Positions 1-64,000 of a stretch of DNA of 64,000 nt are shown piece after piece. The stretch lies in the NCBI RefSeq assembly GCF_900079725.1, contig NZ_LT599032.1, positions 4,522,054-4,586,053 on the forward strand, given 5' to 3'. The stretch is from an uncultured Dysgonomonas sp. (GTDB lineage: Bacteria > Bacteroidota > Bacteroidia > Bacteroidales > Dysgonomonadaceae). Numbering within the stretch: the stretch's first letter is position 1; each line of letters begins with the position of its first letter. The notes beneath the pieces are model-generated. The model made no database searches. It was given only the letters and a program-made list of their open reading frames with translations, and was not told the origin of the DNA. Made by a program: the position numbers and the translations under genes.

Positions 1-1936
1 TATATGTATGGGTGTAATCGTTTCCAAGGCTGATGTAACGGTTCAGACCGGGTGATACACTGAGGGTGATATAGTCTTTCCAAGGCTTTAACTTGAATGT
101 TGTTTCCATATTTATACGATGGAAACCTTTATGGTTCACATTTGAGCGGACAAACTTGCCATCTTCGAATGTTATCTGTTCCATAATCGGTTTGTGATCG
201 TAGCTGTATCTCATATAAAACTCGGCTCCGAATATGCCTTTATTGAATCCGGCGTTTAATGTATTGGAATAGAACAGTACAGTTTTCAGGTTAGGATTTC
301 CTCTTCGGATTTGCAATGAGTCTATTTCCTGCTCCACATTATTCAGGTCGGACAAAGACGGTGAATATCCCGATATATACCCGTTGTAGCGTATATAGGC
401 GTTATCGTTTATGTTGTATGCTACACGCAAAGTAGGACGGAATATATACTTCTCGTTTTTGCCATCACCTTGACTGTTGTATGTCCGCATCACTCCCAGT
501 CCTAATGTATAGTTGAATTTATCTTTCCTCCACTGGAACTCACCATAACCATACGTTTCAGCAAAGTTGAGACCTATGTTTGTCGATACGTTCCCATCGT
601 ATACATTGCTGGTATAGCTTTGGGTATGCTTGATTCCTCCTGATAACTTTCCTGTCTTAAGTTTCTTCTCGTAAATACCTTCCATTATGAATGAGTATTT
701 ATCTCCGGTTACTGATGAGAATATGTCTGTAGTCAGTTCCTCATTCCTGCGTTCTTCGTACAGGCGTGTCGATTTGGAGTCTATATATGTACCTACGGCA
801 TTGAATATAATCAGCTGGTCATTCTTCAGGTTACGCTGATAATATAAGTCTAAAGACGGCGTGTTGTTATTCCATGTCGAGTGATCCAATATAGATAGCG
901 GCGTATTATTATCAGATGAGTATATGATACTTTCTCTGTCCGAAAATTGATTAGGGGTTTTCTGATAGTTGTATCTTAAAGTAGCATTGAACAAATATTT
1001 GTCCGGCTCATTCAGATTATAGTTCACAGCCATATTCAGGCGGTCATCTTTAAATTTGGTAGGTTGTCCCTCTTCTATCCGTTGCAGTGTTTTATCGGGC
1101 AATACAAACGTTTCCTGATTTTCGCGGGTCCAGTCTATACCTCGGCGCGACCAGTATGCATTAACTCCGAACTCCGATTTCTTATTGTTCACTTTTGCTG
1201 AAGCGAAGTTCTCACCCCATCCCATGATAGAGGGCGGCACATTTGCGAGGTTTGCAGACACACTTCCGCCCGATTCCCTGCGGCGGGTAATATAATCGAT
1301 TACAGCAGCCGCATTGTTATGTCTCATTCCCGGATCGTCATGATACTCGATGCGGATAATATCTGCGGGCTGAAGCGCAACCACTTCGGCAATAGTAACC
1401 TCAACGCCATTGATTCGTAGTTGTACGGCGTCTCCTCCGGGTACGGTTACTGTATTATTTATCGGGTTGATGATGATACGTGATAGTTGCAGGTTGCGGA
1501 GAAGAGTGACACCACTGTTGGATGCCCTTATCTGAGCATCGGAAGGTACGATGATTTTCCTGTCAGCCTTTTGAATAACGGCATTTGCGGTAACAGTCAC
1601 ATCTTTGAGTGCTATATCCGAGGCCTCTAACGGAATGCTGCCTATATCTGTATTTTTATTGACGTCGTTAACGGGGATATATGCTTTTCTATAACCTACA
1701 AATGCTGCGGATAGTATATAATTTCCGGTTGGTATATTATTGAAGGCAAAAAGTCCTTTTGTATCAGATGATGCTCCGGCTACAAACGTTGAATCCTGAT
1801 TGAGCAAGGCGATATTTACAAACTCCAAAGCATCGTGAGTATCAGTGTCTACTATCGTACCCGATATTTTGATTTGTGCTGTTGATATGGATGTTATGAT
1901 AGCAAAAAGAGTGAGAAGGGTTAATAAACGTTTCAT
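1..1936 (-). CDS. TonB-dependent outer membrane receptor, partial (C-terminus beyond left edge)
   Basis: My own reading of the minus strand gives an ATG at 1936 and an open frame of at least 645 codons that leaves the window at base 1. The N-terminus is a signal peptide (MKRLLTLLTLFAIITSISTA). Residues about 22-105 form a carboxypeptidase-regulatory-like beta-sandwich, as in many Bacteroidetes outer membrane proteins, and about 105-215 form a TonB plug-like domain (IRASNSGVTLLRNL, RIEYHDDPGMRHNNAAAVI). The rest looks like a beta-barrel of aromatic-rich strands. Such proteins import large ligands or sit in the outer membrane as orphan receptors. No SusD partner is adjacent, so the ligand cannot be named. 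It is divergent from rnpA, with about 240 bases between the starts. Confidence 0.85.
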   Translation of the reverse strand, partial: MKRLLTLLTLFAIITSISTAQIKISGTIVDTDTHDALEFVNIALLNQDSTFVAGASSDTKGLFAFNNIPTGNYILSAAFVGYRKAYIPVNDVNKNTDIGSIPLEASDIALKDVTVTANAVIQKADRKIIVPSDAQIRASNSGVTLLRNLQLSRIIINPINNTVTVPGGDAVQLRINGVEVTIAEVVALQPADIIRIEYHDDPGMRHNNAAAVIDYITRRRESGGSVSANLANVPPSIMGWGENFASAKVNNKKSEFGVNAYWSRRGIDWTRENQETFVLPDKTLQRIEEGQPTKFKDDRLNMAVNYNLNEPDKYLFNATLRYNYQKTPNQFSDRESIIYSSDNNTPLSILDHSTWNNNTPSLDLYYQRNLKNDQLIIFNAVGTYIDSKSTRLYEERRNEELTTDIFSSVTGDKYSFIMEGIYEKKLKTGKLSGGIKHTQSYTSNVYDGNVSTNIGLNFAETYGYGEFQWRKDKFNYTLGLGVMRTYNSQGDGKNEKYIFRPTLRVAYNINDNAYIRYNGYISGYSPSLSDLNNVEQEIDSLQIRRGNPNLKTVLFYSNTLNAGFNKGIFGAEFYMRYSYDHKPIMEQITFEDGKFVRSNVNHKGFHRINMETTFKLKPWKDYITLSVSPGLNRYISLGNDYTHTY

Positions 1937-2148
1937 AATATCATTGTTTTACTTATTTTACTAATATTGATTTTGTTTATTGATATGACGGATATGGATG
2001 GGAAAAGGTTACAGATAAAAATGAATTAATTTGAAATTAATTTGTAAGATTTTATATATGAAATGTTTATGTGCTCGTTAAAAGAGGGACGGATACCAAC
2101 ATGTTTAAATAAGTCTGTTAAAAATCCGGATTAAGAGGGAAATCTTCA

Positions 2149-2156
2149 TACCTTTG
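2149..2156 (+). promoter_or_regulatory. Candidate -7 box TAnnTTTG for rnpA
   Basis: TACCTTTG fits the Bacteroidetes -7 consensus TAnnTTTG and lies 22 bases before the rnpA ATG, predicting a short leader. I see no clear -33 TTG at the usual spacing. Confidence 0.45.
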
Positions 2157-2178
2157 TGTTCTGATTTTAGATATATAA

Positions 2179-2598
2179 ATGAATACGGAAGTCTCTCCTA
2201 AGAAGAATACTTTGGCTAAAGAAGAAAGATTGTGCAGTACAAAATCCATAGACAAGCTTTTTTCTTCGGGAGAGTCGTTTGTTGCTTATCCTCTGCGGGT
2301 AGTGTATCTGATAGAAGATGATACAGAAAGTGAAAAGCAAATTGCTTCTATTCTGGTCAGTGTATCTAAGAAGAAATTTAAAAGAGCTGTAAAACGTAAT
2401 CGGGTAAAACGTTTGGTGAAAGAGGCTTTCAGATTGAATAAAGGAGCATATCAGGATTTATTACGCTCTGGAGATAAGCGGATGGACATTGCCTTTCTAT
2501 ATCTTAAAAATGAACTGCCTGTGTATACTGAAATAGAGAAAGCGATATTGAAGACAATAACTGTATTATCTGAAAGGTTGAAAGGAGGTAAGCAATGA
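2179..2598 (+). CDS. rnpA: Ribonuclease P protein component
   Basis: This is the small basic protein that binds the RNase P RNA and helps it remove 5' leaders from pre-tRNAs in the cytoplasm. At 139 residues it is close to the usual 110-140. The family signature is visible: a lysine/arginine-rich stretch [20 protein letters not shown] with the RNxxKR motif at residues 73-78. The next gene, yidD, overlaps it by four bases (ATGA), so the pair is translationally coupled. In many bacteria rnpA follows rpmH; here the upstream neighbour is a divergent receptor and no rpmH is seen. Confidence 0.95.
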
Positions 2599-2816
2599 AA
2601 AAAATGCTATCATGGATTCTCCTGTTTCCGGTCTATTTCTACAAATACAGCATATCCCCGATGCTTCCACCGTCGTGCCGTTATACGCCTACCTGCTCAG
2701 AGTATGCTATACAGGCTATAAAGAAATACGGGCCCCTCAAAGGGTTTTGGTTGGCTGTAAAGCGAATTGCACGATGCAATCCCTGGGGTGGTCATGGTTA
2801 TGACCCTGTACCCTAA
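2595..2816 (+). CDS. yidD: Membrane protein insertion efficiency factor YidD
   Basis: A 73-residue protein with the YidD family core [12 protein letters not shown] (Cys28, Cys34) and the C-terminal block [14 protein letters not shown] (Cys61). The N-terminus (residues 4-25) is an amphipathic or membrane-associated helix. YidD works at the inner face of the cytoplasmic membrane and improves YidC-dependent insertion of membrane proteins. It starts inside the last codons of rnpA, the common bacterial arrangement, although yidC itself is not in the window. A second open frame inside it is a shadow. Confidence 0.95.
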
Positions 2817-2893
2817 ATATGAGAAGAGAACGAATAAACATCCGTCCTCTTTCTAATATTTGTTTATGATAATGATTTATTTCTTACGGCTTA

Positions 2894-3322
2894 CTACTTT
2901 ACCCTTACCCAGTTTTGTGTACGTCCGAAAGCCGAAATACCCACATAGCCACGAACTTTTAGCTTATCGTTTCCATCAAGAGAGACAATACATTTATAAA
3001 GCTTTCCATTCGACGGATCAAGAATCTTTCCATCACTGTATTCCTTTCCGTCTTTCGATAAACCTTTCAGGATTTCCAGACCTAAAACGGGCTTATCCTT
3101 ATCGGTTCCGGAGCAGTTTGTACATTTTATATTCTTCTTTGCAGGGTTGAGTATTTCAATTACTTTACCGTATATTTTACCGTCCCGCTCAGTTATTTCA
3201 ACTATCGATTTTGCTTCTTTGGTTTCGTCATCGAATGTTTTCCATTTGCCTGTAACACTTTGTGCGTTGGCTGATAGTATGGAGATAAATAGCCCGGCTA
3301 ATAATATAAATTTCAATTTCAT
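2894..3322 (-). CDS. Secreted DUF2147 family protein
   Basis: The 142-residue product starts with a signal peptide (MKLKFILLAGLFISILSANA) and continues with a compact beta-rich domain typical of DUF2147: GKWKTFDDE near the start, IYGKVIEI in the middle, GLEILKGL, and the C-terminal pair LKVRGYVG and FGRTQNWVRV. A CTNC pair at mid-protein may form a disulfide. Proteins of this family are periplasmic or secreted and common in Bacteroidetes; their biochemical role is not established. It converges with yidD and is separated by 140 bases from the next minus-strand gene, so it is probably transcribed alone. Confidence 0.8.
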   Translation of the reverse strand: MKLKFILLAGLFISILSANAQSVTGKWKTFDDETKEAKSIVEITERDGKIYGKVIEILNPAKKNIKCTNCSGTDKDKPVLGLEILKGLSKDGKEYSDGKILDPSNGKLYKCIVSLDGNDKLKVRGYVGISAFGRTQNWVRVK

Positions 3323-3460
3323 CTTTTTATTTATTTAAAGTTGTTATTCGGTCACGAAAGTAATGAAAATAATATAAATAGTTTCTTTTGAAACTATTAA
3401 AATTCAAATTCTTTATAGAATATAAGAATTCAAAATTTATTATTGTTGATAGCCAGTTGT

Positions 3461-4099
3461 TTATAGCTTCCTTAGTTCTTCTAAGGAGATTTCAGTGAAA
3501 TCAGAGATAATCTTTATCGTAGTATGTAATAATGCCTCTTTAGGGAGAGTACCTTTCAGGGCTATCACTTTCATGCCATTCAGATGAGCTGTCTCTATAG
3601 CACTTAATGAACTCTCAAATACGAAACAATCTTTTGGCTCAAAACCTAATTCCTTGGCGGCCAACTCAAAGCCGGATATTGAAGATTTGAATTTGGATAG
3701 GTTTTCGATAGAAACAATTGTATCCATTGTACTATTCAGATCGGTTTGCTTAAATACATTATCTAATTTAGTCTGGCTGGAGTTCGTTACCAGCCCCATT
3801 TTAATGCCATTCTTTTTCAGGTCTTCAATGAAGTGTTTGAGACCTTTTATCTCGTGAACTCTCAAATTGGCTTCGTGTGCTTTCAGTTCATTTACCAACT
3901 TGTGCTTCTCTTCTTCGGAAAGGTGAGAGAAGTATTTAGAAAGAATATCATGCAGGCTTTTCCCATTTACCGCTTGTTCCATATTTGCCGTTTCCGAGCC
4001 GTATTTATCGGCGATGTATTTCCATATGATTTTATTTTGGGATTCGCTGTCTATCAGTACTCCATCAAGTCCGAATAATACACAAAATTGATCTTTCAT
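3461..4099 (-). CDS. HAD-superfamily (beta-phosphoglucomutase-like) protein with lost catalytic residues
   Basis: The 212-residue fold follows the HAD subfamily of phosphatases and phosphomutases: N-terminal motif I, helical cap (about 18-85), then the Rossmann core with LVTNSS (motif II, Thr105), a lysine at 136 or 138 (motif III), and FVFESSLSAIETA (motif IV, 159-171). Motif I should read FDxDGVLxDSE, but here it is FGLDGVLIDSE, so the nucleophilic aspartate is Gly10 while Asp12 remains. In motif IV the expected EDS is ESS (Asp to Ser163). The codon for Gly10 is GGA; no reading-frame problem is visible. By family knowledge it should not form the phospho-aspartate intermediate. It may be a pseudoenzyme, or a gene decaying by missense change. 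Confidence 0.85.
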   Translation of the reverse strand: MKDQFCVLFGLDGVLIDSESQNKIIWKYIADKYGSETANMEQAVNGKSLHDILSKYFSHLSEEEKHKLVNELKAHEANLRVHEIKGLKHFIEDLKKNGIKMGLVTNSSQTKLDNVFKQTDLNSTMDTIVSIENLSKFKSSISGFELAAKELGFEPKDCFVFESSLSAIETAHLNGMKVIALKGTLPKEALLHTTIKIISDFTEISLEELRKL

Positions 4100-4141
4100 C
4101 TGGTTATGATTTATGGGTAAATACTATTATAATAGAACAGA

Positions 4142-4156
4142 TTACTGATTCAGTAA
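4142..4156. promoter_or_regulatory. Perfect palindrome upstream of the HAD-like gene (candidate operator)
   Basis: TTACTGA-T-TCAGTAA, seven-base arms around one central base, 43 bases before the start of the HAD-like gene and downstream of the AraC gene. The symmetry suits a dimeric repressor, but it may be chance. Confidence 0.25.
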
Positions 4157-4222
4157 GTTTATTGACTGATTTAATATTTTCAGACGATTGGTTTGAAACC
4201 TATTGATGGATATAAGAAAAAC

Positions 4223-4246
4223 CCTGCGAATCTCACGACTCACAGG
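4223..4246 (-). terminator. Rho-independent terminator after the AraC-family gene
   Basis: On the minus strand CCTGTGAGTC pairs with GATTCGCAGG (ten pairs, two of them G-U) around a four-base loop, followed by GTTTTTCTTAT. It lies about 100 bases after the AraC stop. The plus strand also has a T-run after the stem. Confidence 0.65.
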
Positions 4247-4346
4247 ATCTATTTTTACACAAACTTTACAAAACTACACTTCCAACCTGATCTGGTTGTA
4301 TATATTGGGATGTTTTCTCAACTATCTTATCAGCATAAATAATCTT

Positions 4347-5207
4347 TTATAATTCCTGCCTGCCTGCCCGGTATGCGGAAGGGGTCATTCCGGTATGCTG
4401 TTTGAAGAATCTGCCCAGCGAAGCCTGATTGGAAAATCTGGTTTCGGATGCTATCTGCTGGATATTTAGTGTTGAATTTTTTAAATATGACTTTATATCC
4501 AATACCACGTATTCCGAGATCCAATCCTTAGCCGGCCTGCCACTTACATCTTTTATTACCGATGTGAGATATTTGGGTGTAATACAAAGCTTTTCGGCAT
4601 AGAATGCCACATCTTTATATTCTTTATAATGTTTCATTACCAGCATGAAATAGTCGTACGCCAGTTCTTCTTTTCTGGCATCCATCTTTGAAATACCCGA
4701 CAGTAAATCTGTCTTATAATTATTGTATAAGTCGAGATAAAGCAGCCTCAACAGACTAATTATGTATTCCCTGCGAAATAGAAAATCTTTTGACTCGGCT
4801 CTTTTATAAAGTACATTGAAATACTCCATAAATTTATCTATTTCTGCTCCCTTTAGTTCATAATGAAGTTTATTTCTCATATAAATGAAAAATAGGGGAG
4901 AGAAGCGGCAGATTCCACTTAATGTGTCATTGAAAAGCGCCTGTGAAATAATGAAATAATTTACTGTAAAATCTTTGCTTATTTCATTAATAGCCACTAA
5001 CTGACAAGGTAAGAGTATAACAAGCTCATTCTCTGCCAGACGATACTTCTTTGTATATACTGTTATCTCCGCACTTCCTTTAGTACAAAAAGCAACAATT
5101 CCAAACTGAATGGAAGATTGATGAGAAGTGACAGGCATATGCCCGGCATCTCTGAATATTTTAAAATCTGCTTCTAAAGACGGAATATTCTCTATTACAT
5201 CCTTCAT
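4347..5207 (-). CDS. AraC-family transcriptional regulator
   Basis: The 286-residue protein has a cupin-like sensing domain in residues 1-170 and a C-terminal double helix-turn-helix at about 185-283. The second helix-turn-helix carries the AraC signature: IASETRFSNQASLGRFFKQHTGMTPSAYR. The first includes FYAEKLCITPKYLTSVIK. Such regulators bind asymmetric promoter sites and respond to a small ligand through the N-terminal domain. The target is unknown: neighbours on both sides are unrelated (a HAD-like protein and AbiH), and each appears to have its own transcription unit. A TATATTTG box lies about 30 bases upstream. Confidence 0.9.
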   Translation of the reverse strand: MKDVIENIPSLEADFKIFRDAGHMPVTSHQSSIQFGIVAFCTKGSAEITVYTKKYRLAENELVILLPCQLVAINEISKDFTVNYFIISQALFNDTLSGICRFSPLFFIYMRNKLHYELKGAEIDKFMEYFNVLYKRAESKDFLFRREYIISLLRLLYLDLYNNYKTDLLSGISKMDARKEELAYDYFMLVMKHYKEYKDVAFYAEKLCITPKYLTSVIKDVSGRPAKDWISEYVVLDIKSYLKNSTLNIQQIASETRFSNQASLGRFFKQHTGMTPSAYRAGRQEL

Positions 5208-5235
5208 TGTCTATGTCTATTGTCTTTTCTGCGTG

Positions 5236-5243
5236 CAAATATA
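5236..5243 (-). promoter_or_regulatory. Candidate -7 box TAnnTTTG for the AraC-family gene
   Basis: On the minus strand TATATTTG lies 28 bases before the ATG at 5207. No clear -33 element. Confidence 0.4.
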
Positions 5244-5423
5244 TAATATCATTTTTTATATTACCGGATTTGTGGATATTTGGTGTAATATTGCGGAAAT
5301 CTGGTATCATAATGAGTAAACACAGATGAAAGCCAACTTGTTTAGAGGAAGATGGAAGGATGGTGGTTTTGATTTTAATTATTTGTAAATGAGTATATTA
5401 TTCTTCTTTGGGTAGAAGGGTAT

Positions 5424-6611
5424 TTAGGTTAGTGGTTCACAATAGGTTTTGTTTACTACACGTTCGCGCATAGCGGCTTTGTTGGTGAAGTTGCGGGAGA
5501 TGTTTTGGACTATTTCATTGTAATTATCTGTGCCGTCTTCACGAAGATGATAAAAAGGTTTTATTGATACGCAGTTTTCATGCTCGAATAAGGTATTTAA
5601 TAATGTCCTGTCTGAATTTCCGCACGAATGTCCCATAACAAATATCTGATATGGTTCAGATTCTATAAAACTTAGCATCTTTCTGTAATTATCTGTTTCG
5701 AGGTAACGGATAGACTTTACGTTTTTGAGATATTCGTTATCATTCAGGTTTTCTATTTGCTTATAGTCTTCGGCGAGCTCGTCTCCGTAGCCGAAGATTA
5801 TGGGGTTTTTAGGGTTGTTGAGTTCGCCGTGAATGTGGATATGATTTTCAAACATTGGTGCGTGATATAGATTGGGCGTTTGTGTGTAATTGAAATTTAA
5901 AAATAGAGTTTTTTTGATTTTTATATTATTTAAGTACTTATTATTTTCTTTCACATATCTTTTCACCAGTATATTTGGATGATTAGTGCTTAGCAATGAT
6001 GCCGCATAAATCTCCCTAATTAACATCTCTTTCTTTGAAAATGCTATTTCATTATTTATCGGAGGTTGCATAATGGCATCCTTGATAGATTGATTCATTT
6101 TAACGTCCTGTTTACAGACCTTTGTTAAATATTCCTCAAGTAATCTCTCTATTTGCTTTAGTTCTTTATTTAAAACCTCAGCCTCTTTATGATTTTTGCA
6201 TTTTCTTAGTCTTTCATAATATTCATGTTCAATACCCGCCCAATTTATATCAGCCACATGCTCGGATATTTGTTCAAAGAATTTATTTATACAAGATATG
6301 CTAATATCTAAACTATAATAATCATCGGTCATATCATAGAATTCAGCAATTAGTGATTTGATATCCTGATATGAATCTAGTTTCTCTCCTTCTTCTAAAT
6401 AAATAACAGGTTCTTTGTCTCCTGTTCCAGTATTATATTGATAACCTTTAGCATCAAATTTGACTAATCCATCTTCATATGATTCGAAAATCGCATCATT
6501 ATATACTTTCGATATAAAGTCTCTCCAATAATCATCAATAAAATCCCTATAACTTGTCTTCAATCCATGAGCCAAGTCAAATCCATTACCAATAAGAATT
6601 ATTCTATTCAT
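5424..6611 (-). CDS. AbiH-family abortive infection protein
   Basis: The N-terminus NRIILIGNGFDLAHGLKTSY is the hallmark of AbiH proteins (nucleotide-binding-like GNGFD motif, first described in a lactococcal phage-abortive-infection system). Further family blocks are FLNFNYTQTPNLYH, HIHGELNNPKNPIIFGYGDE, and near the C-terminus FVMGHSCGNSDRTLL. The 395-residue length is normal. The mechanism of AbiH is poorly known; the family is considered a single-gene phage defence factor. The gene stands alone with no toxin, nuclease or mobile-element gene beside it. AT-rich composition, strongest in its central part, would be compatible with acquisition by transfer. Confidence 0.85.
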   Translation of the reverse strand: MNRIILIGNGFDLAHGLKTSYRDFIDDYWRDFISKVYNDAIFESYEDGLVKFDAKGYQYNTGTGDKEPVIYLEEGEKLDSYQDIKSLIAEFYDMTDDYYSLDISISCINKFFEQISEHVADINWAGIEHEYYERLRKCKNHKEAEVLNKELKQIERLLEEYLTKVCKQDVKMNQSIKDAIMQPPINNEIAFSKKEMLIREIYAASLLSTNHPNILVKRYVKENNKYLNNIKIKKTLFLNFNYTQTPNLYHAPMFENHIHIHGELNNPKNPIIFGYGDELAEDYKQIENLNDNEYLKNVKSIRYLETDNYRKMLSFIESEPYQIFVMGHSCGNSDRTLLNTLFEHENCVSIKPFYHLREDGTDNYNEIVQNISRNFTNKAAMRERVVNKTYCEPLT

Positions 6612-6687
6612 AACGTGTTCTTCTGTTTTAACAAAAATACCTCTTTCTTTTTCTTATTATCAGTTCTAATACAAAAAGTTATAAACA

Positions 6688-6720
6688 AAAAACTCCCGCT
6701 CAAATATGAGCAGGAGTTTT
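6688..6720 (-). terminator. Rho-independent terminator after mutB
   Basis: AAAACTCC(T)GCTCA pairs with TGAGC(G)GGAGTTTT around a short AT loop, with a T-run on both strands. It lies 25 bases after the mutB stop and separates mutAB from abiH. Confidence 0.75.
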
Positions 6721-6744
6721 TGATACTATCTTTTCCGACTGGAA

Positions 6745-8892
6745 TTACTCAGCCAGCAATATCTCCATTATCTGCACAGCAGCCTTAGTTACCGAAGTAC
6801 CAGGGCCAAAGATGGCAGCAACACCCGATTTGTATAAAAAGTCATAATCTTGAGCTGGTATTACACCACCTGCAATGACGATGATATCCTCACGGCCAAG
6901 TTTTTTCAACTCAGCTATAACCTGAGGCACAAGTGTTTTGTGACCGGCAGCAAGAGAAGAAACTCCAAGTACGTTCACGTCGTTTTCCACAGCCTGACGG
7001 GCAGCTTCTTCCGGAGTCTGGAACAATGGCCCCATATCCACATCGAATCCACAGTCGGCATAACCTGTTGCTACAACTTTAGCACCACGGTCGTGTCCGT
7101 CCTGTCCCATCTTGGCAACCATAATACGAGGTTGACGACCTTCTTTCTTAGAAAACTCTTCCACAAGCTTCTGAGCTTCGTGGAAAGTAGGGTCTTTTTT
7201 ACTTTCTGATGAATACACGCCTGAAATTGTTCTGATTATTGCTTTATAGCGGCCTACCACTTCTTCACAAGCATCGGATATTTCTCCCAATGTTGCACGA
7301 AGACGAGCAGCTTCAACTGCAAGTTCCAATAGGTTGCCTTTCTTTGTTTTTACACATTCAGTGATTGCAGCAAGAGCTTTCTTAACCGCTTCATTGTCTC
7401 GTTTCGCTTTCAGATCGTTCAAACGCTCGATTTGCTGACGGCGAACCTCTGTATTGTCCACATCAAGAATATCGATTGGGTCTTCTTTCTCCAAACGGTA
7501 TTTATTGATACCGATGATAGTCTGGCTACCTGAGTCGATTCTTGCCTGAGTACGGGCTGCAGCTTCTTCGATACGCATTTTAGGAAGGCCTGTTTCGATA
7601 GCTTTAGCCATACCTCCAAGTTTTTGTACTTCCTGAATCAGATCCCAAGCTTTGTGTACAAGTTCGTTAGTAAGTGTTTCCACATAATAAGAACCAGCCC
7701 AAGGGTCGATTTCCTTAGTGATATATGTTTCTTCCTGAATATATATCTGAGTATTACGCGCGATACGTGCAGAGAAGTCAGTTGGTAATGCAATGGCTTC
7801 ATCCAGCGCATTGGTATGTAATGACTGAGTGTGACCAAGAGCAGAAGCCATAGCCTCGATACATGTACGGCCTACGTTGTTGAAAGGGTCTTGTTCTGTC
7901 AGCGACCATCCCGATGTTTGGGAGTGGGTACGAAGTGCAAGTGATTTCGGGTTCTTAGCACCGAAGCTCTTCACTATTTTTGCCCACAACAGACGTCCGG
8001 CACGCATCTTAGCTATTTCCATGAAGTGATTCATTCCGATAGCCCAGAAGAATGATAAACGTGGAGCAAATGCGTCTACATCGATACCTGCTTCGATACC
8101 TGCTTTCAGGTATTCCATACCGTCGGCCAGTGTATAAGCCAACTCGATATCTGCTGTTGCCCCGGCTTCCTGCATGTGGTAACCCGAGATTGAGATTGAG
8201 TTGAACTTAGGCATCTTCTGTGATGTATATTCGAAGATATCAGCAATGATTTTCATTGAGAATTCAGGTGGATAGATATATGTATTACGCACCATAAATT
8301 CTTTTAGGATATCATTCTGGATTGTTCCGGCCATTTCTTCCAGTTTAGCGCCTTGTTCAAGACCTGCATTGATATAGAATGCAAGTACAGGAAGCACGGC
8401 ACCGTTCATTGTCATCGAAACGGACATCTGGTTCAATGGAATACCATCGAACAGTACTTTCATATCTTCTACCGAACAGATAGATACACCGGCTTTACCC
8501 ACGTCACCAACTACACGAGGGTGGTCGGCATCGTATCCACGGTGAGTAGCAAGGTCAAATGCTACGGACAGACCTTTCTGGCCTGATGCAAGGTTACGAC
8601 GGTAAAATGCATTCGATTCGGCAGCAGTAGAGAATCCTGCGTACTGACGGATTGTCCAGGGACGCATAGCGTACATACCGGAGTATGGTCCACGTAGGAA
8701 TGGAGGAAGTCCCGAAGCATAGTTGAGATGCTCCATGCCTTCAAGGTCTTCTTTTGTATAAACAGGCTTAACCGGGATTAACTCAGGAGTCATCCAGTTA
8801 GCTTCTATACCATTATCTGCAGCCCATTTTGTAGCATCTGTAGCTGCAAAACCTGCTTTGTTAATGTTTATATCTTTAAAATTTGGTTTCAT
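6745..8892 (-). CDS. mutB: Methylmalonyl-CoA mutase large (alpha) subunit
   Basis: This catalytic subunit converts succinyl-CoA to (R)-methylmalonyl-CoA with adenosylcobalamin, the carbon-skeleton step of propionate formation. At 715 residues it matches the family. The N-terminal TIM barrel carries the conserved [14 protein letters not shown] block, and the C-terminal cobalamin-binding domain (about 585-715) has [11 protein letters not shown] with the DxHxxG motif at Asp598, His600 (lower axial ligand) and Gly603, followed by [14 protein letters not shown] and [14 protein letters not shown]. The start lies 23 bases after the mutA stop, so the two subunits are co-transcribed. A terminator follows. 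No epimerase or MeaB-type GTPase is seen next to it. Confidence 0.97.
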
Positions 8893-8915
8893 TTTTTTTA
8901 ATTTTAGCTACTTAC

Positions 8916-10802
8916 TTAATTGATTCCCAGTTTAGCATTGAACATTCTTAGTGTTTCAAGGACGTTGCTCTTCACGTTAACGAAGTGTTCTATTCCCTGA
9001 GCTTTCAGTTCATCCATGCAAGCAGGAGCTCCTGCTACTACGAAATGCTCTTTACCTGCAATTAGCTTATGAGCTTCAGGTGCAAGTGTTGCATATTCGT
9101 CATCACTGGAACAAAGTACGATAATGTCGGCTTTCTTTTCGCGAGCGGCTTTTACTCCGGCTTCAACAGTTTCGAAACCTAAGTTGTCAATTACCTTGTA
9201 ACCGGCACAAGCGAAGAAGTTACTGGAGAACTGAGCACGTGCAAGGCGCATACCCAGATTACCGATAGTAAGCATAAACACAGTAGGTGCGCCATGTTTT
9301 TCGGTAGCTAAACGCATACTTTCAAAAGCAGTTGCCAGACGATCGGTAGGCAATGCCAGATATGGAGCGTCTTTAGAGCAACCGCAGTCGTGGCTTTCTT
9401 TTTCCACAATTTTGCTCTCTGCTTTTTCTGTGAAATTAGGGAACTGGTTGGTTCCCAATAGTATCTCACGACGGGTAGCCAAACCTTTGAAGCGAGCATC
9501 GGCTGATGCTTTCACCGCAGTTTGTACTGTTCCGGCCTTCAATGCTTCATAGAATCCTTTTTCGTCTGTTTCAAGGAATAGTTTCCAAGCCTGTTCTGCG
9601 ATAGACTTAGTAAGGTTTTCTATATAATATGAACCTGAAGACGGATCAGTGATTTTATCAAAGTGGCATTCTTCTTTCAATAATAACTGTTGATTGCGGG
9701 CAATTCTTTCAGAGAAATCATCCGATGTTTTATATGTTTCATCGAATGGACGTACTGTGAGTGAATTAACCCCTGCAATAGTCGCAGACATAGCTTCTGT
9801 TTGCGTACGAAGCAGGTTTACATGCGCATCATATACTGTCTTGTTGAAAGTAGATGTTTGTGCATGTGCATATATTTTTGCAGCACAGCGACAAGTACCA
9901 TCTTCCGCTTTGTTAGGGCAGTCATGGTTGCATATAGGTTTGTAAGCATCAACTATTTCTGCCCACAACCAGCGTGCAGCACGGAATTTTGCTATTTCCA
10001 TGAAATAGTTTCCTCCGATACCGAAGTTGAATTTAATCTTCTTCGCTACTAATGTAGCATCCAAGCCAGCCTCAACAAGAGCGCTTAAGATTTGGTTACC
10101 ATTAGCCAATGCATATCCGAGTTCCTGATAGATGTATGCACCACCATCATTTGTAGCATGTGCATTTACGGCTAATACACGGAAACGAGGGAGTGAGGCA
10201 GCAACTTTTACTATTTCAGCAGCTTTTTCGACCCATCCTTCAGCATCACGACCTTTTTTCAAAAGTGGTTTGAATGGATCGTAATTTACCGAACCAAAAC
10301 ATTTCAGTAGATCTGCGCCCGATTCTTTGTAGTATTCTACAAGAATTTTAGTCAATTCGAGCGATTTACGATAACATGTACTGAAATTAAGTTCTACAGC
10401 TTCGGGTAAGATGTCTTTCAAAAGAGTCTTGATGTTTTCAGCACTTACATCATCCCCATCGATAGAGAAGCCTAGTGATGTAATACCTTTGTTTAATACG
10501 TCAAGAGCTTTTGCATTGGCAGCCTTGAAATCATTAACGCAGATATCCTGACGTGTATACCAGTCATTGTCTTTCTTGGTACCACGTACATATGGAAACT
10601 CACCCGGAAGAGAATCGGTTGTTTCCAAGCCTACTGTATTCTCACTTCTGTAGAACGGGTTTACGTTGAACCCTTCATTTGTTCTCCAAACAAGTTTTTT
10701 CTCAAAGTCGGCCCCTTTCAGGTCAGCCGTAATCTTAGCCATCCACTCTTCGGTAGATACCGGTGGAAAGTCTGAGAAAAGCTTTTCTTTTTGATTAGCC
10801 AT
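8916..10802 (-). CDS. mutA: Methylmalonyl-CoA mutase small (beta) subunit
   Basis: The 628-residue partner of MutB shares the TIM-barrel and B12-like folds but lacks the catalytic histidine region: at the position of DxHxxG it has SSDDEYATLAPEAHKL-type sequence. Conserved blocks include FGIGGNYFMEIAKFRAARWLW and NLTKSIAEQAWKLF. It forms the heterodimer with MutB. Two cysteine clusters stand out: Cys291-x3-Cys295-x8-Cys304-x-Cys306 inside a loop just before the AHAQTSTFNKT block, and Cys473-x-Cys475 in the linker to the C-terminal domain. These could bind a metal or be structural. The leader (about 140 bases from the candidate promoter) contains no recognisable cobalamin riboswitch box. Confidence 0.95.
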   Translation of the reverse strand: MANQKEKLFSDFPPVSTEEWMAKITADLKGADFEKKLVWRTNEGFNVNPFYRSENTVGLETTDSLPGEFPYVRGTKKDNDWYTRQDICVNDFKAANAKALDVLNKGITSLGFSIDGDDVSAENIKTLLKDILPEAVELNFSTCYRKSLELTKILVEYYKESGADLLKCFGSVNYDPFKPLLKKGRDAEGWVEKAAEIVKVAASLPRFRVLAVNAHATNDGGAYIYQELGYALANGNQILSALVEAGLDATLVAKKIKFNFGIGGNYFMEIAKFRAARWLWAEIVDAYKPICNHDCPNKAEDGTCRCAAKIYAHAQTSTFNKTVYDAHVNLLRTQTEAMSATIAGVNSLTVRPFDETYKTSDDFSERIARNQQLLLKEECHFDKITDPSSGSYYIENLTKSIAEQAWKLFLETDEKGFYEALKAGTVQTAVKASADARFKGLATRREILLGTNQFPNFTEKAESKIVEKESHDCGCSKDAPYLALPTDRLATAFESMRLATEKHGAPTVFMLTIGNLGMRLARAQFSSNFFACAGYKVIDNLGFETVEAGVKAAREKKADIIVLCSSDDEYATLAPEAHKLIAGKEHFVVAGAPACMDELKAQGIEHFVNVKSNVLETLRMFNAKLGIN

Positions 10803-10947
10803 GATTAATTTTTATTGTTTAAATGTATATAGGTTTTATTGTAATCGTGTTGATTCTTAGTTGATTATATGTTGCTTATCTATGTTCGTATAAATAATAT
10901 TTATATGTGCTTACATTCAAATAGTTATACTTTTTAAAAATGCAGTA

Positions 10948-10955
10948 CAAAAGTA
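10948..10955 (-). promoter_or_regulatory. Candidate -7 box TAnnTTTG for mutAB
   Basis: On the minus strand TACTTTTG lies about 145 bases upstream of the mutA ATG, implying a leader of about 140 bases. No good -33 TTG is visible. Confidence 0.4.
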
Positions 10956-11389
10956 AAGTATTTTGTTTGGTTAGTAAAGTTTTAAAGGCTAAAAAATCTA
11001 ACGAGCAATGTATAAATTGGTGTAATTGGTTAAAAGAGGTGTTAAAGTGTCAATGCTAGATTAGATTGGCTTCGTTTCAGGATGCAATAAATGAGAAAGT
11101 TAAACGAGTATGTAGTGAACTTTATTATAGAATAATCAAAGAAATGTGATACTAATAGATTGCTTTGGGAAAAATATGATCTTGTCCTGATTTAAATACT
11201 TTAGCCTGTATGAGAATGTCATAAAAAGTTTTATTTATGCAGTGTTGGATATTTATCGTTGTCTTTTTTTTATGATTGGTAAAAAGTGTGTCATATTTTG
11301 TATATACCATTGGGCTTTGTGATATTAGTGCTGCCAATAATATTTTGCTTATGACACAAATGTATACATTAGTTTTGCTATAGAGCACA
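10956..11389. other. AT-rich intergenic stretch without a supported gene
   Basis: I find no tRNA, riboswitch or convincing coding region. A 78-codon minus-strand frame (11152-11388) has no recognisable domain, no signal peptide of good quality and no obvious promoter, so I do not call it a gene. Confidence 0.5.
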
Positions 11390-11397
11390 TATCTTTG
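11390..11397 (+). promoter_or_regulatory. Candidate -7 box TAnnTTTG upstream of the AG-repeat frame
   Basis: TATCTTTG matches the Bacteroidetes -7 consensus. It lies 52 bases before an ATG (11449) whose frame runs into the AG microsatellite. A TTTTG at 11373-11377 is too close for a normal -33 element. Confidence 0.35.
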
Positions 11398-11448
11398 CTA
11401 AGAGATAAATAAGATAAATAGACAAATTCATTTTACGACCCTTTGGGT

Positions 11449-11622
<174 letters not shown>

Positions 11623-12024
11623 AACACGCATATCTTTAAACTTCCTCAATTCATTTTATATTACTTACCAATTATTACAATCTGGCAGGTATTATACGTC
11701 TTCTTATGCGCATTTATCCCGTCTCAATATAACCAACAAAATTTATATTTACAAATCCGTCCTACTTTTAATGACAAGTTTTTATTTTTCAAAAATATAT
11801 CAATTAATCCGGTGTGGAAAGAGATTTTTTGTAGATGCATTTTATAGCATTTACTATCAATGGTCTATGTCTTTAAATATATTGTCTTCGCTGCATTCCA
11901 CGTTGCTTGTGAAAGTAGCTGGTGCAAGGTCTTTACCACTTGATATTCTTACTGCACCGGGTTTTTTTACAAATAAATATTTATAAGAGATACATTAGAT
12001 ACTATATCGTAAACATAACACAAA

Positions 12025-12714
12025 ATGAAACAAATAACTATTTTTATGAAGAAAGGTACAACTTTAAACAGACTGCTATTACTGTGTCTAGTAATATGTT
12101 TTTGCCAAATTACACAAGCTCAGGTTACAATTGGTTCGGGAGAAATACCTAATGCAGACGCTTTATTGGATCTTACAGAAACCAGCACAGGAACATCCAG
12201 TAAGGGACTTTTATTGCCTCGTGTATCGCTGTCCTCAACAGCATTGGCTAGCCCATTATCTGCTCATGTGGCTGGTATGACTGTTTATAATACTGCTACA
12301 GCTGGCGATGTGACCCCCGGCCATTATTATAATGACGGAAATAAATGGGTAAAACTCTTTCCGGAAGTATCATCCGTGACACCTAAGTTTTTTTATATGC
12401 CTTCGATTGTCCTGCCTACAGATACGGCAGATCCCTCTTATAACTCAGGAACACAGGAATTCACTGTTAATTTGCATGAACTTTATATAGAGCAGTTTGG
12501 ACTGACAAAGTCGACATCCTCTGTCAAAGGCGTAGGAGCAACTACTTTGCCTGTATTGACGAGCGATGCTTTGGAATACTTCATTACCTATTATGATAAT
12601 ACGGTTTTTCAAAATGTTACATTGAGCAATGTCGGAGTTTTGAAATATAAATTGTTCACACAATTTACTTATTCCGAAAAAACGTTTATGAACATTGTTT
12701 TTAAAGTTAAATGA
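12025..12714 (+). CDS. Secreted surface protein of unknown function (first gene of adhesin operon)
   Basis: The 229-residue product begins with a signal peptide; both Met1 (12025) and Met8 (12046) are possible starts, and the second gives the more typical signal sequence MKKGTTLNRLLLLCLVICFC. After it comes the pattern VTIGSGEIPNADALLDL, SKGLLLPRVSLSST, and GMTVYNTATAGDVTPGHYYN, which recurs near the N-terminus of many secreted or surface proteins of Bacteroidetes whose function is unknown. The C-terminal half is beta-rich without a recognised domain. It is followed after 31 bases by the next gene in the same direction. I see no TAnnTTTG box immediately upstream; the AG repeat lies about 400 bases before it. 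Confidence 0.75.
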   Translation: MKQITIFMKKGTTLNRLLLLCLVICFCQITQAQVTIGSGEIPNADALLDLTETSTGTSSKGLLLPRVSLSSTALASPLSAHVAGMTVYNTATAGDVTPGHYYNDGNKWVKLFPEVSSVTPKFFYMPSIVLPTDTADPSYNSGTQEFTVNLHELYIEQFGLTKSTSSVKGVGATTLPVLTSDALEYFITYYDNTVFQNVTLSNVGVLKYKLFTQFTYSEKTFMNIVFKVK

Positions 12715-12745
12715 CAACTGTTTGTAATAATAAAGATTAGTAATT

Positions 12746-13291
12746 ATGAGAATATTTTATATCGCAATATTTTGTTTGTGTACAATTTCTGCATATACAC
12801 AAACCACTGTGGCTAAGAATGCTAAGCAGGAAACAAACGGAAGCTATTCTTTCCGTAGTGCCGCAATAAGTGTTCGCAACCATGAAACAAAAGCAGAGGT
12901 GTTTACCCGTGCTTTTAATGATACTGTTTCCCTGAGGGATATGAATGGATTATCATACCCTGTTCAGCCTGTATTTTTGTCGGCATATATACAATCGGGA
13001 CAATTGACTGCTTGCACTTTATGGAACAATCTTAAAGAATATAATGTAATAGATGAGGGCAGATTGCTATTGCCAGCCAAAGAATCTGACGGAGATGTGA
13101 ATGGGAAGCCCGAAGAAGATATATTCTCGATGTCATATTCTTTGTCTCCCCAGTACACTTTGACTATAGAAGGTAATACTGCCACATTTATTTTCCCTGA
13201 AATATATGGTAATAGTCGGTATAATTTCACACTGGAGGGTACATTCACTATTATTTTAGTTAGAGACGAACCTTATAAAGACACATTATGA
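12746..13291 (+). CDS. Secreted protein of unknown function
   Basis: A 181-residue protein with a clear signal peptide (MRIFYIAIFCLCTISAYTQ). The mature part has no domain I recognise; it is polar, with beta-like stretches such as TLTIEGNTATFIFPEI and NFTLEGTFTIILV at the C-terminus, suggesting a small beta-sandwich. Its stop overlaps the start of the 969-residue gene by four bases (ATGA), which implies translational coupling and a joint role, for example as an accessory or secretion partner of the large protein. That role is inference only. Confidence 0.7.
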   Translation: MRIFYIAIFCLCTISAYTQTTVAKNAKQETNGSYSFRSAAISVRNHETKAEVFTRAFNDTVSLRDMNGLSYPVQPVFLSAYIQSGQLTACTLWNNLKEYNVIDEGRLLLPAKESDGDVNGKPEEDIFSMSYSLSPQYTLTIEGNTATFIFPEIYGNSRYNFTLEGTFTIILVRDEPYKDTL

Positions 13292-16197
13292 CGAAACAAA
13301 CTATTTATATATTCTCCTGTTTGTGTATAAGTTTACTCTTATCTCTGCAAACCGGAGCACAGACTTGCAATACTAATTTCACAGTAAGCACCCAGATCAA
13401 GAATTCCACATGTCTGTCCAATGGAGAAATTACGGTGACATTAGGAGGAGATCTTACCAATATATTTAATGTACAATACGGACTAAGTTCCGAAGGGGGA
13501 TTCTCTATCAATCCCCAAAGTGACAATGTATTAAGGAATATACCTCCTGGCACATATGAATTGACAGTACGGGCTTTCTGTACAGTAGACAGCGAATACA
13601 GTACCGTTAAGAGTATTTCCAATCTGGTTGTCGGAGGTACTTATAAGGTGCCGGAAGTATCACTGAACTCTGATGTTTCCCGAAAATCATATCAGGAATG
13701 TAATACCGGTATTATAGCCCTGAATGTTACTAATGGTAGCGGGACTTTTACATTTACTGTTACCTCTGCGCCGGCAGGTGTAACAACGCCTTTGGTCGTT
13801 ACCCCGACAAAGAGTGGAAATGTTTACACTTTTCCTAATCAAAACTATCCAGCAGGGGATTATACCGTACAGGTAAGTGACGGATGTTATACATCGGTTA
13901 GGGATTTTACGCTGGGAGCTATTTCCGGATTTCCTGCTTTTACCAACCAAACTCAGACTTCTTTTCGTCCGGATCTAGATAATACTCAAGGTTCATGTGG
14001 TTATGTAAAATGGACTGCATCTTCAACTGAAGTTTCTACCAACCCGGACTATAAAAGATATTACAACGATGCGATGTATGAAATAGGTGCTGCTCCTGCC
14101 GGACAGACACCAACTTCCTGGACGAACTGGAACAGTACCAATGCCGGAGGAACATTATTAAATATATCTCCTAATACTATAGCTAATTTTTATGCATCAA
14201 ACAGTCTTGCAATTTATATACGTTTGAAAGGTTGTGATGACGTTATCAAGAGTTTTACTACTAATATAAAAAAACCAACCTATTTTACTTCTACTATGCG
14301 TGATCGCAATTGCGATAATTATACATATACCGTGAGAGCATGGACTGATTATGATGGCTTGTTTTGTTATCCATTAAATTTTGTAGTGAAAAAAACAACA
14401 GGGGGAGACGTAGTTTATAGTAATCCCAACTGGTTATATAATGTCAACTCTAATGACATAATGACTTTGGAATACGATACTCAGTATACTGTAACATGTA
14501 CAGACCAGAATGGTACCGTAGTTACTAGTTCCATTTCTGCTTTAACCCGAAATATTACATTTACCACCAATAGGCTTAATTGCGACAATTATCAGTTGGC
14601 TTATTATTTGCCAAGCGGAACCCATAAATGTATACCAGTCGAGGTGACTATTACCGACCCTAATAATGCAGTAGTGTGTACGCAGACTCTGACCAATACT
14701 ACAACTACTTATTCCTGTCCTTTGGAATATGGCAAGACGTATACATTCACCGCAGTATATGCCGATGGTTTCACTTATACTACAACCCGTAATGTAGCAT
14801 CCACATTACCGACAACCTATACCTTGACCACATCTAGCTCGTATGACGATAAATGTTCCGTTGATAGAGGCGGCCTATATATATCGGCAAATGCGAGTTG
14901 GCCGATAGGAACAACTTTGACTGTAACGGGACCTGCAGGATATGTTTCCCAAACGGTAACAACAACATCAACTTCTTCCTCTTATTATATGGGTACAACT
15001 AATTTACCTCCGGGTGTTTATACCCTTACAGCTAATCACGGTTGTGGAAATCCTGTTATTGCGACCCTCAATAACCCGGGTATATATAGCTACAAAGATC
15101 TTGGTTATAATGAGCAATTGACTTGTTCCGGAATGAAGATAACTCCGACCGGTAGTATAACATATAAAGGCAATCCAACCACTACGTATTACCGCTTGAC
15201 CAGTGGTCCTACCGGATATGATAAGACTGTAATTGCCCCGGGAGGATCTTTTACTTTCTCCGGACCGGGAACGTATGTGTTAGGTATATTGACAGACAAT
15301 AGTTCTACGGCTTGTGTCATTGGCAGTACTACAATTGTATATACAGCTCCTCCTTTAGACCTCGATCCTAATGCCACTTCAGCATATGTCTGTGTAGGAG
15401 GTACAACCGGTAATATTTCGGTAAAAGCTATGAACGGAGTTGCACCATATACATATCAGTTGTGGAATGCAGATAATACAGTGAAAATACCGGGTGTCAC
15501 AGATATTACGACCAGCGGTATTGCTCATTTCACCTATGGACTTGCAGATGAAACTTATACTGTTCGTATCAGCGACCAGTGTGGAAATGCATTTAAGCAG
15601 GAGATAACTATATCTAATCTTGAAACGGCAAAAATAGTATATGCGAGTACTAACCCTGTTTGTACTGGTGGTACAATACAACTCAAATGTATAACTCTGG
15701 GAAATACTGATTATTTTTGGACAGGACCCGCCGGGTTTACATCCGATGTACAAAATCCGACTATAAGTAATGTACAGACTACTATGACGGGCTGGTACAA
15801 AGTATCGGTTACACCGGAGTTTTGTGGTACAGCAAAACTTGATAGTGTATATGTTACAGTAACGCCTCCTTTGGTGCCGACTCCGAATACAGAAAACCAG
15901 ACGGTAGAGGTATGTGTACGTGAGCAAACAACCTTAACGGCAGATGTGACAGGTGGGGATGGTTTTTATACTTACCAATGGCAGTCAAGTACCAACGGTA
16001 CATCGTGGTCTAATATCGCGGGGGCGACGAGTTCTTCTTATGTGCCTACTGTTCAGATAAGATCGGGGACGTATTATTATAGGCGAATGACCTCGGATAC
16101 TACCTGCGGTACAACTTACAATTTGGTGACCTTAAATGTAAAGGCCTGTTATATCCTTGTGAATCCGAATATCAGGGCAAGGGCGGCGAAAAAGTAA
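13288..16197 (+). CDS. Large secreted adhesin-like protein with SprB/Ig-like repeats
   Basis: A 969-residue protein with a signal peptide (about residues 1-25) and a series of beta-sandwich repeats rich in Thr, Ser, Tyr and paired cysteines. Each repeat roughly follows a C-x-NGEITVTLGG...PPGTYELTV plan, as in SprB-type repeats of Bacteroidetes surface proteins (residues about 25-110, 120-220, 690-780). The C-terminal part (about 780-960) resembles Ig-like domains (YQWQSSTNG, GTYYYRRMTSDTTCG). It ends in RARAAKK, and I do not see a recognisable type IX secretion sorting domain, so the anchoring route is unclear. It is the last gene of a three-gene operon ending in a strong terminator. Adhesion or cell-surface structure is inferred from repeat type. 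Confidence 0.75.
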   Translation: MTKQTIYIFSCLCISLLLSLQTGAQTCNTNFTVSTQIKNSTCLSNGEITVTLGGDLTNIFNVQYGLSSEGGFSINPQSDNVLRNIPPGTYELTVRAFCTVDSEYSTVKSISNLVVGGTYKVPEVSLNSDVSRKSYQECNTGIIALNVTNGSGTFTFTVTSAPAGVTTPLVVTPTKSGNVYTFPNQNYPAGDYTVQVSDGCYTSVRDFTLGAISGFPAFTNQTQTSFRPDLDNTQGSCGYVKWTASSTEVSTNPDYKRYYNDAMYEIGAAPAGQTPTSWTNWNSTNAGGTLLNISPNTIANFYASNSLAIYIRLKGCDDVIKSFTTNIKKPTYFTSTMRDRNCDNYTYTVRAWTDYDGLFCYPLNFVVKKTTGGDVVYSNPNWLYNVNSNDIMTLEYDTQYTVTCTDQNGTVVTSSISALTRNITFTTNRLNCDNYQLAYYLPSGTHKCIPVEVTITDPNNAVVCTQTLTNTTTTYSCPLEYGKTYTFTAVYADGFTYTTTRNVASTLPTTYTLTTSSSYDDKCSVDRGGLYISANASWPIGTTLTVTGPAGYVSQTVTTTSTSSSYYMGTTNLPPGVYTLTANHGCGNPVIATLNNPGIYSYKDLGYNEQLTCSGMKITPTGSITYKGNPTTTYYRLTSGPTGYDKTVIAPGGSFTFSGPGTYVLGILTDNSSTACVIGSTTIVYTAPPLDLDPNATSAYVCVGGTTGNISVKAMNGVAPYTYQLWNADNTVKIPGVTDITTSGIAHFTYGLADETYTVRISDQCGNAFKQEITISNLETAKIVYASTNPVCTGGTIQLKCITLGNTDYFWTGPAGFTSDVQNPTISNVQTTMTGWYKVSVTPEFCGTAKLDSVYVTVTPPLVPTPNTENQTVEVCVREQTTLTADVTGGDGFYTYQWQSSTNGTSWSNIAGATSSSYVPTVQIRSGTYYYRRMTSDTTCGTTYNLVTLNVKACYILVNPNIRARAAKK

Positions 16198-16224
16198 TGA
16201 ATATATGCCTCTATGATAAAGAGG

Positions 16225-16259
16225 AAAGAGGAGTGCTTTTGTAAAAGCACTCCTCTTTT
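16225..16259 (+). terminator. Strong rho-independent terminator after the adhesin operon
   Basis: AGAGGAGTGCTTTT and AAAAGCACTCCTCT form a 14-base perfect stem with a two-base loop followed by TTTTG, 28 bases after the adhesin stop. It is nearly symmetrical and may also serve the convergent small gene. Confidence 0.85.
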
Positions 16260-16288
16260 GTTATTTATCGACAGGGTACAACGTACTA

Positions 16289-16513
16289 TTAATAATAATT
16301 TTCAGGATATACAGCACTAAGTTCAATATATATAGATCCGTTTCTGTCACTGATGTGAACCTTGTTTTCCCTGGATAGCCATCCGATAGCAAGGAGTATC
16401 AACGAATCTTTGTAATGAGTATAATCTCCGATTTGTCTTACAGAAAGACTACCTTTTGTGGACAGGAGACGCCAGATGTTGCCGGCGTTTGCTCCAATAG
16501 CATTATCCGTCAT
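16289..16513 (-). CDS. Small winged helix-turn-helix protein (DUF2582-like)
   Basis: A 74-residue protein that is a single winged-helix domain: NAGNIWRLLSTKGSLSVRQI (helices 1-2), a recognition helix around DSLILLAIGWLSRENKV, then a beta wing KVHISDRNGSIYIEL. This matches the short winged-helix proteins (DUF2582) common in Bacteroidetes. They are thought to bind DNA, but targets are unknown. It stands between the adhesin operon (convergent) and the phage fragment (divergent), and could in principle regulate either; nothing in the sequence decides this. Confidence 0.7.
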   Translation of the reverse strand: MTDNAIGANAGNIWRLLSTKGSLSVRQIGDYTHYKDSLILLAIGWLSRENKVHISDRNGSIYIELSAVYPENYY

Positions 16514-16957
16514 AGCTATAATTTTTAAATGGTTAAAAAAGAAATCGAAAAAGCTCTATATTGAAATAGAGTAGTGAGTAATATTCCGGACAACAATCCG
16601 TCACAGGGCCTTTTAATACAAATTTAAGAATTTATCCACTACCGGTTAATCGGCATTCTGGACATGCGCATTTCTTCTAACGCTAAAGTTAAGAACAATT
16701 TTCAATAATTCAAATAAAGCTAATTGAATTTTATAGATAATTTATTGAATTTTATGCCATTCCATATTTTTTAGTACAGTGAATAGCGATAAATGGAACT
16801 ATTTTGTCATATACCGTTATTAAATTCCAAAAACTTTATCTATAAGTAAAAACCAATTTTGCTTATATGAAAACGAGCATGAATCACAATTCACCAAAGT
16901 ACATGATAATTTTGCCATGCGAGTTTCCATACATTCATTAAAAATAAAATTACCCGT
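16514..16957. other. AT-rich intergenic region before the phage terminase gene
   Basis: No gene or RNA recognised. It contains a six-base-stem hairpin (CTCTAT/ATAGAG near 16554) and two copies of TTGAATTTTAT near 16723-16755. It holds the presumed promoter of the terminase gene. No attachment site is recognisable. Confidence 0.4.
16907..16914 (+). promoter_or_regulatory. Candidate -7 box TAnnTTTG for terL
   Basis: TAATTTTG lies 43 bases before the terminase ATG. No clear -33 TTG at 19-21 bases. Confidence 0.4.
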
Positions 16958-18127
16958 ATGAAAACGACTTCCGTATTTAAGCGTAACCTTCAGGGAATAA
17001 ATGAAAGGAACCGCTATATCGTAAACAAAGGCTCTACCCGCTCGTCGAAGACTTACAGTATCCTGCAATTGCTACATGCGATAGCTTCGCATTCCGAAGT
17101 GCCGAGGGTTATCTCGGTGGTTTCCGAATCTATGCCTCATCTGAAAAGAGGATGTATCCGTGATTTTATGGATATGCTTCAGCGGGAAGGTATGTGGGAA
17201 CAGAAAAACTGGAATGCTACTGATAAAATTTACCGTGTGAATAATTCGATAATCGAATTTTTTTCTGCTGATAATCCCGGAAAGGTACATGGTCCTTCTC
17301 GCAATATCCTTTACATCAACGAGTGTATCAATATTGACTATGAGGTATACCGCCAACTGGCAATTCGTACGACTGAATATATAATTCTCGACTGCAATCC
17401 TTGTTTCGAGTTCTGGCTCGATGAAAAAGTGTTGGTCATGCCCGAAGCCAAGCTGATACATTCTACTTACCGCGACAACGAGTTCCTGTCGGGTGCTCAG
17501 GTCAGGGAAATAGAATCGAACCGCGGCGACGAAGACTGGTGGCAGGTCTACGGTGAAGGGTTGACGGGTACGAGACAGGGCGTGATTGTCCGCAACTGGG
17601 ACATTGTGCAGGCTATGCCCGAAGTGTATAAAAAGCGTTGGCTGGGTATTGATTTCGGTTTCACCAATGATCCTACGGCGATAGTGGATATACGCCTTGC
17701 GAACGGAGAGCTCTGGATAGATGAACTATTGTATGCCAAAGGCTACGATAACCTGATGATTGCCGAATCTATGCGCGTATCGGGTATCCCCCGCGATACA
17801 CCCGTTATTGCCGATAGTGCCGAGCCTAAAAGCATCAAGGAGATAAGTGCGAAAGGCTGGAAAGTGGAAGCAGCACAAAAGGGGAAAGACAGTATCAATT
17901 CGGGTATTTCCGTCCTGAACAGGTACAGGAAGCATGTATCTGCCCGAAGTGCGAATATCATTAACGAATACCGCAACTATTGCTGGAAAACAGACGAATT
18001 CGGCAATGTGACGAATACACCTATAGACAAGTATAACCATTCTATCGATGCTCAGCGTTATGTATGCCTGAATAAGCTATGGGAGAAGGGTGGGGAATTG
18101 AGTTATTCGGTGATAAGGGGGAAATAG
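16958..18127 (+). CDS. terL: Phage terminase large subunit
   Basis: The 389-residue protein has the two-domain layout of a DNA-packaging motor. The ATPase domain carries a Walker A-type loop GSTRSSKT (Gly25 to Thr32) and a Walker B-like strand ILYINE; the C-terminal nuclease domain starts at WLGIDFGFTNDPTAIVDI with its acidic residue, continues with ADSAEPKSIKEI and ends with YNHSIDAQRYV. All motifs look intact, so it could be functional. However there is no small terminase, portal, protease or capsid gene beside it. Its base composition is clearly more GC-rich than the flanks, consistent with transfer. Only a second phage-type gene follows, so this is a fragment or a domesticated element. 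Confidence 0.9.
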   Translation: MKTTSVFKRNLQGINERNRYIVNKGSTRSSKTYSILQLLHAIASHSEVPRVISVVSESMPHLKRGCIRDFMDMLQREGMWEQKNWNATDKIYRVNNSIIEFFSADNPGKVHGPSRNILYINECINIDYEVYRQLAIRTTEYIILDCNPCFEFWLDEKVLVMPEAKLIHSTYRDNEFLSGAQVREIESNRGDEDWWQVYGEGLTGTRQGVIVRNWDIVQAMPEVYKKRWLGIDFGFTNDPTAIVDIRLANGELWIDELLYAKGYDNLMIAESMRVSGIPRDTPVIADSAEPKSIKEISAKGWKVEAAQKGKDSINSGISVLNRYRKHVSARSANIINEYRNYCWKTDEFGNVTNTPIDKYNHSIDAQRYVCLNKLWEKGGELSYSVIRGK

Positions 18128-18130
18128 TTT

Positions 18131-18272
18131 TAATGTGCCAATGTGATAATGTGCCGATGTGCCAATAGAATTCACAAATAAGATGATTTTCAAATTATTC
18201 CATTGGCATATTAAATAGTCGACATATTAAAGAATTGGCACATTGGCTCATTAATTTATTAGCACATTAAAT
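18131..18272. repeat. Imperfect palindrome built of AATGTGCCAA-type words
   Basis: Left arm about 18131-18176 repeats words such as AATGTGCCAATGTG and GATGTGCCAATAG; the right arm, about 18214-18272, carries their reverse complements (TTGGCACATTGGCTCATTAA, TAGCACATTAAA). The gap between terL and the next gene is almost fully made of this element. It belongs in style to the word-built palindromes found elsewhere in the window. Confidence 0.8.
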
Positions 18273-18280
18273 AAAACATT

Positions 18281-20953
18281 ATGGCAAGTTTAGAACTTTA
18301 CATCAACAATCAATTATGTGAGATAGAAGATCCGGAGAATTTCTCGGTTTATCTCAAGCGTCAATTACTGAATCCGGCGGAACTGAGCACAAAAGACGCA
18401 CAACGCTCATACGACATCAGCCTACCCGCCACAGCAACCAACAACGCCATCTTCGGTTATACGAACACAGAGGAGGTGAAAGGCAAATTCTCGCAATTGT
18501 ACAATGCACAGTTGCTGGTGAATGGGATAAAGATTTTCGACGGAAAGTTTAAGGTCAGTGAGATAGGAAAGGATTATTATAAGGGTAATCTGGGTATTCC
18601 GGCAGCGAAGACGGTGAAGGATATTTTCGGGGAGATGAAGATGAATCAGGCGGGGAAGTGGCTGATACCATTTAAAGGAACAGAGGATATCACCAATTAT
18701 AATACAGGGCAGTATGATGAAAATCTATTTAAGGAGGGAGCGCCTTGCATATTTCCTCTTGTGTTATATGGCTTATTTCCCAGAGATGAAAATATTGATA
18801 AGTCTCCAGACAGGCTTCAGTTTGATAAAAATGTAAAACTAACCAAAGATGATATTCCGCCATCTGTCAACTGTCTGCAAATGCTAAAACGTATATTCGC
18901 CAATGCAAACTACAAGCTGACAGGAACAGCTATGAATGATGAACGACTAAAGAATTTATATGTAAGCTATAAAAATAAGGAAGATTATAAGATGCCTTGG
19001 AGTGTGTCTCCAATGAGTATAAAGGGGCAGTGGAACAATTATATTTCAAGTGCAAGTGACCTAGATTGGGACATTCATGGTGAGTTTCCATTAAATGAAA
19101 GTCTATTCACAGCAAAAGTAAATCTTTTTGGTTGTTACAATATCTCTATATTAGAATATATGGACGAAGAAGGTAATATAAACGTTATAAAACCCGAAAA
19201 TAGCAATTCTAAAAGAACAAATGTAAAATTCAAGATTCCACGCAATGGCTTATATAAAGTAGAATTTGATGCTACACTAACTATGGGAAATGGATATTTC
19301 AGAGATACTAACAGTTGGTTAGGTATAAATAGTGGTTCTTTATTTGATGGAAAATATGAATTAAAACTTGTACGAAATTATATGTCTGATGATGATTATA
19401 AATATGATAAATTTGATAATGTATTTTATAAGGATAATATAGAGCAAGAACGAGGTAAAGGCAATTCTACTGATTTTATTTTTCCTCAAGGAGAGAACGT
19501 AAACTTTATCGACCCAAAACAAAATCCTAAATTTATCTGTGGTTTTTCGTGGGGGAAATATGATAAAGATGCTATGGCCGATTATTATAATCCTTATAAT
19601 CTTAATGGAATTCGCGCCAATTCAATGGCTATTAGTGGGGGAGAATCCTGGGAAAAAGAAACTAGAAATCGTTTTTATTCAGCAGCTAAAAGCCCAGGAT
19701 ATAGAAATGCAAATGGAACTGTCTCAAGATTTAAGGTAGATATAGATAATATACCATATCCTAAAATGGAATATTTTCCTTCAAGTTCTGATCTTACTAC
19801 AGATAAGGCAACAGGAAAGATATCACAAATAATATGGCTTGAAGAAGGGGATAGTCTCTCTATTGTAGATTTATCACATGCGTACAAAAGTAGCTACGAT
19901 GGCCGACCAGTCTTTATATGGCCTAACCATTACATTGATTTTTCACTTTCTGTAACTCCGTTTCAGGAAAGTTGGCAATGGCTTACCATAGATGAATCAG
20001 GTGCAAGTGATCCGGGCAAGTCAATAATGGATTGGAATGCCAATTCAACTATTTCTGAAAACGAAATAGACCTGATGAAATACCTGCCTGCTGATGTAAA
20101 AGTGAATGACTGGGTAGATAACTTTTGTAAAGCATTTAACTTGAAAATGATAAATGCTGGAGACAATAATTTTGAATTGAACGTGAAGCCAAATGAGATA
20201 GTCCGAAATACCCTAAATGTAATAGACCTAGACAAGCGGGCTAATGTTAGGCAAGGAGCAAATGAATCGTTAAAACTGCCCAATACCTACGAACTCGGAT
20301 TTACGGTAGAAACCAGTGAGGAAGGTTATTATGATTCTATTACGGAATATGTAGTAAATGAATTCGGTTATCTTACAGATGAAAAAGTGCTTACAGCAGG
20401 AGATAACGGTGGTGGAAGACATTCTACCGGCAGTTATGAAACTACAATAATAAATCAAATATCTAATTTTTCATATAACTGGTTTAAGGAAATAAAAAAT
20501 GAAGAAAGTAAAACAATATTATTATTACCCGTTATCACAAACAAAGAAGTATGGGAAAGGGGATATAATTATTATGAGATGGCAAACAAGAATTATACTA
20601 ACCTCGCTCAACGTTTTTGGTTTCAATCAGGTTCATTTGTCACCGATACGTTGGAAAGTAAAGGCAGTGTAGCACTGGCCACTGTATCGGAAAAGTATGA
20701 TGGTGAGAAGAAACTAATATTGAACTATAAAGATGAACCGGAATCTATTGCACATAACTATTTCCTTCTGATGACAAATAATGAAAATAATTATACTGTA
20801 GCTAATTGTCATCTTACCCCATCTGAATATGCCAATATAGATAAATGCTTAGTAAAGCTTAACGGAGACCTATATAATGTCGCTGAAGTAGATGGATATG
20901 ACCCTTTAGAGAAGAAACAATGCAAATTGAAACTTATAAGGGTAATATATTAA
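18281..20953 (+). CDS. Large phage structural-type protein (tail or baseplate candidate)
   Basis: The 890-residue product has no signal peptide. The N-terminus (residues 1-130: LELYINNQLCEIEDPENFSV, LNPAELSTKDAQRSYDISLP, NNAIFGYTN) resembles a conserved protein I associate with Bacteroidales prophages, in which a small beta-domain is followed by a long variable region; a tail or baseplate role is inference. There is a clear composition change: the first 380 bases are GC-richer, the middle (about 18700-20000) is strongly AT-rich with many Asn, Lys, Tyr and Asp. This suggests recombination within the gene. It follows terL after a palindromic spacer and ends at a terminator; no other phage gene follows. 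Confidence 0.6.
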   Translation: MASLELYINNQLCEIEDPENFSVYLKRQLLNPAELSTKDAQRSYDISLPATATNNAIFGYTNTEEVKGKFSQLYNAQLLVNGIKIFDGKFKVSEIGKDYYKGNLGIPAAKTVKDIFGEMKMNQAGKWLIPFKGTEDITNYNTGQYDENLFKEGAPCIFPLVLYGLFPRDENIDKSPDRLQFDKNVKLTKDDIPPSVNCLQMLKRIFANANYKLTGTAMNDERLKNLYVSYKNKEDYKMPWSVSPMSIKGQWNNYISSASDLDWDIHGEFPLNESLFTAKVNLFGCYNISILEYMDEEGNINVIKPENSNSKRTNVKFKIPRNGLYKVEFDATLTMGNGYFRDTNSWLGINSGSLFDGKYELKLVRNYMSDDDYKYDKFDNVFYKDNIEQERGKGNSTDFIFPQGENVNFIDPKQNPKFICGFSWGKYDKDAMADYYNPYNLNGIRANSMAISGGESWEKETRNRFYSAAKSPGYRNANGTVSRFKVDIDNIPYPKMEYFPSSSDLTTDKATGKISQIIWLEEGDSLSIVDLSHAYKSSYDGRPVFIWPNHYIDFSLSVTPFQESWQWLTIDESGASDPGKSIMDWNANSTISENEIDLMKYLPADVKVNDWVDNFCKAFNLKMINAGDNNFELNVKPNEIVRNTLNVIDLDKRANVRQGANESLKLPNTYELGFTVETSEEGYYDSITEYVVNEFGYLTDEKVLTAGDNGGGRHSTGSYETTIINQISNFSYNWFKEIKNEESKTILLLPVITNKEVWERGYNYYEMANKNYTNLAQRFWFQSGSFVTDTLESKGSVALATVSEKYDGEKKLILNYKDEPESIAHNYFLLMTNNENNYTVANCHLTPSEYANIDKCLVKLNGDLYNVAEVDGYDPLEKKQCKLKLIRVIY

Positions 20954-20961
20954 AAAAGAAA

Positions 20962-20985
20962 AAAGGAGTATAAAAATACTCCTTT
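20962..20985. terminator. Terminator between the phage-type gene and a convergent lipoprotein gene
   Basis: AAAGGAGTAT and ATACTCCTTT form a ten-base perfect stem with a four-A loop, between two convergent genes. T-rich sequence follows on the plus strand and an A/T-rich run on the other, so it may act in both directions. Confidence 0.7.
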
Positions 20986-21007
20986 ACCTTTATTCTATTT
21001 TTACAAT

Positions 21008-21442
21008 TTATTTATTAAATCTTGTATATCCTCTCCATTTTTGCTCATCCCCTTCTTTGAATACTAATTTAATTGATAATACGTTATTTTCAATTTTATA
21101 TAGTTGAGTCATGAAGCCTTCCGGTCCATATCTAAATGCTTTATTATTTATCTCATATTTTCCTAAGTGCATTGCAGTTTCGTAGTTGCCATTTGGTTTA
21201 AGTGTCAGGCTGTACATCATCCTATCACTTGAAAATCTTAAGATATCTGATGCATCATCAATATTTTTCCAATCCCCCTCTATCGGATTATATTTTCCCT
21301 GATATTTTTCATAATGCGAGTCATTGGGGTCGTTCCAATCCCCGCCCCAAACAAAATTTTCTGGGTTATCATCATCCCCACCGCAAGCAGCAAAGCCCAC
21401 ACATAAACTGCAAATAAATATGAAGTACAGGAATTTTTTCAT
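21008..21442 (-). CDS. Lipoprotein of unknown function
   Basis: A 144-residue protein with a lipoprotein signal peptide ending in the lipobox FAAC (Cys20). The lipidated cysteine is followed by GGDDDNPEN, an acidic stretch right after the cysteine as found in surface-exposed lipoproteins of Bacteroidetes, so it may reach the cell surface. The mature domain is small and probably beta-rich, with GDWKNIDDASDILRF, LTLKPNGNYETAM and LSIKLVFKEGDEQKW, reminiscent of lipocalin-like folds, but I cannot assign a family. It has its own good promoter and is convergent with the phage-type gene. Confidence 0.75.
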   Translation of the reverse strand: MKKFLYFIFICSLCVGFAACGGDDDNPENFVWGGDWNDPNDSHYEKYQGKYNPIEGDWKNIDDASDILRFSSDRMMYSLTLKPNGNYETAMHLGKYEINNKAFRYGPEGFMTQLYKIENNVLSIKLVFKEGDEQKWRGYTRFNK

Positions 21443-21471
21443 CGCCTTTTGGGTTATAGTTTTGTTAAAAA

Positions 21472-21503
21472 CAAAGATAGGGGAAATAATTAAGATTTAA
21501 CAA
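21472..21503 (-). promoter_or_regulatory. Bacteroidetes-type promoter (-33 TTG, -7 TAnnTTTG) for the lipoprotein gene
   Basis: On the minus strand TTG (21501-21503), a 21-base spacer and TATCTTTG (21472-21479) match the known two-part promoter. The -7 box is 30 bases before the ATG at 21442. This is the best promoter match I found. Confidence 0.6.
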
Positions 21504-21928
21504 TTAAAAATGAAGAATTAGAGAATATGGTTGCTTTATTTTATCTATACATTGAAAGAAATACATCTTTCTTTGAAGAGGATAGGCGATATAAGAAACT
21601 GAAAAAATGACAGATGAAATAAAAGTGTAAAAAGTGTCAATTTTGTCAAGTTTTGGAATTACGGGGTGTTGCTACGAATGAGTATGCAACCTGTAACATT
21701 TGTTCCTTTTACTGAGTGGTAAATCCTAGTATATCAGTTATGCTTTAGTGAATAAAAGTGTTACTTTATTCTAAAATTGGTTCGGTAAAAGAACATTTTA
21801 TTAGTTATTTTTTGCACTGTGGTTAACAGTTGCTATATTCATAAACTTTTAAATACATGATTAACACTAAATCGAATCTGGACTTAAATGTTTAGATCTT
21901 AAGACAACAAACGGAATTGCACCAGATC
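21504..21928. other. AT-rich intergenic region, divergent promoters
   Basis: No gene recognised. It separates the lipoprotein gene from the XRE-type regulator. Around 21620-21655 it has AAGTGTAAAAAGTGTCAATT-like words similar in style to the intergenic repeats at 28.3 and 44.9 kb. Confidence 0.35.
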
Positions 21929-22894
21929 ATGAAAAAAAATACAATACACGACAATTTACTCGAGGCAATTAAGAATAAGGTTCCACAGGGTACTAATATA
22001 GCAAAATTGTTAATGGATATTTTGCTTATCGGCAAGGAAGCCGTGTATCGCCGTTTGCGGGGAGAAGTGCCATTTACGATGGAAGAATCTGCTATGATAT
22101 CCAAAGTTTTAGGTATATCCTTAGATATTGTGGTAAATGAGAATACACCAAAGAGCCGGTCATTTCAACTGAAGCTGACTGATTTTGTTAATCCGGCAGA
22201 AGAGGATTATGGGCAGATGGAGGAATTCTTAGGAGTCTTAAATGCATCGCGTAACCACCCTTATACAGAAGTAGGCTCGGCAGCCAATGCATTTCCTCAG
22301 GCACTTTTCTTGAGATATAAGTCTTTGTCTAAGTTTTATATGTTTAAGTGGCTGTATCAGTGGGATGGGGTAGGAGATGTGAAGTCGTTGGATGATATAA
22401 AAATATCGCAGCGTCAGGAGGATATACAAAAACGTTATCTGGAGGAATCTATGTGTATATCACATACTTATTATGTGTGGGATAATCTTATATTTCACTA
22501 TCTGGTGAATGAAATTAAATATTTTGCTAACATTCGTTTTATTACGCATGAAGATGTGTTGGCTATAAAAGAAGATTTACATTGTTTTGTGAATGATCTG
22601 GAATCATTGGCAACAAAAGGAAGGTATGAAACCGGGAATAAAATCCAGTTTTATTTGTCCGGTATCAATTTTGAGTCTACATACAGCTATCTACATACCG
22701 AGGATATTAATCTCAGTCATATAAAACTTTTTACCCTTAGCGCTGTAGTATCACTGGATATAAAGACTTTCGAGAAGGTCAAAAACTGGGTTCAGTCGGT
22801 TAAGAGGTTGTCAACTCTTATTTCGGAGAGTGGCGAAATGCAGCGTGTACAGTTCTTTAAAAAGCAGCGGACATTGATTAACTCACTTGTATAA
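21929..22894 (+). CDS. XRE-like helix-turn-helix regulator with a long C-terminal domain
   Basis: I place the start at ATG 21929 (MKKNTIHDNL), giving 321 residues; an in-frame TTG 12 bases earlier is less likely. Residues about 15-70 form a helix-turn-helix of the type seen in Bacteroidetes regulators: NIAKLLMDILLIGKEAVYRR, then LRGEVPFTMEESAMISKVLG and a residue pattern of helix 4-5. The remaining 250 residues are mostly helical and Tyr/Phe rich (KFYMFKWLYQWDG, YYVWDNLIFHYLVNEIKYF). Proteins of this build are widespread in Bacteroidales and presumably sense something through the C-terminal part. No linked target is apparent; the following gene encodes an unknown soluble protein 75 bases downstream. 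Confidence 0.7.
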   Translation: MKKNTIHDNLLEAIKNKVPQGTNIAKLLMDILLIGKEAVYRRLRGEVPFTMEESAMISKVLGISLDIVVNENTPKSRSFQLKLTDFVNPAEEDYGQMEEFLGVLNASRNHPYTEVGSAANAFPQALFLRYKSLSKFYMFKWLYQWDGVGDVKSLDDIKISQRQEDIQKRYLEESMCISHTYYVWDNLIFHYLVNEIKYFANIRFITHEDVLAIKEDLHCFVNDLESLATKGRYETGNKIQFYLSGINFESTYSYLHTEDINLSHIKLFTLSAVVSLDIKTFEKVKNWVQSVKRLSTLISESGEMQRVQFFKKQRTLINSLV

Positions 22895-22969
22895 TATTGA
22901 AAGGGTGCACCTGATTACTAAACGAAAATTTGTAACTTGCATCTCTAAATTTCAAATCAACACATAAGT

Positions 22970-23443
22970 ATGGGACTATTTGATTTCTTCAGAAAGAAAA
23001 AACAAGTGATAGAAGTGACAGATGAAGATCGCAGACAGTTTGCTGAGGATATGCAGGCAAATGCAAATGCTCTGGTGGGTCAATTTAAGAATGTTGCTCA
23101 ACTCGATTTTAGTGTGGATAGCCTTCAGTTACTCGATGAGATAATGGAAGAGAATACTCCGTTTTATAAACAGGGTAATGATGAGACGAAGCGAATAATG
23201 ATAATAAAGATAGGTGCTTATATATTTGAAGTTGCCCGTCAGAATTTCGGGGGCCAGTATTATTGGTACGATAAACTGGATCAGCCTGTATTAGTTACCG
23301 GACAGCCCGAATTTGAGATGTCATTGCTTGCATATGAGAAAGTGAAAGGTCGTTTCGAGAATGGCCCTGAAGACAATATTCCGTTTTTCTTTGCCGGATA
23401 TGTTGAGGGAGTGAAGAACAGAAAGAACGCTATGATAGTGTAG
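22970..23443 (+). CDS. Conserved hypothetical cytoplasmic protein
   Basis: The 157-residue protein starts MGLFDFFRKKKQ, a short amphipathic and basic N-terminus that may touch the membrane. The rest is acidic, with EVTDEDRRQFAEDMQANANA, SLQLLDEIMEENTPF, IIKIGAYIFEVARQNFGGQY and a C-terminal PFFFAGYVEGVKNRKN. I do not recognise a family with certainty; the pattern of a predicted alpha/beta domain with a conserved GGQYYWYD segment resembles small immunity-like or DUF3806-type proteins, but that is a guess. No signal peptide. It may be in an operon with the preceding regulator. Confidence 0.6.
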   Translation: MGLFDFFRKKKQVIEVTDEDRRQFAEDMQANANALVGQFKNVAQLDFSVDSLQLLDEIMEENTPFYKQGNDETKRIMIIKIGAYIFEVARQNFGGQYYWYDKLDQPVLVTGQPEFEMSLLAYEKVKGRFENGPEDNIPFFFAGYVEGVKNRKNAMIV

Positions 23444-24166
23444 GATTTTGACAAGTGTATAAATATAACTCTTATTCACAGGTTATGAGTATTTTAACTT
23501 AAGATAAAAACACAAATACCTACTTAGATTTACTATGAAAATCCTCTTAAAAAGAAACTGAAATTATCTTGTTTTTCTTCTGTTTTTTCTCACTTTAGAG
23601 AGAATAATTTGATTTTCGAAATTATTTTGTTGTTTATTAGTATGTTATGTTGATTACCGATACTCGTGGATTCGTTAACATTGTACTAATTGAAATCTTT
23701 CTATTTTTCCGATTATCAAAACTTATTTTGATTTGTTTATCTAAAAACGATAAATTAACACTTTCAAATTTTTAATATTCCAAGATTCGAAATGAATAAT
23801 GGTTTCATCTGTTAAATAAGAAACAACCGAATCTTAAAATACTCACAAATAGAACTACTTTTCCCATCGGGTTATACTACTTTTACCTATGTAAAATGAA
23901 CGATGTTTATAACAGGTTGAAATAACGGTCTGAATATAGAGTCCATTTTATATAGAACAAATATACTGATTTATACGAGTATATCTTTTTGATGGAGTCT
24001 AAATGCCCAATATAAAAATAGTTTTATAAATTATTTAATAGCACTAGTTTAGATTTTTTTTAATAGTTAAGGAAGAACCGCAAGTTTTGTGTAGTTTGTG
24101 AAGTGTGAAGCCATGTGAGCTGTGAAGTTCGCATGGTTTTGTTTTGTATCAAACTTCGTAGATTAA
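23444..24166. other. Long AT-rich intergenic region without a recognised gene
   Basis: I see no open frame with coding character, no tRNA and no classical terminator. Close to its right end (about 24075-24145) the sequence carries GTGTAGTTTGTGAAGTGTGAAG-type word repetition with partial self-complementarity around GTGAAG and GAAGTTCGC, similar in style to the palindromes at 28-45 kb. Confidence 0.4.
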
Positions 24167-24709
24167 TCAGTCATTTTGCAATATAATCTTTTTTTGTTGG
24201 GCAAAAGTAATTACATCGGGGGGAATACTATATGCGGTAAGATCGATTAATATCGAATCTTTACCTTCCACAGAGATATCACAATTGTCGATAGTGGCAT
24301 ATTCTTTCATTACCATTTCCATATTCTTATTGTAGAATGCTGTAACCGAACTGAATAGACTGTCACTACCCATAGCAACCTTTACCTGAAAGGCAAAAGT
24401 ATATTCATTCTCATCAAAATAATAGACAAACGTAGTATCGCTGCTTGTATTATTCCGCGTATAGGTTTCCGATACTTTCATCAGGCTTTTAGACTTATCT
24501 TGATACAACTGGTAATAGCAATTTATATCCTGATTCTGATTCAGTACAGCCACCGAGTGAGAAGCGCATGTGCCATTCGCTATATTACTGTCTATTGTTT
24601 GTTTTCTGTTTTTTAGCCTGGAGGCTATTTCAGGGTCGGAGAATGAACATGATGAAAAGGTGCTTGTTATAAAAACAGCCATTAAAAAAAGGATATTAGT
24701 AACTCTCAT
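24167..24709 (-). CDS. Lipoprotein of unknown function
   Basis: The open frame extends upstream to 24787, but the start at 24709 (MRVTNILFLMAVFITSTFSS) gives a clean lipoprotein signal with lipobox FSSC (Cys21) and lies 30 bases after a TACCTTTG box, so I prefer it (180 residues). The mature part has two further cysteines near residues 49 and 65, and alternating beta strands (TTFVYYFDENEYTFAFQVKV). I cannot assign a family. It is divergent from pyridoxamine kinase, with a shared promoter region of 134 bases. Confidence 0.7.
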   Translation of the reverse strand: MRVTNILFLMAVFITSTFSSCSFSDPEIASRLKNRKQTIDSNIANGTCASHSVAVLNQNQDINCYYQLYQDKSKSLMKVSETYTRNNTSSDTTFVYYFDENEYTFAFQVKVAMGSDSLFSSVTAFYNKNMEMVMKEYATIDNCDISVEGKDSILIDLTAYSIPPDVITFAQQKKIILQND

Positions 24710-24739
24710 TCTTGTAAGTTTTCTTGTATGTGTTTGTAA

Positions 24740-24747
24740 CAAAGGTA
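24740..24747 (-). promoter_or_regulatory. Candidate -7 box for the lipoprotein gene
   Basis: On the minus strand TACCTTTG, 30 bases before the chosen ATG at 24709. It would lie inside the gene if the longer start were used, which supports the shorter one. Confidence 0.45.
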
Positions 24748-24792
24748 TGATTCTTTTTACAAATAAAGAAGTAATTCCCCGACTCAATGAGT

Positions 24793-24800
24793 TATATTTG
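24793..24800 (+). promoter_or_regulatory. Candidate -7 box for the pyridoxamine kinase gene
   Basis: TATATTTG, 43 bases before the ATG at 24844. Confidence 0.4.
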
Positions 24801-24843
24801 TACTTTCCTTATCATGTTACTAACAGAGTTAATCATATGATTT

Positions 24844-25716
24844 ATGTATTTCAGTAAAACAAAAGAAATAGTCGCCATACATGACCTTTCGGGCATAGGG
24901 AGGGTATCACTCACTGTAGTCATCCCTATACTTACATCTATGGGATTTCATGTCAGTCCCTTGCCTACAGCAATTCTTTCCAGCCATACACAGTATCCTC
25001 ATTTTTCATTTCTCGATCTGACAGACGAGATGCGTAAGATTATAGCCGAATGGAAGACGCTGAATGTAGGATTTGATACATTCTATTCCGGATATCTGGG
25101 GTCTCCCGAACAGGTGCAGATAGTCAAAGATTTTATTCAGGAGTTTCGCAAAGAGAATAACCTAGTTGTTGTCGATCCTGTGCTGGGAGACAATGGAAGG
25201 TTATATGCAGGTTTCGATCTCACTATTGTAGAGGAGATGAGGAGATTGATAACCGTGGCCGATATAGTAACACCTAATCTGACCGAACTCTTTTATCTGC
25301 TGGATATACCTTACGAAAAAGAATATACCGACGAGAAATTGAAGCAATACTTATTGGCTCTCTCCGATAAAGGCCCTTCCATAGTTATCATTACCAGTGT
25401 ACCTGTGGCAGATGACCCGCATCAGACATCCGTATATGCTTATAACCGCAATGGCGGCCGTTTCTGGAAAGTGACTTGTCCATATTTGCCGGCGCATTAT
25501 CCCGGTGTGGGTGATACATTCACCAGCGTTATCACCGGAGCGATGATGCAGGGCGATAGTCTGCCGATGGCTTTGGATAGGGCTACTCAGTTTTGTTATC
25601 AGGGTATACGGGCTACATTCGGCTATGAATACGATTCGCGCGAAGGTATCCTGCTCGAGAAGGTCTTGCATAACTTGCACATTCCGATTCAGGTAAGCAC
25701 ATATGAATTAATATAA
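24844..25716 (+). CDS. pdxK: Pyridoxamine/pyridoxal kinase
   Basis: The 290-residue protein is a ribokinase-fold kinase that phosphorylates pyridoxal, pyridoxamine or pyridoxine with ATP to salvage vitamin B6. Visible family marks are the N-terminal AIHDLSGIGRVSLTVVIP, LPTAILSSHTQYP, VVDPVLGDNGRLY, DIVTPNLTELFYL and the catalytic GVGDTFTSVITGA near residue 220 with the base aspartate. Substrate choice within the family (PdxY or PdxK) cannot be told from sequence alone. It is followed after 12 bases by the CPBP protease gene and is probably co-transcribed with it. Confidence 0.9.
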   Translation: MYFSKTKEIVAIHDLSGIGRVSLTVVIPILTSMGFHVSPLPTAILSSHTQYPHFSFLDLTDEMRKIIAEWKTLNVGFDTFYSGYLGSPEQVQIVKDFIQEFRKENNLVVVDPVLGDNGRLYAGFDLTIVEEMRRLITVADIVTPNLTELFYLLDIPYEKEYTDEKLKQYLLALSDKGPSIVIITSVPVADDPHQTSVYAYNRNGGRFWKVTCPYLPAHYPGVGDTFTSVITGAMMQGDSLPMALDRATQFCYQGIRATFGYEYDSREGILLEKVLHNLHIPIQVSTYELI

Positions 25717-25728
25717 TACTTTTAAAAA

Positions 25729-26472
25729 ATGGAATCATTACGTAAACTATGGCTACGCTTTTTCAGGTATAATTGGAAATTTGGTCTTTTCCTGATTTTA
25801 CTATTTGGTATTCCCCGTTTTATATTAGTGCTTCAGGCGAATGTATCAGGAGGATATAGCACTGCCTTTATTATTTTTATGCTGATGTGGTTTACACCAT
25901 TTATATTCCTTACAAAGCAGGGGCGAAAAGATATGGGGATGAAGCGTCCGAACCATTATCTGCGTTTGCTGTATTCATTTGTTTTAGGAGTACTTTCCTG
26001 TGCCATTGTATTTGGTGTATTTCTCCTTATATTCGAAAAAACGGATGGAAATGCATTCGTATATATTTCAAAGGCAGGAGCAATGCCTGCCGATATTCCG
26101 CCCTCCGACAAATTGATTTACTTCATTATAGCTGCCATCCCAAGTATGATATTCAGCCCTATCGGCGAGGAATTTCTTTACAGGGGAGTTATTCACGGGA
26201 GTTTTGTGAGTAAATTTGGAGAAATCAAGGCTTCTGTATTCGATAGTCTGGCTTTTGCCTTTACTCACCTCGCGCATTTCGGTATTATTTATATTGCCGG
26301 AAACTGGAGCTTTCTGCCAGTCCCGGCATTACTATGGATTGTAAGTATGTTTTTCGTCAGTCAGATCTTTTTTCGTTGTAAGCTGATGTGCGATTCTATT
26401 TTCGGGGCTGTCTTTTCACATGCTGGCTTCAATTTTGCCATGATGTATTTTACTTTCTATCACCTTCTATAA
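25729..26472 (+). CDS. CPBP-family intramembrane metalloprotease
   Basis: The 247-residue integral membrane protein has about six to eight hydrophobic segments. The CPBP (Abi/CAAX protease-like) motifs are visible: GEEFLYRG with the EExxxR core around residues 145-152, FAFTHLAHFG with its histidine near 185, and SHAGFN near 232. Members are intramembrane proteases; bacterial roles include bacteriocin immunity and signalling but vary. It lies 12 bases after pdxK and ends one base from the convergent tag gene, so transcription from both sides meets here without a visible terminator. Confidence 0.85.
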   Translation: MESLRKLWLRFFRYNWKFGLFLILLFGIPRFILVLQANVSGGYSTAFIIFMLMWFTPFIFLTKQGRKDMGMKRPNHYLRLLYSFVLGVLSCAIVFGVFLLIFEKTDGNAFVYISKAGAMPADIPPSDKLIYFIIAAIPSMIFSPIGEEFLYRGVIHGSFVSKFGEIKASVFDSLAFAFTHLAHFGIIYIAGNWSFLPVPALLWIVSMFFVSQIFFRCKLMCDSIFGAVFSHAGFNFAMMYFTFYHLL

Positions 26473-26473
26473 T

Positions 26474-27055
26474 TTATTTCTTGCCTGTCCTGCATATACA
26501 GTTTGTCAAGTGGTCGTTGATGTAGCCTACGGCTTGCAGATGTGCATAACAAATTGTAGTGCCGAAAAACTTAAATCCCCGTTTTTTCATATCCTTACTG
26601 ATGGCATCGGACAGTGGCGTTGACGCAGGTACTTCAGCTAATGTTTTCCAATGATTGATAATTGGTTTACCTTCAGGTAGGAATGATTTCATATAGTTAC
26701 AGAAACTACCGAATTCTTTTTGTACATCAAGGAAAAGTTGGGCATTGGATATTGTAGCTTTTACTTTCAGCTTGTTACGGACAATACCCTCATCCTTTAT
26801 CAGTCGTTCCACATCTTTGTCTGTAAACTTCGCAACCTTTTCTGCATCGAATCCGGCAAAGGCCTTTTTGTAACCCTCCCGTTTTCTGAGGATGGTTATC
26901 CAGCTTAGCCCGGCTTGAGCACTTTCGAGAACAAGGAATTCAAACATTGTTTTGTCATCAGTCACTTCTGTACCCCATTCGTCGTCGTGGTACTTTATAT
27001 ATAAAGGATCATTTCCAACCCACCCGCAGCGGATTACTTCAGCATTGTTACTCAT
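26474..27055 (-). CDS. tag: DNA-3-methyladenine glycosylase I
   Basis: The 193-residue enzyme excises 3-methyladenine from alkylated DNA. It aligns over its full length with the Tag family: RCGWVGNDPLYIKYHDDEWG at the N-terminus, ESAQAGLSWITILRKREGYK with the catalytic glutamate and stacking tryptophan, KKRGFKFFGTTICYAHLQAV, and VGYINDHLTNC at the end. The zinc ligands of the HhH-GPD-related fold are present (Cys10, His23, and His/Cys in the last motif). The downstream edge abuts the CPBP gene. The GNAT gene 13 bases upstream is probably in the same operon. Confidence 0.95.
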   Translation of the reverse strand: MSNNAEVIRCGWVGNDPLYIKYHDDEWGTEVTDDKTMFEFLVLESAQAGLSWITILRKREGYKKAFAGFDAEKVAKFTDKDVERLIKDEGIVRNKLKVKATISNAQLFLDVQKEFGSFCNYMKSFLPEGKPIINHWKTLAEVPASTPLSDAISKDMKKRGFKFFGTTICYAHLQAVGYINDHLTNCICRTGKK

Positions 27056-27068
27056 AGAATTTACTGTT

Positions 27069-27599
27069 TTATTGTATATCTTTTAATTGCAATTTCATCA
27101 TAATATCTGTCTGTTCGTCATCACCTAGTCTGAAAATATGTTTATCAAACTCGACAAAACCATTCTTCTTATAAAAACTTATCGCTCTCGGATTCTCTTC
27201 CCATACACCTAGCCATACGGAATCGACACCTGTCTCCTGTGCTCTTTGTATAGCTTTCCGATAGAGCAATTGTCCCACACTTTTTCCGTGAAATTCTTTC
27301 AATACATAAATTCGCTCTATTTCAAGTGATTTAATATCATTGAGTTCTGTCTGCGATTGCCCTGAATTAAGTTTCAGGTAACCAATTACCTCTCCTCCGG
27401 ATATAGCAAAATAAAACTCTGAATCTTTATTGTTTAGCTCAATAGACAGGGTTTCAACTGAGAATTTCTCTGCCAGGTATTTAGACATGTTGTCTTCAGT
27501 ATTCACTTCCGAAAATGTTTCATAGAAAGTTTGCCTGCTGATTTTTTGTAATTGATCAATTTCATCGAATGTCACTCTTTTTGTTTCTATTTCTTTCAT
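27069..27599 (-). CDS. GNAT-family N-acetyltransferase
   Basis: The 176-residue protein has the GNAT fold: central strand-helix FYFAISGGEVIGYLKLN, the acetyl-CoA binding motif IYVLKEFHGKSVGQLLYRKA (the Q/R-x-x-G-x-G/A loop reads HGKSVGQ), and the C-terminal SVWLGVWEENPRAISFYKKNGF. This closely resembles spermidine/amino-group acetyltransferases of the PaiA type, but the acceptor cannot be inferred. It is probably co-transcribed with tag, starting 108 bases from the divergent DUF2867 gene. Confidence 0.88.
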   Translation of the reverse strand: MKEIETKRVTFDEIDQLQKISRQTFYETFSEVNTEDNMSKYLAEKFSVETLSIELNNKDSEFYFAISGGEVIGYLKLNSGQSQTELNDIKSLEIERIYVLKEFHGKSVGQLLYRKAIQRAQETGVDSVWLGVWEENPRAISFYKKNGFVEFDKHIFRLGDDEQTDIMMKLQLKDIQ

Positions 27600-27707
27600 A
27601 CAATATTAAATACGCTATTATAGTTTAAAAATACAACATAAATTATGATTAAGAACTAATTTGAAAATTAAAATCTTTAACTTTATCGTGAAATAGTAAA
27701 GAACAAA

Positions 27708-28223
27708 ATGATCGTAACACAAAAAAAGAATATTCCTCAAAAGGCATTAGTAAACAAATATCTTCCGGTCAACTACAAAGACATTTTCGAATGCATCATA
27801 GAGAATACTCCTATGATCACTGCCGACGATATTCAGGTTGCCTTCTGGACTATAAATCCTAAGTGGCTCGAAAATCTTTTCCGCATTCGCAACACGTTGG
27901 TTAAGCCATTCGGACTCAAAGGAGATGAAAACCGGAATACAGAAGAAATTGAACGTTGTATACGTCAGGGTGGTAATTATGGGCTTATGTCTGTTCCTGA
28001 CAAATCAGAAAATGAAACGGTGCTCTGCCTCAGCGACAAGCATTTGTCAGCGCATTTGTCTGTCTGTATAGAATATGAGGGAAACAAACAGACTATAAGT
28101 GTTATTACATTGGTCGAGTTTCATAACTGGCTTGGATATGCTTATTTCTATGCTATTTGCCCTTTTCATCATATTGTGGTAAGGAAAATGCTGAAGCATG
28201 CTATTAGGACTTGCACAGACTAG
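27708..28223 (+). CDS. DUF2867 family protein
   Basis: The 171-residue protein has the features of DUF2867, a small soluble family related to the SRPBCC-like lipid-binding folds: AFWTINPKWLENLFRIRNTLVKPFGLKGD in the first half (FW..NPKW...L...RN.LV.PFGLK) and a C-terminal FHHIVVRKMLKHAIR. Its function is unknown. The genes around it are unrelated and a repeat-rich intergenic region follows. Confidence 0.75.
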   Translation: MIVTQKKNIPQKALVNKYLPVNYKDIFECIIENTPMITADDIQVAFWTINPKWLENLFRIRNTLVKPFGLKGDENRNTEEIERCIRQGGNYGLMSVPDKSENETVLCLSDKHLSAHLSVCIEYEGNKQTISVITLVEFHNWLGYAYFYAICPFHHIVVRKMLKHAIRTCTD

Positions 28224-28272
28224 GCCAAACTTGGAATTGACAACTATAATTGCCAACTGTTTTATACATTAA

Positions 28273-28740
28273 TTAACTATATATTGTTAAAACTTGACAT
28301 ATCTGACATATATTCAGCTTTTAGCTGATAGCTTTGGCTGTCGTATAAGTGAGTTTTTCAGTGAACAGTTAACAATGTCTTTCTCGTAACAGTCCAGAGG
28401 ACGCAATAATTCGCAACTATTTCAAAAAGGTAACAAAGGTTACACATATTTCAGCTTTTAGCTGATAGCTCTTTGAGAATTCTTATATCCTGTCATGCTA
28501 AGAAGAGCGAAGCATCTCGTCAGTTAACAGTCATCAGTTTATAATTTGTAACTGAAAAAAGTAACAAAAGTAACAACATTCTCAGTCATCAGTCAACACT
28601 TATCAGTTTAACAATTAAAACCCGTTCAACTTATTACTCAATACTTACTTCTTACTAAAAGGTAACAAAGGTAACACTTTTTCTACCTATTACTTTTACC
28701 CTCTTTGTAGCCTTCCCTTGGGGAGGTTGGAGGGGCCGAT
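28273..28740. repeat. Repeat-rich intergenic region (composite words plus REP-like elements)
   Basis: About 700 bases (28224-28930) without a gene. Modules seen: TTAACTATATATTGTTAA (28273-28290), TGACATATCTGACA (28295-28308), two copies of a GCTTTTAGCTGATAGC word (28317-28336, 28454-28476), GGTAACAAAGG words (28429-28440, 28560s, 28657-28678), CAGTCATCAG words, a GTCATGCTAAGAAGAGCGAA-type element known as a REP-like repeat of Bacteroidetes (28491-28521), and a CTTCCCTTGGGGAGGTTGGA-type REP-like palindrome (28711-28736). Four of the modules recur at 44.8-44.95 kb. Confidence 0.75.
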
Positions 28741-28880
28741 CAATATTTCAAAGATCTACAAATCAATAGTTAAAGGCTGTGGGCTCTAATTGTATAGATA
28801 AACTTTTTCAAAAAAAGTAAATTTGTAACTCGATTTATAATATCAATAGAATATCAACAACTATTTCAGATAAACAGAAA

Positions 28881-28907
28881 CGGGACCTTTCAGTTGAAAG
28901 ATCCCGG
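28881..28907 (-). terminator. Rho-independent terminator after flavodoxin
   Basis: On the minus strand CGGGATCTTTCAA pairs with TTGAAAGGTCCCG (one mismatch), followed by TTTCTGTTT. It lies 24 bases after the flavodoxin stop. Confidence 0.75.
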
Positions 28908-28930
28908 TCCTATATACCTCTGTGGGCAAA

Positions 28931-29437
28931 TCAATCAAATTCCTTCTTTAATTGCTCCACCCATTCTTTAACTCTTTTGTCTGTCTTGCTATGCTGGTTT
29001 TCGAAATCGATAGCCAGTCCTGTAAACTTTCCATCTCGTATGGCACGTGAGTGTTCGAATGTATAGCCCTCTGTAGAAGTAAGCCCAACAAGAGTAGCTC
29101 CGATAGCCTCGAATGTTTCAGCAAGGATACCTATCCCGTCCACGAAGTTTTCGGGATACTTCACCTGATCGCCCAGTCCGAAGATAGCAATCTTTTTCCC
29201 TTTCATCTTCAATGTTTCCAGTTCAGGTTTTACTTCGTCCCAATAAGTAGGCAGTTCTCCATCGAACCAAGTGGAAACACCGATGATAATGTTGGTATAG
29301 CTTTCAAAATCTTTAGTCCATGCATCTTCTACGGGAATGAGATCAATCTTGTCCTCACCGAATGCAGCCTTTACTTTTTTTGCTATTGCCGCGGTTTTGG
29401 TTGTGCTTGTTCCGTAAAACAATCCTATTTTTTTCAT
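28931..29437 (-). CDS. fldA: Flavodoxin
   Basis: The 168-residue FMN electron carrier has the phosphate-binding loop GLFYGTSTTKTAAIAKKV, the WFDGELPTYWD region that covers the isoalloxazine ring, and FGLGDQVKYPENFVDGIG for the second loop, with the long-chain insertion (YTFEHSRAIRDGKFTGL) near the C-terminus. It serves low-potential reactions in the cytoplasm, for instance pyruvate or indolepyruvate oxidoreductases and radical SAM enzymes; the iorAB genes elsewhere in this window are possible partners. It is transcribed alone, between repeat elements on both sides. Confidence 0.95.
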   Translation of the reverse strand: MKKIGLFYGTSTTKTAAIAKKVKAAFGEDKIDLIPVEDAWTKDFESYTNIIIGVSTWFDGELPTYWDEVKPELETLKMKGKKIAIFGLGDQVKYPENFVDGIGILAETFEAIGATLVGLTSTEGYTFEHSRAIRDGKFTGLAIDFENQHSKTDKRVKEWVEQLKKEFD

Positions 29438-29451
29438 ATCTGTTAAGTTAT

Positions 29452-29557
29452 AGTCCCCCTGACCTCCCTCGAGGGGGAGGGACTCTGAGAGTCAAAGGGT
29501 GTATCAATATTTTTATTTCTGGGTTTACAAAAGTCCCCCGTGGGGGATTTAGGGGGC
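29452..29557. repeat. Two REP-like AGTCCCCC palindromes flanking a 50-base spacer
   Basis: Copy one (29452-29484) starts with AGTCCCCC and contains CCTCCCTC-GAGGGGGAGG followed by GACT; copy two (29531-29558) reads AGTCCCCCGTGGGGG with an AGGGGGCT end. Both form stable GC-rich hairpins unlike the AT-rich surroundings. Such AGTCCCCC elements are recurrent intergenic repeats in Bacteroidetes. The pair lies between flavodoxin and the E1 gene and may block read-through. Confidence 0.8.
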
Positions 29558-29559
29558 TG

Positions 29560-31593
29560 CTAATATTCTAATAACTTCTTAGCTGCCTCATATATCCGAT
29601 CTTCTCCCGGCAATACAGCCTTTTCCAATATAGGATTGAAACCTACCGGAGTAAATGTAGAGCCTACACGCTGCACAGGAGCATCCAGATAGCGGAACAT
29701 TTCAGTTCCTATCATGGCTGCTATTTCTGCACCAAATCCGGAGAATACTTTATCTTCATGTACAACAAGTACTTTGCTGGTTTTCTTCACCGATTCGAAA
29801 ATTGCGTCTTTGTCGAGAGGTACAAGCGAGCGGATATCGATTACTTCCACATCCCAACCGCCTTCTTTGGCTAGACGTTCCGCTGCATTGAGGCTGAATA
29901 GGGTTGTGTTGCCGTATGTGATAAGGCTCAAATCTTTACCCGGACGGCGGATACGTGCCTTTCCGAAAGGTACTTCAAAGTCGTCAGGGATGACGGTTGA
30001 GGCTTCTACTGAGTTGTATAATGCTTTCGGTTCAAGGAATACGGTAAATCCTTCGGAACGCATACTAGTACGTAGCAATCCCGCAGCATCATCTGCAAAT
30101 GACGGGTAAACAATGCGTGCACCCGGAAGCGTTGTTAATGTTCCTTCCAGATTTTGCGAGTGATACATACCGCCACCGATAAATCCGCCCGAAGCCAACC
30201 TTAAGGTAATATTCGGTGAAAATTTACCATTGCTGCGCCAGTAGTCGTGCGTGCATTCCACATATTGTTCCATGGCTGGCCAGAAGTAATCGGCAAACTC
30301 GGCACCTTCGACTACGATACGGATTTTTTTGTCAAATCGGCTCATACCATTGGCTGTGGCCACGATGTAGTCTTCGGCAATAGGTGCATTAAAAACACGT
30401 TCTTCGCCAAATTCCTGCTGCATACCTTTCGATACGTTAAACACACCTCCTTTGTCCTTATTGGCTACGTCCTGTCCCCAAAGGAAAGTATCCGGATTGT
30501 GCCGGAATTCAGCTTTTAATGTTTCGTTCAATGCAGTAACGAGATTTTTCTTTTCTCCTTCTTCCTTATGCGTACCGTCAACATATTTCTGAGGGTGATA
30601 TGGTTCAGGGTTTACAAAGTCAAATATCGAAGCAGGATCAGGATCGGGTGCAGCTAAAGCTTTTTTGTTAGCGGCACTCAATTCTTTCTTTGCATTGGCT
30701 TCTATTTCTTTCAACTCCTCTTCTGTGAGGCGTTTGTAGCGCAACAGCATACGGCGAAACTTCATCAGAGGATCGGCTTCTTTTACATATTTCAATTCGT
30801 TTTCGTCACGATAAAGCGTATGTTTATCCGAGTTGGAGTGCGAGCCTATACGTACGCAATTGGCGTGTACAATTACCGGAGTGCGATTTTCGATAGCGAA
30901 TTCGCGGGCTTCGGTCATAGCGTTCATCGAATCGAATACATCTTTACCATTACAATGTATGATGCGCAGGTTTTTAATTCCACTGAAATTTTCAGAGGCC
31001 TTACGGTTAGCTGTCTGGTCTTTTTTAGGAACGGATATACCATAACCATTGTCCTGAACAACAAGGATAAATGGCAGGCGTTCTTTCGATGCTCCATTGA
31101 TTGCTTCGTATACATAACCTTCCGATGTAGATGAATCTCCGTGCGAAGCTATTGCCACCCCTTTGTGCTTATAGTAAACCATAGCGCGGGCAGTACCTAC
31201 AGCCTGAGAGTCGTGATTGGCAGTTGCCGACGATACATTCTGTATTCCCCATTCAGGCTTGGCAAAGTGATTCGACATATGGCGTCCGCCACTGGCAGGG
31301 TCGGTAGCTTTTGATATACCGTTCAGAATAAGCTCTTCGGCGGTTAGTCCTGCCGATAGTACGGTGAGCATATCTCTGTAGTAGGGAAACATAAAATCTT
31401 CGCCCCTTTTAAATACTTGTCCCATTGCCAGTTGTATGCCGTCATGCCCCGCATAAGGTGCATGATACGACCAACCCAGCGATTGCAGGAGATAAGCAGG
31501 AGCTTTCTCGTCGATAGCACGCCCCAATGTCATCAGGTGATACCATTTTTTGAGCGTTTCTTTGTCTGTGGTTTTTATATCGTATTTTTTCAT
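29560..31593 (-). CDS. 2-oxoacid dehydrogenase E1, alpha and beta fused (branched-chain type)
   Basis: The 677-residue protein carries both halves of a heterotetrameric E1 in one chain. Residues 1-330 are the alpha part, with the ThDP motif GDSSTSEGYVYEAINGASKE and QDNGYGISVP; residues about 345-677 are the beta part, with GQDVANKDKGGVFNVSKGM, APIAEDYIVATANGMSRF and a C-terminal HEDKVFSGFGAEIAAMIG. It decarboxylates a 2-oxoacid and loads the acyl group on E2 lipoate. The fused form is common in Bacteroidetes and usually called branched-chain type, making isobutyryl-, isovaleryl- or 2-methylbutyryl-CoA for fatty acids; substrate identity is inferred. It is last in the lpd-lplA-E2-E1 series. 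Confidence 0.9.
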   Translation of the reverse strand: MKKYDIKTTDKETLKKWYHLMTLGRAIDEKAPAYLLQSLGWSYHAPYAGHDGIQLAMGQVFKRGEDFMFPYYRDMLTVLSAGLTAEELILNGISKATDPASGGRHMSNHFAKPEWGIQNVSSATANHDSQAVGTARAMVYYKHKGVAIASHGDSSTSEGYVYEAINGASKERLPFILVVQDNGYGISVPKKDQTANRKASENFSGIKNLRIIHCNGKDVFDSMNAMTEAREFAIENRTPVIVHANCVRIGSHSNSDKHTLYRDENELKYVKEADPLMKFRRMLLRYKRLTEEELKEIEANAKKELSAANKKALAAPDPDPASIFDFVNPEPYHPQKYVDGTHKEEGEKKNLVTALNETLKAEFRHNPDTFLWGQDVANKDKGGVFNVSKGMQQEFGEERVFNAPIAEDYIVATANGMSRFDKKIRIVVEGAEFADYFWPAMEQYVECTHDYWRSNGKFSPNITLRLASGGFIGGGMYHSQNLEGTLTTLPGARIVYPSFADDAAGLLRTSMRSEGFTVFLEPKALYNSVEASTVIPDDFEVPFGKARIRRPGKDLSLITYGNTTLFSLNAAERLAKEGGWDVEVIDIRSLVPLDKDAIFESVKKTSKVLVVHEDKVFSGFGAEIAAMIGTEMFRYLDAPVQRVGSTFTPVGFNPILEKAVLPGEDRIYEAAKKLLEY

Positions 31594-31606
31594 TCTTATT
31601 TTTTGT

Positions 31607-31678
31607 TAGTTGACAAGTAGACGAGATACGAGATACAAGTTAGAGGCTCGTTTACTTGTACCTTGTCTACTTATATCT
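31607..31678. repeat. Imperfect palindrome of ACAAGTAGAC/GAGATAC words
   Basis: Left arm 31607-31641 (TTGACAAGTAGACGAGATAC then GAGATACAAGTTAG), right arm 31652-31678 (TACTTGTACCTTGTCTACTT). Fills the whole gap between the E2 and E1 genes. The same words recur between menB and menC at 39.3 kb. Confidence 0.85.
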
Positions 31679-31682
31679 GAGT

Positions 31683-33038
31683 TTATTCATTCCAGTTTTC
31701 CAGATACTCTGCTATGCGGTGCAAGAAGTTACCTCCCAGCATACCGTCTATCACACGGTGATCATACGACAATGACAGATACATCTTGTGACGGATAGCT
31801 ATTACATCTCCTTCAGGAGTTTCTACTATAGAAGGTTTCTTTTCGATAATACCTACACCCAGAATTGCAACTTCCGGCTGATTGATGATCGGAGTACCGA
31901 ACAAGCTCTTGAATGATCCGAAATTGGTGATAGTAAATGTACCGCCTTGTATCTCGTCCGGCATCAGTTTGTTTGCGCGTGCCTTGTTAGCAAGTGAGTT
32001 TACAGATGCGGCTATTCCGCTAATACTTAGTTTGTCGGCATCTTTTACTACAGGTACAATCAGGTTACCATCGTTCAGCGATACGGCAACACCCACATTG
32101 ATACGTTTCTTCTCTATAATATTATATCCATCTACCGATGAATTTACACGAGGGAAATCTTTCAAAGCCTTAGCTGTCGCCTCTACGATTGGAGACATAT
32201 ATGTAAGACTGATACCTTCGCGTTTCTTGAATGTATCTTTGTTCTCTTCACGCCATTTCACCAGTTTGGTTACATCTACTTCGATCACGTTGGTTACATG
32301 CGGAGAAATCTTCTTGGATGAAGTCATCCGGTCAGCAATGATCTTGCGTATAGGATCCATTGCAATGACTGTATCGCCATCGGCTACAGCCACAGGAACG
32401 GCAGGCTTCGGCGCATCGTTGGTTTGTGAATGTGAAGCCGTTGCAGCAGCAGGCTTTTCTGCAGCTACTGGTTTTGGTTTTGTTTCCGCAGTAGTAATTC
32501 CTTTTTTCTTATTGTCTATATATTTTTCTATATCGCGTTTACTCAAACGGCCTTCGTATCCGGAGCCGGGAATAGCATCGAGTTCTTCTTTATCGATTTT
32601 AGCATCGCGGGCTTTGCCTAGAACAACAGGCGAATACCATCTGTCGCCACTGTTTTTTGTAGCGGGTGCACTTACTGTCGGTTCGGCAGGTGTAGCAGCC
32701 GGAGCGGCTTTTTCTTCTGCTCTTGCCGGAGTCGTAGGTTCTTCTTTCTTTTCAGCAGCCGGGGCCGGAGCAGCTTCTTCGCTCTCGCCTTCTTCATCTT
32801 CGAGTTGTACGACAGCGACCACTGTGCCCACCGCAACAGTATCTCCTTCCTTAAACAGTATTTCAAGTACCTTACCAGCAACAGGCGACGGGATTTCCGC
32901 ACTTACCTTTGCTGTATTCACTTCGAACAATACATCATCTTCGTTGATGGTGTCACCTACTTTTATCGACCACGAAATGATTGTCCCTTCTGTAATACTT
33001 TCGCCCAGTTTGGGCATTTTTATTTCAAATTTTGACAT
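31683..33038 (-). CDS. 2-oxoacid dehydrogenase E2 (dihydrolipoamide acyltransferase)
   Basis: The 451-residue core subunit has one lipoyl domain (residues 1-78; lipoylated Lys44 in NTAKVSAEIPS), a long Ala/Pro/Glu-rich linker (about 80-135), a peripheral-subunit binding domain (about 140-180, SPVVLGKARDAKIDKEEL...YEGRLSKRDIEKYI) and the CoA-dependent acyltransferase domain (about 225-451) with the catalytic SYDHRVIDG near residue 430. It forms the multimeric core that binds E1 and the lpd product. The lipoate ligase gene lies directly upstream, matching a need to attach lipoate to Lys44. Confidence 0.95.
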   Translation of the reverse strand: MSKFEIKMPKLGESITEGTIISWSIKVGDTINEDDVLFEVNTAKVSAEIPSPVAGKVLEILFKEGDTVAVGTVVAVVQLEDEEGESEEAAPAPAAEKKEEPTTPARAEEKAAPAATPAEPTVSAPATKNSGDRWYSPVVLGKARDAKIDKEELDAIPGSGYEGRLSKRDIEKYIDNKKKGITTAETKPKPVAAEKPAAATASHSQTNDAPKPAVPVAVADGDTVIAMDPIRKIIADRMTSSKKISPHVTNVIEVDVTKLVKWREENKDTFKKREGISLTYMSPIVEATAKALKDFPRVNSSVDGYNIIEKKRINVGVAVSLNDGNLIVPVVKDADKLSISGIAASVNSLANKARANKLMPDEIQGGTFTITNFGSFKSLFGTPIINQPEVAILGVGIIEKKPSIVETPEGDVIAIRHKMYLSLSYDHRVIDGMLGGNFLHRIAEYLENWNE

Positions 33039-33064
33039 GGTTAATTATATATTTTGGTTTATTC

Positions 33065-33826
33065 TTATACATATAAATAATTATTGCTTACTGGCCTGTT
33101 GCCATGAAAGTTCCACTCTTCGGTAGTATATTTCAATGCCGATAGTGTTTCTACAGCGGAAATATCTTCTTTCGAAAATTTATACATCTTGTTTTCCTTG
33201 TCCTTATTGAGAAAATAATCGAGTATGTATTTCTTGAAAAACTTTATATCCAAAGGCTTATCCAGGTGTTGCAGAATATTGGTAACAGGGCTTTTTACCG
33301 ATTTTACATAAATACGGTTGTCTGTCTTGTTTTCCAGTTGCTTAGGGTCGCTCTCCAATGTGGAGACAAGGCTGCTGAGGTCAGACGAAAAAAGCAGGGT
33401 AGCATGATACATTACCCTGTCTTTGTGTACACATTGCGCACTTCCCGATATCTTCAGTCCGTCAATATTTATCGCCCTGCGTTCGTCCGATTGGGCATGT
33501 ATACCGATTTCGGAGAGTAGGGCGATAATCTGTTTTGTGAACTTGTCGAAGTTTACATTATTATTTTTCTCGATGAATGTGAGGTTGAGGTTGCCGAGGT
33601 CGTGAAACACTGTACCTCCGCCCGAAAAGCGCCTGACGACTTTTATCCGGTTACGTTTGACGAAGTCGAGATTTATCTCAGCCAGTACATTCTGATATTT
33701 GCCAACAATGACCGACGGTTCGTTTTGCCATAGCATAAAAATATCTTCACTGAAATTTTTCAGAAGATATTCTTCGCTTGCCAGATTGAAATAAGCGTCG
33801 GTATGAGTATTGTTGATACAAAGCAT
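33065..33826 (-). CDS. lplA: Lipoate-protein ligase A
   Basis: The 253-residue enzyme activates free lipoate with ATP and attaches it to the E2 lysine. The family motif RRFSGGGTVFHDLGNLN is near residue 65, followed by a lysine-containing KISGSAQ block around 130. It is short: long-form LplA of Escherichia coli has an additional C-terminal domain of about 90 residues that is missing or reduced here, as in compact Bacteroidetes ligases. Position inside the E2-E3 cluster strongly supports lipoate scavenging for this dehydrogenase. Confidence 0.9.
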   Translation of the reverse strand: MLCINNTHTDAYFNLASEEYLLKNFSEDIFMLWQNEPSVIVGKYQNVLAEINLDFVKRNRIKVVRRFSGGGTVFHDLGNLNLTFIEKNNNVNFDKFTKQIIALLSEIGIHAQSDERRAINIDGLKISGSAQCVHKDRVMYHATLLFSSDLSSLVSTLESDPKQLENKTDNRIYVKSVKSPVTNILQHLDKPLDIKFFKKYILDYFLNKDKENKMYKFSKEDISAVETLSALKYTTEEWNFHGNRPVSNNYLYV

Positions 33827-33839
33827 AATTATTAGTTTT

Positions 33840-33912
33840 ATTTCAAGATTTCAAGATTCGGAATTTATTTTTCTTTTTAATTTTGAAATCTGATATTTTT
33901 TAATCTTGAAAT
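33840..33912. repeat. Imperfect palindrome of ATTTCAAGATT words
   Basis: Left arm 33840-33862 contains ATTTCAAGATTTCAAGATTC; right arm 33881-33912 contains TTTTGAAATCTGATA and AATCTTGAAAT, the reverse complements. It fills most of the gap between lplA and lpdA. Confidence 0.8.
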
Positions 33913-33918
33913 TATAAT

Positions 33919-35268
33919 TCATGAGAATAACGTTTCGTGTATAATTTCGCTCACGGTAGGGTGAGGGTATACATGTTTGCGGAATTCTTCCACAGTATCG
34001 CCGTTTTCAATTGCTATTCCAGCAATAACAATGAGTTCCGATGCCGGATTACCGAGCATATGACAACCGATGATGCGGTCGTCGTCAGCCACAATTATCT
34101 TACATAGACCGTTGCCCACCTCATTTTCGGCGACGAAACGGCCCGAGTAAGCCATCGGGAGTTTCAGTACGCGGAATGATTCGCCGTTTGCATTCAGTTC
34201 TTCTTCTGTTTTACCTACACCCGCTAGTTCAGGGTTAGTATAAACTACTCCCGGGATGGCTTTGTAGCTCATTTTATCATCCTCGCCTACAATATGGCTA
34301 ATAGCAACCTCGCCTTCACGGATCGCAGTGTGAGCCAGTAATGAGAATCCGGTAACATCACCTGCGGCATATACACGAGGATTGCTGGTTTGCATGTATT
34401 CATTCACTTTAATGCCGTTTTTCAGCATTTCGATGTTCAGATTTTCGAGTCCGAAGTCTTTTACTATCGGCCTGCGGCCTACGCTTACGAGGATACGGTC
34501 GGCCTCGATGGTTTCTGTTTTACCGTCTTTTTCTACTACAACACCGTTCTTCGTAATCTCTACCACTTTTGTATTCAGGCGGAAAGTAACACCTTTCTTT
34601 GTATAGTCGGTGCGCAGCATGGCTGAGGTTTCTTTATCCATTGCACCGAGTATTTCGGGCATCATCTCTATTACATTTACTTTTACTCCCATACTGTTAA
34701 AGAATGAAGCAAATTCGATGCCGATAACACCGCCGCCGATAATGGCCAGGGATTTGGGTAATTCTTTCGATTCCAGAGCCTCTTTCGATGTCCAGTAGTC
34801 TACATCGGACAGTCCCTTGATGGGGGGAATAATCGTTTCGGAGCCGGTACACAATAGTATATATTTTACGGAGTATGTGTTATCACCGCTTTTAATGTAA
34901 AACAGACCATTGTCTTCATTCACAATATTGGCTGCACCCTGCACAACTGTAACCCCGTTGAAGTTCAGTTTAGCACTTACCCCAGCAGTCAGTTTTTTTA
35001 CAACCTTATCTTTTCGGGATATAATTTTAGGCAGGTCGAAGGTTGGTTCACCTTCTACAGATATTCCATATTTTGATGCACCTTTTATACTGTCCAGAGT
35101 TTTAGCTGAATAGAGTAATGTCTTGGTCGGGATACACCCTTCGTTCAGACAAACACCCCCGATTGCATTTTTCTCGAAGAGTATTGTTCTCAAACCGTTC
35201 AAGGCAGCCTTTTCAGCAGCATTGTATCCTGCCGGGCCACCTCCGATAATTGCTATATCATGTTCCAT
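33919..35268 (-). CDS. lpdA: Dihydrolipoyl dehydrogenase (E3)
   Basis: The 449-residue FAD/NAD disulfide oxidoreductase reoxidises dihydrolipoate on E2. Motifs: FAD-binding IAIIGGGPAGYNAAEKAA at the N-terminus, redox disulfide GGVCLNEGCIPTKTLLY (Cys40 and Cys45), NAD-binding SLAIIGGGVIGIEFASFF near 175, second FAD site PRVYAAGDVTGFSLLAH near 305, and the catalytic His-Glu pair in YPHPTVSEIIHE at the end. It is the first gene of the cluster, divergent from menF with 287 bases between, and shares that region with a perfect 14-base palindrome. Confidence 0.97.
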   Translation of the reverse strand: MEHDIAIIGGGPAGYNAAEKAALNGLRTILFEKNAIGGVCLNEGCIPTKTLLYSAKTLDSIKGASKYGISVEGEPTFDLPKIISRKDKVVKKLTAGVSAKLNFNGVTVVQGAANIVNEDNGLFYIKSGDNTYSVKYILLCTGSETIIPPIKGLSDVDYWTSKEALESKELPKSLAIIGGGVIGIEFASFFNSMGVKVNVIEMMPEILGAMDKETSAMLRTDYTKKGVTFRLNTKVVEITKNGVVVEKDGKTETIEADRILVSVGRRPIVKDFGLENLNIEMLKNGIKVNEYMQTSNPRVYAAGDVTGFSLLAHTAIREGEVAISHIVGEDDKMSYKAIPGVVYTNPELAGVGKTEEELNANGESFRVLKLPMAYSGRFVAENEVGNGLCKIIVADDDRIIGCHMLGNPASELIVIAGIAIENGDTVEEFRKHVYPHPTVSEIIHETLFS

Positions 35269-35448
35269 AGTTGTTATTATTTAATATCTTATTTAGTGCT
35301 TGATTAACAATGCTGTTTAACATTTTGTTTTATAGAAATTGATTATATCCATTAGATAGATTCTATCTATAATGTAAACTCAATGTTACAAATTCATGCA
35401 TGTGAAACGGTTGTAGCTTTGACTGAAAAAAAATGTAGGCTTGTAAAT

Positions 35449-35462
35449 ATGTTGTACAACAT
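35449..35462. promoter_or_regulatory. Perfect 14-base palindrome between lpdA and menF (candidate operator)
   Basis: ATGTTGTACAACAT is fully symmetrical and lies 53 bases before the candidate menF -7 box and 180 bases before the lpdA start. A regulator binding site for one or both divergent units is possible; no regulator is linked. Confidence 0.35.
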
Positions 35463-35515
35463 GTTTTGAAGTAAAAAAGTCAACTGAATATAGCAGTATG
35501 ATGTCCTATTTAGTG

Positions 35516-35523
35516 TACTTTTG
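35516..35523 (+). promoter_or_regulatory. Candidate -7 box TAnnTTTG for the men operon
   Basis: TACTTTTG, 32 bases before the menF ATG. No clear -33 TTG. Confidence 0.45.
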
Positions 35524-35555
35524 TAAATTAGATTTTAATCAACGTTATGTTTTAA

Positions 35556-36647
35556 ATGGAATTTAATCAAGATTTCGATTATAGTATTTTTGATTCCCTG
35601 ATTGAAAAAAATGTATCCTTTGCCGTATACAGGCAGGCAAGGCAACAAGATATACATCTGGTATTACAAACATCACAGGCTACTTTATGTCTGGCTTCTT
35701 TGTCCGATCTGAATGGGAAGACAGGCTTTGTTATCGCTCCTTTTCGTATATCGGAAGATACACCTCTTATTGTCATTCACCCTGATATCTGCCTGAAAGG
35801 AGATGTGGTAATATTCAGCTATTTATCGGATTGTCATTTCGAAGGAGGGGCGCCCCACATTGATATTCATAATCAAACATCTGTAAATTCGTTCACTCAA
35901 TATAGCTCCGACTACACTGCTTTCTATTCAGCGTTGTCTGAAAATAAATTGCAAAAACTGGTGCTTTCCCGCACATTCGATGTGGAAAAAAAACGTAGTT
36001 TTTCAGCAGGCACGGCTTTCCATGAGGCATGTGCGAAATATCATTCCAACTTTGTATTTCTATGTAATACTCCACAAACCGGGGCGTGGATGGGTATTTC
36101 TCCCGAATTGCTGGTATCGGAGCAAGATGGAGTGTACAAAACAGTAGCACTGGCAGGTACAAAAAAAGTATCGTCCGAAGATTGGGATGATAAAAACCGG
36201 AAGGAGCAGCAGATTGTTGTTGATTATATGCAGCAGCAGCTTGATCAACTGTGTGGAGATGTAATACAAAGTGGTCCATTTACTGCACAGGCAGGAAATA
36301 TAGAGCATTTGAAAACCAAATTCTCGTTTAAACTGAAAGATGGATACAAGATAGGGGATTTGCTCGCGTTGTTGCATCCCAGCCCCGCAGTATGCGGATT
36401 TCCGAAAGAATCGGCTTTCGATTTTATTCTTAAGAATGAATCGTATGATCGTCGCTATTATTCGGGGTTTGTAGGTCCATTGGATATTGAGGGAAGCAGC
36501 CGCCTGTATGTAAACCTGAGGTGTATGCAAATAGGGGATGATTTACTCCGGCTTTATGCGGGAGGAGGTATGCTTCTTTCTTCGGAACTGAAATCGGAAT
36601 GGGAAGAAACAGAAAATAAATTGCAAACGATATTGTCGGTAATTTAA
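35556..36647 (+). CDS. menF: Isochorismate synthase
   Basis: The 363-residue chorismate-binding enzyme isomerises chorismate to isochorismate, the first step of menaquinone synthesis. The conserved C-terminal half has KLVLSRTFDVEK, WMGISPELLVSEQDGVYKTVALAGTKK, LHPSPAVCGFPKESAFDFI, and RRYYSGFVGPLD, the standard MenF/EntC chain of motifs. It lies first in the menF-D-B-C-E order; the following gaps are filled by palindromic repeats. Menaquinone is needed for fumarate respiration in anaerobic Bacteroidales. The genes menA and menH are not in this window. Confidence 0.93.
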   Translation: MEFNQDFDYSIFDSLIEKNVSFAVYRQARQQDIHLVLQTSQATLCLASLSDLNGKTGFVIAPFRISEDTPLIVIHPDICLKGDVVIFSYLSDCHFEGGAPHIDIHNQTSVNSFTQYSSDYTAFYSALSENKLQKLVLSRTFDVEKKRSFSAGTAFHEACAKYHSNFVFLCNTPQTGAWMGISPELLVSEQDGVYKTVALAGTKKVSSEDWDDKNRKEQQIVVDYMQQQLDQLCGDVIQSGPFTAQAGNIEHLKTKFSFKLKDGYKIGDLLALLHPSPAVCGFPKESAFDFILKNESYDRRYYSGFVGPLDIEGSSRLYVNLRCMQIGDDLLRLYAGGGMLLSSELKSEWEETENKLQTILSVI

Positions 36648-36704
36648 AAGTGAAAAATGAAAAACGAAGAATTAAAAGTATTTTTCACTTTTCGTTTTTT
36701 ACTT
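36647..36704. repeat. Imperfect palindrome of GTGAAAAATGAAAAACGAA words
   Basis: Left arm 36647-36669 with AAGTGAAAAATGAAAAACGA; right arm 36681-36704 with TTTTTCACTTTTCG and TTTTTTACTT. It fills the gap menF-menD. The same words form elements at 40.4 and 44.0 kb. Confidence 0.85.
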
Positions 36705-36720
36705 ACAAATTGTAACTAAA

Positions 36721-38397
36721 ATGTTCTCAGTAAAGAAAAATGTATTACAAACGGTAGCGATGCTCAAGGCGTACGGGATACGGCATGTAGTAATGTCTCC
36801 CGGTTCACGCAACGCACCATTGATGCAGACATTTTCGCAGGAGTCGTCTTTCGATTGTCATGTGATAGTGGATGAGCGTAATGCGGCGTTCTATGCACTG
36901 GGTATTATCCAGTGTACGCGTAAGCCTATTGTTATCTGTTGTACATCGGGTACCGCCCTGCTCAATTATGCCCCGGCTGTAGCGGAGGCATATTATCAGC
37001 AATTACCTCTGATAGTGGTTTCGGCGGACCGTTCGCAGGAATGGATAGGACAAATGGACGGGCAGACATTGCCGCAGGCAGGAGTTTTCGGTTCGTTGGT
37101 AAAGAAATCTGTGAATCTGCCGGAAATAGAAACAGAACGGGATACATGGTTTTGCAACCGTCTTATAAATGAGGCCTTGATTGATTGTATGACTGATGCT
37201 CAGGGGCCTGTACATATCAATGTACCTATATCGGAACCCTTATTCGATTATTCGGTGGAGAAACTTCCCGAGGTAAGAAAAATAAATCTTGCCTCTATTG
37301 AAAAATCGGTTGATACAACACCTTTTTCGGATAAGTGGAACCATTTGCCCAAACGTATGATTATAGTTGGGCAGTTACCAAAATCGCCCGGATTAGTAAA
37401 GGTTTTGGAGAAATTAGTGGGACGGAATGATTGCATTGTATTGGTAGAGCATCCGTCCAATTGTGTTTCACCTTTGTTCATATCCAATTTCGATGCTTTA
37501 TTATATGCTATCCCCGACGAAAAGAAGACTGATCTTGTACCCGATTTGGTTGTTACTATCGGTGGGCATATCGTTTCAAAGCGATTGAAGCAATTTCTAA
37601 GAGGGAATAAGCCTGTAAGTCACTGGCATATTACACCGTCGGGCGAAGTGGTAGACCTTTTCCAATCCCTCACAGATTTGGTTGAGACTGATAACGAGAA
37701 ATTTCTCAAAGCTTTGTATAATGCCATTTCGACAGATGAACAAAGGCCATATTCCGGCTTATGGAAAGAGGCTTCGGAGAAGATAACGGAACCGTCTTCT
37801 GAGACACCGTTTTCCGATATCCAGGCTATGGGTGATTTTCTGAAACGCTTACCCGGAAATTCTGTTTTGCATTTGGCAAATAGCTCTACCGTGCGCAATG
37901 CACAGCTTTACTTATTGGATAAATCGGTAAATGTATTTTGTAATCGCGGGACGAACGGGATAGAAAGTTCATTGTCTTCGGCTATTGGTTTTGCATCCGT
38001 TTACGAGGGCATAACCTATTTGGTTATAGGCGATCTGAGTTTCTTTTACGGACTGAATTCATTGTGGAATATTTCACATATAAAAAATCTCCGGATACTG
38101 CTCGTCAATAATGGCGGTGGCGGTATTTTCCACCTGCTACCGGGATTGAATAAGGCTCCATCGCTGAAGCAATATGTTGCTGCAACGCATAATACCGGAG
38201 CTGGGGAATGGGTGCGTGCTTCGGGCATGAAATATCTTTCGGCAACCAGCGAAGAAGAACTGAGTAAGGCTTTCGAGACATTTATGAATGAGACGATCCG
38301 GGAATCTATGGTGCTTGAAGTAATTACGGATATGGAAGTAAGCAAAGCGACTTTCAAGGATTATTATCATAAACTAATTAGTAAATTAGCAAATTAG
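36721..38397 (+). CDS. menD: 2-succinyl-5-enolpyruvyl-6-hydroxy-3-cyclohexene-1-carboxylate synthase
   Basis: The 558-residue ThDP enzyme joins isochorismate and 2-oxoglutarate. Marks: HVVMSPGSRNAPLMQTFSQE at the N-terminus, CTSGTALLNYAPAVAEAYYQ, the PP domain with RGTNGIESSLSSAIGFA and LVIGDLSFFYGLNSLWNI, and the NNGGGGIFHLLPG block near 465, typical of MenD. Its last codons (LISKLAN) overlap the start of a palindromic repeat, so the C-terminal tail may vary. It lies between menF and menB. Confidence 0.95.
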   Translation: MFSVKKNVLQTVAMLKAYGIRHVVMSPGSRNAPLMQTFSQESSFDCHVIVDERNAAFYALGIIQCTRKPIVICCTSGTALLNYAPAVAEAYYQQLPLIVVSADRSQEWIGQMDGQTLPQAGVFGSLVKKSVNLPEIETERDTWFCNRLINEALIDCMTDAQGPVHINVPISEPLFDYSVEKLPEVRKINLASIEKSVDTTPFSDKWNHLPKRMIIVGQLPKSPGLVKVLEKLVGRNDCIVLVEHPSNCVSPLFISNFDALLYAIPDEKKTDLVPDLVVTIGGHIVSKRLKQFLRGNKPVSHWHITPSGEVVDLFQSLTDLVETDNEKFLKALYNAISTDEQRPYSGLWKEASEKITEPSSETPFSDIQAMGDFLKRLPGNSVLHLANSSTVRNAQLYLLDKSVNVFCNRGTNGIESSLSSAIGFASVYEGITYLVIGDLSFFYGLNSLWNISHIKNLRILLVNNGGGGIFHLLPGLNKAPSLKQYVAATHNTGAGEWVRASGMKYLSATSEEELSKAFETFMNETIRESMVLEVITDMEVSKATFKDYYHKLISKLAN

Positions 38398-38454
38398 CAG
38401 ATTTGAAAATGAAAAGATCATTTGCTAATTTCCGAATTTTCAAATTTTCAAATT
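38374..38454. repeat. Imperfect palindrome of AAATTAGC and TTTGAAAAT words
   Basis: Left arm 38374-38416 (AATTAGTAAATTAGCAAATT, then GCAGATTTGAAAATGAAAA); right arm 38419-38454 (CATTTGCTAATTTCC, then AATTTTCAAATTTTCAAATT). It spans the menD stop codon and fills the menD-menB gap. Confidence 0.8.
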
Positions 38455-38465
38455 AATAAAATATT

Positions 38466-39287
38466 ATGGCAACAAGAGAATGGCAAACCATTAAAGAATA
38501 TGAGGAAATTCTGTTCGATTACTTTGAAGGAATAGGCCGCATAACAATCAACCGTCCGCGTTACCGCAACGCTTTTACTCCTACCACGACTATGGAGATC
38601 AGTGATGCCCTTCGTATATGTCACGAAAATCAGGATATCTATGTCGTAGTGCTTACAGGCGCAGGAGATAAAGCTTTCTGTGCCGGTGGAGACCAGAATG
38701 TAAAAGGTAAAGGCGGATATATAGGTAAAGATGGTGTTCCTCGCTTACAGGTGCTTGAAGTGCAGAAGCAAATACGCTCGATGCCTAAGCCCGTTATTGC
38801 GATGGTAAACGGTTATGCGATCGGTGGTGGACATGTATTGCAAGTCGTTTGTGACTTGTCTATTGCGTCTGCAAATGCGATCTTCGGACAGACCGGCCCA
38901 CGTGTAGGCAGCTTTGATGCCGGATTCGGGTCATCCTATCTGGCACGTATCGTAGGTCAAAAAAAGGCTCGTGAAATATGGTTCCTTTGCCGCCAGTATT
39001 CAGCGCAGGAGGCTTTGGATATGGGACTGGTAAATACTGTTGTGCCTTTCGATCAGTTGGAAGACGAAACCGTGAAATGGGCGCACGAAATGATGCAACA
39101 CAGCCCTATGGCGCTGCGTATGATAAAAATGGGACTCAATGCTGAACTTGACGGGCAATCCGGTATTCAGGAACTGGCCGGAAATGCGACTTTACTTTAT
39201 TATCTGACAGATGAGGCGCAGGAAGGAAAGCATGCATTCCTCGAAAAGCGTAAGCCGGACTTCAAAAAGTTTCCTAAGTTTCCGTAA
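38466..39287 (+). CDS. menB: 1,4-dihydroxy-2-naphthoyl-CoA synthase
   Basis: The 273-residue crotonase-fold enzyme closes the naphthoquinone ring of o-succinylbenzoyl-CoA. Marks are [21 protein letters not shown] with the oxyanion-hole glycine, [19 protein letters not shown], and [20 protein letters not shown] with the MenB-typical catalytic aspartate, plus [20 protein letters not shown]. Length and motifs are standard for MenB rather than generic enoyl-CoA hydratases. It lies between two palindromic repeats and is probably expressed with the rest of the operon. Confidence 0.96.
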
Positions 39288-39289
39288 TT

Positions 39290-39385
39290 AGTAAACAAGT
39301 AGACAAGATACAAGATACTAGATACTAGTAAGAACAAACTTGTATCTCGTGTCTTGTTAACTCGTATCTTGTTAACTCGTATCTT
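39290..39385. repeat. Imperfect palindrome of ACAAGTAGACAAGATAC words
   Basis: Left arm 39290-39330 (TAAACAAGTAGACAAGATAC then AAGATACTAGATACTAG); right arm 39335-39385 with TTGTATCTCGTGTCTTGTTA and two TCGTATCTT copies, one as GTTAACTCGTATCTT and one repeated. It fills the menB-menC gap and ends four bases before the menC ATG. It shares words with the element between E1 and E2. Confidence 0.85.
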
Positions 39386-39388
39386 AGT

Positions 39389-40453
39389 ATGTTTAAAACC
39401 CGGATCATACCCTATACGCTCCATTTCAAGCGTCCCGCAGGGACATCGCGCGGAGTTTATCACGACCATAAAATATGGTATGTGGTGATAACTGATACAT
39501 CCCGGCCTGAGCGATGGGGGATAGGGGAGTGTGCCCCGCTTTTTGATCTTAGCTGCGACTATGACGAAAATTATGAGGATAGGCTATCTTATTTCTGCCA
39601 AAAACTAGAGCAGGACGGAAAATTGGGTATAGAAGCATTGCGTCCGTATCCATCCATTCTCTTTGGTCTGGAGACGGCGATGAGGCAGTTGGAACAAGGT
39701 AGTTTCCGCTTATGGGATACTCCGTTTGTCCGGGGAGAGAAAGGGATTCCTATCAATGGGCTTATCTGGATGGGCGATTATGATTACATGCTCGAACAGA
39801 TAGAATCTAAATTGGAACAGGGTTTTCGCTGTGTGAAACTCAAGATAGGAGCCATCAATTTTGACAAAGAACTAGACCTGCTTCGCTATATCCGTAAACA
39901 TTATGGGCCAGATAAAATAACGTTGCGTGTGGATGCAAACGGTGCATTTTCGCCGGACGATGCGCTGGATAAATTGAAACGGCTGGCCGAACTGGATTTG
40001 CATTCTATCGAACAACCTATTCGCGCCGGACAATGGAACGATATGGCACGATTGACGGAGATAACACCTTTGTCGATAGCGCTCGATGAAGAACTGATCG
40101 GAGTTAACCAGCCTGAAGAAAAGGAACACTTGCTGGAAACCATAAAACCACAATACATAATTCTGAAACCTACCTTACATGGAGGAATCATCGGTGCAAC
40201 CGAATGGATAGAATTGGCCCGATCAATGAATATCGGCTGGTGGATAACTTCGGCTTTGGAATCGAATATCGGGCTGAACGCGATAGCCCAATGGTGTTCT
40301 ACTTACAATAATCCGCTTCCTCAAGGGCTTGGTACGGGCGCATTATATACGAACAATATAGAGATGCCATTGTTTATACAGGGTGACTGCCTTTGGTACG
40401 AAATAAAAACGAAAAATGAAAAACGAAAAGTGAAAAATATTCTACATTTTTAG
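39389..40453 (+). CDS. menC: o-Succinylbenzoate synthase
   Basis: The 354-residue enolase-superfamily enzyme dehydrates the MenD/MenH product to o-succinylbenzoate. The barrel has the KxK motif VKLKIGAINF, metal ligands in TLRVDANGAFSPDD, SIEQPIRAG and SIALDEELIG, and the second lysine in YIILKPTLHGG. The N-terminal capping domain has SRGVYHDHKIWYV. The last 15 residues (KTKNEKRKVKNILHF) are encoded by the left arm and loop of a palindromic repeat (40406-40450) and are very basic, unlike the rest, so the true ancestral end probably lay a little before. It overlaps the repeat and precedes menE by 26 bases. Confidence 0.93.
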   Translation: MFKTRIIPYTLHFKRPAGTSRGVYHDHKIWYVVITDTSRPERWGIGECAPLFDLSCDYDENYEDRLSYFCQKLEQDGKLGIEALRPYPSILFGLETAMRQLEQGSFRLWDTPFVRGEKGIPINGLIWMGDYDYMLEQIESKLEQGFRCVKLKIGAINFDKELDLLRYIRKHYGPDKITLRVDANGAFSPDDALDKLKRLAELDLHSIEQPIRAGQWNDMARLTEITPLSIALDEELIGVNQPEEKEHLLETIKPQYIILKPTLHGGIIGATEWIELARSMNIGWWITSALESNIGLNAIAQWCSTYNNPLPQGLGTGALYTNNIEMPLFIQGDCLWYEIKTKNEKRKVKNILHF

Positions 40454-40470
40454 TTCTTCACTTTTCACTT
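40406..40470. repeat. Imperfect palindrome of AAAACGAAAAATG words inside menC end
   Basis: Left arm 40406-40438 repeats GAAAAATGAAAAACGAAAAG and GTGAAAAAT; right arm 40445-40470 has CATTTTTAGTTC and TTCACTTTTCACTT. It covers the menC stop and the menC-menE gap. It is closely related to the elements at 36.65 and 44.02 kb. Confidence 0.85.
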
Positions 40471-40479
40471 ATAAAATAT

Positions 40480-41553
40480 ATGTATCAACTTTACATAAAA
40501 AGACAAATAATAACAATAGACGGAGGTTCCTATACCCCTGATATTTTCCGAAGCAAAGGAATGCCGGCCTTTGCCCTAAAATCGGATTTCCATTATAGTC
40601 TTTATTTATTTCTGAAAGAGTGGTTTTCCCGTTCACCATTGATTAGGGTGCAAACATCAGGTTCTACAGGCGCACCTAAAGAAATGATGGTGGAAAAAGA
40701 GCGGATGATGCGCAGTGCGGAACTTACCTGTTCTTTTCTCGGATTAAAAGAAGGAAACAAAGCCCTGCTGTGTATGTCGCTAGACTATATTGCAGGTAAA
40801 ATGATGGTGGTACGTGCATTGATCGCAGGCCTGGACTTATATCCTGTCACCCCGTCCGGCAACCCGCTGAAAGATGCAAAAGTTACGTTCGGTTTTGCCG
40901 CGATGATCCCTATGCAGGTGTATAATAGCTTGGAGTCTGATAAAGAGCGGAAGAAACTGGAAAAAATAAAAAATCTGATAATAGGAGGAGGGGCGATTGA
41001 CTCCCGTCTGGAAGAAAAAATGAAATTTTTTCCTAATAATGTATATTCTACATATGGAATGACCGAGACCCTTTCGCACATTGCTTTGCGCAGGCTGAAC
41101 GGAGAGAGTGCTTCCGGATCATATATCCCATTTCCATCTGTTGCGCTATCATTATCGGATGATAATACACTGATAATAGATGCGCCGTTGGTAACAAGCG
41201 AAAAACTTTATACGAACGATATTGCGGAGATAGATAAAGACGGAAGCTTCCGTATCACAGGACGCAAAGATAATGTAATTAACAGCGGAGGAATAAAGAT
41301 TCAGATAGAAGAAGTTGAAAAGATACTGAAGCCCCTTATCAATAGCTCTTTTGCTGTTACATCCCTTCCCGATCCTAAATTTGGAGAAGTACTAATTCTT
41401 GCAGTGGAAGAAGATATTGATCCGGCTATATTTAAAGATATCCAACCTGCATATTATACTCCTAAGAAGATTATTAAGGTAGATAAAATCCCTTTAACAG
41501 AGACAGGGAAGATAAGCCGTGTAGAATTGAAGAAGTTGGTACGTGAACTTTAA
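40480..41553 (+). CDS. menE: o-Succinylbenzoate-CoA ligase
   Basis: The 357-residue adenylate-forming enzyme activates o-succinylbenzoate to its CoA ester for MenB. It is shorter than the typical 450 residues because the N-terminal part is reduced. Marks are RVQTSGSTGAPKEMMVEKER (phosphate loop), YSTYGMTETLSHIALRRL, DGSFRITGRKDNVINSGGIK and the catalytic lysine in LPLTETGKISRVELKKL. It is the last men gene in the operon. After it a 136-base gap leads to the next block with its own candidate promoter. Confidence 0.93.
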   Translation: MYQLYIKRQIITIDGGSYTPDIFRSKGMPAFALKSDFHYSLYLFLKEWFSRSPLIRVQTSGSTGAPKEMMVEKERMMRSAELTCSFLGLKEGNKALLCMSLDYIAGKMMVVRALIAGLDLYPVTPSGNPLKDAKVTFGFAAMIPMQVYNSLESDKERKKLEKIKNLIIGGGAIDSRLEEKMKFFPNNVYSTYGMTETLSHIALRRLNGESASGSYIPFPSVALSLSDDNTLIIDAPLVTSEKLYTNDIAEIDKDGSFRITGRKDNVINSGGIKIQIEEVEKILKPLINSSFAVTSLPDPKFGEVLILAVEEDIDPAIFKDIQPAYYTPKKIIKVDKIPLTETGKISRVELKKLVREL

Positions 41554-41662
41554 TGAGATATTTTATCATCTTGTTCAAACTCTTTTCATATAATTATTAA
41601 AATAATACCCTTAAATCATTTAAAATTGCAAATTGTCATTTCGACTTTTCGCTAAAAATCTT

Positions 41663-41670
41663 TATCTTCG
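41663..41670 (+). promoter_or_regulatory. Candidate -7 box (TATCTTCG) for the amidase-iorAB block
   Basis: TATCTTCG differs from TAnnTTTG by one base and lies 20 bases before the chosen amidase ATG at 41690. Confidence 0.3.
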
Positions 41671-41689
41671 GTGCATATATCTAATGCAC

Positions 41690-42454
41690 ATGAACATTAT
41701 ACTATTACAAACCGACATACAGTGGCAAAAGCCAAATGAAAACAGGACGCACGCAGAGACGATAATCGACACGTTGCCACAGGTAGATTTGGTTATCTTA
41801 CCTGAAATGTTTACATCAGGTTTTTGCATGACTCCTTCCGATATAGCAGAAAAAGCGGATACCGATACCCTTCATTGGATGCAAACAATTGCCGAGAAAA
41901 AGAACGTGGCGATTGCAGGAAGTGTGTCAGTTGAAGACGGAGGAAAGTATTACAACCGTTTCTATTTCGTAAAACCCGACGGCAGTTATGCCACCTATAA
42001 TAAGAAACATTTGTTCACATTCTCAGGTGAAGACAAAGAATATGCTGCAGGAGACGAAAGGGTAATAGTGGAATATAAAGGTGTAAGGGTCTTACTGCAA
42101 ATCTGTTATGATCTGCGCTTTCCCGTATTTTCCAGAAACAGGGGTGATTATGATATGATTATTTATGTCGCCAACTGGCCGACAGTCCGTATCGATGCTT
42201 GGAATACACTGCTCAAAGCACGTGCTATCGAGAACCTTTGTTATGTAGCGGGAGTGAACAGGGTAGGGAATGACCCCGGCAACAGCTATAATGGAGGTAC
42301 CGTATTGCTCGATTATATGGGCAAAACAATTGTAGCGGCGGAAGATGGCTTGGAAAATGCGGCTTGTGGTAATATAGATATACAGATATTAAAAGACTTT
42401 CGTGAAAAATTTCCGGCACTCAATGATGCCGATAAATACAGAATAATCAACTAA
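41690..42454 (+). CDS. Nitrilase-superfamily omega-amidase (YafV-like)
   Basis: I choose ATG 41690 (MNIILLQTDIQW, 254 residues). An ATG two codons earlier is possible, and the longer frame from TTG 41633 is unlikely because it would include the promoter. The nitrilase triad is complete: Glu39 in LPEMFTSGF, Lys106 in NKKHLF and Cys139 in QICYDLRFPVF. The family nearest in length and motifs is the omega-amidases, which hydrolyse 2-oxoglutaramate or 2-oxosuccinamate, the by-products of glutamine or asparagine transaminases. Its stop directly abuts the iorA start (0 bases), so it is coupled to an aromatic 2-oxoacid module; a link with the aminotransferase further down is plausible. Confidence 0.85.
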   Translation: MNIILLQTDIQWQKPNENRTHAETIIDTLPQVDLVILPEMFTSGFCMTPSDIAEKADTDTLHWMQTIAEKKNVAIAGSVSVEDGGKYYNRFYFVKPDGSYATYNKKHLFTFSGEDKEYAAGDERVIVEYKGVRVLLQICYDLRFPVFSRNRGDYDMIIYVANWPTVRIDAWNTLLKARAIENLCYVAGVNRVGNDPGNSYNGGTVLLDYMGKTIVAAEDGLENAACGNIDIQILKDFREKFPALNDADKYRIIN

Positions 42455-44044
42455 ATGAGAGAAAAATTATTGATGCTGGGTGACCAGGCGATCGCCTTGG
42501 GTGCTATCCATGCTGGCATTACGGGTGTGTATGCATATCCGGGAACGCCTTCGACCGAAATAACGGAATATATTCAGGATTCACCATTAGCAAAGGAGCG
42601 GAATATTCACAGTCAATGGTGTACCAATGAAAAAACTGCTATGGAAACGGCTCTAGGTGTATCCTATATTGGAAAGCGGGCATTGGTGTGTATGAAGCAT
42701 GTGGGACTGAATGTAGCAGCCGATGCCTTTGTAAATTCGGCTATGACGGGAACAAATGGTGGGCTGGTAGTTCTAGTGGCTGACGACCCCTCGATGCACT
42801 CTTCCCAGAATGAGCAGGATTCGCGTTTTTATGGTAAGTTTGCGTTTACACCTATATTCGAACCATCGTCGCAACAGGAAGCGTATGATATGGTGCGTTA
42901 TGCTTTCGATGTTTCTGAAAAATATGAATTGCCTGTACTGATACGGCTTACTACCCGTATGGCACATTCGCGTGCTGTGGTCGAAATATCAGAGAGCAAA
43001 GAGCAGAATGAAATAAAATTCCCCGAAGATAAATCCCGTTGGGTGCTACTTCCTGTAAATGCAAGAAGAAGATATAACGAACTCTTGGCTGTCCAGACCG
43101 AATTGGAAAAAATATCTTCGCAGTCGCCATATAATTTTTATAAAGAAGGCAATCGACAAGGAGTTATTGCTTGCGGAATCGGTTATAATTACCTGATGGA
43201 GAATTATCCTGACAGTTGTGATCGCACAGTGTTGAAAATCTCACAATATCCTTTGCCGAAAGAACTTATACGGAAAGTATGGAATGAATGTGATGAGGTC
43301 TTGATTCTTGAGGACGGGCAACCTTTTGTTGAAGAGCAGCTTCGCGGATTGCTGGATGAAACAGGAAAGGTTAAAGGACGCCTGACGGGAGAGTTGCCGC
43401 GGGTAGGAGAACTTACACCCGACAATGTTCGCGCAGCATTGGGCTTCTCGGTTAAAGTGTACCAGGGAGCAAGTGAAAATGTCGTAGCCCGTCCACCTGC
43501 ATTATGTACAGGGTGCGGACATAGGGATGTATATGATGCGTTGAATGAAGTGTTCCACGAATATGAGAATGCAAAAGTGTTCAGTGATATAGGTTGTTAT
43601 ACGCTTGGCGCATTGCCACCTTTCCGGGCCATAGATACCTGTGTGGATATGGGGGCGTCCATAACGATGGCTAAAGGTGCTGCTGATGGAGGTTTGTTCC
43701 CATCGGTAGCGGTTATTGGCGATTCCACTTTCACTCATTCAGGAATAACAGGATTGTTAGATGCCGTAAATTCGAATGCCAGTGTGACCATTGTTATTTC
43801 AGATAATCTGACTACGGCTATGACCGGAGGGCAGGATTCGGCAGGATACGAAAAATTGGAAGATATATGTCTTGGTGTGGGTGTGGAGAAAGAACACCTG
43901 CGCATCGTGATTCCATTACCGAAGAATATAGAAGAAATAAAGAATATTATTCGTGAAGAAATTGAATATAATGGTGTTTCGGTTATTATTCCTCGCAGAG
44001 AATGCATACAGACAATTAAACGAAAAGTAAAAAACGAAAAGTGA
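42455..44044 (+). CDS. iorA: Indolepyruvate:ferredoxin oxidoreductase alpha subunit
   Basis: The 529-residue ThDP enzyme decarboxylates aryl pyruvates oxidatively to aryl acetyl-CoA and reduced ferredoxin, or runs in reverse. Marks: YAYPGTPSTEITEYI, CMKHVGLNVAADAFVNSA, SMHSSQNEQDSRFY, and the ThDP block ALCTGCGHRDVYDAL...VFSDIGCYTLGALPPF...GDSTFTHSGITGLLDAV. The C-terminal ferredoxin-like domain with two 4Fe-4S motifs found in many IorA proteins is absent; the chain ends in REC followed by IQTIKRKVKNEK, and the last eight residues come from a palindromic repeat. A separate electron carrier is therefore needed. It is followed by iorB after 51 bases. Confidence 0.93.
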   Translation: MREKLLMLGDQAIALGAIHAGITGVYAYPGTPSTEITEYIQDSPLAKERNIHSQWCTNEKTAMETALGVSYIGKRALVCMKHVGLNVAADAFVNSAMTGTNGGLVVLVADDPSMHSSQNEQDSRFYGKFAFTPIFEPSSQQEAYDMVRYAFDVSEKYELPVLIRLTTRMAHSRAVVEISESKEQNEIKFPEDKSRWVLLPVNARRRYNELLAVQTELEKISSQSPYNFYKEGNRQGVIACGIGYNYLMENYPDSCDRTVLKISQYPLPKELIRKVWNECDEVLILEDGQPFVEEQLRGLLDETGKVKGRLTGELPRVGELTPDNVRAALGFSVKVYQGASENVVARPPALCTGCGHRDVYDALNEVFHEYENAKVFSDIGCYTLGALPPFRAIDTCVDMGASITMAKGAADGGLFPSVAVIGDSTFTHSGITGLLDAVNSNASVTIVISDNLTTAMTGGQDSAGYEKLEDICLGVGVEKEHLRIVIPLPKNIEEIKNIIREEIEYNGVSVIIPRRECIQTIKRKVKNEK

Positions 44045-44074
44045 AAAATATCCTTCATTTTTCATTTTACACTT
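44018..44074. repeat. Imperfect palindrome of AAACGAAAAGT words inside iorA end
   Basis: Left arm 44018-44049 (AAACGAAAAGTAAAAAACGA, then AAAGTGAAAAAT); right arm 44055-44074 (CATTTTTCATTTTACACTTA). It covers the last eight iorA codons and most of the iorA-iorB gap. The following ACTTACAACTTGTAACTAA motif closely resembles the one before menD. Confidence 0.85.
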
Positions 44075-44095
44075 ACAACTTGTAACTAATTAATT

Positions 44096-44740
44096 ATGAA
44101 ACTCGATATAATACTTTCAGGTGTAGGCGGACAAGGAATACTTTCCATTGCTGCCATTATTGGAGAAGCTTCTCTTCGGGAGGGATTACATATAAAACAG
44201 GCTGAAGTACATGGCATGAGCCAACGGGGAGGGGATGTTCAATCTAATCTTCGTATATCGTCAAATCCGATACATTCCGACCTGATTGCAAAAGGAACCG
44301 CTGATGCTATTCTATCACTGGAACCGATGGAGGCTTTGCGTTATATTCCATACTTATCAGATGAGGGCTGGGTGGTGACGAATATTTCACCTTTTGTCAA
44401 TATTCCGAATTATCCCGAATTAGATAATATCCTTGAAGAATTATCTTCATTGCCTAATGTCATACTTCTGGATGTAGATGCTATTGCTAAAGAAGCTAAA
44501 GTGTCTCGGGCTGCAAATATGGTGCTGCTGGGTGCTGCTTCTGTGATTTTGGGTATAGAAGCTTCCAAACTGGAAGGAGCTATTGCACAGGTATTTGGTC
44601 GCAAAGGAGAATCTGTAGTGGATATGAATATAAAAGCTTTCAGAGAAGGACAAAGTGCAGGCAGAAAACAAGTGGAAAATAAGAGGAATGATTCTTGTTT
44701 ATCATGCCTGAGAAACGAAATATCCGGGAGTACAGGCTAA
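44096..44740 (+). CDS. iorB: Indolepyruvate:ferredoxin oxidoreductase beta subunit
   Basis: The 214-residue gamma-type subunit of the 2-oxoacid:ferredoxin oxidoreductase family: DIILSGVGGQGILSIAAIIG at the N-terminus, KQAEVHGMSQRGGDVQSNLRI, and GLGAASVILG-like NMVLLGAASVILGIEASKLE. It pairs with IorA. The last 25 residues (RKQVENKRNDSCLSCLRNEI) have a CLSC pair and look like a less conserved tail. A repeat-rich gap of 225 bases separates it from the aminotransferase. Confidence 0.93.
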   Translation: MKLDIILSGVGGQGILSIAAIIGEASLREGLHIKQAEVHGMSQRGGDVQSNLRISSNPIHSDLIAKGTADAILSLEPMEALRYIPYLSDEGWVVTNISPFVNIPNYPELDNILEELSSLPNVILLDVDAIAKEAKVSRAANMVLLGAASVILGIEASKLEGAIAQVFGRKGESVVDMNIKAFREGQSAGRKQVENKRNDSCLSCLRNEISGSTG

Positions 44741-44965
44741 ATATATAAAGACTATATTTTTGAGGTAAAAGTTTATCTATGTATATGGCTGTTAGCCGAT
44801 AGCTCTTTGAATAGTTTTAAGTAATAAGTAACACGAATGAAGAAAGCGTAAATAGTGTTACCTCTGTTACCTTTTAACTATATATGGTTAATAAAAGTGA
44901 AACTGTCAGGTGTGGATAGTGAAAAAAGTGTCAGATATGTCAGATTTTAACAAGTAGTTTATAAT
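44741..44965. repeat. Intergenic composite repeat sharing four modules with 28.3-28.7 kb
   Basis: It holds GCTGTTAGCCGATAGC-CTCTTTGA-type word at 44788-44810 (21 of 23 bases as at 28454-28476), an inverted GGTAACA word at 44854-44875 (21 of 22 bases as the reverse of 28657-28678), TTAACTATATATGGTTAA at 44874-44891 (17 of 18 as 28273-28290) and TGTCAGATATGTCA at 44929-44942 (reverse complement of 28295-28308). It lies between iorB and the aminotransferase. Confidence 0.8.
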
Positions 44966-46276
44966 ATGCAAAACAGAGTATTTAGTCAGGAACTCATAAA
45001 TCAGGTTGTCGACGAATTAAAAATAACAAACCTCGAGAAAGCTACCATCGGTGAAGTGCTACTTTTGGCATCGCGGCTTGAACAGGTTACAGGCATTCCT
45101 TTTATCCGTATGGATCAGGGTGTGCCAGGCCTTAAACCTTGCCAGATAGGTATAAATGCGGAAAAGAAAGCGTTGGACGAAGGTGTGGCTTCGATGTATC
45201 CTGCTGCCGCAGGTGTTCCTGTGTTGAAGAAAGAAGCATCCCGTTTTGTTAAAGCGTTTCTCGATGTTGATATATCATCAGGCTCATGCATACCGGTCAC
45301 AGGTTCGGTTGCCGGTTCTTTCAGTTCCTTTATCGCCTGCAACCAACGGGATAAAGATAAGGATACTGTATTATTTATCGATCCCGGCTTTCCTATACAG
45401 AAATCCCAATTGAAAATACTTGATATTAAATATATAGAATTTGATGTCTACAATTACAGGGGGGGAGGCTTAAAAGCTAAACTTGAAGGATTATTGGAAA
45501 AGGGCAATATATCTTCTATTGTATATTCCAATCCGAATAATCCGGCCTGGATATGTCTGACGGAGGATGAATTGCAGATAATAGGAGAATTGGCTACAAA
45601 ATATGATGCGGTTGTTATTGAAGATTTAGCCTATTTCGCTATGGATTTTCGTACCGATTTAGGTAAGCCTTTCCAACCGCCTTTTGTTCCTACTGTAGCC
45701 AGATATACAGATAATTATATTTTGATGCTTTCCTCGTCTAAGATATTCAGTTATGCCGGACAACGTGCCGCAGTGCTTTGTATTTCGGACCAATTATTTT
45801 TTCGTAAATTTGAAGCATTGGCCGAGAAATATTCTGGTTCAGGTATTTTCGGTCCTACATTTATAGGAGAAATATTGTATATGATAACCTCCGGCATAAC
45901 TCATTCTACGCAGTATGGTTATGCGGCAATGTTAAAGGCGTCATCGGACGGAGAATTAGACTTTGTAAAAGAGACAAGTGAATATGGCAGGCGTGCCTAC
46001 CGGATGAAGGAATTATTCAATAAATACGGTTTTCATGTGGTATATGATAAGGATATAAACAGGGCGATTTCCGACGGATTCTTTTTCACAATCGGTTACA
46101 AAGATATGTCTTGTGCCCAACTGATGCGCGAGTTATTGTATTATGGAATAAGTTCGATTGCTTTGTCTACTACAGGAAGCGAGCAACAAGGTATAAGAGC
46201 ATGCTGCTCGCGTATGAGTGAGGACTTATATACTGTGTTAGATGAACGATTAAGATTTTTCAAATTAGACCATTGA
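44966..46276 (+). CDS. PLP-dependent class I aminotransferase (probably aromatic)
   Basis: The 436-residue fold-type I aminotransferase shows VYSNPNNPAWICLTEDEL, VVIEDLAYFAMDF, and the Schiff-base lysine in SSSKIFSYAGQRAAVL. The C-terminal half ends with ISSIALSTTGSEQQGIRACCS. Family members of this length act on aromatic or branched-chain amino acids. The position between iorAB and the arylacetate-CoA ligase suggests it interconverts phenylalanine, tyrosine or tryptophan with the aryl pyruvate that IorAB uses. Exact substrate is inference from context. Confidence 0.88.
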   Translation: MQNRVFSQELINQVVDELKITNLEKATIGEVLLLASRLEQVTGIPFIRMDQGVPGLKPCQIGINAEKKALDEGVASMYPAAAGVPVLKKEASRFVKAFLDVDISSGSCIPVTGSVAGSFSSFIACNQRDKDKDTVLFIDPGFPIQKSQLKILDIKYIEFDVYNYRGGGLKAKLEGLLEKGNISSIVYSNPNNPAWICLTEDELQIIGELATKYDAVVIEDLAYFAMDFRTDLGKPFQPPFVPTVARYTDNYILMLSSSKIFSYAGQRAAVLCISDQLFFRKFEALAEKYSGSGIFGPTFIGEILYMITSGITHSTQYGYAAMLKASSDGELDFVKETSEYGRRAYRMKELFNKYGFHVVYDKDINRAISDGFFFTIGYKDMSCAQLMRELLYYGISSIALSTTGSEQQGIRACCSRMSEDLYTVLDERLRFFKLDH

Positions 46277-46307
46277 TAACATAAACGACTAAAAAAACTA
46301 ACATATT

Positions 46308-47609
46308 ATGATTTGGAATGAACCGAAAGAGTGCATGAGCCTCGAGGATAAACGAAACCTGCAAGGCAAGCGTTTAAGAAAACTCGTGGACAGAGTGTAT
46401 CACAACACGCCATTTTATCGCCGCAAAATGCAGGAAATGGATATAATGCCTGACGATATAAAGACGGTGGACGATATTGTAAAACTGCCATTTACTACCA
46501 AGCAGGATTTACGGGATAATTATCCTTACGGACTATTTGCTTTACCAATGTCTGATATAGTGAGGCTACATGCTTCATCGGGGACCACGGGAAAACCTAC
46601 AGTTGTTGGCTACACCCGGCGTGATTTATCCATCTGGTCGGAAATGATAGCTCGTAGCCTGAGTGCATACGGCGCTGATCGTAATGATATTATATCAGTG
46701 GCATACGGTTATGGCCTGTTTACCGGAGGACTTGGATTGCATTACGGAGTGGAGCATCTGGGCGCGACGGTGATTCCCATGTCGAGCGGGAATACATCCA
46801 AGCAAATTCAGTTTATGCACGATTTTGGAGCTACAGCCATCGCCTGTACTCCATCTTATGCTCTATACCTGGCAGAAGCCATGGAGAAAGCAGGTATACC
46901 ACGTGAAGACTTTAAGCTGCGCATGGGTATTTTCGGTGCAGAGCCATGGACGGAAAACATGAGAAAAGAAGTAGAAGCTAAACTTGGAATAAATGCTTAT
47001 AATATATATGGATTGAGCGAAGTGATGGGGCCGGGTGTGTCACACGAATGCCGGTACAAAGATGGTTCGCATATTATAGATGATCATTTTCTACCGGAAA
47101 TTGTATCACCTGATACATTAGAGCAACTGCCATACGGAGAACAGGGAGAATTAGTATTTACCACTCTTACAAAGGAGGGCTTACCTCTATTGCGTTACCG
47201 TACCAAAGACCTTTGTTCATTGACGGAAGAACCTTGTAAATGTGGACGCACCAGTGTGCGCATGAGCCGTATAGTAGGACGTAGCGACGATATGCTGATT
47301 ATTCGTGGGGTAAATGTATTCCCATCGCAGATAGAAAGCGTAATACTGGAAATGGAAGAATTTGAACCGCACTATCTGCTGATAGTAGACCGTGTAAACA
47401 ATCTGGATATACTGGAAGTACAGGTTGAAGTCCGGGACGGATATTTTTCCGATGAAATCTCAAAGATTATGGCATTGAAAAAGAAGATAGCCCATCGTCT
47501 GCAAAGTGTGCTGGGAATCAGTGCCGATATAAAACTGGTTGAGCCGTACAGCATCAAACGAAGTGAGGGTAAGGCGCAGCGTGTAATTGATAAACGTATC
47601 TTTAATTGA
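46308..47609 (+). CDS. paaK: Phenylacetate-CoA ligase (arylacetate activation)
   Basis: The 433-residue adenylate-forming enzyme converts phenylacetate (or related aryl acetate) with ATP and CoA to the thioester. Marks: RLHASSGTTGKPTVVGYT (phosphate loop), IFGAEPWTENMRKEVE, YNIYGLSEVMGPGVSHEC, RTKDLCSLTEEPCKCG with CxC cysteines, and IVGRSDDMLIIRGVNVFPSQ. In this gene order it can recycle phenylacetate or indoleacetate to the CoA esters that IorAB reductively carboxylates, or release the acid energetically in the reverse direction. It follows the aminotransferase by 31 bases and precedes the ACT gene by seven. Confidence 0.95.
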   Translation: MIWNEPKECMSLEDKRNLQGKRLRKLVDRVYHNTPFYRRKMQEMDIMPDDIKTVDDIVKLPFTTKQDLRDNYPYGLFALPMSDIVRLHASSGTTGKPTVVGYTRRDLSIWSEMIARSLSAYGADRNDIISVAYGYGLFTGGLGLHYGVEHLGATVIPMSSGNTSKQIQFMHDFGATAIACTPSYALYLAEAMEKAGIPREDFKLRMGIFGAEPWTENMRKEVEAKLGINAYNIYGLSEVMGPGVSHECRYKDGSHIIDDHFLPEIVSPDTLEQLPYGEQGELVFTTLTKEGLPLLRYRTKDLCSLTEEPCKCGRTSVRMSRIVGRSDDMLIIRGVNVFPSQIESVILEMEEFEPHYLLIVDRVNNLDILEVQVEVRDGYFSDEISKIMALKKKIAHRLQSVLGISADIKLVEPYSIKRSEGKAQRVIDKRIFN

Positions 47610-47616
47610 TTAGCTT

Positions 47617-48042
47617 ATGACAATAAAACAACTATCTATTTTTGTAGAAAATAAGACCGGACGACTAAATGAGGTAGCGCATATACTGGGCAGGAATGGA
47701 GTGAATATGAAAGCGTTCAGCCTGGCCGAAAGTGCAGACTTTGGTATTTTACGTCTGATAGTATCCGATGTGGATTTGGCTGTGAAAGTCCTAAAAGAGG
47801 CTCATTTAGGGGTAAGTGTAAATGATGTACTTTGTCTATCGTGTCCCAATACACCGGGCTCATTAGCTACTATATTGGAATATTTGGCGAAGGAAGATGT
47901 ATTTATTGAATATATGTATGCTTTTTCGAATGGTGAAAGGGCCAATGTGGTTATAAGGCCAACAGATATAAAAAAATGCATCGAGATATTGACTGCAAAT
48001 AATTGCGAACTATTGAATCAGGATAAGATAAAAGGATGCTGA
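47617..48042 (+). CDS. Protein with two ACT domains
   Basis: The 141-residue protein contains two tandem ACT repeats: residues 1-70 (IKQLSIFVENKTGRLNEVAHIL, KAFSLAESADFGILRLIVSD) and 71-141 (VLCLSCPNTPGSLATILEYL, EYMYAFSNGERANVVIRP). ACT domains bind amino acids and regulate enzymes. Seven bases after paaK, it is the last gene of the block; by context it could sense aromatic amino acids and control the ligase or oxidoreductase. Stand-alone ACT proteins next to paaK are a common arrangement in anaerobes. A strong terminator follows. Confidence 0.9.
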   Translation: MTIKQLSIFVENKTGRLNEVAHILGRNGVNMKAFSLAESADFGILRLIVSDVDLAVKVLKEAHLGVSVNDVLCLSCPNTPGSLATILEYLAKEDVFIEYMYAFSNGERANVVIRPTDIKKCIEILTANNCELLNQDKIKGC

Positions 48043-48061
48043 TATCCTTTCCCTAATAAAG

Positions 48062-48093
48062 CGACCTTTGGTATAATCTTCTACCAAAGGTCG
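48062..48093. terminator. Bidirectional rho-independent terminator
   Basis: CGACCTTTGGTA and TACCAAAGGTCG form a 12-base perfect stem with an eight-base loop between convergent genes; TTTATCA follows on the plus strand and TTTATTAG on the minus strand. It separates the aromatic block from the glycan locus. Confidence 0.85.
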
Positions 48094-48105
48094 TTTATCA
48101 TAAAT

Positions 48106-48930
48106 TTAGTATAAGACAGAAGCCCCTAATATACTGATATCCTCCTTTTTTGATATTCTGATTTCTAATTTCTTTACAGTTTCAGGATAAGGAAACGTAT
48201 TTAATGTTTCTATCATTGCAGGAGCAAAAAAATTGTAAGCATTGGATATGCTGCCACCCATTATTATGACAGATGGATCATACGCAAAAAGGATCACTTT
48301 CATCAGGTTACCGATGTGGTGTCCGGCTTCTTTCCATATCATTAAGGCTTCGTTATCTCCTTCAGATGCTTTATCGAAAGCTTCTTTTCCGGTAATTCCG
48401 TGCTCTCTCACAAAATAGGAACTGCTGCAATAGGACTCATAATCATATTCCAGATAAGGCAGGCACCCGATTTCTCCGGCACCGGTATTATCTCCGTTAT
48501 ATAATTTACCATCGATAATTATTCCCGCGCCTACTCCTGTGCCTAAAGCAACTGCGACAATGTTGTTGAAACCATTACCTTCTCCGTAATAATGTTCGCC
48601 GAGAGCAAAACAGTTGCAATCGTTATTTACAGAAACCGGGATTTTGAATTCTTCTTCCAGGATATCTTTCAGGTGTACTTCTTTCCACGAAGGTATATTC
48701 GCCACATTGTAGACGATACCTCTTTCGGCATCGACTACCGATGGAACACCTATACCTATGCTTTCTATATCCTGATTTATTAATTGGTGTATCATTCCTT
48801 TTAGTTGACCGATAACAGCCTCTTCCGGTTCGTTAGCCTTGCATGGTTCGGCTACCCTGCCGATTATTTTACCATTCGATACAATGCTCATCCGGACATT
48901 TGTACCACCTAAATCTATACCTATTTTCAT
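48106..48930 (-). CDS. ROK-family sugar kinase
   Basis: The 274-residue protein has the ROK/actin-type ATP loop GIDLGGTNVRMSI at the N-terminus, NDCNCFALGEHYYG, and the VALGTGVGAGIIIDGKL loop, with GEIGCLPYLEYDYESYCSSS in place of the classic zinc-binding CxCGxxGCxE motif (several cysteines but another spacing). Likely roles are glucokinase or an amino-sugar kinase. Its start overlaps the preceding glycosidase gene by four bases, so it belongs to the glycan locus and would phosphorylate the released sugar. No N-terminal DNA-binding domain, so it is an enzyme rather than a repressor. Confidence 0.88.
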   Translation of the reverse strand: MKIGIDLGGTNVRMSIVSNGKIIGRVAEPCKANEPEEAVIGQLKGMIHQLINQDIESIGIGVPSVVDAERGIVYNVANIPSWKEVHLKDILEEEFKIPVSVNNDCNCFALGEHYYGEGNGFNNIVAVALGTGVGAGIIIDGKLYNGDNTGAGEIGCLPYLEYDYESYCSSSYFVREHGITGKEAFDKASEGDNEALMIWKEAGHHIGNLMKVILFAYDPSVIIMGGSISNAYNFFAPAMIETLNTFPYPETVKKLEIRISKKEDISILGASVLY

Positions 48931-50546
48931 ACAGTCTGATTCCCTTCTTTTATGCTCACTTTCTTACTCTTATCTTTCCCCCAGTATAATGTCAGTTCGA
49001 AAGGAACGTTCGTTTCTATTATTACTGATGGCGTATCTTCCTGCGAATTGCGTTTGTTTACTTTCAGAGTAACCAGCCCGTCGGGGCCGAAAGGATAGCG
49101 TTCTATTCCGTGTGCTTCTGTCTGGGTAATATCCCATACAAGCGAATGATTGGCATAGTCGGAACGTATGCCCAGAATATATTCGATAAATATGGCAATA
49201 GGGGGTAAACCTGTCCAGCCCACAAAATCTTTGCGGGCCATAAATCCGGGTTCGGTGGCTTCCGGAGCATAATATTCCCAGAATGTGCCGGTGTTTTTAT
49301 ATACTTCGAATACATTGTTATAATGGTTTTTTGCAATTTCCTTAGCCTGTCTGGTATATCCTTTTTTATCAAGTCCGGTAATAACCATATAATTTGTTCC
49401 CGGCCATACACCTCCTTGCCAGTAGCGTCCTTTAGGATTATATTTCGGGTTATCCGCCGAAAGGGACGGTACTCTGTGCGGGCGGTTGAATGTTTTAGTG
49501 TTTCCCAGTTCAGTAACCATTCTATCCAGTTGTGTTTTATCCAGAACATCGGTATGTAAAGCCCAGAATGCACCGATTCCCTTAGTCGTATTCAAACTGC
49601 CGTCTGCGTACTGGTCGTATAAAAAGCCGGTTTTTTCATCCCACAGATTGTCGTGAACGTACTTTGTGAGTGCTTTTATTTCATCTTCAAATTCTTCAAT
49701 TTCCTGCCAGCGTTCGAGATAGAATCCTATTTCGAGCAGGATATTTGCCATCAGTATTTGTTGCAGGCATGCATCCAGCCATACCATATGCCCGTGACTG
49801 TATATCATACTGTATTGTGGCTGTACACGTGGCATGTTGTCCATGCCGGTACCCCAGCCGCTCGACCAATATGTACCATTAGGCCATGTGCGGTTTAGTC
49901 TCAGCCATTTATAGTACGCGCAAAGAGCCGGGAAAATCTTATTGAGTCGTTCATTATCCCCATATTGCCTGTAATATAATATCTCGCTCCACGGAAGCAG
50001 ATTCGGACCTGTACTTACCGGATCGTATCGTTCGAAGCAGTCGGCACCATCTGCTTTTATTTCACGGCAGATAAATCCGTCGGGGTGCTGTTTGGCGTAA
50101 AAATTATCCAATGTGTGTTGGAACGGGAAGAAGCGGTATCCATAGCGGGCAAACATCATCATAAAGGATGAATCCCACATGAAAATGTTTCCGTTATATG
50201 CGGTATCCAGATAACTGGATACAAAACCTGAGCCTTTTTGCGGCTGGCGGATATTACTGATAGCTATCTGCCAGGCTTTCCAGTACATCTCCAATTCTTT
50301 CTCATGACCTGTCCAGATAGGATTGGGTAATATGTTCTTCGCTTCTTCAAAACTTTTAGGAACAATCTCCTCCGGCTTGGCTATACGGTACTCGTTTTCT
50401 GTAACCAGAGCCTCTTTCACATAAGTATTCTTATATGGCAGGTTATACTTCTGCGGGGTTTCATCTGCTTCCTGCGAATAGATGGGGAAAGTCCCGAATA
50501 ACAGGCTTGAAGCAATAATTGAAATACTTAATATCTTTTTTCTCAT
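48927..50546 (-). CDS. Six-hairpin glycoside hydrolase (GH63/GH37/MGH1-like)
   Basis: The 539-residue secreted enzyme has a signal peptide (about 1-25) and an alpha-toroid catalytic domain with FMWDSSFMMMFARYGYRF, PNGTYWSSGWGTGMDNMPR, RYWQGGVWPGTNYMVITGLD and TFWEYYAPEATEPG; these are typical of the (alpha/alpha)6 inverting glucosidases and mannosylglycerate-type hydrolases. Substrate is uncertain; in GH63 members act on glucose-capped mannan oligosaccharides. A C-terminal beta-domain (about 490-539) closes the protein. It starts eight bases after the metallophosphoesterase and overlaps the ROK kinase, tying both to the glycan operon. Confidence 0.8.
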   Translation of the reverse strand: MRKKILSISIIASSLLFGTFPIYSQEADETPQKYNLPYKNTYVKEALVTENEYRIAKPEEIVPKSFEEAKNILPNPIWTGHEKELEMYWKAWQIAISNIRQPQKGSGFVSSYLDTAYNGNIFMWDSSFMMMFARYGYRFFPFQHTLDNFYAKQHPDGFICREIKADGADCFERYDPVSTGPNLLPWSEILYYRQYGDNERLNKIFPALCAYYKWLRLNRTWPNGTYWSSGWGTGMDNMPRVQPQYSMIYSHGHMVWLDACLQQILMANILLEIGFYLERWQEIEEFEDEIKALTKYVHDNLWDEKTGFLYDQYADGSLNTTKGIGAFWALHTDVLDKTQLDRMVTELGNTKTFNRPHRVPSLSADNPKYNPKGRYWQGGVWPGTNYMVITGLDKKGYTRQAKEIAKNHYNNVFEVYKNTGTFWEYYAPEATEPGFMARKDFVGWTGLPPIAIFIEYILGIRSDYANHSLVWDITQTEAHGIERYPFGPDGLVTLKVNKRNSQEDTPSVIIETNVPFELTLYWGKDKSKKVSIKEGNQTV

Positions 50547-50554
50547 ATTCTAAT

Positions 50555-52021
50555 TTATTCAGCAATAAATAATATATTATCGGGGAGTATGTCTTCTCTG
50601 ATATTGCGGCTCGAATACCCGACTTCGAGCATCTCACCCATATAATCTTCGAAATAAAGTACAGTCAGTTCATGGAATCCTTTATCAAGAGCGACTTTCC
50701 CATCTGCCCGCCTCATGCTGTGAGAGCCGTCATTGTCAACGACTAATTGACCATCTATAAACAGCTTTGATCCATCATCGGAATAGGTATAGAAGCGGTA
50801 GACACTTTTTTCCGGTATTTTGATCCATGTTTTGAAAACAAATGCCATCGAATCCTTTGCTGTTGCCGGATCAATAGATATGTTTTTCAATATTCCATTC
50901 CTGACAGGCTTTTCCAGTGCTATCTCGCCCGTATTTTTGAATCGTTTTCCTTCATAATAAGAGTACGATACTCCCTGTTGTTTTACGTTAATGCTCTTAG
51001 CGGCGAGGTAAGTCATAGATTCTTCATCAACAGAAGATAAACCCGACGGGTAATAATATTTAAATTCTGTCCCCTCCTTGGTTCTTATCCATGTATCAAA
51101 CTGGGACTTTCCTTCATACATGAGGATAATACGTGAGCCCCGTTCTAATTTTCCGTATGCATCTACTCCCGAAGTCCGGCCGAATGCCAGGGCAATTCCC
51201 TGATCAATCCCGATATAATCGTTATCGTGGTCATGTCCAACAAATATTCCCATCACATCTTTTTTCTCTATCATGGAGCAGAACATCCCGGAATTGATTT
51301 CGGGTGATGCTATCCCTTCCTCTTTGTATCCGATTGTATTTTCATTGCCGACAATATTGTTGAATTCAAGAATTGGAATATGGAAGAAAGCTAATGCAGG
51401 TAGCGGAGTATTATTATTGCGGACGGTAAATTTATCACTGGTGTTACGGTACCATTCTATCTGATCGAAATGTATCCAGTCATAATGCCCGTATTTATGT
51501 GCCGGTGGTTTATTATTTGTATCGATACAATATAGCAGAGCTGCCGTTCTTACTCCTTTAGAACTGTTTACAGGTAATGCATAATTTCCACTACCTGTTA
51601 TTTGCGGTCCTTTTTCACCTATAAAATAAGGTAGATTTTCTATGATATCGAAGATTTCATTGCGGGAGACACCTGTCTCGGCATCATGATTTCCTAGGGT
51701 TACAGCCCACGGGATCTGTGCGTCTTCGAATATTCTGGCTATTGCCAGCCATCCTTCGCGGGCCGGTGCATCGGTAACAACATCGCCTGTAAGTACGGCT
51801 AAATCCGGTTTTTCTGTAGCTAGTACATGTTTGATTACATCGGTGGTTTCAATACAATTAGGTGATTTATTACTCCAGTGAATATCTGTGAATTGGGCAA
51901 TTTTAAATTGTCCGTTATCCCTGAATTGTAGCTGTATATCTTTTTTGGGAATGGCCTTAAGCGTACCAAAACAGGATAGAACAGCTATTATAAAGAACAT
52001 ATATTTCTTCATAGAAAGCAT
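50555..52021 (-). CDS. Secreted metallophosphoesterase with C-terminal PA14 domain
   Basis: The 488-residue protein has a signal peptide (Met1 or Met4 may be the start) and a calcineurin-like phosphoesterase domain with FTDIHW, TGDVVTD, LGNHDAETGV and the GHDHDND metal-binding motifs (residues about 40-330). The C-terminus (about 375-488) is a PA14-type carbohydrate-binding domain: YRFYTYSDDGSKLFIDGQLV, VDNDGSHSMR, LYFEDYMGEMLEVGYSS. The same domain ends the GH92 enzyme of this locus. It presumably removes phosphate or a phosphodiester from the target glycan at the cell surface or in the periplasm. It lies between the phosphatase fusion and the glycosidase in the operon. Confidence 0.88.
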   Translation of the reverse strand: MLSMKKYMFFIIAVLSCFGTLKAIPKKDIQLQFRDNGQFKIAQFTDIHWSNKSPNCIETTDVIKHVLATEKPDLAVLTGDVVTDAPAREGWLAIARIFEDAQIPWAVTLGNHDAETGVSRNEIFDIIENLPYFIGEKGPQITGSGNYALPVNSSKGVRTAALLYCIDTNNKPPAHKYGHYDWIHFDQIEWYRNTSDKFTVRNNNTPLPALAFFHIPILEFNNIVGNENTIGYKEEGIASPEINSGMFCSMIEKKDVMGIFVGHDHDNDYIGIDQGIALAFGRTSGVDAYGKLERGSRIILMYEGKSQFDTWIRTKEGTEFKYYYPSGLSSVDEESMTYLAAKSINVKQQGVSYSYYEGKRFKNTGEIALEKPVRNGILKNISIDPATAKDSMAFVFKTWIKIPEKSVYRFYTYSDDGSKLFIDGQLVVDNDGSHSMRRADGKVALDKGFHELTVLYFEDYMGEMLEVGYSSRNIREDILPDNILFIAE

Positions 52022-52044
52022 TTTATGAATTTATAGTAGCTTTT

Positions 52045-54009
52045 TTACAAGCCTAATAAGGTTTTTATCTTATGGAATATCTGTGTGTTTTTATATACAC
52101 CTCCGAATTTATCAGCACCCGGACCGTACGCATATACCGGCAGCATGATAGGAGTATGGTCGTCAGTCATATATCGGGCGGTTATATGCCCTTTATCGAG
52201 TTCTCCGTCTACGAGGGTCAATCCTCCGGTTTCGTGGTCGCCTGTGATAATAATAAGAGTTTCCCCGTTGCTGTCCGCAAATTTCAGGGCTTCGGCAACA
52301 GCCATATCAAAACTGAATGTTTCTAATATCGAACCCGGCAAAGAATTTGCGTGACCTGCATAATCAATTTTTGCTCCTTCCACCATAAGAAAGAATCCTT
52401 TATCACTTGCTCCTGACAATTTCTTTATCGCTTCTTTTGTTGCCTCGGCAAGCAGAGTTAGAGTTTCTTCGGTCGCGGCTTTTTCCATCCGTTCGTCTAT
52501 ACAGACTACTTTATCATTGGCTGTGTTTATTTCATCAATGGATGTTGTTACACGATATTTACCTTTTAGTTCTTCTGCCATATTCCGTCCGTCTTTTCTT
52601 TTTGTAAATACCTCCATTCCACTACCATTCAGCAGCGTGAGTTTTCCATCCAGCAGCCAGTTTGTAATTTCGTCAGAATTATCACGTTCCACAGAATGTC
52701 CGTAGAAGGCGGCAGGAGTGGCATCGGCAATATTGCCGAGTGTGACCACACCACATGCATATCCTTCAGGGAAAAGAACATCAGTCATGGACGGGTAAGG
52801 GGTACCATCGTCTGCTGCACTGATGTGCCGGTTGCTATTTGACTGGCCTGTGGCAAGTGCACTGCCTGCCGCAGCGGAGTCTGTTGTATATGCATCTTTT
52901 GAACTGGTTTTCTGAAGACCTATATGTTTAAGCAAAAGCATGGAAAGTCCACGGTTTACTGTTTCGGCAGCACATACTTGCGACAGCCCCATGCCATCGC
53001 CAATAAGCAAGATTACATTCTTGATGGGCTTATCAGCCCCGTCGTTCAGATAGGTGGGCTGATAAATATCTATGCCTTTTGTCAGTTGCAGTCTTTTGTT
53101 ATTGAAACCCTGAAATCCAACAGTTGTTTTATCCAATCTTTTGGCACGGGCTACGTCATCGGATACTTCCGCACTATTTCCTGCAATGTGATAATTCTTG
53201 TTGTCGAAATGATAAAAGTAATCGGTACATGCTTCTACCCGGTCAGTATTAATATAATCTACACCTATATTGTGAAATGTATTCCAAGCTGTAACCCCGT
53301 CCGGTGTTCCCCAGAAACGAATAGATTTATTCAGTGCATGAACAGCTTCTATAGCCTTTGTCACCTTGTTATATTCATCTCTGATCATAGTTCCCTTTCC
53401 ATTCCACTGCGAATAATCTTTGAATGGAAGACTTATCATGGCTATGTGTTTCAGTTGCTCGGGAGTATAGTCAAGTCCATTTCCGTCGAAAGATATAAAA
53501 GAAGGATATTTGGTAAAATCAACCGGAGCCGGTCTGTCGCCCGATATGACGACGCGTACGGCATAAGGATTTACAGACGGATCAAATACTTCAGGGTAGG
53601 TCTTCAATTTTTTCACGAGTATATCCAAAGTCGGATTTGCGGGTGTTTTCAGATCGATAAGTAATATGAAAGTCTTATCCGAATTTTCCCATGCCTTCCC
53701 GTTATTTTTCTTATACAGGGCTACTATCGGTTTAATATACGATTCGTCCAGGGTAGGAGCTGTGCCCAGATCCTCTTTATTGTGGGCTACCAGCAATTCA
53801 TCCTTTCTGTTCGTCGCATATACGTCTGCCTCTATAGATGCTACTTGTTGGGCATAAGCCTGATAAAAAGGCACTCGTTGTTCATAATCGTTATGTGAGT
53901 GAATCAGTATTTGCTGTTGAGCAAATGTAATAGACGGACATACGATTAGCAATCCTGCAATTAGAAATAGTTTTAATGCAGAAAAACTTCTGTTCAAAAT
54001 GTAAGTCAT
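52045..54009 (-). CDS. Fusion of PLC-like phosphodiesterase and alkaline phosphatase
   Basis: The 654-residue secreted protein has a signal peptide to about residue 30 and two enzymatic domains. Residues about 31-290 are a PLC-like phosphodiesterase TIM barrel with ILIHSHNDYEQRVPFYQAYA and ASIEADVY, related to the Aim6/GDPD family, and the catalytic histidine. Residues about 325-654 are an alkaline phosphatase: NVILLIGDGMGLSQ, the nucleophile serine in TTDSAAAGSALATGQ and metal ligands in MVEGAKIDYAGHAN and IITGDHETGGLTL. The chain could cut a phosphodiester and then hydrolyse the resulting monoester. It lies in the glycan operon between the EEP gene and the metallophosphoesterase. Confidence 0.9.
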   Translation of the reverse strand: MTYILNRSFSALKLFLIAGLLIVCPSITFAQQQILIHSHNDYEQRVPFYQAYAQQVASIEADVYATNRKDELLVAHNKEDLGTAPTLDESYIKPIVALYKKNNGKAWENSDKTFILLIDLKTPANPTLDILVKKLKTYPEVFDPSVNPYAVRVVISGDRPAPVDFTKYPSFISFDGNGLDYTPEQLKHIAMISLPFKDYSQWNGKGTMIRDEYNKVTKAIEAVHALNKSIRFWGTPDGVTAWNTFHNIGVDYINTDRVEACTDYFYHFDNKNYHIAGNSAEVSDDVARAKRLDKTTVGFQGFNNKRLQLTKGIDIYQPTYLNDGADKPIKNVILLIGDGMGLSQVCAAETVNRGLSMLLLKHIGLQKTSSKDAYTTDSAAAGSALATGQSNSNRHISAADDGTPYPSMTDVLFPEGYACGVVTLGNIADATPAAFYGHSVERDNSDEITNWLLDGKLTLLNGSGMEVFTKRKDGRNMAEELKGKYRVTTSIDEINTANDKVVCIDERMEKAATEETLTLLAEATKEAIKKLSGASDKGFFLMVEGAKIDYAGHANSLPGSILETFSFDMAVAEALKFADSNGETLIIITGDHETGGLTLVDGELDKGHITARYMTDDHTPIMLPVYAYGPGADKFGGVYKNTQIFHKIKTLLGL

Positions 54010-54030
54010 AAAATTTTGATTATAACAGGT

Positions 54031-54888
54031 TTATTCAATTTCTATCTGTGCTGTCACTGCAGAATGGTCGGAAATGAATTTACCATCCAATTCTTCCTGT
54101 ATAACAGTGTGTTTTAATACTTTGGTATCTGGTTTTACGAAAATATAATCTATAAACTCGCGTTTTTCGAGAGGTACTTGTCCGAAACCGTGAAATGTCC
54201 AGTCTGTTCCACTTTTTACAACAGCTATATCTTTGGTATGCATCAGATAGTTTGGATTTGCCGGATCTGTGACATGCTTGATAACATCCGAATCAGGTGT
54301 TGCATTAAAATCTCCGGTCAATATTACAGGCAGGCCTTTGCTTAACTCTCCTATACGTTGTAGAAGTAGAGTCACCCCTTCCTGACGTGCCATTTTACCT
54401 ACGTGGTCAAGATGTGTATTAATAAAGAATATTTGTTTTTTACTACCGATTTCTTCCAATACAATCCAGGTGGCAATGCGTTCACACGCACCATCCCAGC
54501 CTTTAGAACCGATAACTTCAGGTGTTTCACTTAACCAGAAATGCCCGGATTTAATTTCTTTAAATCTATCTTTTTTGTATAGGATGGCACAATATTCACC
54601 TTTTTCAACCCCATCTATGCGGCCAATACCAATAGCATTGTATTCTGGCAGAGAGGTTTTCAGGTCGTTCAATTGATTGACCAATACTTCCTGTGCACCA
54701 ACGATATCGGCATTTTGAGCTTTGATGGTTTGTGCTGCAATATCTTTTCTGTATTGCCAGCTGTTGAGGCTATCGCCCGGATTGTCGTAACGAATATTGA
54801 AACTCATTACATTTAAATCGATTGGTTTACTTTTTGTACAAGATACTAATAGTGATACTACAGCAAATAAATAGAAAAATCTTTTCAT
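54031..54888 (-). CDS. Lipoprotein endonuclease/exonuclease/phosphatase (EEP) family
   Basis: The 285-residue lipoprotein (lipobox LLVSC, Cys17) has the DNase I-like fold: NVMSFNIRYDNPGDSLN, ADIVGAQEVLVNQL (metal-binding glutamate), IFFINTHLDHVG, VILTGDFNATPDSDVI and the C-terminal ISDHSAVTAQI. In polysaccharide loci this fold acts on phosphodiesters of sugars or lipids rather than DNA, for example sphingomyelinase-like or inositol phosphatase-like. It is 14 bases from GH92 and 21 from the phosphatase fusion, so a shared phosphorylated substrate is likely. Confidence 0.9.
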   Translation of the reverse strand: MKRFFYLFAVVSLLVSCTKSKPIDLNVMSFNIRYDNPGDSLNSWQYRKDIAAQTIKAQNADIVGAQEVLVNQLNDLKTSLPEYNAIGIGRIDGVEKGEYCAILYKKDRFKEIKSGHFWLSETPEVIGSKGWDGACERIATWIVLEEIGSKKQIFFINTHLDHVGKMARQEGVTLLLQRIGELSKGLPVILTGDFNATPDSDVIKHVTDPANPNYLMHTKDIAVVKSGTDWTFHGFGQVPLEKREFIDYIFVKPDTKVLKHTVIQEELDGKFISDHSAVTAQIEIE

Positions 54889-54902
54889 GTCAGTAAGGTT
54901 TA

Positions 54903-57830
54903 TTATTTTGTAAATAGATTCGATTCCGGGATCTTTTCAAACTCTGAGGTGTTTGGCTTTTTCCAGCCCCAGCTCAGGTGCTCGCCTTCATAGTCCTCAA
55001 AATATAATAGCTTATATGAATGATAACCTTTTTTCAGGGCAATCCGTCCTGTGGCTATTATGGCAGCATGCGATCCGTCGTTATCGACGATTTTAAGATT
55101 GTCGATGTACAAGACACTGCCATCATCGGACTTGGTCATAAATTCATATATACCATCTTCTGCTACAAAGATAACACCACTAAATATAAAAGCAAAATGA
55201 TCAGCTTGTTTTACTCCGTTAATTGTAGGTTCGGGAAGAATACCTATATCAATTGGTTTAGAGCTCTCTATCTGACTTACCGAGTGATAATATCCTTCAT
55301 AGTAACTGAAATTTGCACCTCTTTCCTTACCCTGTGCCGTAACCGGCTCTCTGAAGACAGCCTTTTTGGCCTCAATTGTAAATGTTTTGCTTGGAATATA
55401 GCCGTCTTTAAATGCTTTGGCTTTTATCTCTGTTGATCCGGATATTTTTATAGGTGCGGAATATACGGAGGATGATTTGTCGGGTTCTTTTCCATCCAAT
55501 GTATAATAAACTTTTGCATCCATAGTTGTAGTGGCCAGGTCTACATCAATGCTATTAACGAATAAGTCCAGATCTTTGGTTGTAAAAGGAATGGAAACTG
55601 TTTTATCTGTTGTCATGGAATATGGATAAGCAGATTCGGCAACTCCTCTGTTCAAATTCGGAACAGAAGAAAGGTTAAAAATCAGATCGCCTCCTTCCAT
55701 CAAATCCTTATAAGTAATATAGTTGGAAAGTATTTCCCTATTGTTTAAAGTAATCTTATCTATATAGAGATTTTTTTCCGGTTGATTAGCTCTGATTGTC
55801 AATGTTTTTCCATTAGCCAGTTTTATACAGGCTTCATCAAACAGCGGTGTTGTCAACGAGAATTCATTTGCTCCCGGACATACAGGATAAATGCCAAGGC
55901 TACTCAGTATATACCATGCCGACATCTGGCCACAATCTTCGTTCCCGCTGATACCCTCCGGCGTTGGCTGATACATTTCGGACAGGATACGACGGGTCAT
56001 AGACTGTGTCTTCCATGGCTGGCTTACATAATTGTATAGATAAGCCATATGATGGCTGGGCTCATTGCCATGGGCATATTGTCCGATAAGACCTGTTATA
56101 TCCGACATGTGTCCATCCACTTTCGATTCGGTGGTAAATAAACTATCCAATTGTGCTACAAAACAGTTTCGGCCGCCAAATAATTGAATGAGTCCGTTTA
56201 CATCATGCGGAACAAAAAAACGATATTGCCATGCTGTGGCTTCTGTATATGCCCTTCCGGGTTCGAACGGATTAAAAGGATAGTCCCAGTTTCCATCCAT
56301 ACGTTTTCCCCGGAAAAATTTTGAATGTCCGTCAAATACATGAATATAAGACAATGCACGTTCGCTGTACTTTTCAAAATCTTCGGTTTTACCGAGTTCT
56401 TTCGCCATTTGGGCTATACACCAGTCGTCGTAGGCATATTCGAGCAAGCAGGATACTGATTCTCTTTTAATATTAGAGGGTATAAACCCGTATTTGATGT
56501 AATAGTCAGAGCCTTTTTTGTTATTATCAGAAGAAATTTTCATGGCTTCATAGGCTTTGTCTACCTCGAAGCCTCTTATCCCTTTCATATATGCATCTGC
56601 AATCACAGACACTGAATGGTAACCGATCATGGTTCCGGTTTCCCCTGCCGATAATGGCCAGATGGGTAATTCTCCCGATATATCATACATTTTCAGATAT
56701 GAATTGATTATATCGTTTACCAGAGTTGTGTCGGTAAGTGTGATGAGAGGATTCCATGCACGGAATGTATCCCAAATGGAGAACGTCGAATAATATTTGC
56801 GCCCTGCCGGTATTGTATCTTTAGTCATATCGTGCCGGCGAAATTGTCCGTTTACATCACTCATAATGTTGGGGACAACTTTCGTATGGTACATCGCGGT
56901 ATAGAAGTTTTTAAGATCGTGTTCATTATCTCCTTTTACCGTAATATCAGAGAGAGCTTTGCCCCAGAGATTACGGGCCTGTTTGTGTACTGAGTCGAAA
57001 TCAAATCCTGTTACATCATGATCCAGATTCAGCCGTGCATTCTCTTCGCTTACAACTGAAAAGGCAACTTTTGCAACAACAGGTTTTCCTGTAGATACTC
57101 CGAATTTCAGTACAGCTTGTTGATTATTACTTTTTGCTGTATCGCCGTATTTCAGAATTTTACCGTCATTGATAAAATCGACAGACTGAAAGTCTTTGGA
57201 AAACTGTGCAACGAAAAATACATACTGATTTGTTACCCATCCTTGTGTACGGCGCATTCCTGTTATCTCATTACTTGCAGTTTGCTTTATAATGAGAGAG
57301 TCTATTGTTTCTTCTGCTAACAGGTGGGACATGTCTATGATAATGGTTTCATTCTTGCCTTCGGCGAATGTATAGCGGTGTACCCCTGTATATGTAGTAG
57401 CTGTCATTTCAGCCTTGATGCCTTCTTGGTCAAAGTCCACGGAATAATATCCGGGAGATGCTTTTTCGTTTGTATGTGAAAAAGCCAATGGTTCGAAAAT
57501 ATAACCTTTTTGAACCTGTATTATATCTCTGGTTGTAGGGTGAAAAAGTACATCACCCAGATCGGCACAACCTGTACCGCTAAGATGTGTATGTGAAAAC
57601 CCGATAATGGTGGAATCACTATAGTGATAACCTGAACATGCGTCCCAGTCTCCGGTTCGGGTATCCGGGCTTAATTGTACCGCTCCATATGGTACGGTGG
57701 CTCCGGGATAGGTATGTCCGTGAAATCCCGTTCCTATAAAAGGGTCAACGTAATCGACCGGACTTTTAAGGATAGGGGAGCAAGCTGCTAATAATCCGAT
57801 AATAGATAGAAAGAATAATTGTTTTTTCAT
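54903..57830 (-). CDS. GH92 alpha-mannosidase with PA14 domain, lipoprotein
   Basis: The 975-residue lipoprotein (lipobox LLAAC, Cys17) is an exo-alpha-mannosidase of GH92. The beta-sandwich N-domain starts at DYVDPFIGTGFHGHTYPGAT; the catalytic (alpha/alpha)6 domain carries the family stretch NEDCGQMSAWYILSSLGIYP and GEEQ-like PSHHMAYLYNY. A CHB_HEX-type beta domain (about 755-825: YYTLDGKEPDKSSSVY, GSTEIKAKAFKDGY) and a C-terminal PA14 domain (about 845-970, KSDDGSVLYIDNLKIVDNDG) follow. GH92 members cut alpha-1,2, -1,3, -1,4 or -1,6 mannosides with calcium, and some hydrolyse mannose-1-phospho-6-mannose. It sits first after susD in the operon. Confidence 0.93.
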   Translation of the reverse strand: MKKQLFFLSIIGLLAACSPILKSPVDYVDPFIGTGFHGHTYPGATVPYGAVQLSPDTRTGDWDACSGYHYSDSTIIGFSHTHLSGTGCADLGDVLFHPTTRDIIQVQKGYIFEPLAFSHTNEKASPGYYSVDFDQEGIKAEMTATTYTGVHRYTFAEGKNETIIIDMSHLLAEETIDSLIIKQTASNEITGMRRTQGWVTNQYVFFVAQFSKDFQSVDFINDGKILKYGDTAKSNNQQAVLKFGVSTGKPVVAKVAFSVVSEENARLNLDHDVTGFDFDSVHKQARNLWGKALSDITVKGDNEHDLKNFYTAMYHTKVVPNIMSDVNGQFRRHDMTKDTIPAGRKYYSTFSIWDTFRAWNPLITLTDTTLVNDIINSYLKMYDISGELPIWPLSAGETGTMIGYHSVSVIADAYMKGIRGFEVDKAYEAMKISSDNNKKGSDYYIKYGFIPSNIKRESVSCLLEYAYDDWCIAQMAKELGKTEDFEKYSERALSYIHVFDGHSKFFRGKRMDGNWDYPFNPFEPGRAYTEATAWQYRFFVPHDVNGLIQLFGGRNCFVAQLDSLFTTESKVDGHMSDITGLIGQYAHGNEPSHHMAYLYNYVSQPWKTQSMTRRILSEMYQPTPEGISGNEDCGQMSAWYILSSLGIYPVCPGANEFSLTTPLFDEACIKLANGKTLTIRANQPEKNLYIDKITLNNREILSNYITYKDLMEGGDLIFNLSSVPNLNRGVAESAYPYSMTTDKTVSIPFTTKDLDLFVNSIDVDLATTTMDAKVYYTLDGKEPDKSSSVYSAPIKISGSTEIKAKAFKDGYIPSKTFTIEAKKAVFREPVTAQGKERGANFSYYEGYYHSVSQIESSKPIDIGILPEPTINGVKQADHFAFIFSGVIFVAEDGIYEFMTKSDDGSVLYIDNLKIVDNDGSHAAIIATGRIALKKGYHSYKLLYFEDYEGEHLSWGWKKPNTSEFEKIPESNLFTK

Positions 57831-57863
57831 ATAGGATATTGCATTAACTGCAAATTTTAATAA

Positions 57864-57893
57864 TAATGGGCATTAAACAAGTAATGCCCATTA
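57864..57893 (-). terminator. Perfect 12-base hairpin between susD and the GH92 gene (attenuator candidate)
   Basis: TAATGGGCATTA and TAATGCCCATTA form a perfect stem with a six-base loop and a weak T-run behind on the minus strand. Such hairpins after susCD pairs are common and could lower expression or stability of the downstream enzyme genes relative to susCD. Confidence 0.7.
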
Positions 57894-57930
57894 CCTCGTA
57901 GTTGATTACTTTAGTGTCAGTGCCTTGTAT

Positions 57931-59538
57931 TTAATCCATCGGATTTTGTTTTAACTTCCCGTTGGCTTTTACCACTTCGTCCGGATTGTATGGGAATACA
58001 ATATCGGTAGAGGGATTGAATGTTCTAGCACTCCATACTTCTATGACTGTATACGGGGAGTCGGGTTTGCTTCTGTCGGCATGTTTTCGTCCTTGTTTTG
58101 GCGCATTTAGTTTGTCCCATTCTTTCCAACGTTTCAGGTCCATAAAGCGGTCTGTAAATTCTCCCGCCAGTTCGCAACGGCGCTCATGCTTAAGGTCGGT
58201 TAATGTGGCATCTGTATATACGTCTCCCAGACCAGCCCGCCTTGTCAATCTGTTTAATTCTTTAGCTGCATCAGTACCTTTACCTTGCATGATCAAGGCC
58301 TCGGCTTTGAATAATACCATTTCGGCATGTCGTATGATAGGGAGATCCAAATCTGTGGTTGGACGGTCACCGTTAGTGGACACAGTGGATGCTTCACCCG
58401 AACCTTTACTATTTACTGCTCCGTATGAGAAAGGCTCCATATATTTAGCCAGCATAAAGCCACATTCAAGGTCTGCTGTGGAATAGAATTTTCTTTTTTC
58501 GCCGAAAAATGTAAATTCGTCATTGTATTCCAGTATTGTAACACCTCTTCTCTTATCGTTAGGGGCAAATTCTTCATACAGACCAAGTGTAGGTTTGAAA
58601 TAACCCCAGCCGTTGTAGCGTCCCCAAGCTTTATTCTCAAGCACTACACCCGGAAATATAGAGCCTGCATAATTATATCCTGATGAATTTACAGACCAGA
58701 TATATTCGGAAGACCAGTTGTTCGCTATTTTAAATACGTCTTCGTAATTACCTAACAGGGCTCTCTTTCCTTCTGTTTCTATTTTATCAACCAATGGCGG
58801 TATCAAAGCCCATTTCGATTCATCGTATTGTGCCCAGTATGCATATGTCTTAACCATAAGTGCCCAAGCCGCTGCTTTATGTGCACGACCTTTATCGGTG
58901 TCATTATATGTTTCGAAGAAAGGAAGTAGTCCGGCAGCACTTTCCAGGTCTTTGACAATGAGGTCATAGTTTTCCATAACAGTTGCCCGTTGAACAGGAA
59001 TAGAGTAGATAAATTCTTCATAAGTTTTGTAAGAAGTATCCTCATATTTGTCGAACGGTACACCCTGATCGGCACGTCCGTGGCGGTATGCAATGTAGAA
59101 ATGACAGAATGCCCGCATAAAGTATGCCTCACCTAACCTGATCTTTTCAACATCTGTAAGGTTATCTTTTCGTACCAGATTGAATACAACCCAGTTGGCG
59201 CGGGAAAGATACTGTGTGAATGTTTCCCAGTTTTCTCTCAGGGAGGATTCGCGTCCGGTAAAGGTAAAGTTGGCCAGGTTATTCTGGTCGGTACCTCTAT
59301 TTCTTCCGTAAATCATATCGTCGCCACCTCCGGCTTGCTCCCAAAACAGGTTGCGTCCGAACGTTTCTTCGCGGTTTAGTACCCAGTAACATGCATCAAT
59401 CGCATTCGTTGCATCCCTCTCATTTTTGAAAAAGTTACCAACACTTGGTTCTCTTTCAGCTGTGACATCCAGGAAGTCGCTACAAGAGATAAATCCTACC
59501 GATAAGAATAGTATTATTAAAGATTTATAGAATTTCAT
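57931..59538 (-). CDS. SusD/RagB-family outer membrane lipoprotein
   Basis: The 535-residue glycan-binding lid has a lipoprotein signal (lipobox FISC, Cys19), an N-terminal part with SDFLDVTAEREPSVGNFFKN, tetratricopeptide-like helices (about 90-230, IRLGEAYFMRAFCHFYIAYR) and a SusD C-terminal region ending in GRKHADRSKPDSPYTVIEVW and NPSTDIVFPYNPDEV. It works with the SusC barrel, 19 bases upstream, to bind oligosaccharides on the cell surface and deliver them for uptake. Sequence specificity of the binding site cannot be read directly. Confidence 0.95.
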   Translation of the reverse strand: MKFYKSLIILFLSVGFISCSDFLDVTAEREPSVGNFFKNERDATNAIDACYWVLNREETFGRNLFWEQAGGGDDMIYGRNRGTDQNNLANFTFTGRESSLRENWETFTQYLSRANWVVFNLVRKDNLTDVEKIRLGEAYFMRAFCHFYIAYRHGRADQGVPFDKYEDTSYKTYEEFIYSIPVQRATVMENYDLIVKDLESAAGLLPFFETYNDTDKGRAHKAAAWALMVKTYAYWAQYDESKWALIPPLVDKIETEGKRALLGNYEDVFKIANNWSSEYIWSVNSSGYNYAGSIFPGVVLENKAWGRYNGWGYFKPTLGLYEEFAPNDKRRGVTILEYNDEFTFFGEKRKFYSTADLECGFMLAKYMEPFSYGAVNSKGSGEASTVSTNGDRPTTDLDLPIIRHAEMVLFKAEALIMQGKGTDAAKELNRLTRRAGLGDVYTDATLTDLKHERRCELAGEFTDRFMDLKRWKEWDKLNAPKQGRKHADRSKPDSPYTVIEVWSARTFNPSTDIVFPYNPDEVVKANGKLKQNPMD

Positions 59539-59557
59539 ATATTCAAATTTTAGGATA

Positions 59558-62500
59558 TTAATAAGTTAATTTTACACCTACGGAGAATACGCGAGGAACC
59601 GGATATTTACCTCCGTCCAGACCTTTTCCACCTACTTCAGGGTTGGTACCCGAATAGTTGGTAAATGTATGTACATTATCTACACTGGCAGATACAGAAA
59701 GTGAACTTTTTCTTTCATCCAGTCGCGGAGAAATACTGCGGAATATTTTATCGAAATTATAAGATACTGTAATGTTTTTTATCCGCATGTATGATGCATC
59801 CTCGATATAGAAATCCGAGATGTTAGAGAAATTACCGTTGTCGTCAGATGATGTTAACCTTGGAACTTCATTGCTGTTAGGCCATGCTTTTAATATTTCG
59901 GTAGATCTGTTAAAGTTTACCATCGATTCGTTCAGTGTAACATATTTCATGGCATTGAAAGCTTTCAAACCACCTACTCCTTGCAACATAATGCTGGCAC
60001 TAAGGTTTTTCCATGTAAGTCCGGCTGTGAGGGCATATGTGATTTTAGGAGTATAGCTACCGACGTATTCTCTGTCATCATCATTGATAATTCCATCACC
60101 ATTTGTGTCTACAAATTTTATATCTCCGGCTTTAGCTTTAGCTTGCATGCGTTTTCCTTCTTTGTTGACATAGGCTTCAGCTTCTGCATCCGACTGGAAC
60201 AGGCCATCTGTTTTATATACCCAGAATGAGTAAAGAGGGTCGTTCTCCCGTGTACGGAACGGATTCAGGCCGCGGAATTCATCATCTTCTATCCATACCG
60301 GTTTGTTTCCTGTTTGCGGATCTGCCGGGCCTATATCGGATACCCAGTTTTTCAATGTTGCAAAATTGGCATTGATGTAATAATTTACATCGCCTACCTT
60401 GTCATTCCATCCAGCCGAGAATTCCCAGCCTCTGTTTTTTACTTCTCCCTGATTGATATACATTGGTTCAGGTCCGATATATGAAGGCCATCCTGTATCT
60501 TGTCGTTTTATTAGATCTTTAGTTGTTTTATTGAAGAAGTCGACAGACAGGTTTAGCCTGTTTTTTAATAGTTCCATGTCGATACCGAAGTCTAGCTGTT
60601 CCGAAGTTTCCCATGTCAGATATCTGTTGAAGGCTTCTCCGTTGTATACCATAGATGGAACCAGCGGTGTGTTGGAGCCTACTTGTCCGCCCACATCATT
60701 AGAACTTTCAACTACAAATGTAGGGTCGCCATAGTGGAATGGTACAGAACCGATATTGCCGATACGTCCCCAACTTGCACGTAATTTTATCAGGTTGAAG
60801 ATGTCCGATTTAGGCATATATGGTTCGGAAGTTAGCTTCCATGCTGCTGTAACAGCAGGGAAATCTCCATGTTTTTTGTCTTTAGGCAAACGTCCGGCGT
60901 TGTCGCGACGTAGAGATGCTGTTGCAAAATAGCGGTCGTTGAAACTATAAGATGCACGTCCTACAATAGAAACGTTGTTGTCTGGTTCGGTATATGCATC
61001 ACCTACAAATACTTTCTGGCTGTCGCCCCAGTTCAAATACAGGAATGCTGTGGTTTCGTTATTGAAGCCTTGTGCACTCACTTTAAAATCTCTGCGTCGT
61101 TGCTGGTTCGCTGTAGTAGAAAGCATTGCCCCGATATTATGTCCGCCTACCGATTTGCTGTAATTCAATGTATTCTCTACTTCCCATCTGTAATAACGAT
61201 AGGTTTCATAATCCAGACGATTGGTCATATTCGGTTTGCCCGGCTCAGGTCTCATCGGATTGAAATTTTTATAGAAATAATTGGTTAGGCGATAAGTCAG
61301 ACGTCCAGTATACTTTAGCCCGGGAACAAAAATATCGTCTATGTCAAGGAAAGTCGATGAGGATATTGTAGTCGGCCTGCTGTATGTATTATTCGATTCT
61401 AAAGTACGCAGAGGGTTGACTACATCTCCGTGAATATCGGCGAAGTTACTTCCATGTTCAGCAATATATGCCGGGTCTTTAGGTGCTGTACCTCCAAAGG
61501 TTCCATCCGAATAGTATGCTTCGGCATTGCGAGGCATCATCAGTGCCGAGAGTATGACACCTGTATATCCGCTATCGGTATTGGTTCCTCTGCTCCTTAG
61601 GTTTTCCCAATAGAAATCTTCTCTTATCTTGATTTTGTTACTGATTTTGAAGAACGCATTATAACGCATTGTAATATTCTTGTTGTATGTATTCAACAAG
61701 ACTCCCTGATCATCGTTATATTGCAGTGATAACCTGTTTGCGAAATCCTCAGTACCGCCGCTTATAACAAAACTGTGCCTTTGGGATAACGAATTTCTGA
61801 ATATTTCATCTATCCAATCGGTACGGGTTTGGGCTATATATGGGTTTTTTACAGGATCCCATCCGTCAGGCAGACTGTTTCCTGTTGCTGCCAGAGCTTG
61901 TTTTCTCACCTCTCTTTGCTGTTCGATAGTCAGAGACTGAGGCAGGTTGGTAGCCTGACTGACACTGTATGTGCCTTCATAGGATATCCTGGGCCTTCCG
62001 GCTACAGCTTGTTTCGTTGTAACGAGGATAACTCCTGCTGAACCAGAATAGGCACCATAAATAGCGGCTGATGCTGCATCCTTCAGCACGACCATCGATT
62101 CTATATCATTGAAGTTTACCGGAGCTCCCGGAACGCCATCTACTACCCATAATGGGGACTCTCCGGACCGGGATCCTTTACCACGGATAACAACACTTGA
62201 TGCTTCTGTAGGGTCTCCTCCGTTTTTGGAGACAGTAACACCCGGAATCTGGCCTTGCAACAGATCTTCGGCTTTTGATACCGGACGATTTTTTAACTGA
62301 TCTATATTTTCCAGTGTACCTATAGATGCAGACAGGTCAGCTTTACGTGCCGCCATACCGAAACCTAGTATAACTACTTCATCCAGTATCTTGGCATCCT
62401 CTTTTAATACGATATTGATAGAAGTCTGATTAGTGATCCGGATTGTCTGTGTTACAAATCCGACATATCTTATTTCTATAGTTGCATTTTCCGGTACATT

Positions 62501-62971
62501 GATGCTGAACTTACCCTCCAGGTCTGTTGTAGTCCCGTTTGTGGTTCCCTTAACCAATATACTTACTCCGGGCAATTCCAGACCTGCTTCGTCTTTAATA
62601 AGACCTGTCAGTTTTTTTATATTGCCATCTTGTTGGACTGTATTTGAGAACTGTGATGTTAAGCCTTTATCAGATAACACAATTTGTTTGTTGTCTTTTA
62701 TATGATAAGTAATGTTTGTATTTGAAAAAAGCTTATCTAATGTATTTTCTATAGAAGAATTAGAAACTTGTATATTTACATTATTATTCAACTCAGATAA
62801 TTCATTGTTGTAAAAGAAGCTATATCCTTCGGCTTTCTCTATTTGCTGGATAACCTGTCGGATTTTCTGGTTCTTGACATTTAAAGTGATTTGAGCAGAA
62901 ATTGTTCCGCTGAAAAATAGCATTAAATAAATTAAGGTAATGCGAAGTGCAAATTTTTTGAATCTTTTCAT
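59558..62971 (-). CDS. SusC/RagA TonB-linked outer membrane transporter with STN domain
   Basis: I place the start at 62971 (MKRFKKFALRITLIYLMLFF), giving 1137 residues with a proper signal peptide; the longer frame to 63016 adds only 15 unlikely residues. After the signal comes a secretin/TonB N-terminal domain (STN, about 30-90: LNVKNQKIRQVIQQIEKAEG), which links the transporter to the FecR anti-sigma factor, then a carboxypeptidase-like domain (about 115-200), the plug (KAEDLLQGQIPGVTVSKNGG, GSAGVILVTTK) and a barrel ending in FSVGVKLTY. It imports the oligosaccharide captured by SusD and signals substrate through FecR to an ECF sigma factor. Confidence 0.96.
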   Translation of the reverse strand: MKRFKKFALRITLIYLMLFFSGTISAQITLNVKNQKIRQVIQQIEKAEGYSFFYNNELSELNNNVNIQVSNSSIENTLDKLFSNTNITYHIKDNKQIVLSDKGLTSQFSNTVQQDGNIKKLTGLIKDEAGLELPGVSILVKGTTNGTTTDLEGKFSINVPENATIEIRYVGFVTQTIRITNQTSINIVLKEDAKILDEVVILGFGMAARKADLSASIGTLENIDQLKNRPVSKAEDLLQGQIPGVTVSKNGGDPTEASSVVIRGKGSRSGESPLWVVDGVPGAPVNFNDIESMVVLKDAASAAIYGAYSGSAGVILVTTKQAVAGRPRISYEGTYSVSQATNLPQSLTIEQQREVRKQALAATGNSLPDGWDPVKNPYIAQTRTDWIDEIFRNSLSQRHSFVISGGTEDFANRLSLQYNDDQGVLLNTYNKNITMRYNAFFKISNKIKIREDFYWENLRSRGTNTDSGYTGVILSALMMPRNAEAYYSDGTFGGTAPKDPAYIAEHGSNFADIHGDVVNPLRTLESNNTYSRPTTISSSTFLDIDDIFVPGLKYTGRLTYRLTNYFYKNFNPMRPEPGKPNMTNRLDYETYRYYRWEVENTLNYSKSVGGHNIGAMLSTTANQQRRRDFKVSAQGFNNETTAFLYLNWGDSQKVFVGDAYTEPDNNVSIVGRASYSFNDRYFATASLRRDNAGRLPKDKKHGDFPAVTAAWKLTSEPYMPKSDIFNLIKLRASWGRIGNIGSVPFHYGDPTFVVESSNDVGGQVGSNTPLVPSMVYNGEAFNRYLTWETSEQLDFGIDMELLKNRLNLSVDFFNKTTKDLIKRQDTGWPSYIGPEPMYINQGEVKNRGWEFSAGWNDKVGDVNYYINANFATLKNWVSDIGPADPQTGNKPVWIEDDEFRGLNPFRTRENDPLYSFWVYKTDGLFQSDAEAEAYVNKEGKRMQAKAKAGDIKFVDTNGDGIINDDDREYVGSYTPKITYALTAGLTWKNLSASIMLQGVGGLKAFNAMKYVTLNESMVNFNRSTEILKAWPNSNEVPRLTSSDDNGNFSNISDFYIEDASYMRIKNITVSYNFDKIFRSISPRLDERKSSLSVSASVDNVHTFTNYSGTNPEVGGKGLDGGKYPVPRVFSVGVKLTY

Positions 62972-63153
62972 GTGTTTTTGTGTTTGAAATCTGCATAATG
63001 TATAAACTTCAGGCATTCAAATCTGACCACAATATACCTTCCTGATTTCTATTCCTGATATCAGATTTAAGGTGTAAGGGTTGTGTTTTGAATGTGTTTG
63101 TCCGGATTTATTCCGAACGTTTCTTTCTAGGTTTTTTTCATAATCAATTAAAT

Positions 63154-64000
63154 TTAAAGTTTCTCGACTTTTTTACTCTCACTTATTTCGACTGTATTGT
63201 TGTATATCTTGTATTGTATCGGAGCAGTCAGGCTTATAATTTCAAAAACATTTCCCAGGCTGTTATTCTTTATTACTCCGGAGAATCTGTAATGTTTCGC
63301 TGATTCTGACGTAAATACAATATCAATGTTATATATGCGGGATAATATTGTACCGATTTCTTCCAGCGATTCACCATAGAATGCCAATTCATTGTTTCTC
63401 CAGATAGCTACATTTGCAACATCGTAAGTGTCTGTCATAGTGAATGCCTCGTTTTCCTTATTATAAGTAAGGCGTTCGTTAGGGTTGAGAAGCATATCCT
63501 TTTTGTTGTCACTTACCTTCAGTTTACCCTCCACTAAGGTTACAATAACCGTTTTATCTGTTTGGTACGACTTTATATTAAAACTTGTACCCAATGCTTC
63601 TACATCTATATTGTTGGCTGTAACGATGAATCTTTTTTCTTTATCTTTAGCTACTTCGAAATATGCTTCGCCTTCTAAAATGATTCTCCTGTCATTGGTG
63701 TTATATGCATTATCATATTTGATTCTGGAATCAGAGTTCAACCAAACTGATGTACCATCAGGTAATAACAGATTTGCTTTTTGTCCTTTATCTACGGATA
63801 CTATAAACTCTTTCATAGAGTATAGGCTCATGCGGGCTATATAGTACGAGCCTAGTCCAGCAATTACTAATAAACAAGCTATAGCAGCATAGCGTTTTAA
63901 GAGAAGCCATTTATTTCTCTTGTGCGGTTTGGTGGATGAAGGCCGAAGTTGAGATTCATAGATCTTCGTTTGTATTTCTTCAAACATTCTTATCTGAATA
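63154..64000 (-). CDS. FecR-family anti-sigma factor, N-terminus beyond right edge
   Basis: The frame is open to the window end: the codons before Met at 63987 (ATT CAG ATA AGA) have no stop, and family members have about 60 more N-terminal residues (the cytosolic sigma-binding part), so the ATG at 63987 is probably internal. The visible part has one transmembrane helix (AAIACLLVIAGLGSYYIARM) and the periplasmic FecR domain: VDKGQKANLLLPDGTSVWLN, RIILEGEAYFEVAKD, IDVEALGTSFNIKSY, VTLVEGKLKV, then the STN-like C-terminal part NVFEIISLTAPIQYKIYNNT. It holds an ECF sigma factor (probably just beyond the window) and releases it when SusC binds substrate. Confidence 0.93.
   Translation of the reverse strand, partial: IQIRMFEEIQTKIYESQLRPSSTKPHKRNKWLLLKRYAAIACLLVIAGLGSYYIARMSLYSMKEFIVSVDKGQKANLLLPDGTSVWLNSDSRIKYDNAYNTNDRRIILEGEAYFEVAKDKEKRFIVTANNIDVEALGTSFNIKSYQTDKTVIVTLVEGKLKVSDNKKDMLLNPNERLTYNKENEAFTMTDTYDVANVAIWRNNELAFYGESLEEIGTILSRIYNIDIVFTSESAKHYRFSGVIKNNSLGNVFEIISLTAPIQYKIYNNTVEISESKKVEKL

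Follow-up and report, generated by a model that had tools for sequence, protein, structure and literature searches.

The locus lies on the minus strand at positions 48106 to 63987 of the window, a 64-kb stretch of Dysgonomonas DNA. Read along that strand, it comprises the following features.

63154..64000, minus strand: FecR-type anti-sigma factor (PF04773 and PF16344 over cut-off), continuing beyond the window edge
59558..63016, minus strand: SusC/RagA TonB-dependent transporter with an N-terminal STN signalling domain (TIGR04056, 773 bits; PF07660, PF07715, PF13715)
57931..59538, minus strand: SusD surface lipoprotein (PF07980, PF14322; N-terminal FISCSD, lipobox-like by eye)
54903..57830, minus strand: GH92 alpha-mannosidase with chitobiase-C-terminal-like and PA14 domains, predicted lipoprotein (PF07971, PF17678, PF13290, PF07691)
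54031..54888, minus strand: EEP-family phosphatase/phosphodiesterase, predicted lipoprotein (PF03372)
52045..54009, minus strand: GDPD/PLC-like domain fused to a PhoA-type alkaline phosphatase (ALP), predicted periplasmic (PF13653, PF00245)
50555..52021, minus strand: calcineurin-like phosphoesterase with PA14 at the C terminus (PF00149, PF07691)
48927..50546, minus strand: GH63/GH37-like (alpha/alpha)6 glycosidase (PF22422, PF03200, PF01204)
48106..48930, minus strand: ROK-family kinase, the final operon gene (PF00480, 156 bits), sharing 4 bases with the GH63-like gene
48062..48093, minus strand: terminator-like hairpin of 12 pairs directly 3′ of the ROK gene (consensus match only)

Neighbouring sequence supplied the complete FecR gene (L013:1208-2224) and an ECF sigma factor gene (L013:2302-2916), the latter recognized by translation and position rather than by family search; the operon therefore starts outside the window. 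The adjacent susC and susD genes, the co-directional enzyme genes and the regulator identify a SusCD polysaccharide utilization locus (PUL). The genes named in the original prediction were all present and open at the positions it gave, but it had missed the terminal ROK kinase and the operon start beyond the window. Spacing among the six enzyme genes from GH92 to ROK was −4 to 23 bases. The tight spacing of these genes and the presence of the same set in further genera make the grouping more than chance. Terminator-like hairpins of this kind numbered 10 across the region against an expectation of 12.3, so their frequency did not exceed chance.

Four phosphoester-hydrolase domains had been predicted, and each of them (EEP, GDPD/PLC-like, ALP and calcineurin-like) scored over its Pfam cut-off with its catalytic residues conserved. 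The EEP protein (PF03372, 75.3 bits; cut-off, 24.5) kept 9 motif residues in 18/18 homologues. Its closest solved structure was 3g6s (241 bits), a “putative” family protein; it is also homologous, less closely, to 4c1r (152 bits), a “mannosyl-6-phosphatase” by PDB name. A PGAP2IP-domain match of the EEP relatives in two other loci (L170, 31.8 bits; L291, 22.7 bits) was discarded, as the general EEP model scored higher. The calcineurin-like protein (PF00149, 49.6 bits; cut-off, 21.5) kept 8 motif residues in 20/20 homologues. We considered it as a candidate PGAP5/Ted1-like remover of ethanolamine-phosphate; its closest curated matches were weak (LpxG, 28 bits; YaeI, 20 bits).

In the fusion protein, residues ~30 to 275 matched PF13653 at 28.1 bits (cut-off, 27.0) and the ALP half matched PF00245 at 171.4 bits (cut-off, 24.4). 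Among homologues of the N-terminal half, H37, D62 and K121 were kept in 41/41, E60 in 40/41 and H76 in 39/41. We take this H, E-x-D, H, K pattern to represent the catalytic histidines and metal ligands of GDPD. The fusion predicted earlier thus stood, but its “PLC-like” domain is better called GDPD-like. In the ALP half, D338, S378 and R442 were present in all 40 alignment rows reaching them and D429 in 36/40, while D549, H553, D591 and H592 were kept in 38/38 and H618 in 39/39; these correspond to the PhoA nucleophile serine and metal ligands. A fold model of the fusion (pLDDT 82.6) matched TAB5 AP over the ALP half. All 50 structure matches listed were alkaline phosphatases, so the model gave no fold assignment for the GDPD half.

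Both GH92 domains scored over their curated cut-offs (PF07971, 578.7 bits; PF17678, 260.7 bits). The closest solved relative was BT3130 (6f8z, 611 bits), with BT3965 (6f91, 575 bits) third behind 7zgm; the window protein differs from both in its additional chitobiase-C and PA14 domains. Scores were 581 bits to an alpha-1,3-specific enzyme and 575 to an alpha-1,4-specific one, and subsite residues in alignments were not decisive for linkage. An analogy to GH92 enzymes that cleave mannose-1-phospho-6-mannose had been drawn, but CcMan5, which is of that type, scored only 192 to 193 bits, against 611 for BT3130.

The GH63-like protein exceeded the cut-offs of PF22422 (121 bits), PF03200 (47.8; cut-off, 22.4) and PF01204 (43.6). 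Mannosylglycerate-hydrolase-like enzymes (PF22422), which outscored the GH63 C-terminal domain (PF03200), are thus its nearest Pfam relatives. Its NF047898 match fell below cut-off, and PDB matches were weak. D236 was kept in 28/28 homologues. The weak fold model (pLDDT 64) matched several (alpha/alpha)6 families, rhamnosidases first. The window ROK kinase lacks the CxCGxxGCxE motif, which the ROK of another cassette (L076) carries. Substrates of the GH63-like enzyme and ROK are not readable from sequence. As a cassette-specific marker ROK was rejected: a 55%-identical paralogue, likewise without the zinc motif, lies elsewhere in the source genome.

Relatives of the cassette were sought in 101 genomes of the family, an order-wide sample, another family and a plasmid collection, and co-occurrence was counted over 46 anchored loci, 26 with and 20 without the GH63-like gene. 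GH92 was found in 22/26 of the former and 1/20 of the latter, and ROK in 16/26 and 0/20. The gene set recurs across Bacteroidales genera. Starting from the GH63-like gene, 16 of the 101 family genomes hold an orthologue of it (72 to 100% identity), and every one of these also encodes an ALP of the same family, within the fusion in 15 and by a gene of its own in G098; the two lie on one contig in 14/16, the other 2 being at contig breaks. Both plasmid records with a GH63-like gene have an adjoining ALP; the GDPD-ALP fusion had no match in the plasmid collection. Related ROKs were found in 56/101 family genomes at an E value of 1e-50. Closer orthologues (59 to 100% identity) occurred in 12 genomes, all with the GH63-like gene, and in 5 of the 12 (G006, G011, G014, G022, G024) the nearest ROK lay away from the cassette.

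The phosphodiesterase partner of ALP varied between loci: a canonical GDPD (L208), PI-PLC-X (L170), an ENPP-type enzyme (L059, L225), or GDPD, ALP, calcineurin and PA14 in a single protein (L171). Glycosidases varied as well, with GH20 in L172 and L208 (by Pfam) and L232 (by our own model) and GH125 in L208; these fit the side chain and core of GPI. Compared with their counterparts in eight related cassettes (L047-L054), the window SusC and SusD are only 29 to 33% identical, which means that the ligand may be a different one. No such enzyme set was found in 13 stretches surrounding the source genome's 15 other GH92 genes, where only two weak phosphoesterase model matches (28 and 31 bits) were seen. 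That phosphoesterases travel with GH92 and the GH63-like enzyme elsewhere and gave only weak matches around these other GH92 genes supports a phosphorus-bearing, mannose-containing target, as had been proposed.

Only two PI-PLC-X genes were found in the 101 family genomes, and both lie in SusCD loci with an ALP of the cassette type, one within a Dysgonomonas cassette and the other next to ALP in L170. Both carry PGTHD, DIRL and YHG motifs. The L170 SusD and SusC are 61% and 47% identical to those of an oral Prevotella locus with GH63-like, ROK and calcineurin genes. PI-PLC is absent from the window locus. None of 21 order-wide PI-PLC-X contexts (several cut by contig ends, and 3 with matches under cut-off that are better called GDPD) and neither of 2 in another family had cassette-type ALP, the fusion or GH92. 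PI-PLC-X as a general cassette partner outside the family was therefore rejected. One genome, G303, holds the fusion and PI-PLC-X on different contigs. In the two loci checked for inositol catabolism (L060, L062), no such genes were recognized adjoining the fusion: an iolE-like candidate in L060 (xylose-isomerase-type match) is named deoxyribonuclease IV by NCBIfam, and an iolG-like candidate in L062 (GFO/IDH match) scored 39.6 against an iolG cut-off of 355.

Taken together, the genes present, their conserved catalytic residues, the reappearance of the set in further genomes and the PI-PLC in two related loci suggest that the cluster probably imports small mannose-bearing, phosphate-bridged molecules, perhaps of the membrane-anchor type, for sugar and phosphate. 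A phosphodiester glycoconjugate is the likely target. Its predicted identity as a phosphoinositol compound, such as a GPI core, PI-mannoside or similar headgroup, is more tentative. Such targets had been suggested earlier, and the two PI-PLC-X loci favor them, but enzymes resembling PI-PLC are known from loci for phosphate scavenging as well. The full prediction, a sugar and phosphate locus for a small alpha-mannose phosphodiester glycoconjugate that is most likely a glycosylated phosphoinositol headgroup, falls a little short of an even chance. A narrower version seems rather unlikely: a dedicated GPI-anchor/PI-mannoside glycan locus, related to loci in Parabacteroides distasonis and oral Prevotella, in which phosphoesterases strip ethanolamine-phosphate and inositol-phosphate, GH92 removes mannoses and the GH63-like enzyme has a new activity on the alpha-glucosaminyl- or alpha-mannosyl-inositol bond.

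For a phosphodiester glycoconjugate, SusCD would bind and import the substrate, whose contact with the STN-bearing SusC would signal through FecR to the ECF sigma factor and so induce the locus. Periplasmic steps would include phosphodiester cleavage by the GDPD-like and calcineurin/EEP enzymes and phosphate removal by ALP, perhaps with EEP; as ALP is fused to the GDPD-like domain, the monoester need not diffuse away. GH92 would then take off terminal alpha-mannose, the GH63-like enzyme would split the remaining alpha-glycosyl-polyol bond, and ROK would phosphorylate a freed hexose in the cytoplasm. The proposed order of phosphodiester cleavage, dephosphorylation and mannose removal is plausible.

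The main rival, given the published precedent for the GDPD-ALP fusion, is a phosphate utilization system (PUS) that has accessory glycosidases and scavenges phosphate from a range of phosphodiesters, such as lipid headgroups and nucleotides. In the portions of the Flavobacterium study drawn on here, PhoA1 (Fjoh_3249) of F. johnsoniae PUSII combines PF00245 and PF13653 in one predicted periplasmic protein. Its gene is accompanied by those for PusC2, PusD2 and a FecR-like regulator, and phosphate depletion induces it (PMC8115612). PUSI combines an ECF sigma factor and SusCD with a PF00149 and a PF16670 phosphodiesterase, of which one bears the annotation phosphoinositide phospholipase C (PMC8115612). 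That annotation weakens the general and phosphoinositol claims and strengthens the phosphate-scavenging reading. Three Sphingobacterium and Pedobacter loci (L078-L080) resemble PUSII: the fusion is accompanied there by sigma factor, FecR and SusC genes and by a gene where susD would be expected (SusD-like by Pfam in L078, the one locus checked), but by no GH92 or GH63-like gene. The window locus likewise has SusCD, FecR and a PF00245/PF13653 protein, but it departs from PUSII in its carbohydrate-active enzymes: GH92, GH63-like and ROK genes are tightly packed with its phosphoesterases, and GH92 accompanies most GH63-like genes elsewhere. The same study, as far as drawn on, sets PUSI and PUSII against PULs with CAZy enzymes (PMC8115612). 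We consider phosphate scavenging as the main function unlikely. Such scavenging by SusCD systems did not figure in the original prediction, although the fusion type had already been described (PMC8115612).

An alpha-mannan or N-glycan locus, whose phosphatases strip mannose-6-phosphate or phosphomannan decorations as in Bacteroides mannan loci, is less probable still. GH92 and GH125 are mannan/N-glycan enzymes, GH63 alpha-glucosidases process N-glycans, and the EEP is homologous to 4c1r. However, 3g6s is the closer relative, the GH92 is far from CcMan5, and one phosphatase would suffice for mannose-6-phosphate, whereas this locus has four phosphoesterase domains, including at least one of GDPD-like type. 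No GH76 endo-alpha-1,6-mannanase or other endo-mannanase, GH18, PNGase, ENGase, GH130 or beta-mannosidase was recognized in the nine proteins that the locus encodes within the window. Yeast phosphomannan, one of the targets first proposed, consequently fits poorly; of that interpretation, the phosphorus-bearing mannose target survives without phosphomannan or the GH92 analogy. Glycosylated glycerol-phosphate polymers from the walls of Gram-positive bacteria (teichoic or lipoteichoic acid), with GDPD cutting chains, ALP freeing phosphate and the GH63-like enzyme removing alpha-hexose from glycerol, would suit GDPD plus ALP, the Pfam proximity to glycosyl-glycerate hydrolases and two loci (L227, L076) with the fusion, GH63-like and a ROK but no GH92, yet are very improbable given the usual GH92, mannose not being usual in these polymers, and the inositol phosphate implied by PI-PLC-X.

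Relatives of the cluster occur in human gut and mouth bacteria (P. distasonis and oral Prevotella). If a phosphoinositol glycan is the target, gut and oral Bacteroidales could harvest membrane glycans of host, fungal or protist origin, and enzymes for GPI-anchor trimming would be obtainable from the cassette, among them a glycosidase for the inositol-linked sugar. A full-text literature search, with subscription journals mostly outside its scope, listed no paper on bacterial nutrient use of GPI/PI-glycan headgroups. If the target is not a phosphoinositol after all, the cassette still unites two types of locus that were described separately, the PUL for sugars and the PUS for phosphate.

The cassette is testable in a related locus of P. 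distasonis TSDC17.2-1.1 (UNS60_RS03150-RS03125, NZ_OY725749.1). This locus shares SusC (52% identical), SusD, GH92, ALP and the GH63-like enzyme (70% identical). It differs in that the GDPD-like enzyme, 32% identical to the fusion's N-terminal part over 224 alignment columns, and ALP are separate genes, and calcineurin, EEP and ROK were not recognized in the stretch. The alpha-mannan loci of Bacteroides thetaiotaomicron, reportedly described by Cuskin et al. in 2015, resemble the window locus in GH92, an EEP enzyme homologous to 4c1r and a SusCD pair. The available account lists GH38, GH76, GH92 and GH125 in them (PMC5930347). In contrast, GH76 and GH38 were not recognized in the window locus, GH125 appeared in only one relative (L208), and four phosphoesterase domains are present. 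PUSII shares the SusCD pair, the FecR-like regulator and a fusion of the same type by domain content (the sequences were not compared); it differs, in the text drawn on, in its phosphate-depletion induction and lack of glycosidases (PMC8115612). Beyond what is described for PUSII there, the window locus has GH92, GH63-like, ROK, EEP and calcineurin-PA14 genes.

The glycan utilization locus lies on the minus strand of a 5.22-Mb genome that forms a single contig, of which the window covers positions 4522054 to 4586053. The operon was found as described in the original prediction, except that its true start is beyond the window edge, with the ECF sigma factor gene outside. The gene order is as follows.

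Beyond the window, minus strand, ECF sigma factor
Minus strand, FecR
Minus strand, SusC with STN domain
Minus strand, SusD
Minus strand, GH92 with chitobiase-C and PA14 domains
Minus strand, EEP lipoprotein
52045 to 54009, minus strand, GDPD-like/alkaline phosphatase (ALP) fusion
Minus strand, calcineurin-like protein with PA14 domain
Minus strand, GH63/GH37-like glycosidase
48106 to 48930, minus strand, ROK kinase

The gaps from the GH92 gene through the ROK gene are 14, 21, 23, 8, and −4 bases; the SusD-GH92 gap is 100 bases and the FecR-SusC gap is 137 bases. A terminator-like hairpin is located 3′ of the ROK gene. Among the matches listed, the closest fusion protein is that of Dysgonomonas sp. 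UBA7710 (NZ_DLFW01000023.1; 96% identity), and one sampled genome (G010) is of the same genus as the window genome. On the opposite strand, convergent with the locus, are genes for a PaaK-like phenylacetate-CoA ligase, assigned from a match under the model cutoff, and an ACT-domain protein (window 46308 to 48042). Adjoining the locus beyond the window (L013, 6157 to 15999), translations judged by eye gave a ROK/NagC-like regulator, a sugar transporter, an epimerase-like gene, and a second SusCD pair.

All four phosphoester-hydrolase domains predicted in the locus scored above the Pfam cutoff, and positions that we take to be catalytic were kept across aligned relatives. For GDPD, the pattern H37/E60/D62/H76/K121 was kept in 39 to 41 of 41 proteins. 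The checked ALP positions were kept in every row reaching them, except for D429 (36/40) and A428, a nonligand position that varies. The checked EEP and calcineurin positions were kept in 18/18 and 20/20 relatives, respectively. Judged by these alignments, the four domains are real and intact. The domain labeled PLC-like is present and is better termed GDPD-like than PLC. By eye, the N termini of EEP and GH92 are lipobox-like, and those of the fusion, calcineurin, and GH63-like proteins resemble plain signal peptides.

The density of phosphoesterases, which had been proposed to be unusual, appears so among the GH92 loci of the same genome. Thirteen stretches, each roughly 20 kb long and two of them overlapping, cover the 15 other GH92 genes found; in these, no EEP, GDPD, ALP, or PI-PLC was detected at an E value of 1e-4 with models built from the window locus and its relatives, which very divergent phosphoesterases could escape. 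One weak match each was seen in these stretches to the calcineurin (28 bits; L242) and ENPP (31 bits; L244) models.

The gene set recurs in other genomes. Of 101 family genomes, 20 have a match that extends into both halves of the fusion (near full length in 19) and 17 have the GH63-like protein. GH63 orthologues of at least 72% identity occur in 16 genomes, all 16 of which encode an ALP of the fusion's family, as a fusion in 15 and as a separate gene in 1 (G098). ALP and GH63 share a contig in 14 of the 16, the remaining 2 (G022 and G028) lying at contig breaks; G040, also one of the 16, has a stop within the GH63 frame. Fifty stretches were scored, and 46 were anchored by the fusion, its ALP, or its GDPD part, so that ALP/GDPD presence in them is by construction; four unanchored stretches (L211, L212, L234, and L072) were left out. 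Among these 46 rows, which are not independent because near-identical ones (window/L045, L050/L051, and L052/L053/L054) were retained and many of which stop at contig ends, 26 held GH63. Of these 26, 22 contained GH92, 16 contained ROK, and 21 contained an additional phosphoesterase (EEP, calcineurin, ENPP type, PI-PLC, or canonical GDPD); the 20 lacking GH63 contained GH92 once and ROK never. Compared with eight other cassettes (L047 to L054), the window enzymes are 58 to 89% identical and SusC and SusD only 29 to 33%, so the enzymes are conserved while transporter and regulator differ. The window SusC is nearer to that of Parabacteroides distasonis (52% identity). L290 (NZ_OY725749.1), recorded as a P. 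distasonis plasmid, holds rpoN, purE, and gcvH and therefore may be a chromosomal contig. The window ROK kinase and its genomic paralogue (L289, 8394 to 9218) do not have the CxCGxxGCxE zinc motif, which is missing from 16 of 17 cassette-linked ROKs.

The most informative result is the exchange of the phosphodiesterase partner of ALP. The window fuses a GDPD-like domain to ALP. P. distasonis encodes the two as separate genes flanking GH63, and its GDPD-like protein is 32% identical to the N-terminal part of the fusion. A canonical GDPD accompanies ALP in L208, alongside GH92, EEP, GH63, GH125, and GH20; ENPP-type enzymes take this place in L059 and L225; and a single 1,120-residue protein of G303 (L171, 7623 to 10985) joins GDPD-like, ALP, calcineurin, and PA14 domains. 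In G654 (L232, 4670 to 14196), GDPD and ALP are encoded separately, and an IS1595-type transposase gene lies in the interval of about 7.5 kb that divides the two. Two stretches of the order sample (L286, 2748 to 10445, and L287, 9031 to 17182) are further SusCD-GDPD pairs, in which sigma, FecR, SusC, and SusD-like genes adjoin a canonical GDPD without cassette enzymes.

PI-PLC-X, the phosphoinositide-type phospholipase C domain, is a further such partner and is rare (2 genes in the 101 family genomes). In L056 its gene is flanked by SusCD on one side and by GH92-fusion-GH63-ROK on the other, and the N terminus of the protein (CKDSDD) is acidic and lipobox-like; in L170 it adjoins ALP, EEP, canonical GDPD, and SusCD. 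The PGTHD, DIRL, and YHG motifs are kept in both. An oral Prevotella locus with EEP, ALP, GH63, ROK, and calcineurin-PA14 shares 61% identity with L170 in SusD and 47% in SusC. Other observations speak against such a partnership. G303 has both fusion and PI-PLC-X, on different contigs. In an order sample of 393 genomes, 21 PI-PLC-X matches (18 above the cutoff) fell in 19 genomes, and none of the 21 contexts, some of them short, had the fusion, an ALP of its family, or GH92 beside PI-PLC-X; likewise, a cassette-type neighbor was found in 0/2 cases in another family. Two proteins of 267 residues with no Pfam match (L170, 10314 to 11117, and L291, 11819 to 12622), 25% identical and each beside an EEP gene, are confined to these two among fetched stretches of at least 6 kb.

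With SusCD, GH92, a GH63-like enzyme, and a kinase, the locus is predicted to be for sugar, and its four phosphoesterase domains, one GDPD-like and the others of types including diesterases, suggest that this sugar carries phosphodiesters. The substrate is probably small, since no endo-acting mannanase or N-glycan core enzyme was recognized among the nine window-locus proteins. GH63 and the fusion occur without GH92 in four stretches (L046, L225, L227, and L076), which suggests a core that includes the GH63 product and a decoration of mannose. The closest matches of the GH63-like enzyme are glycosyl-glycerate hydrolases, compatible with action on a bond between sugar and polyol. Either a GPI core or a PI-mannoside would fit the small substrate, the core/decoration pattern, the GH63-like affinity, and the PI-PLC links. 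GH20, found in L172 and L208 (Pfam) and L232 (our own model), would presumably fit GPI side chains. The original interpretation is partly supported: a phosphoglycan target is supported, with the phosphoinositol type favored and yeast phosphomannan not favored. An actinobacterial lipid is conceivable, because Dysgonomonas gadei breaks down mycobacterial arabinogalactan (PMC10115798); the main text of that paper mentions neither GH92 nor phosphatase nor phosphatidylinositol.

Enzymes of families found in the cassette are known: an EEP-family mannose-6-phosphatase from a solved structure (4c1r), and GH92 enzymes whose specificities are described (PMC5930347 and PMC9522356). Our search for GPI-/PI-related or phosphomannan loci, in which subscription papers were thinly covered, returned nothing to the point. 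The whole cassette therefore looks like a hybrid of polysaccharide and phosphate utilization systems (PUL/PUS) for which we found no description. Phosphate scavenging of the PUS kind is a live alternative to a phosphoinositol-type glycan as the purpose of the locus. In the Flavobacterium study (PMC8115612), PUSI has a calcineurin-type enzyme and one annotated as phosphoinositide phospholipase C, which makes this alternative slightly more likely, and F. johnsoniae PUSII, induced by phosphate depletion, encodes PhoA1 (GDPD_2 and ALP domains) with PusCD and FecR. PhoA1 and the window fusion both combine GDPD-type and ALP domains in one protein.
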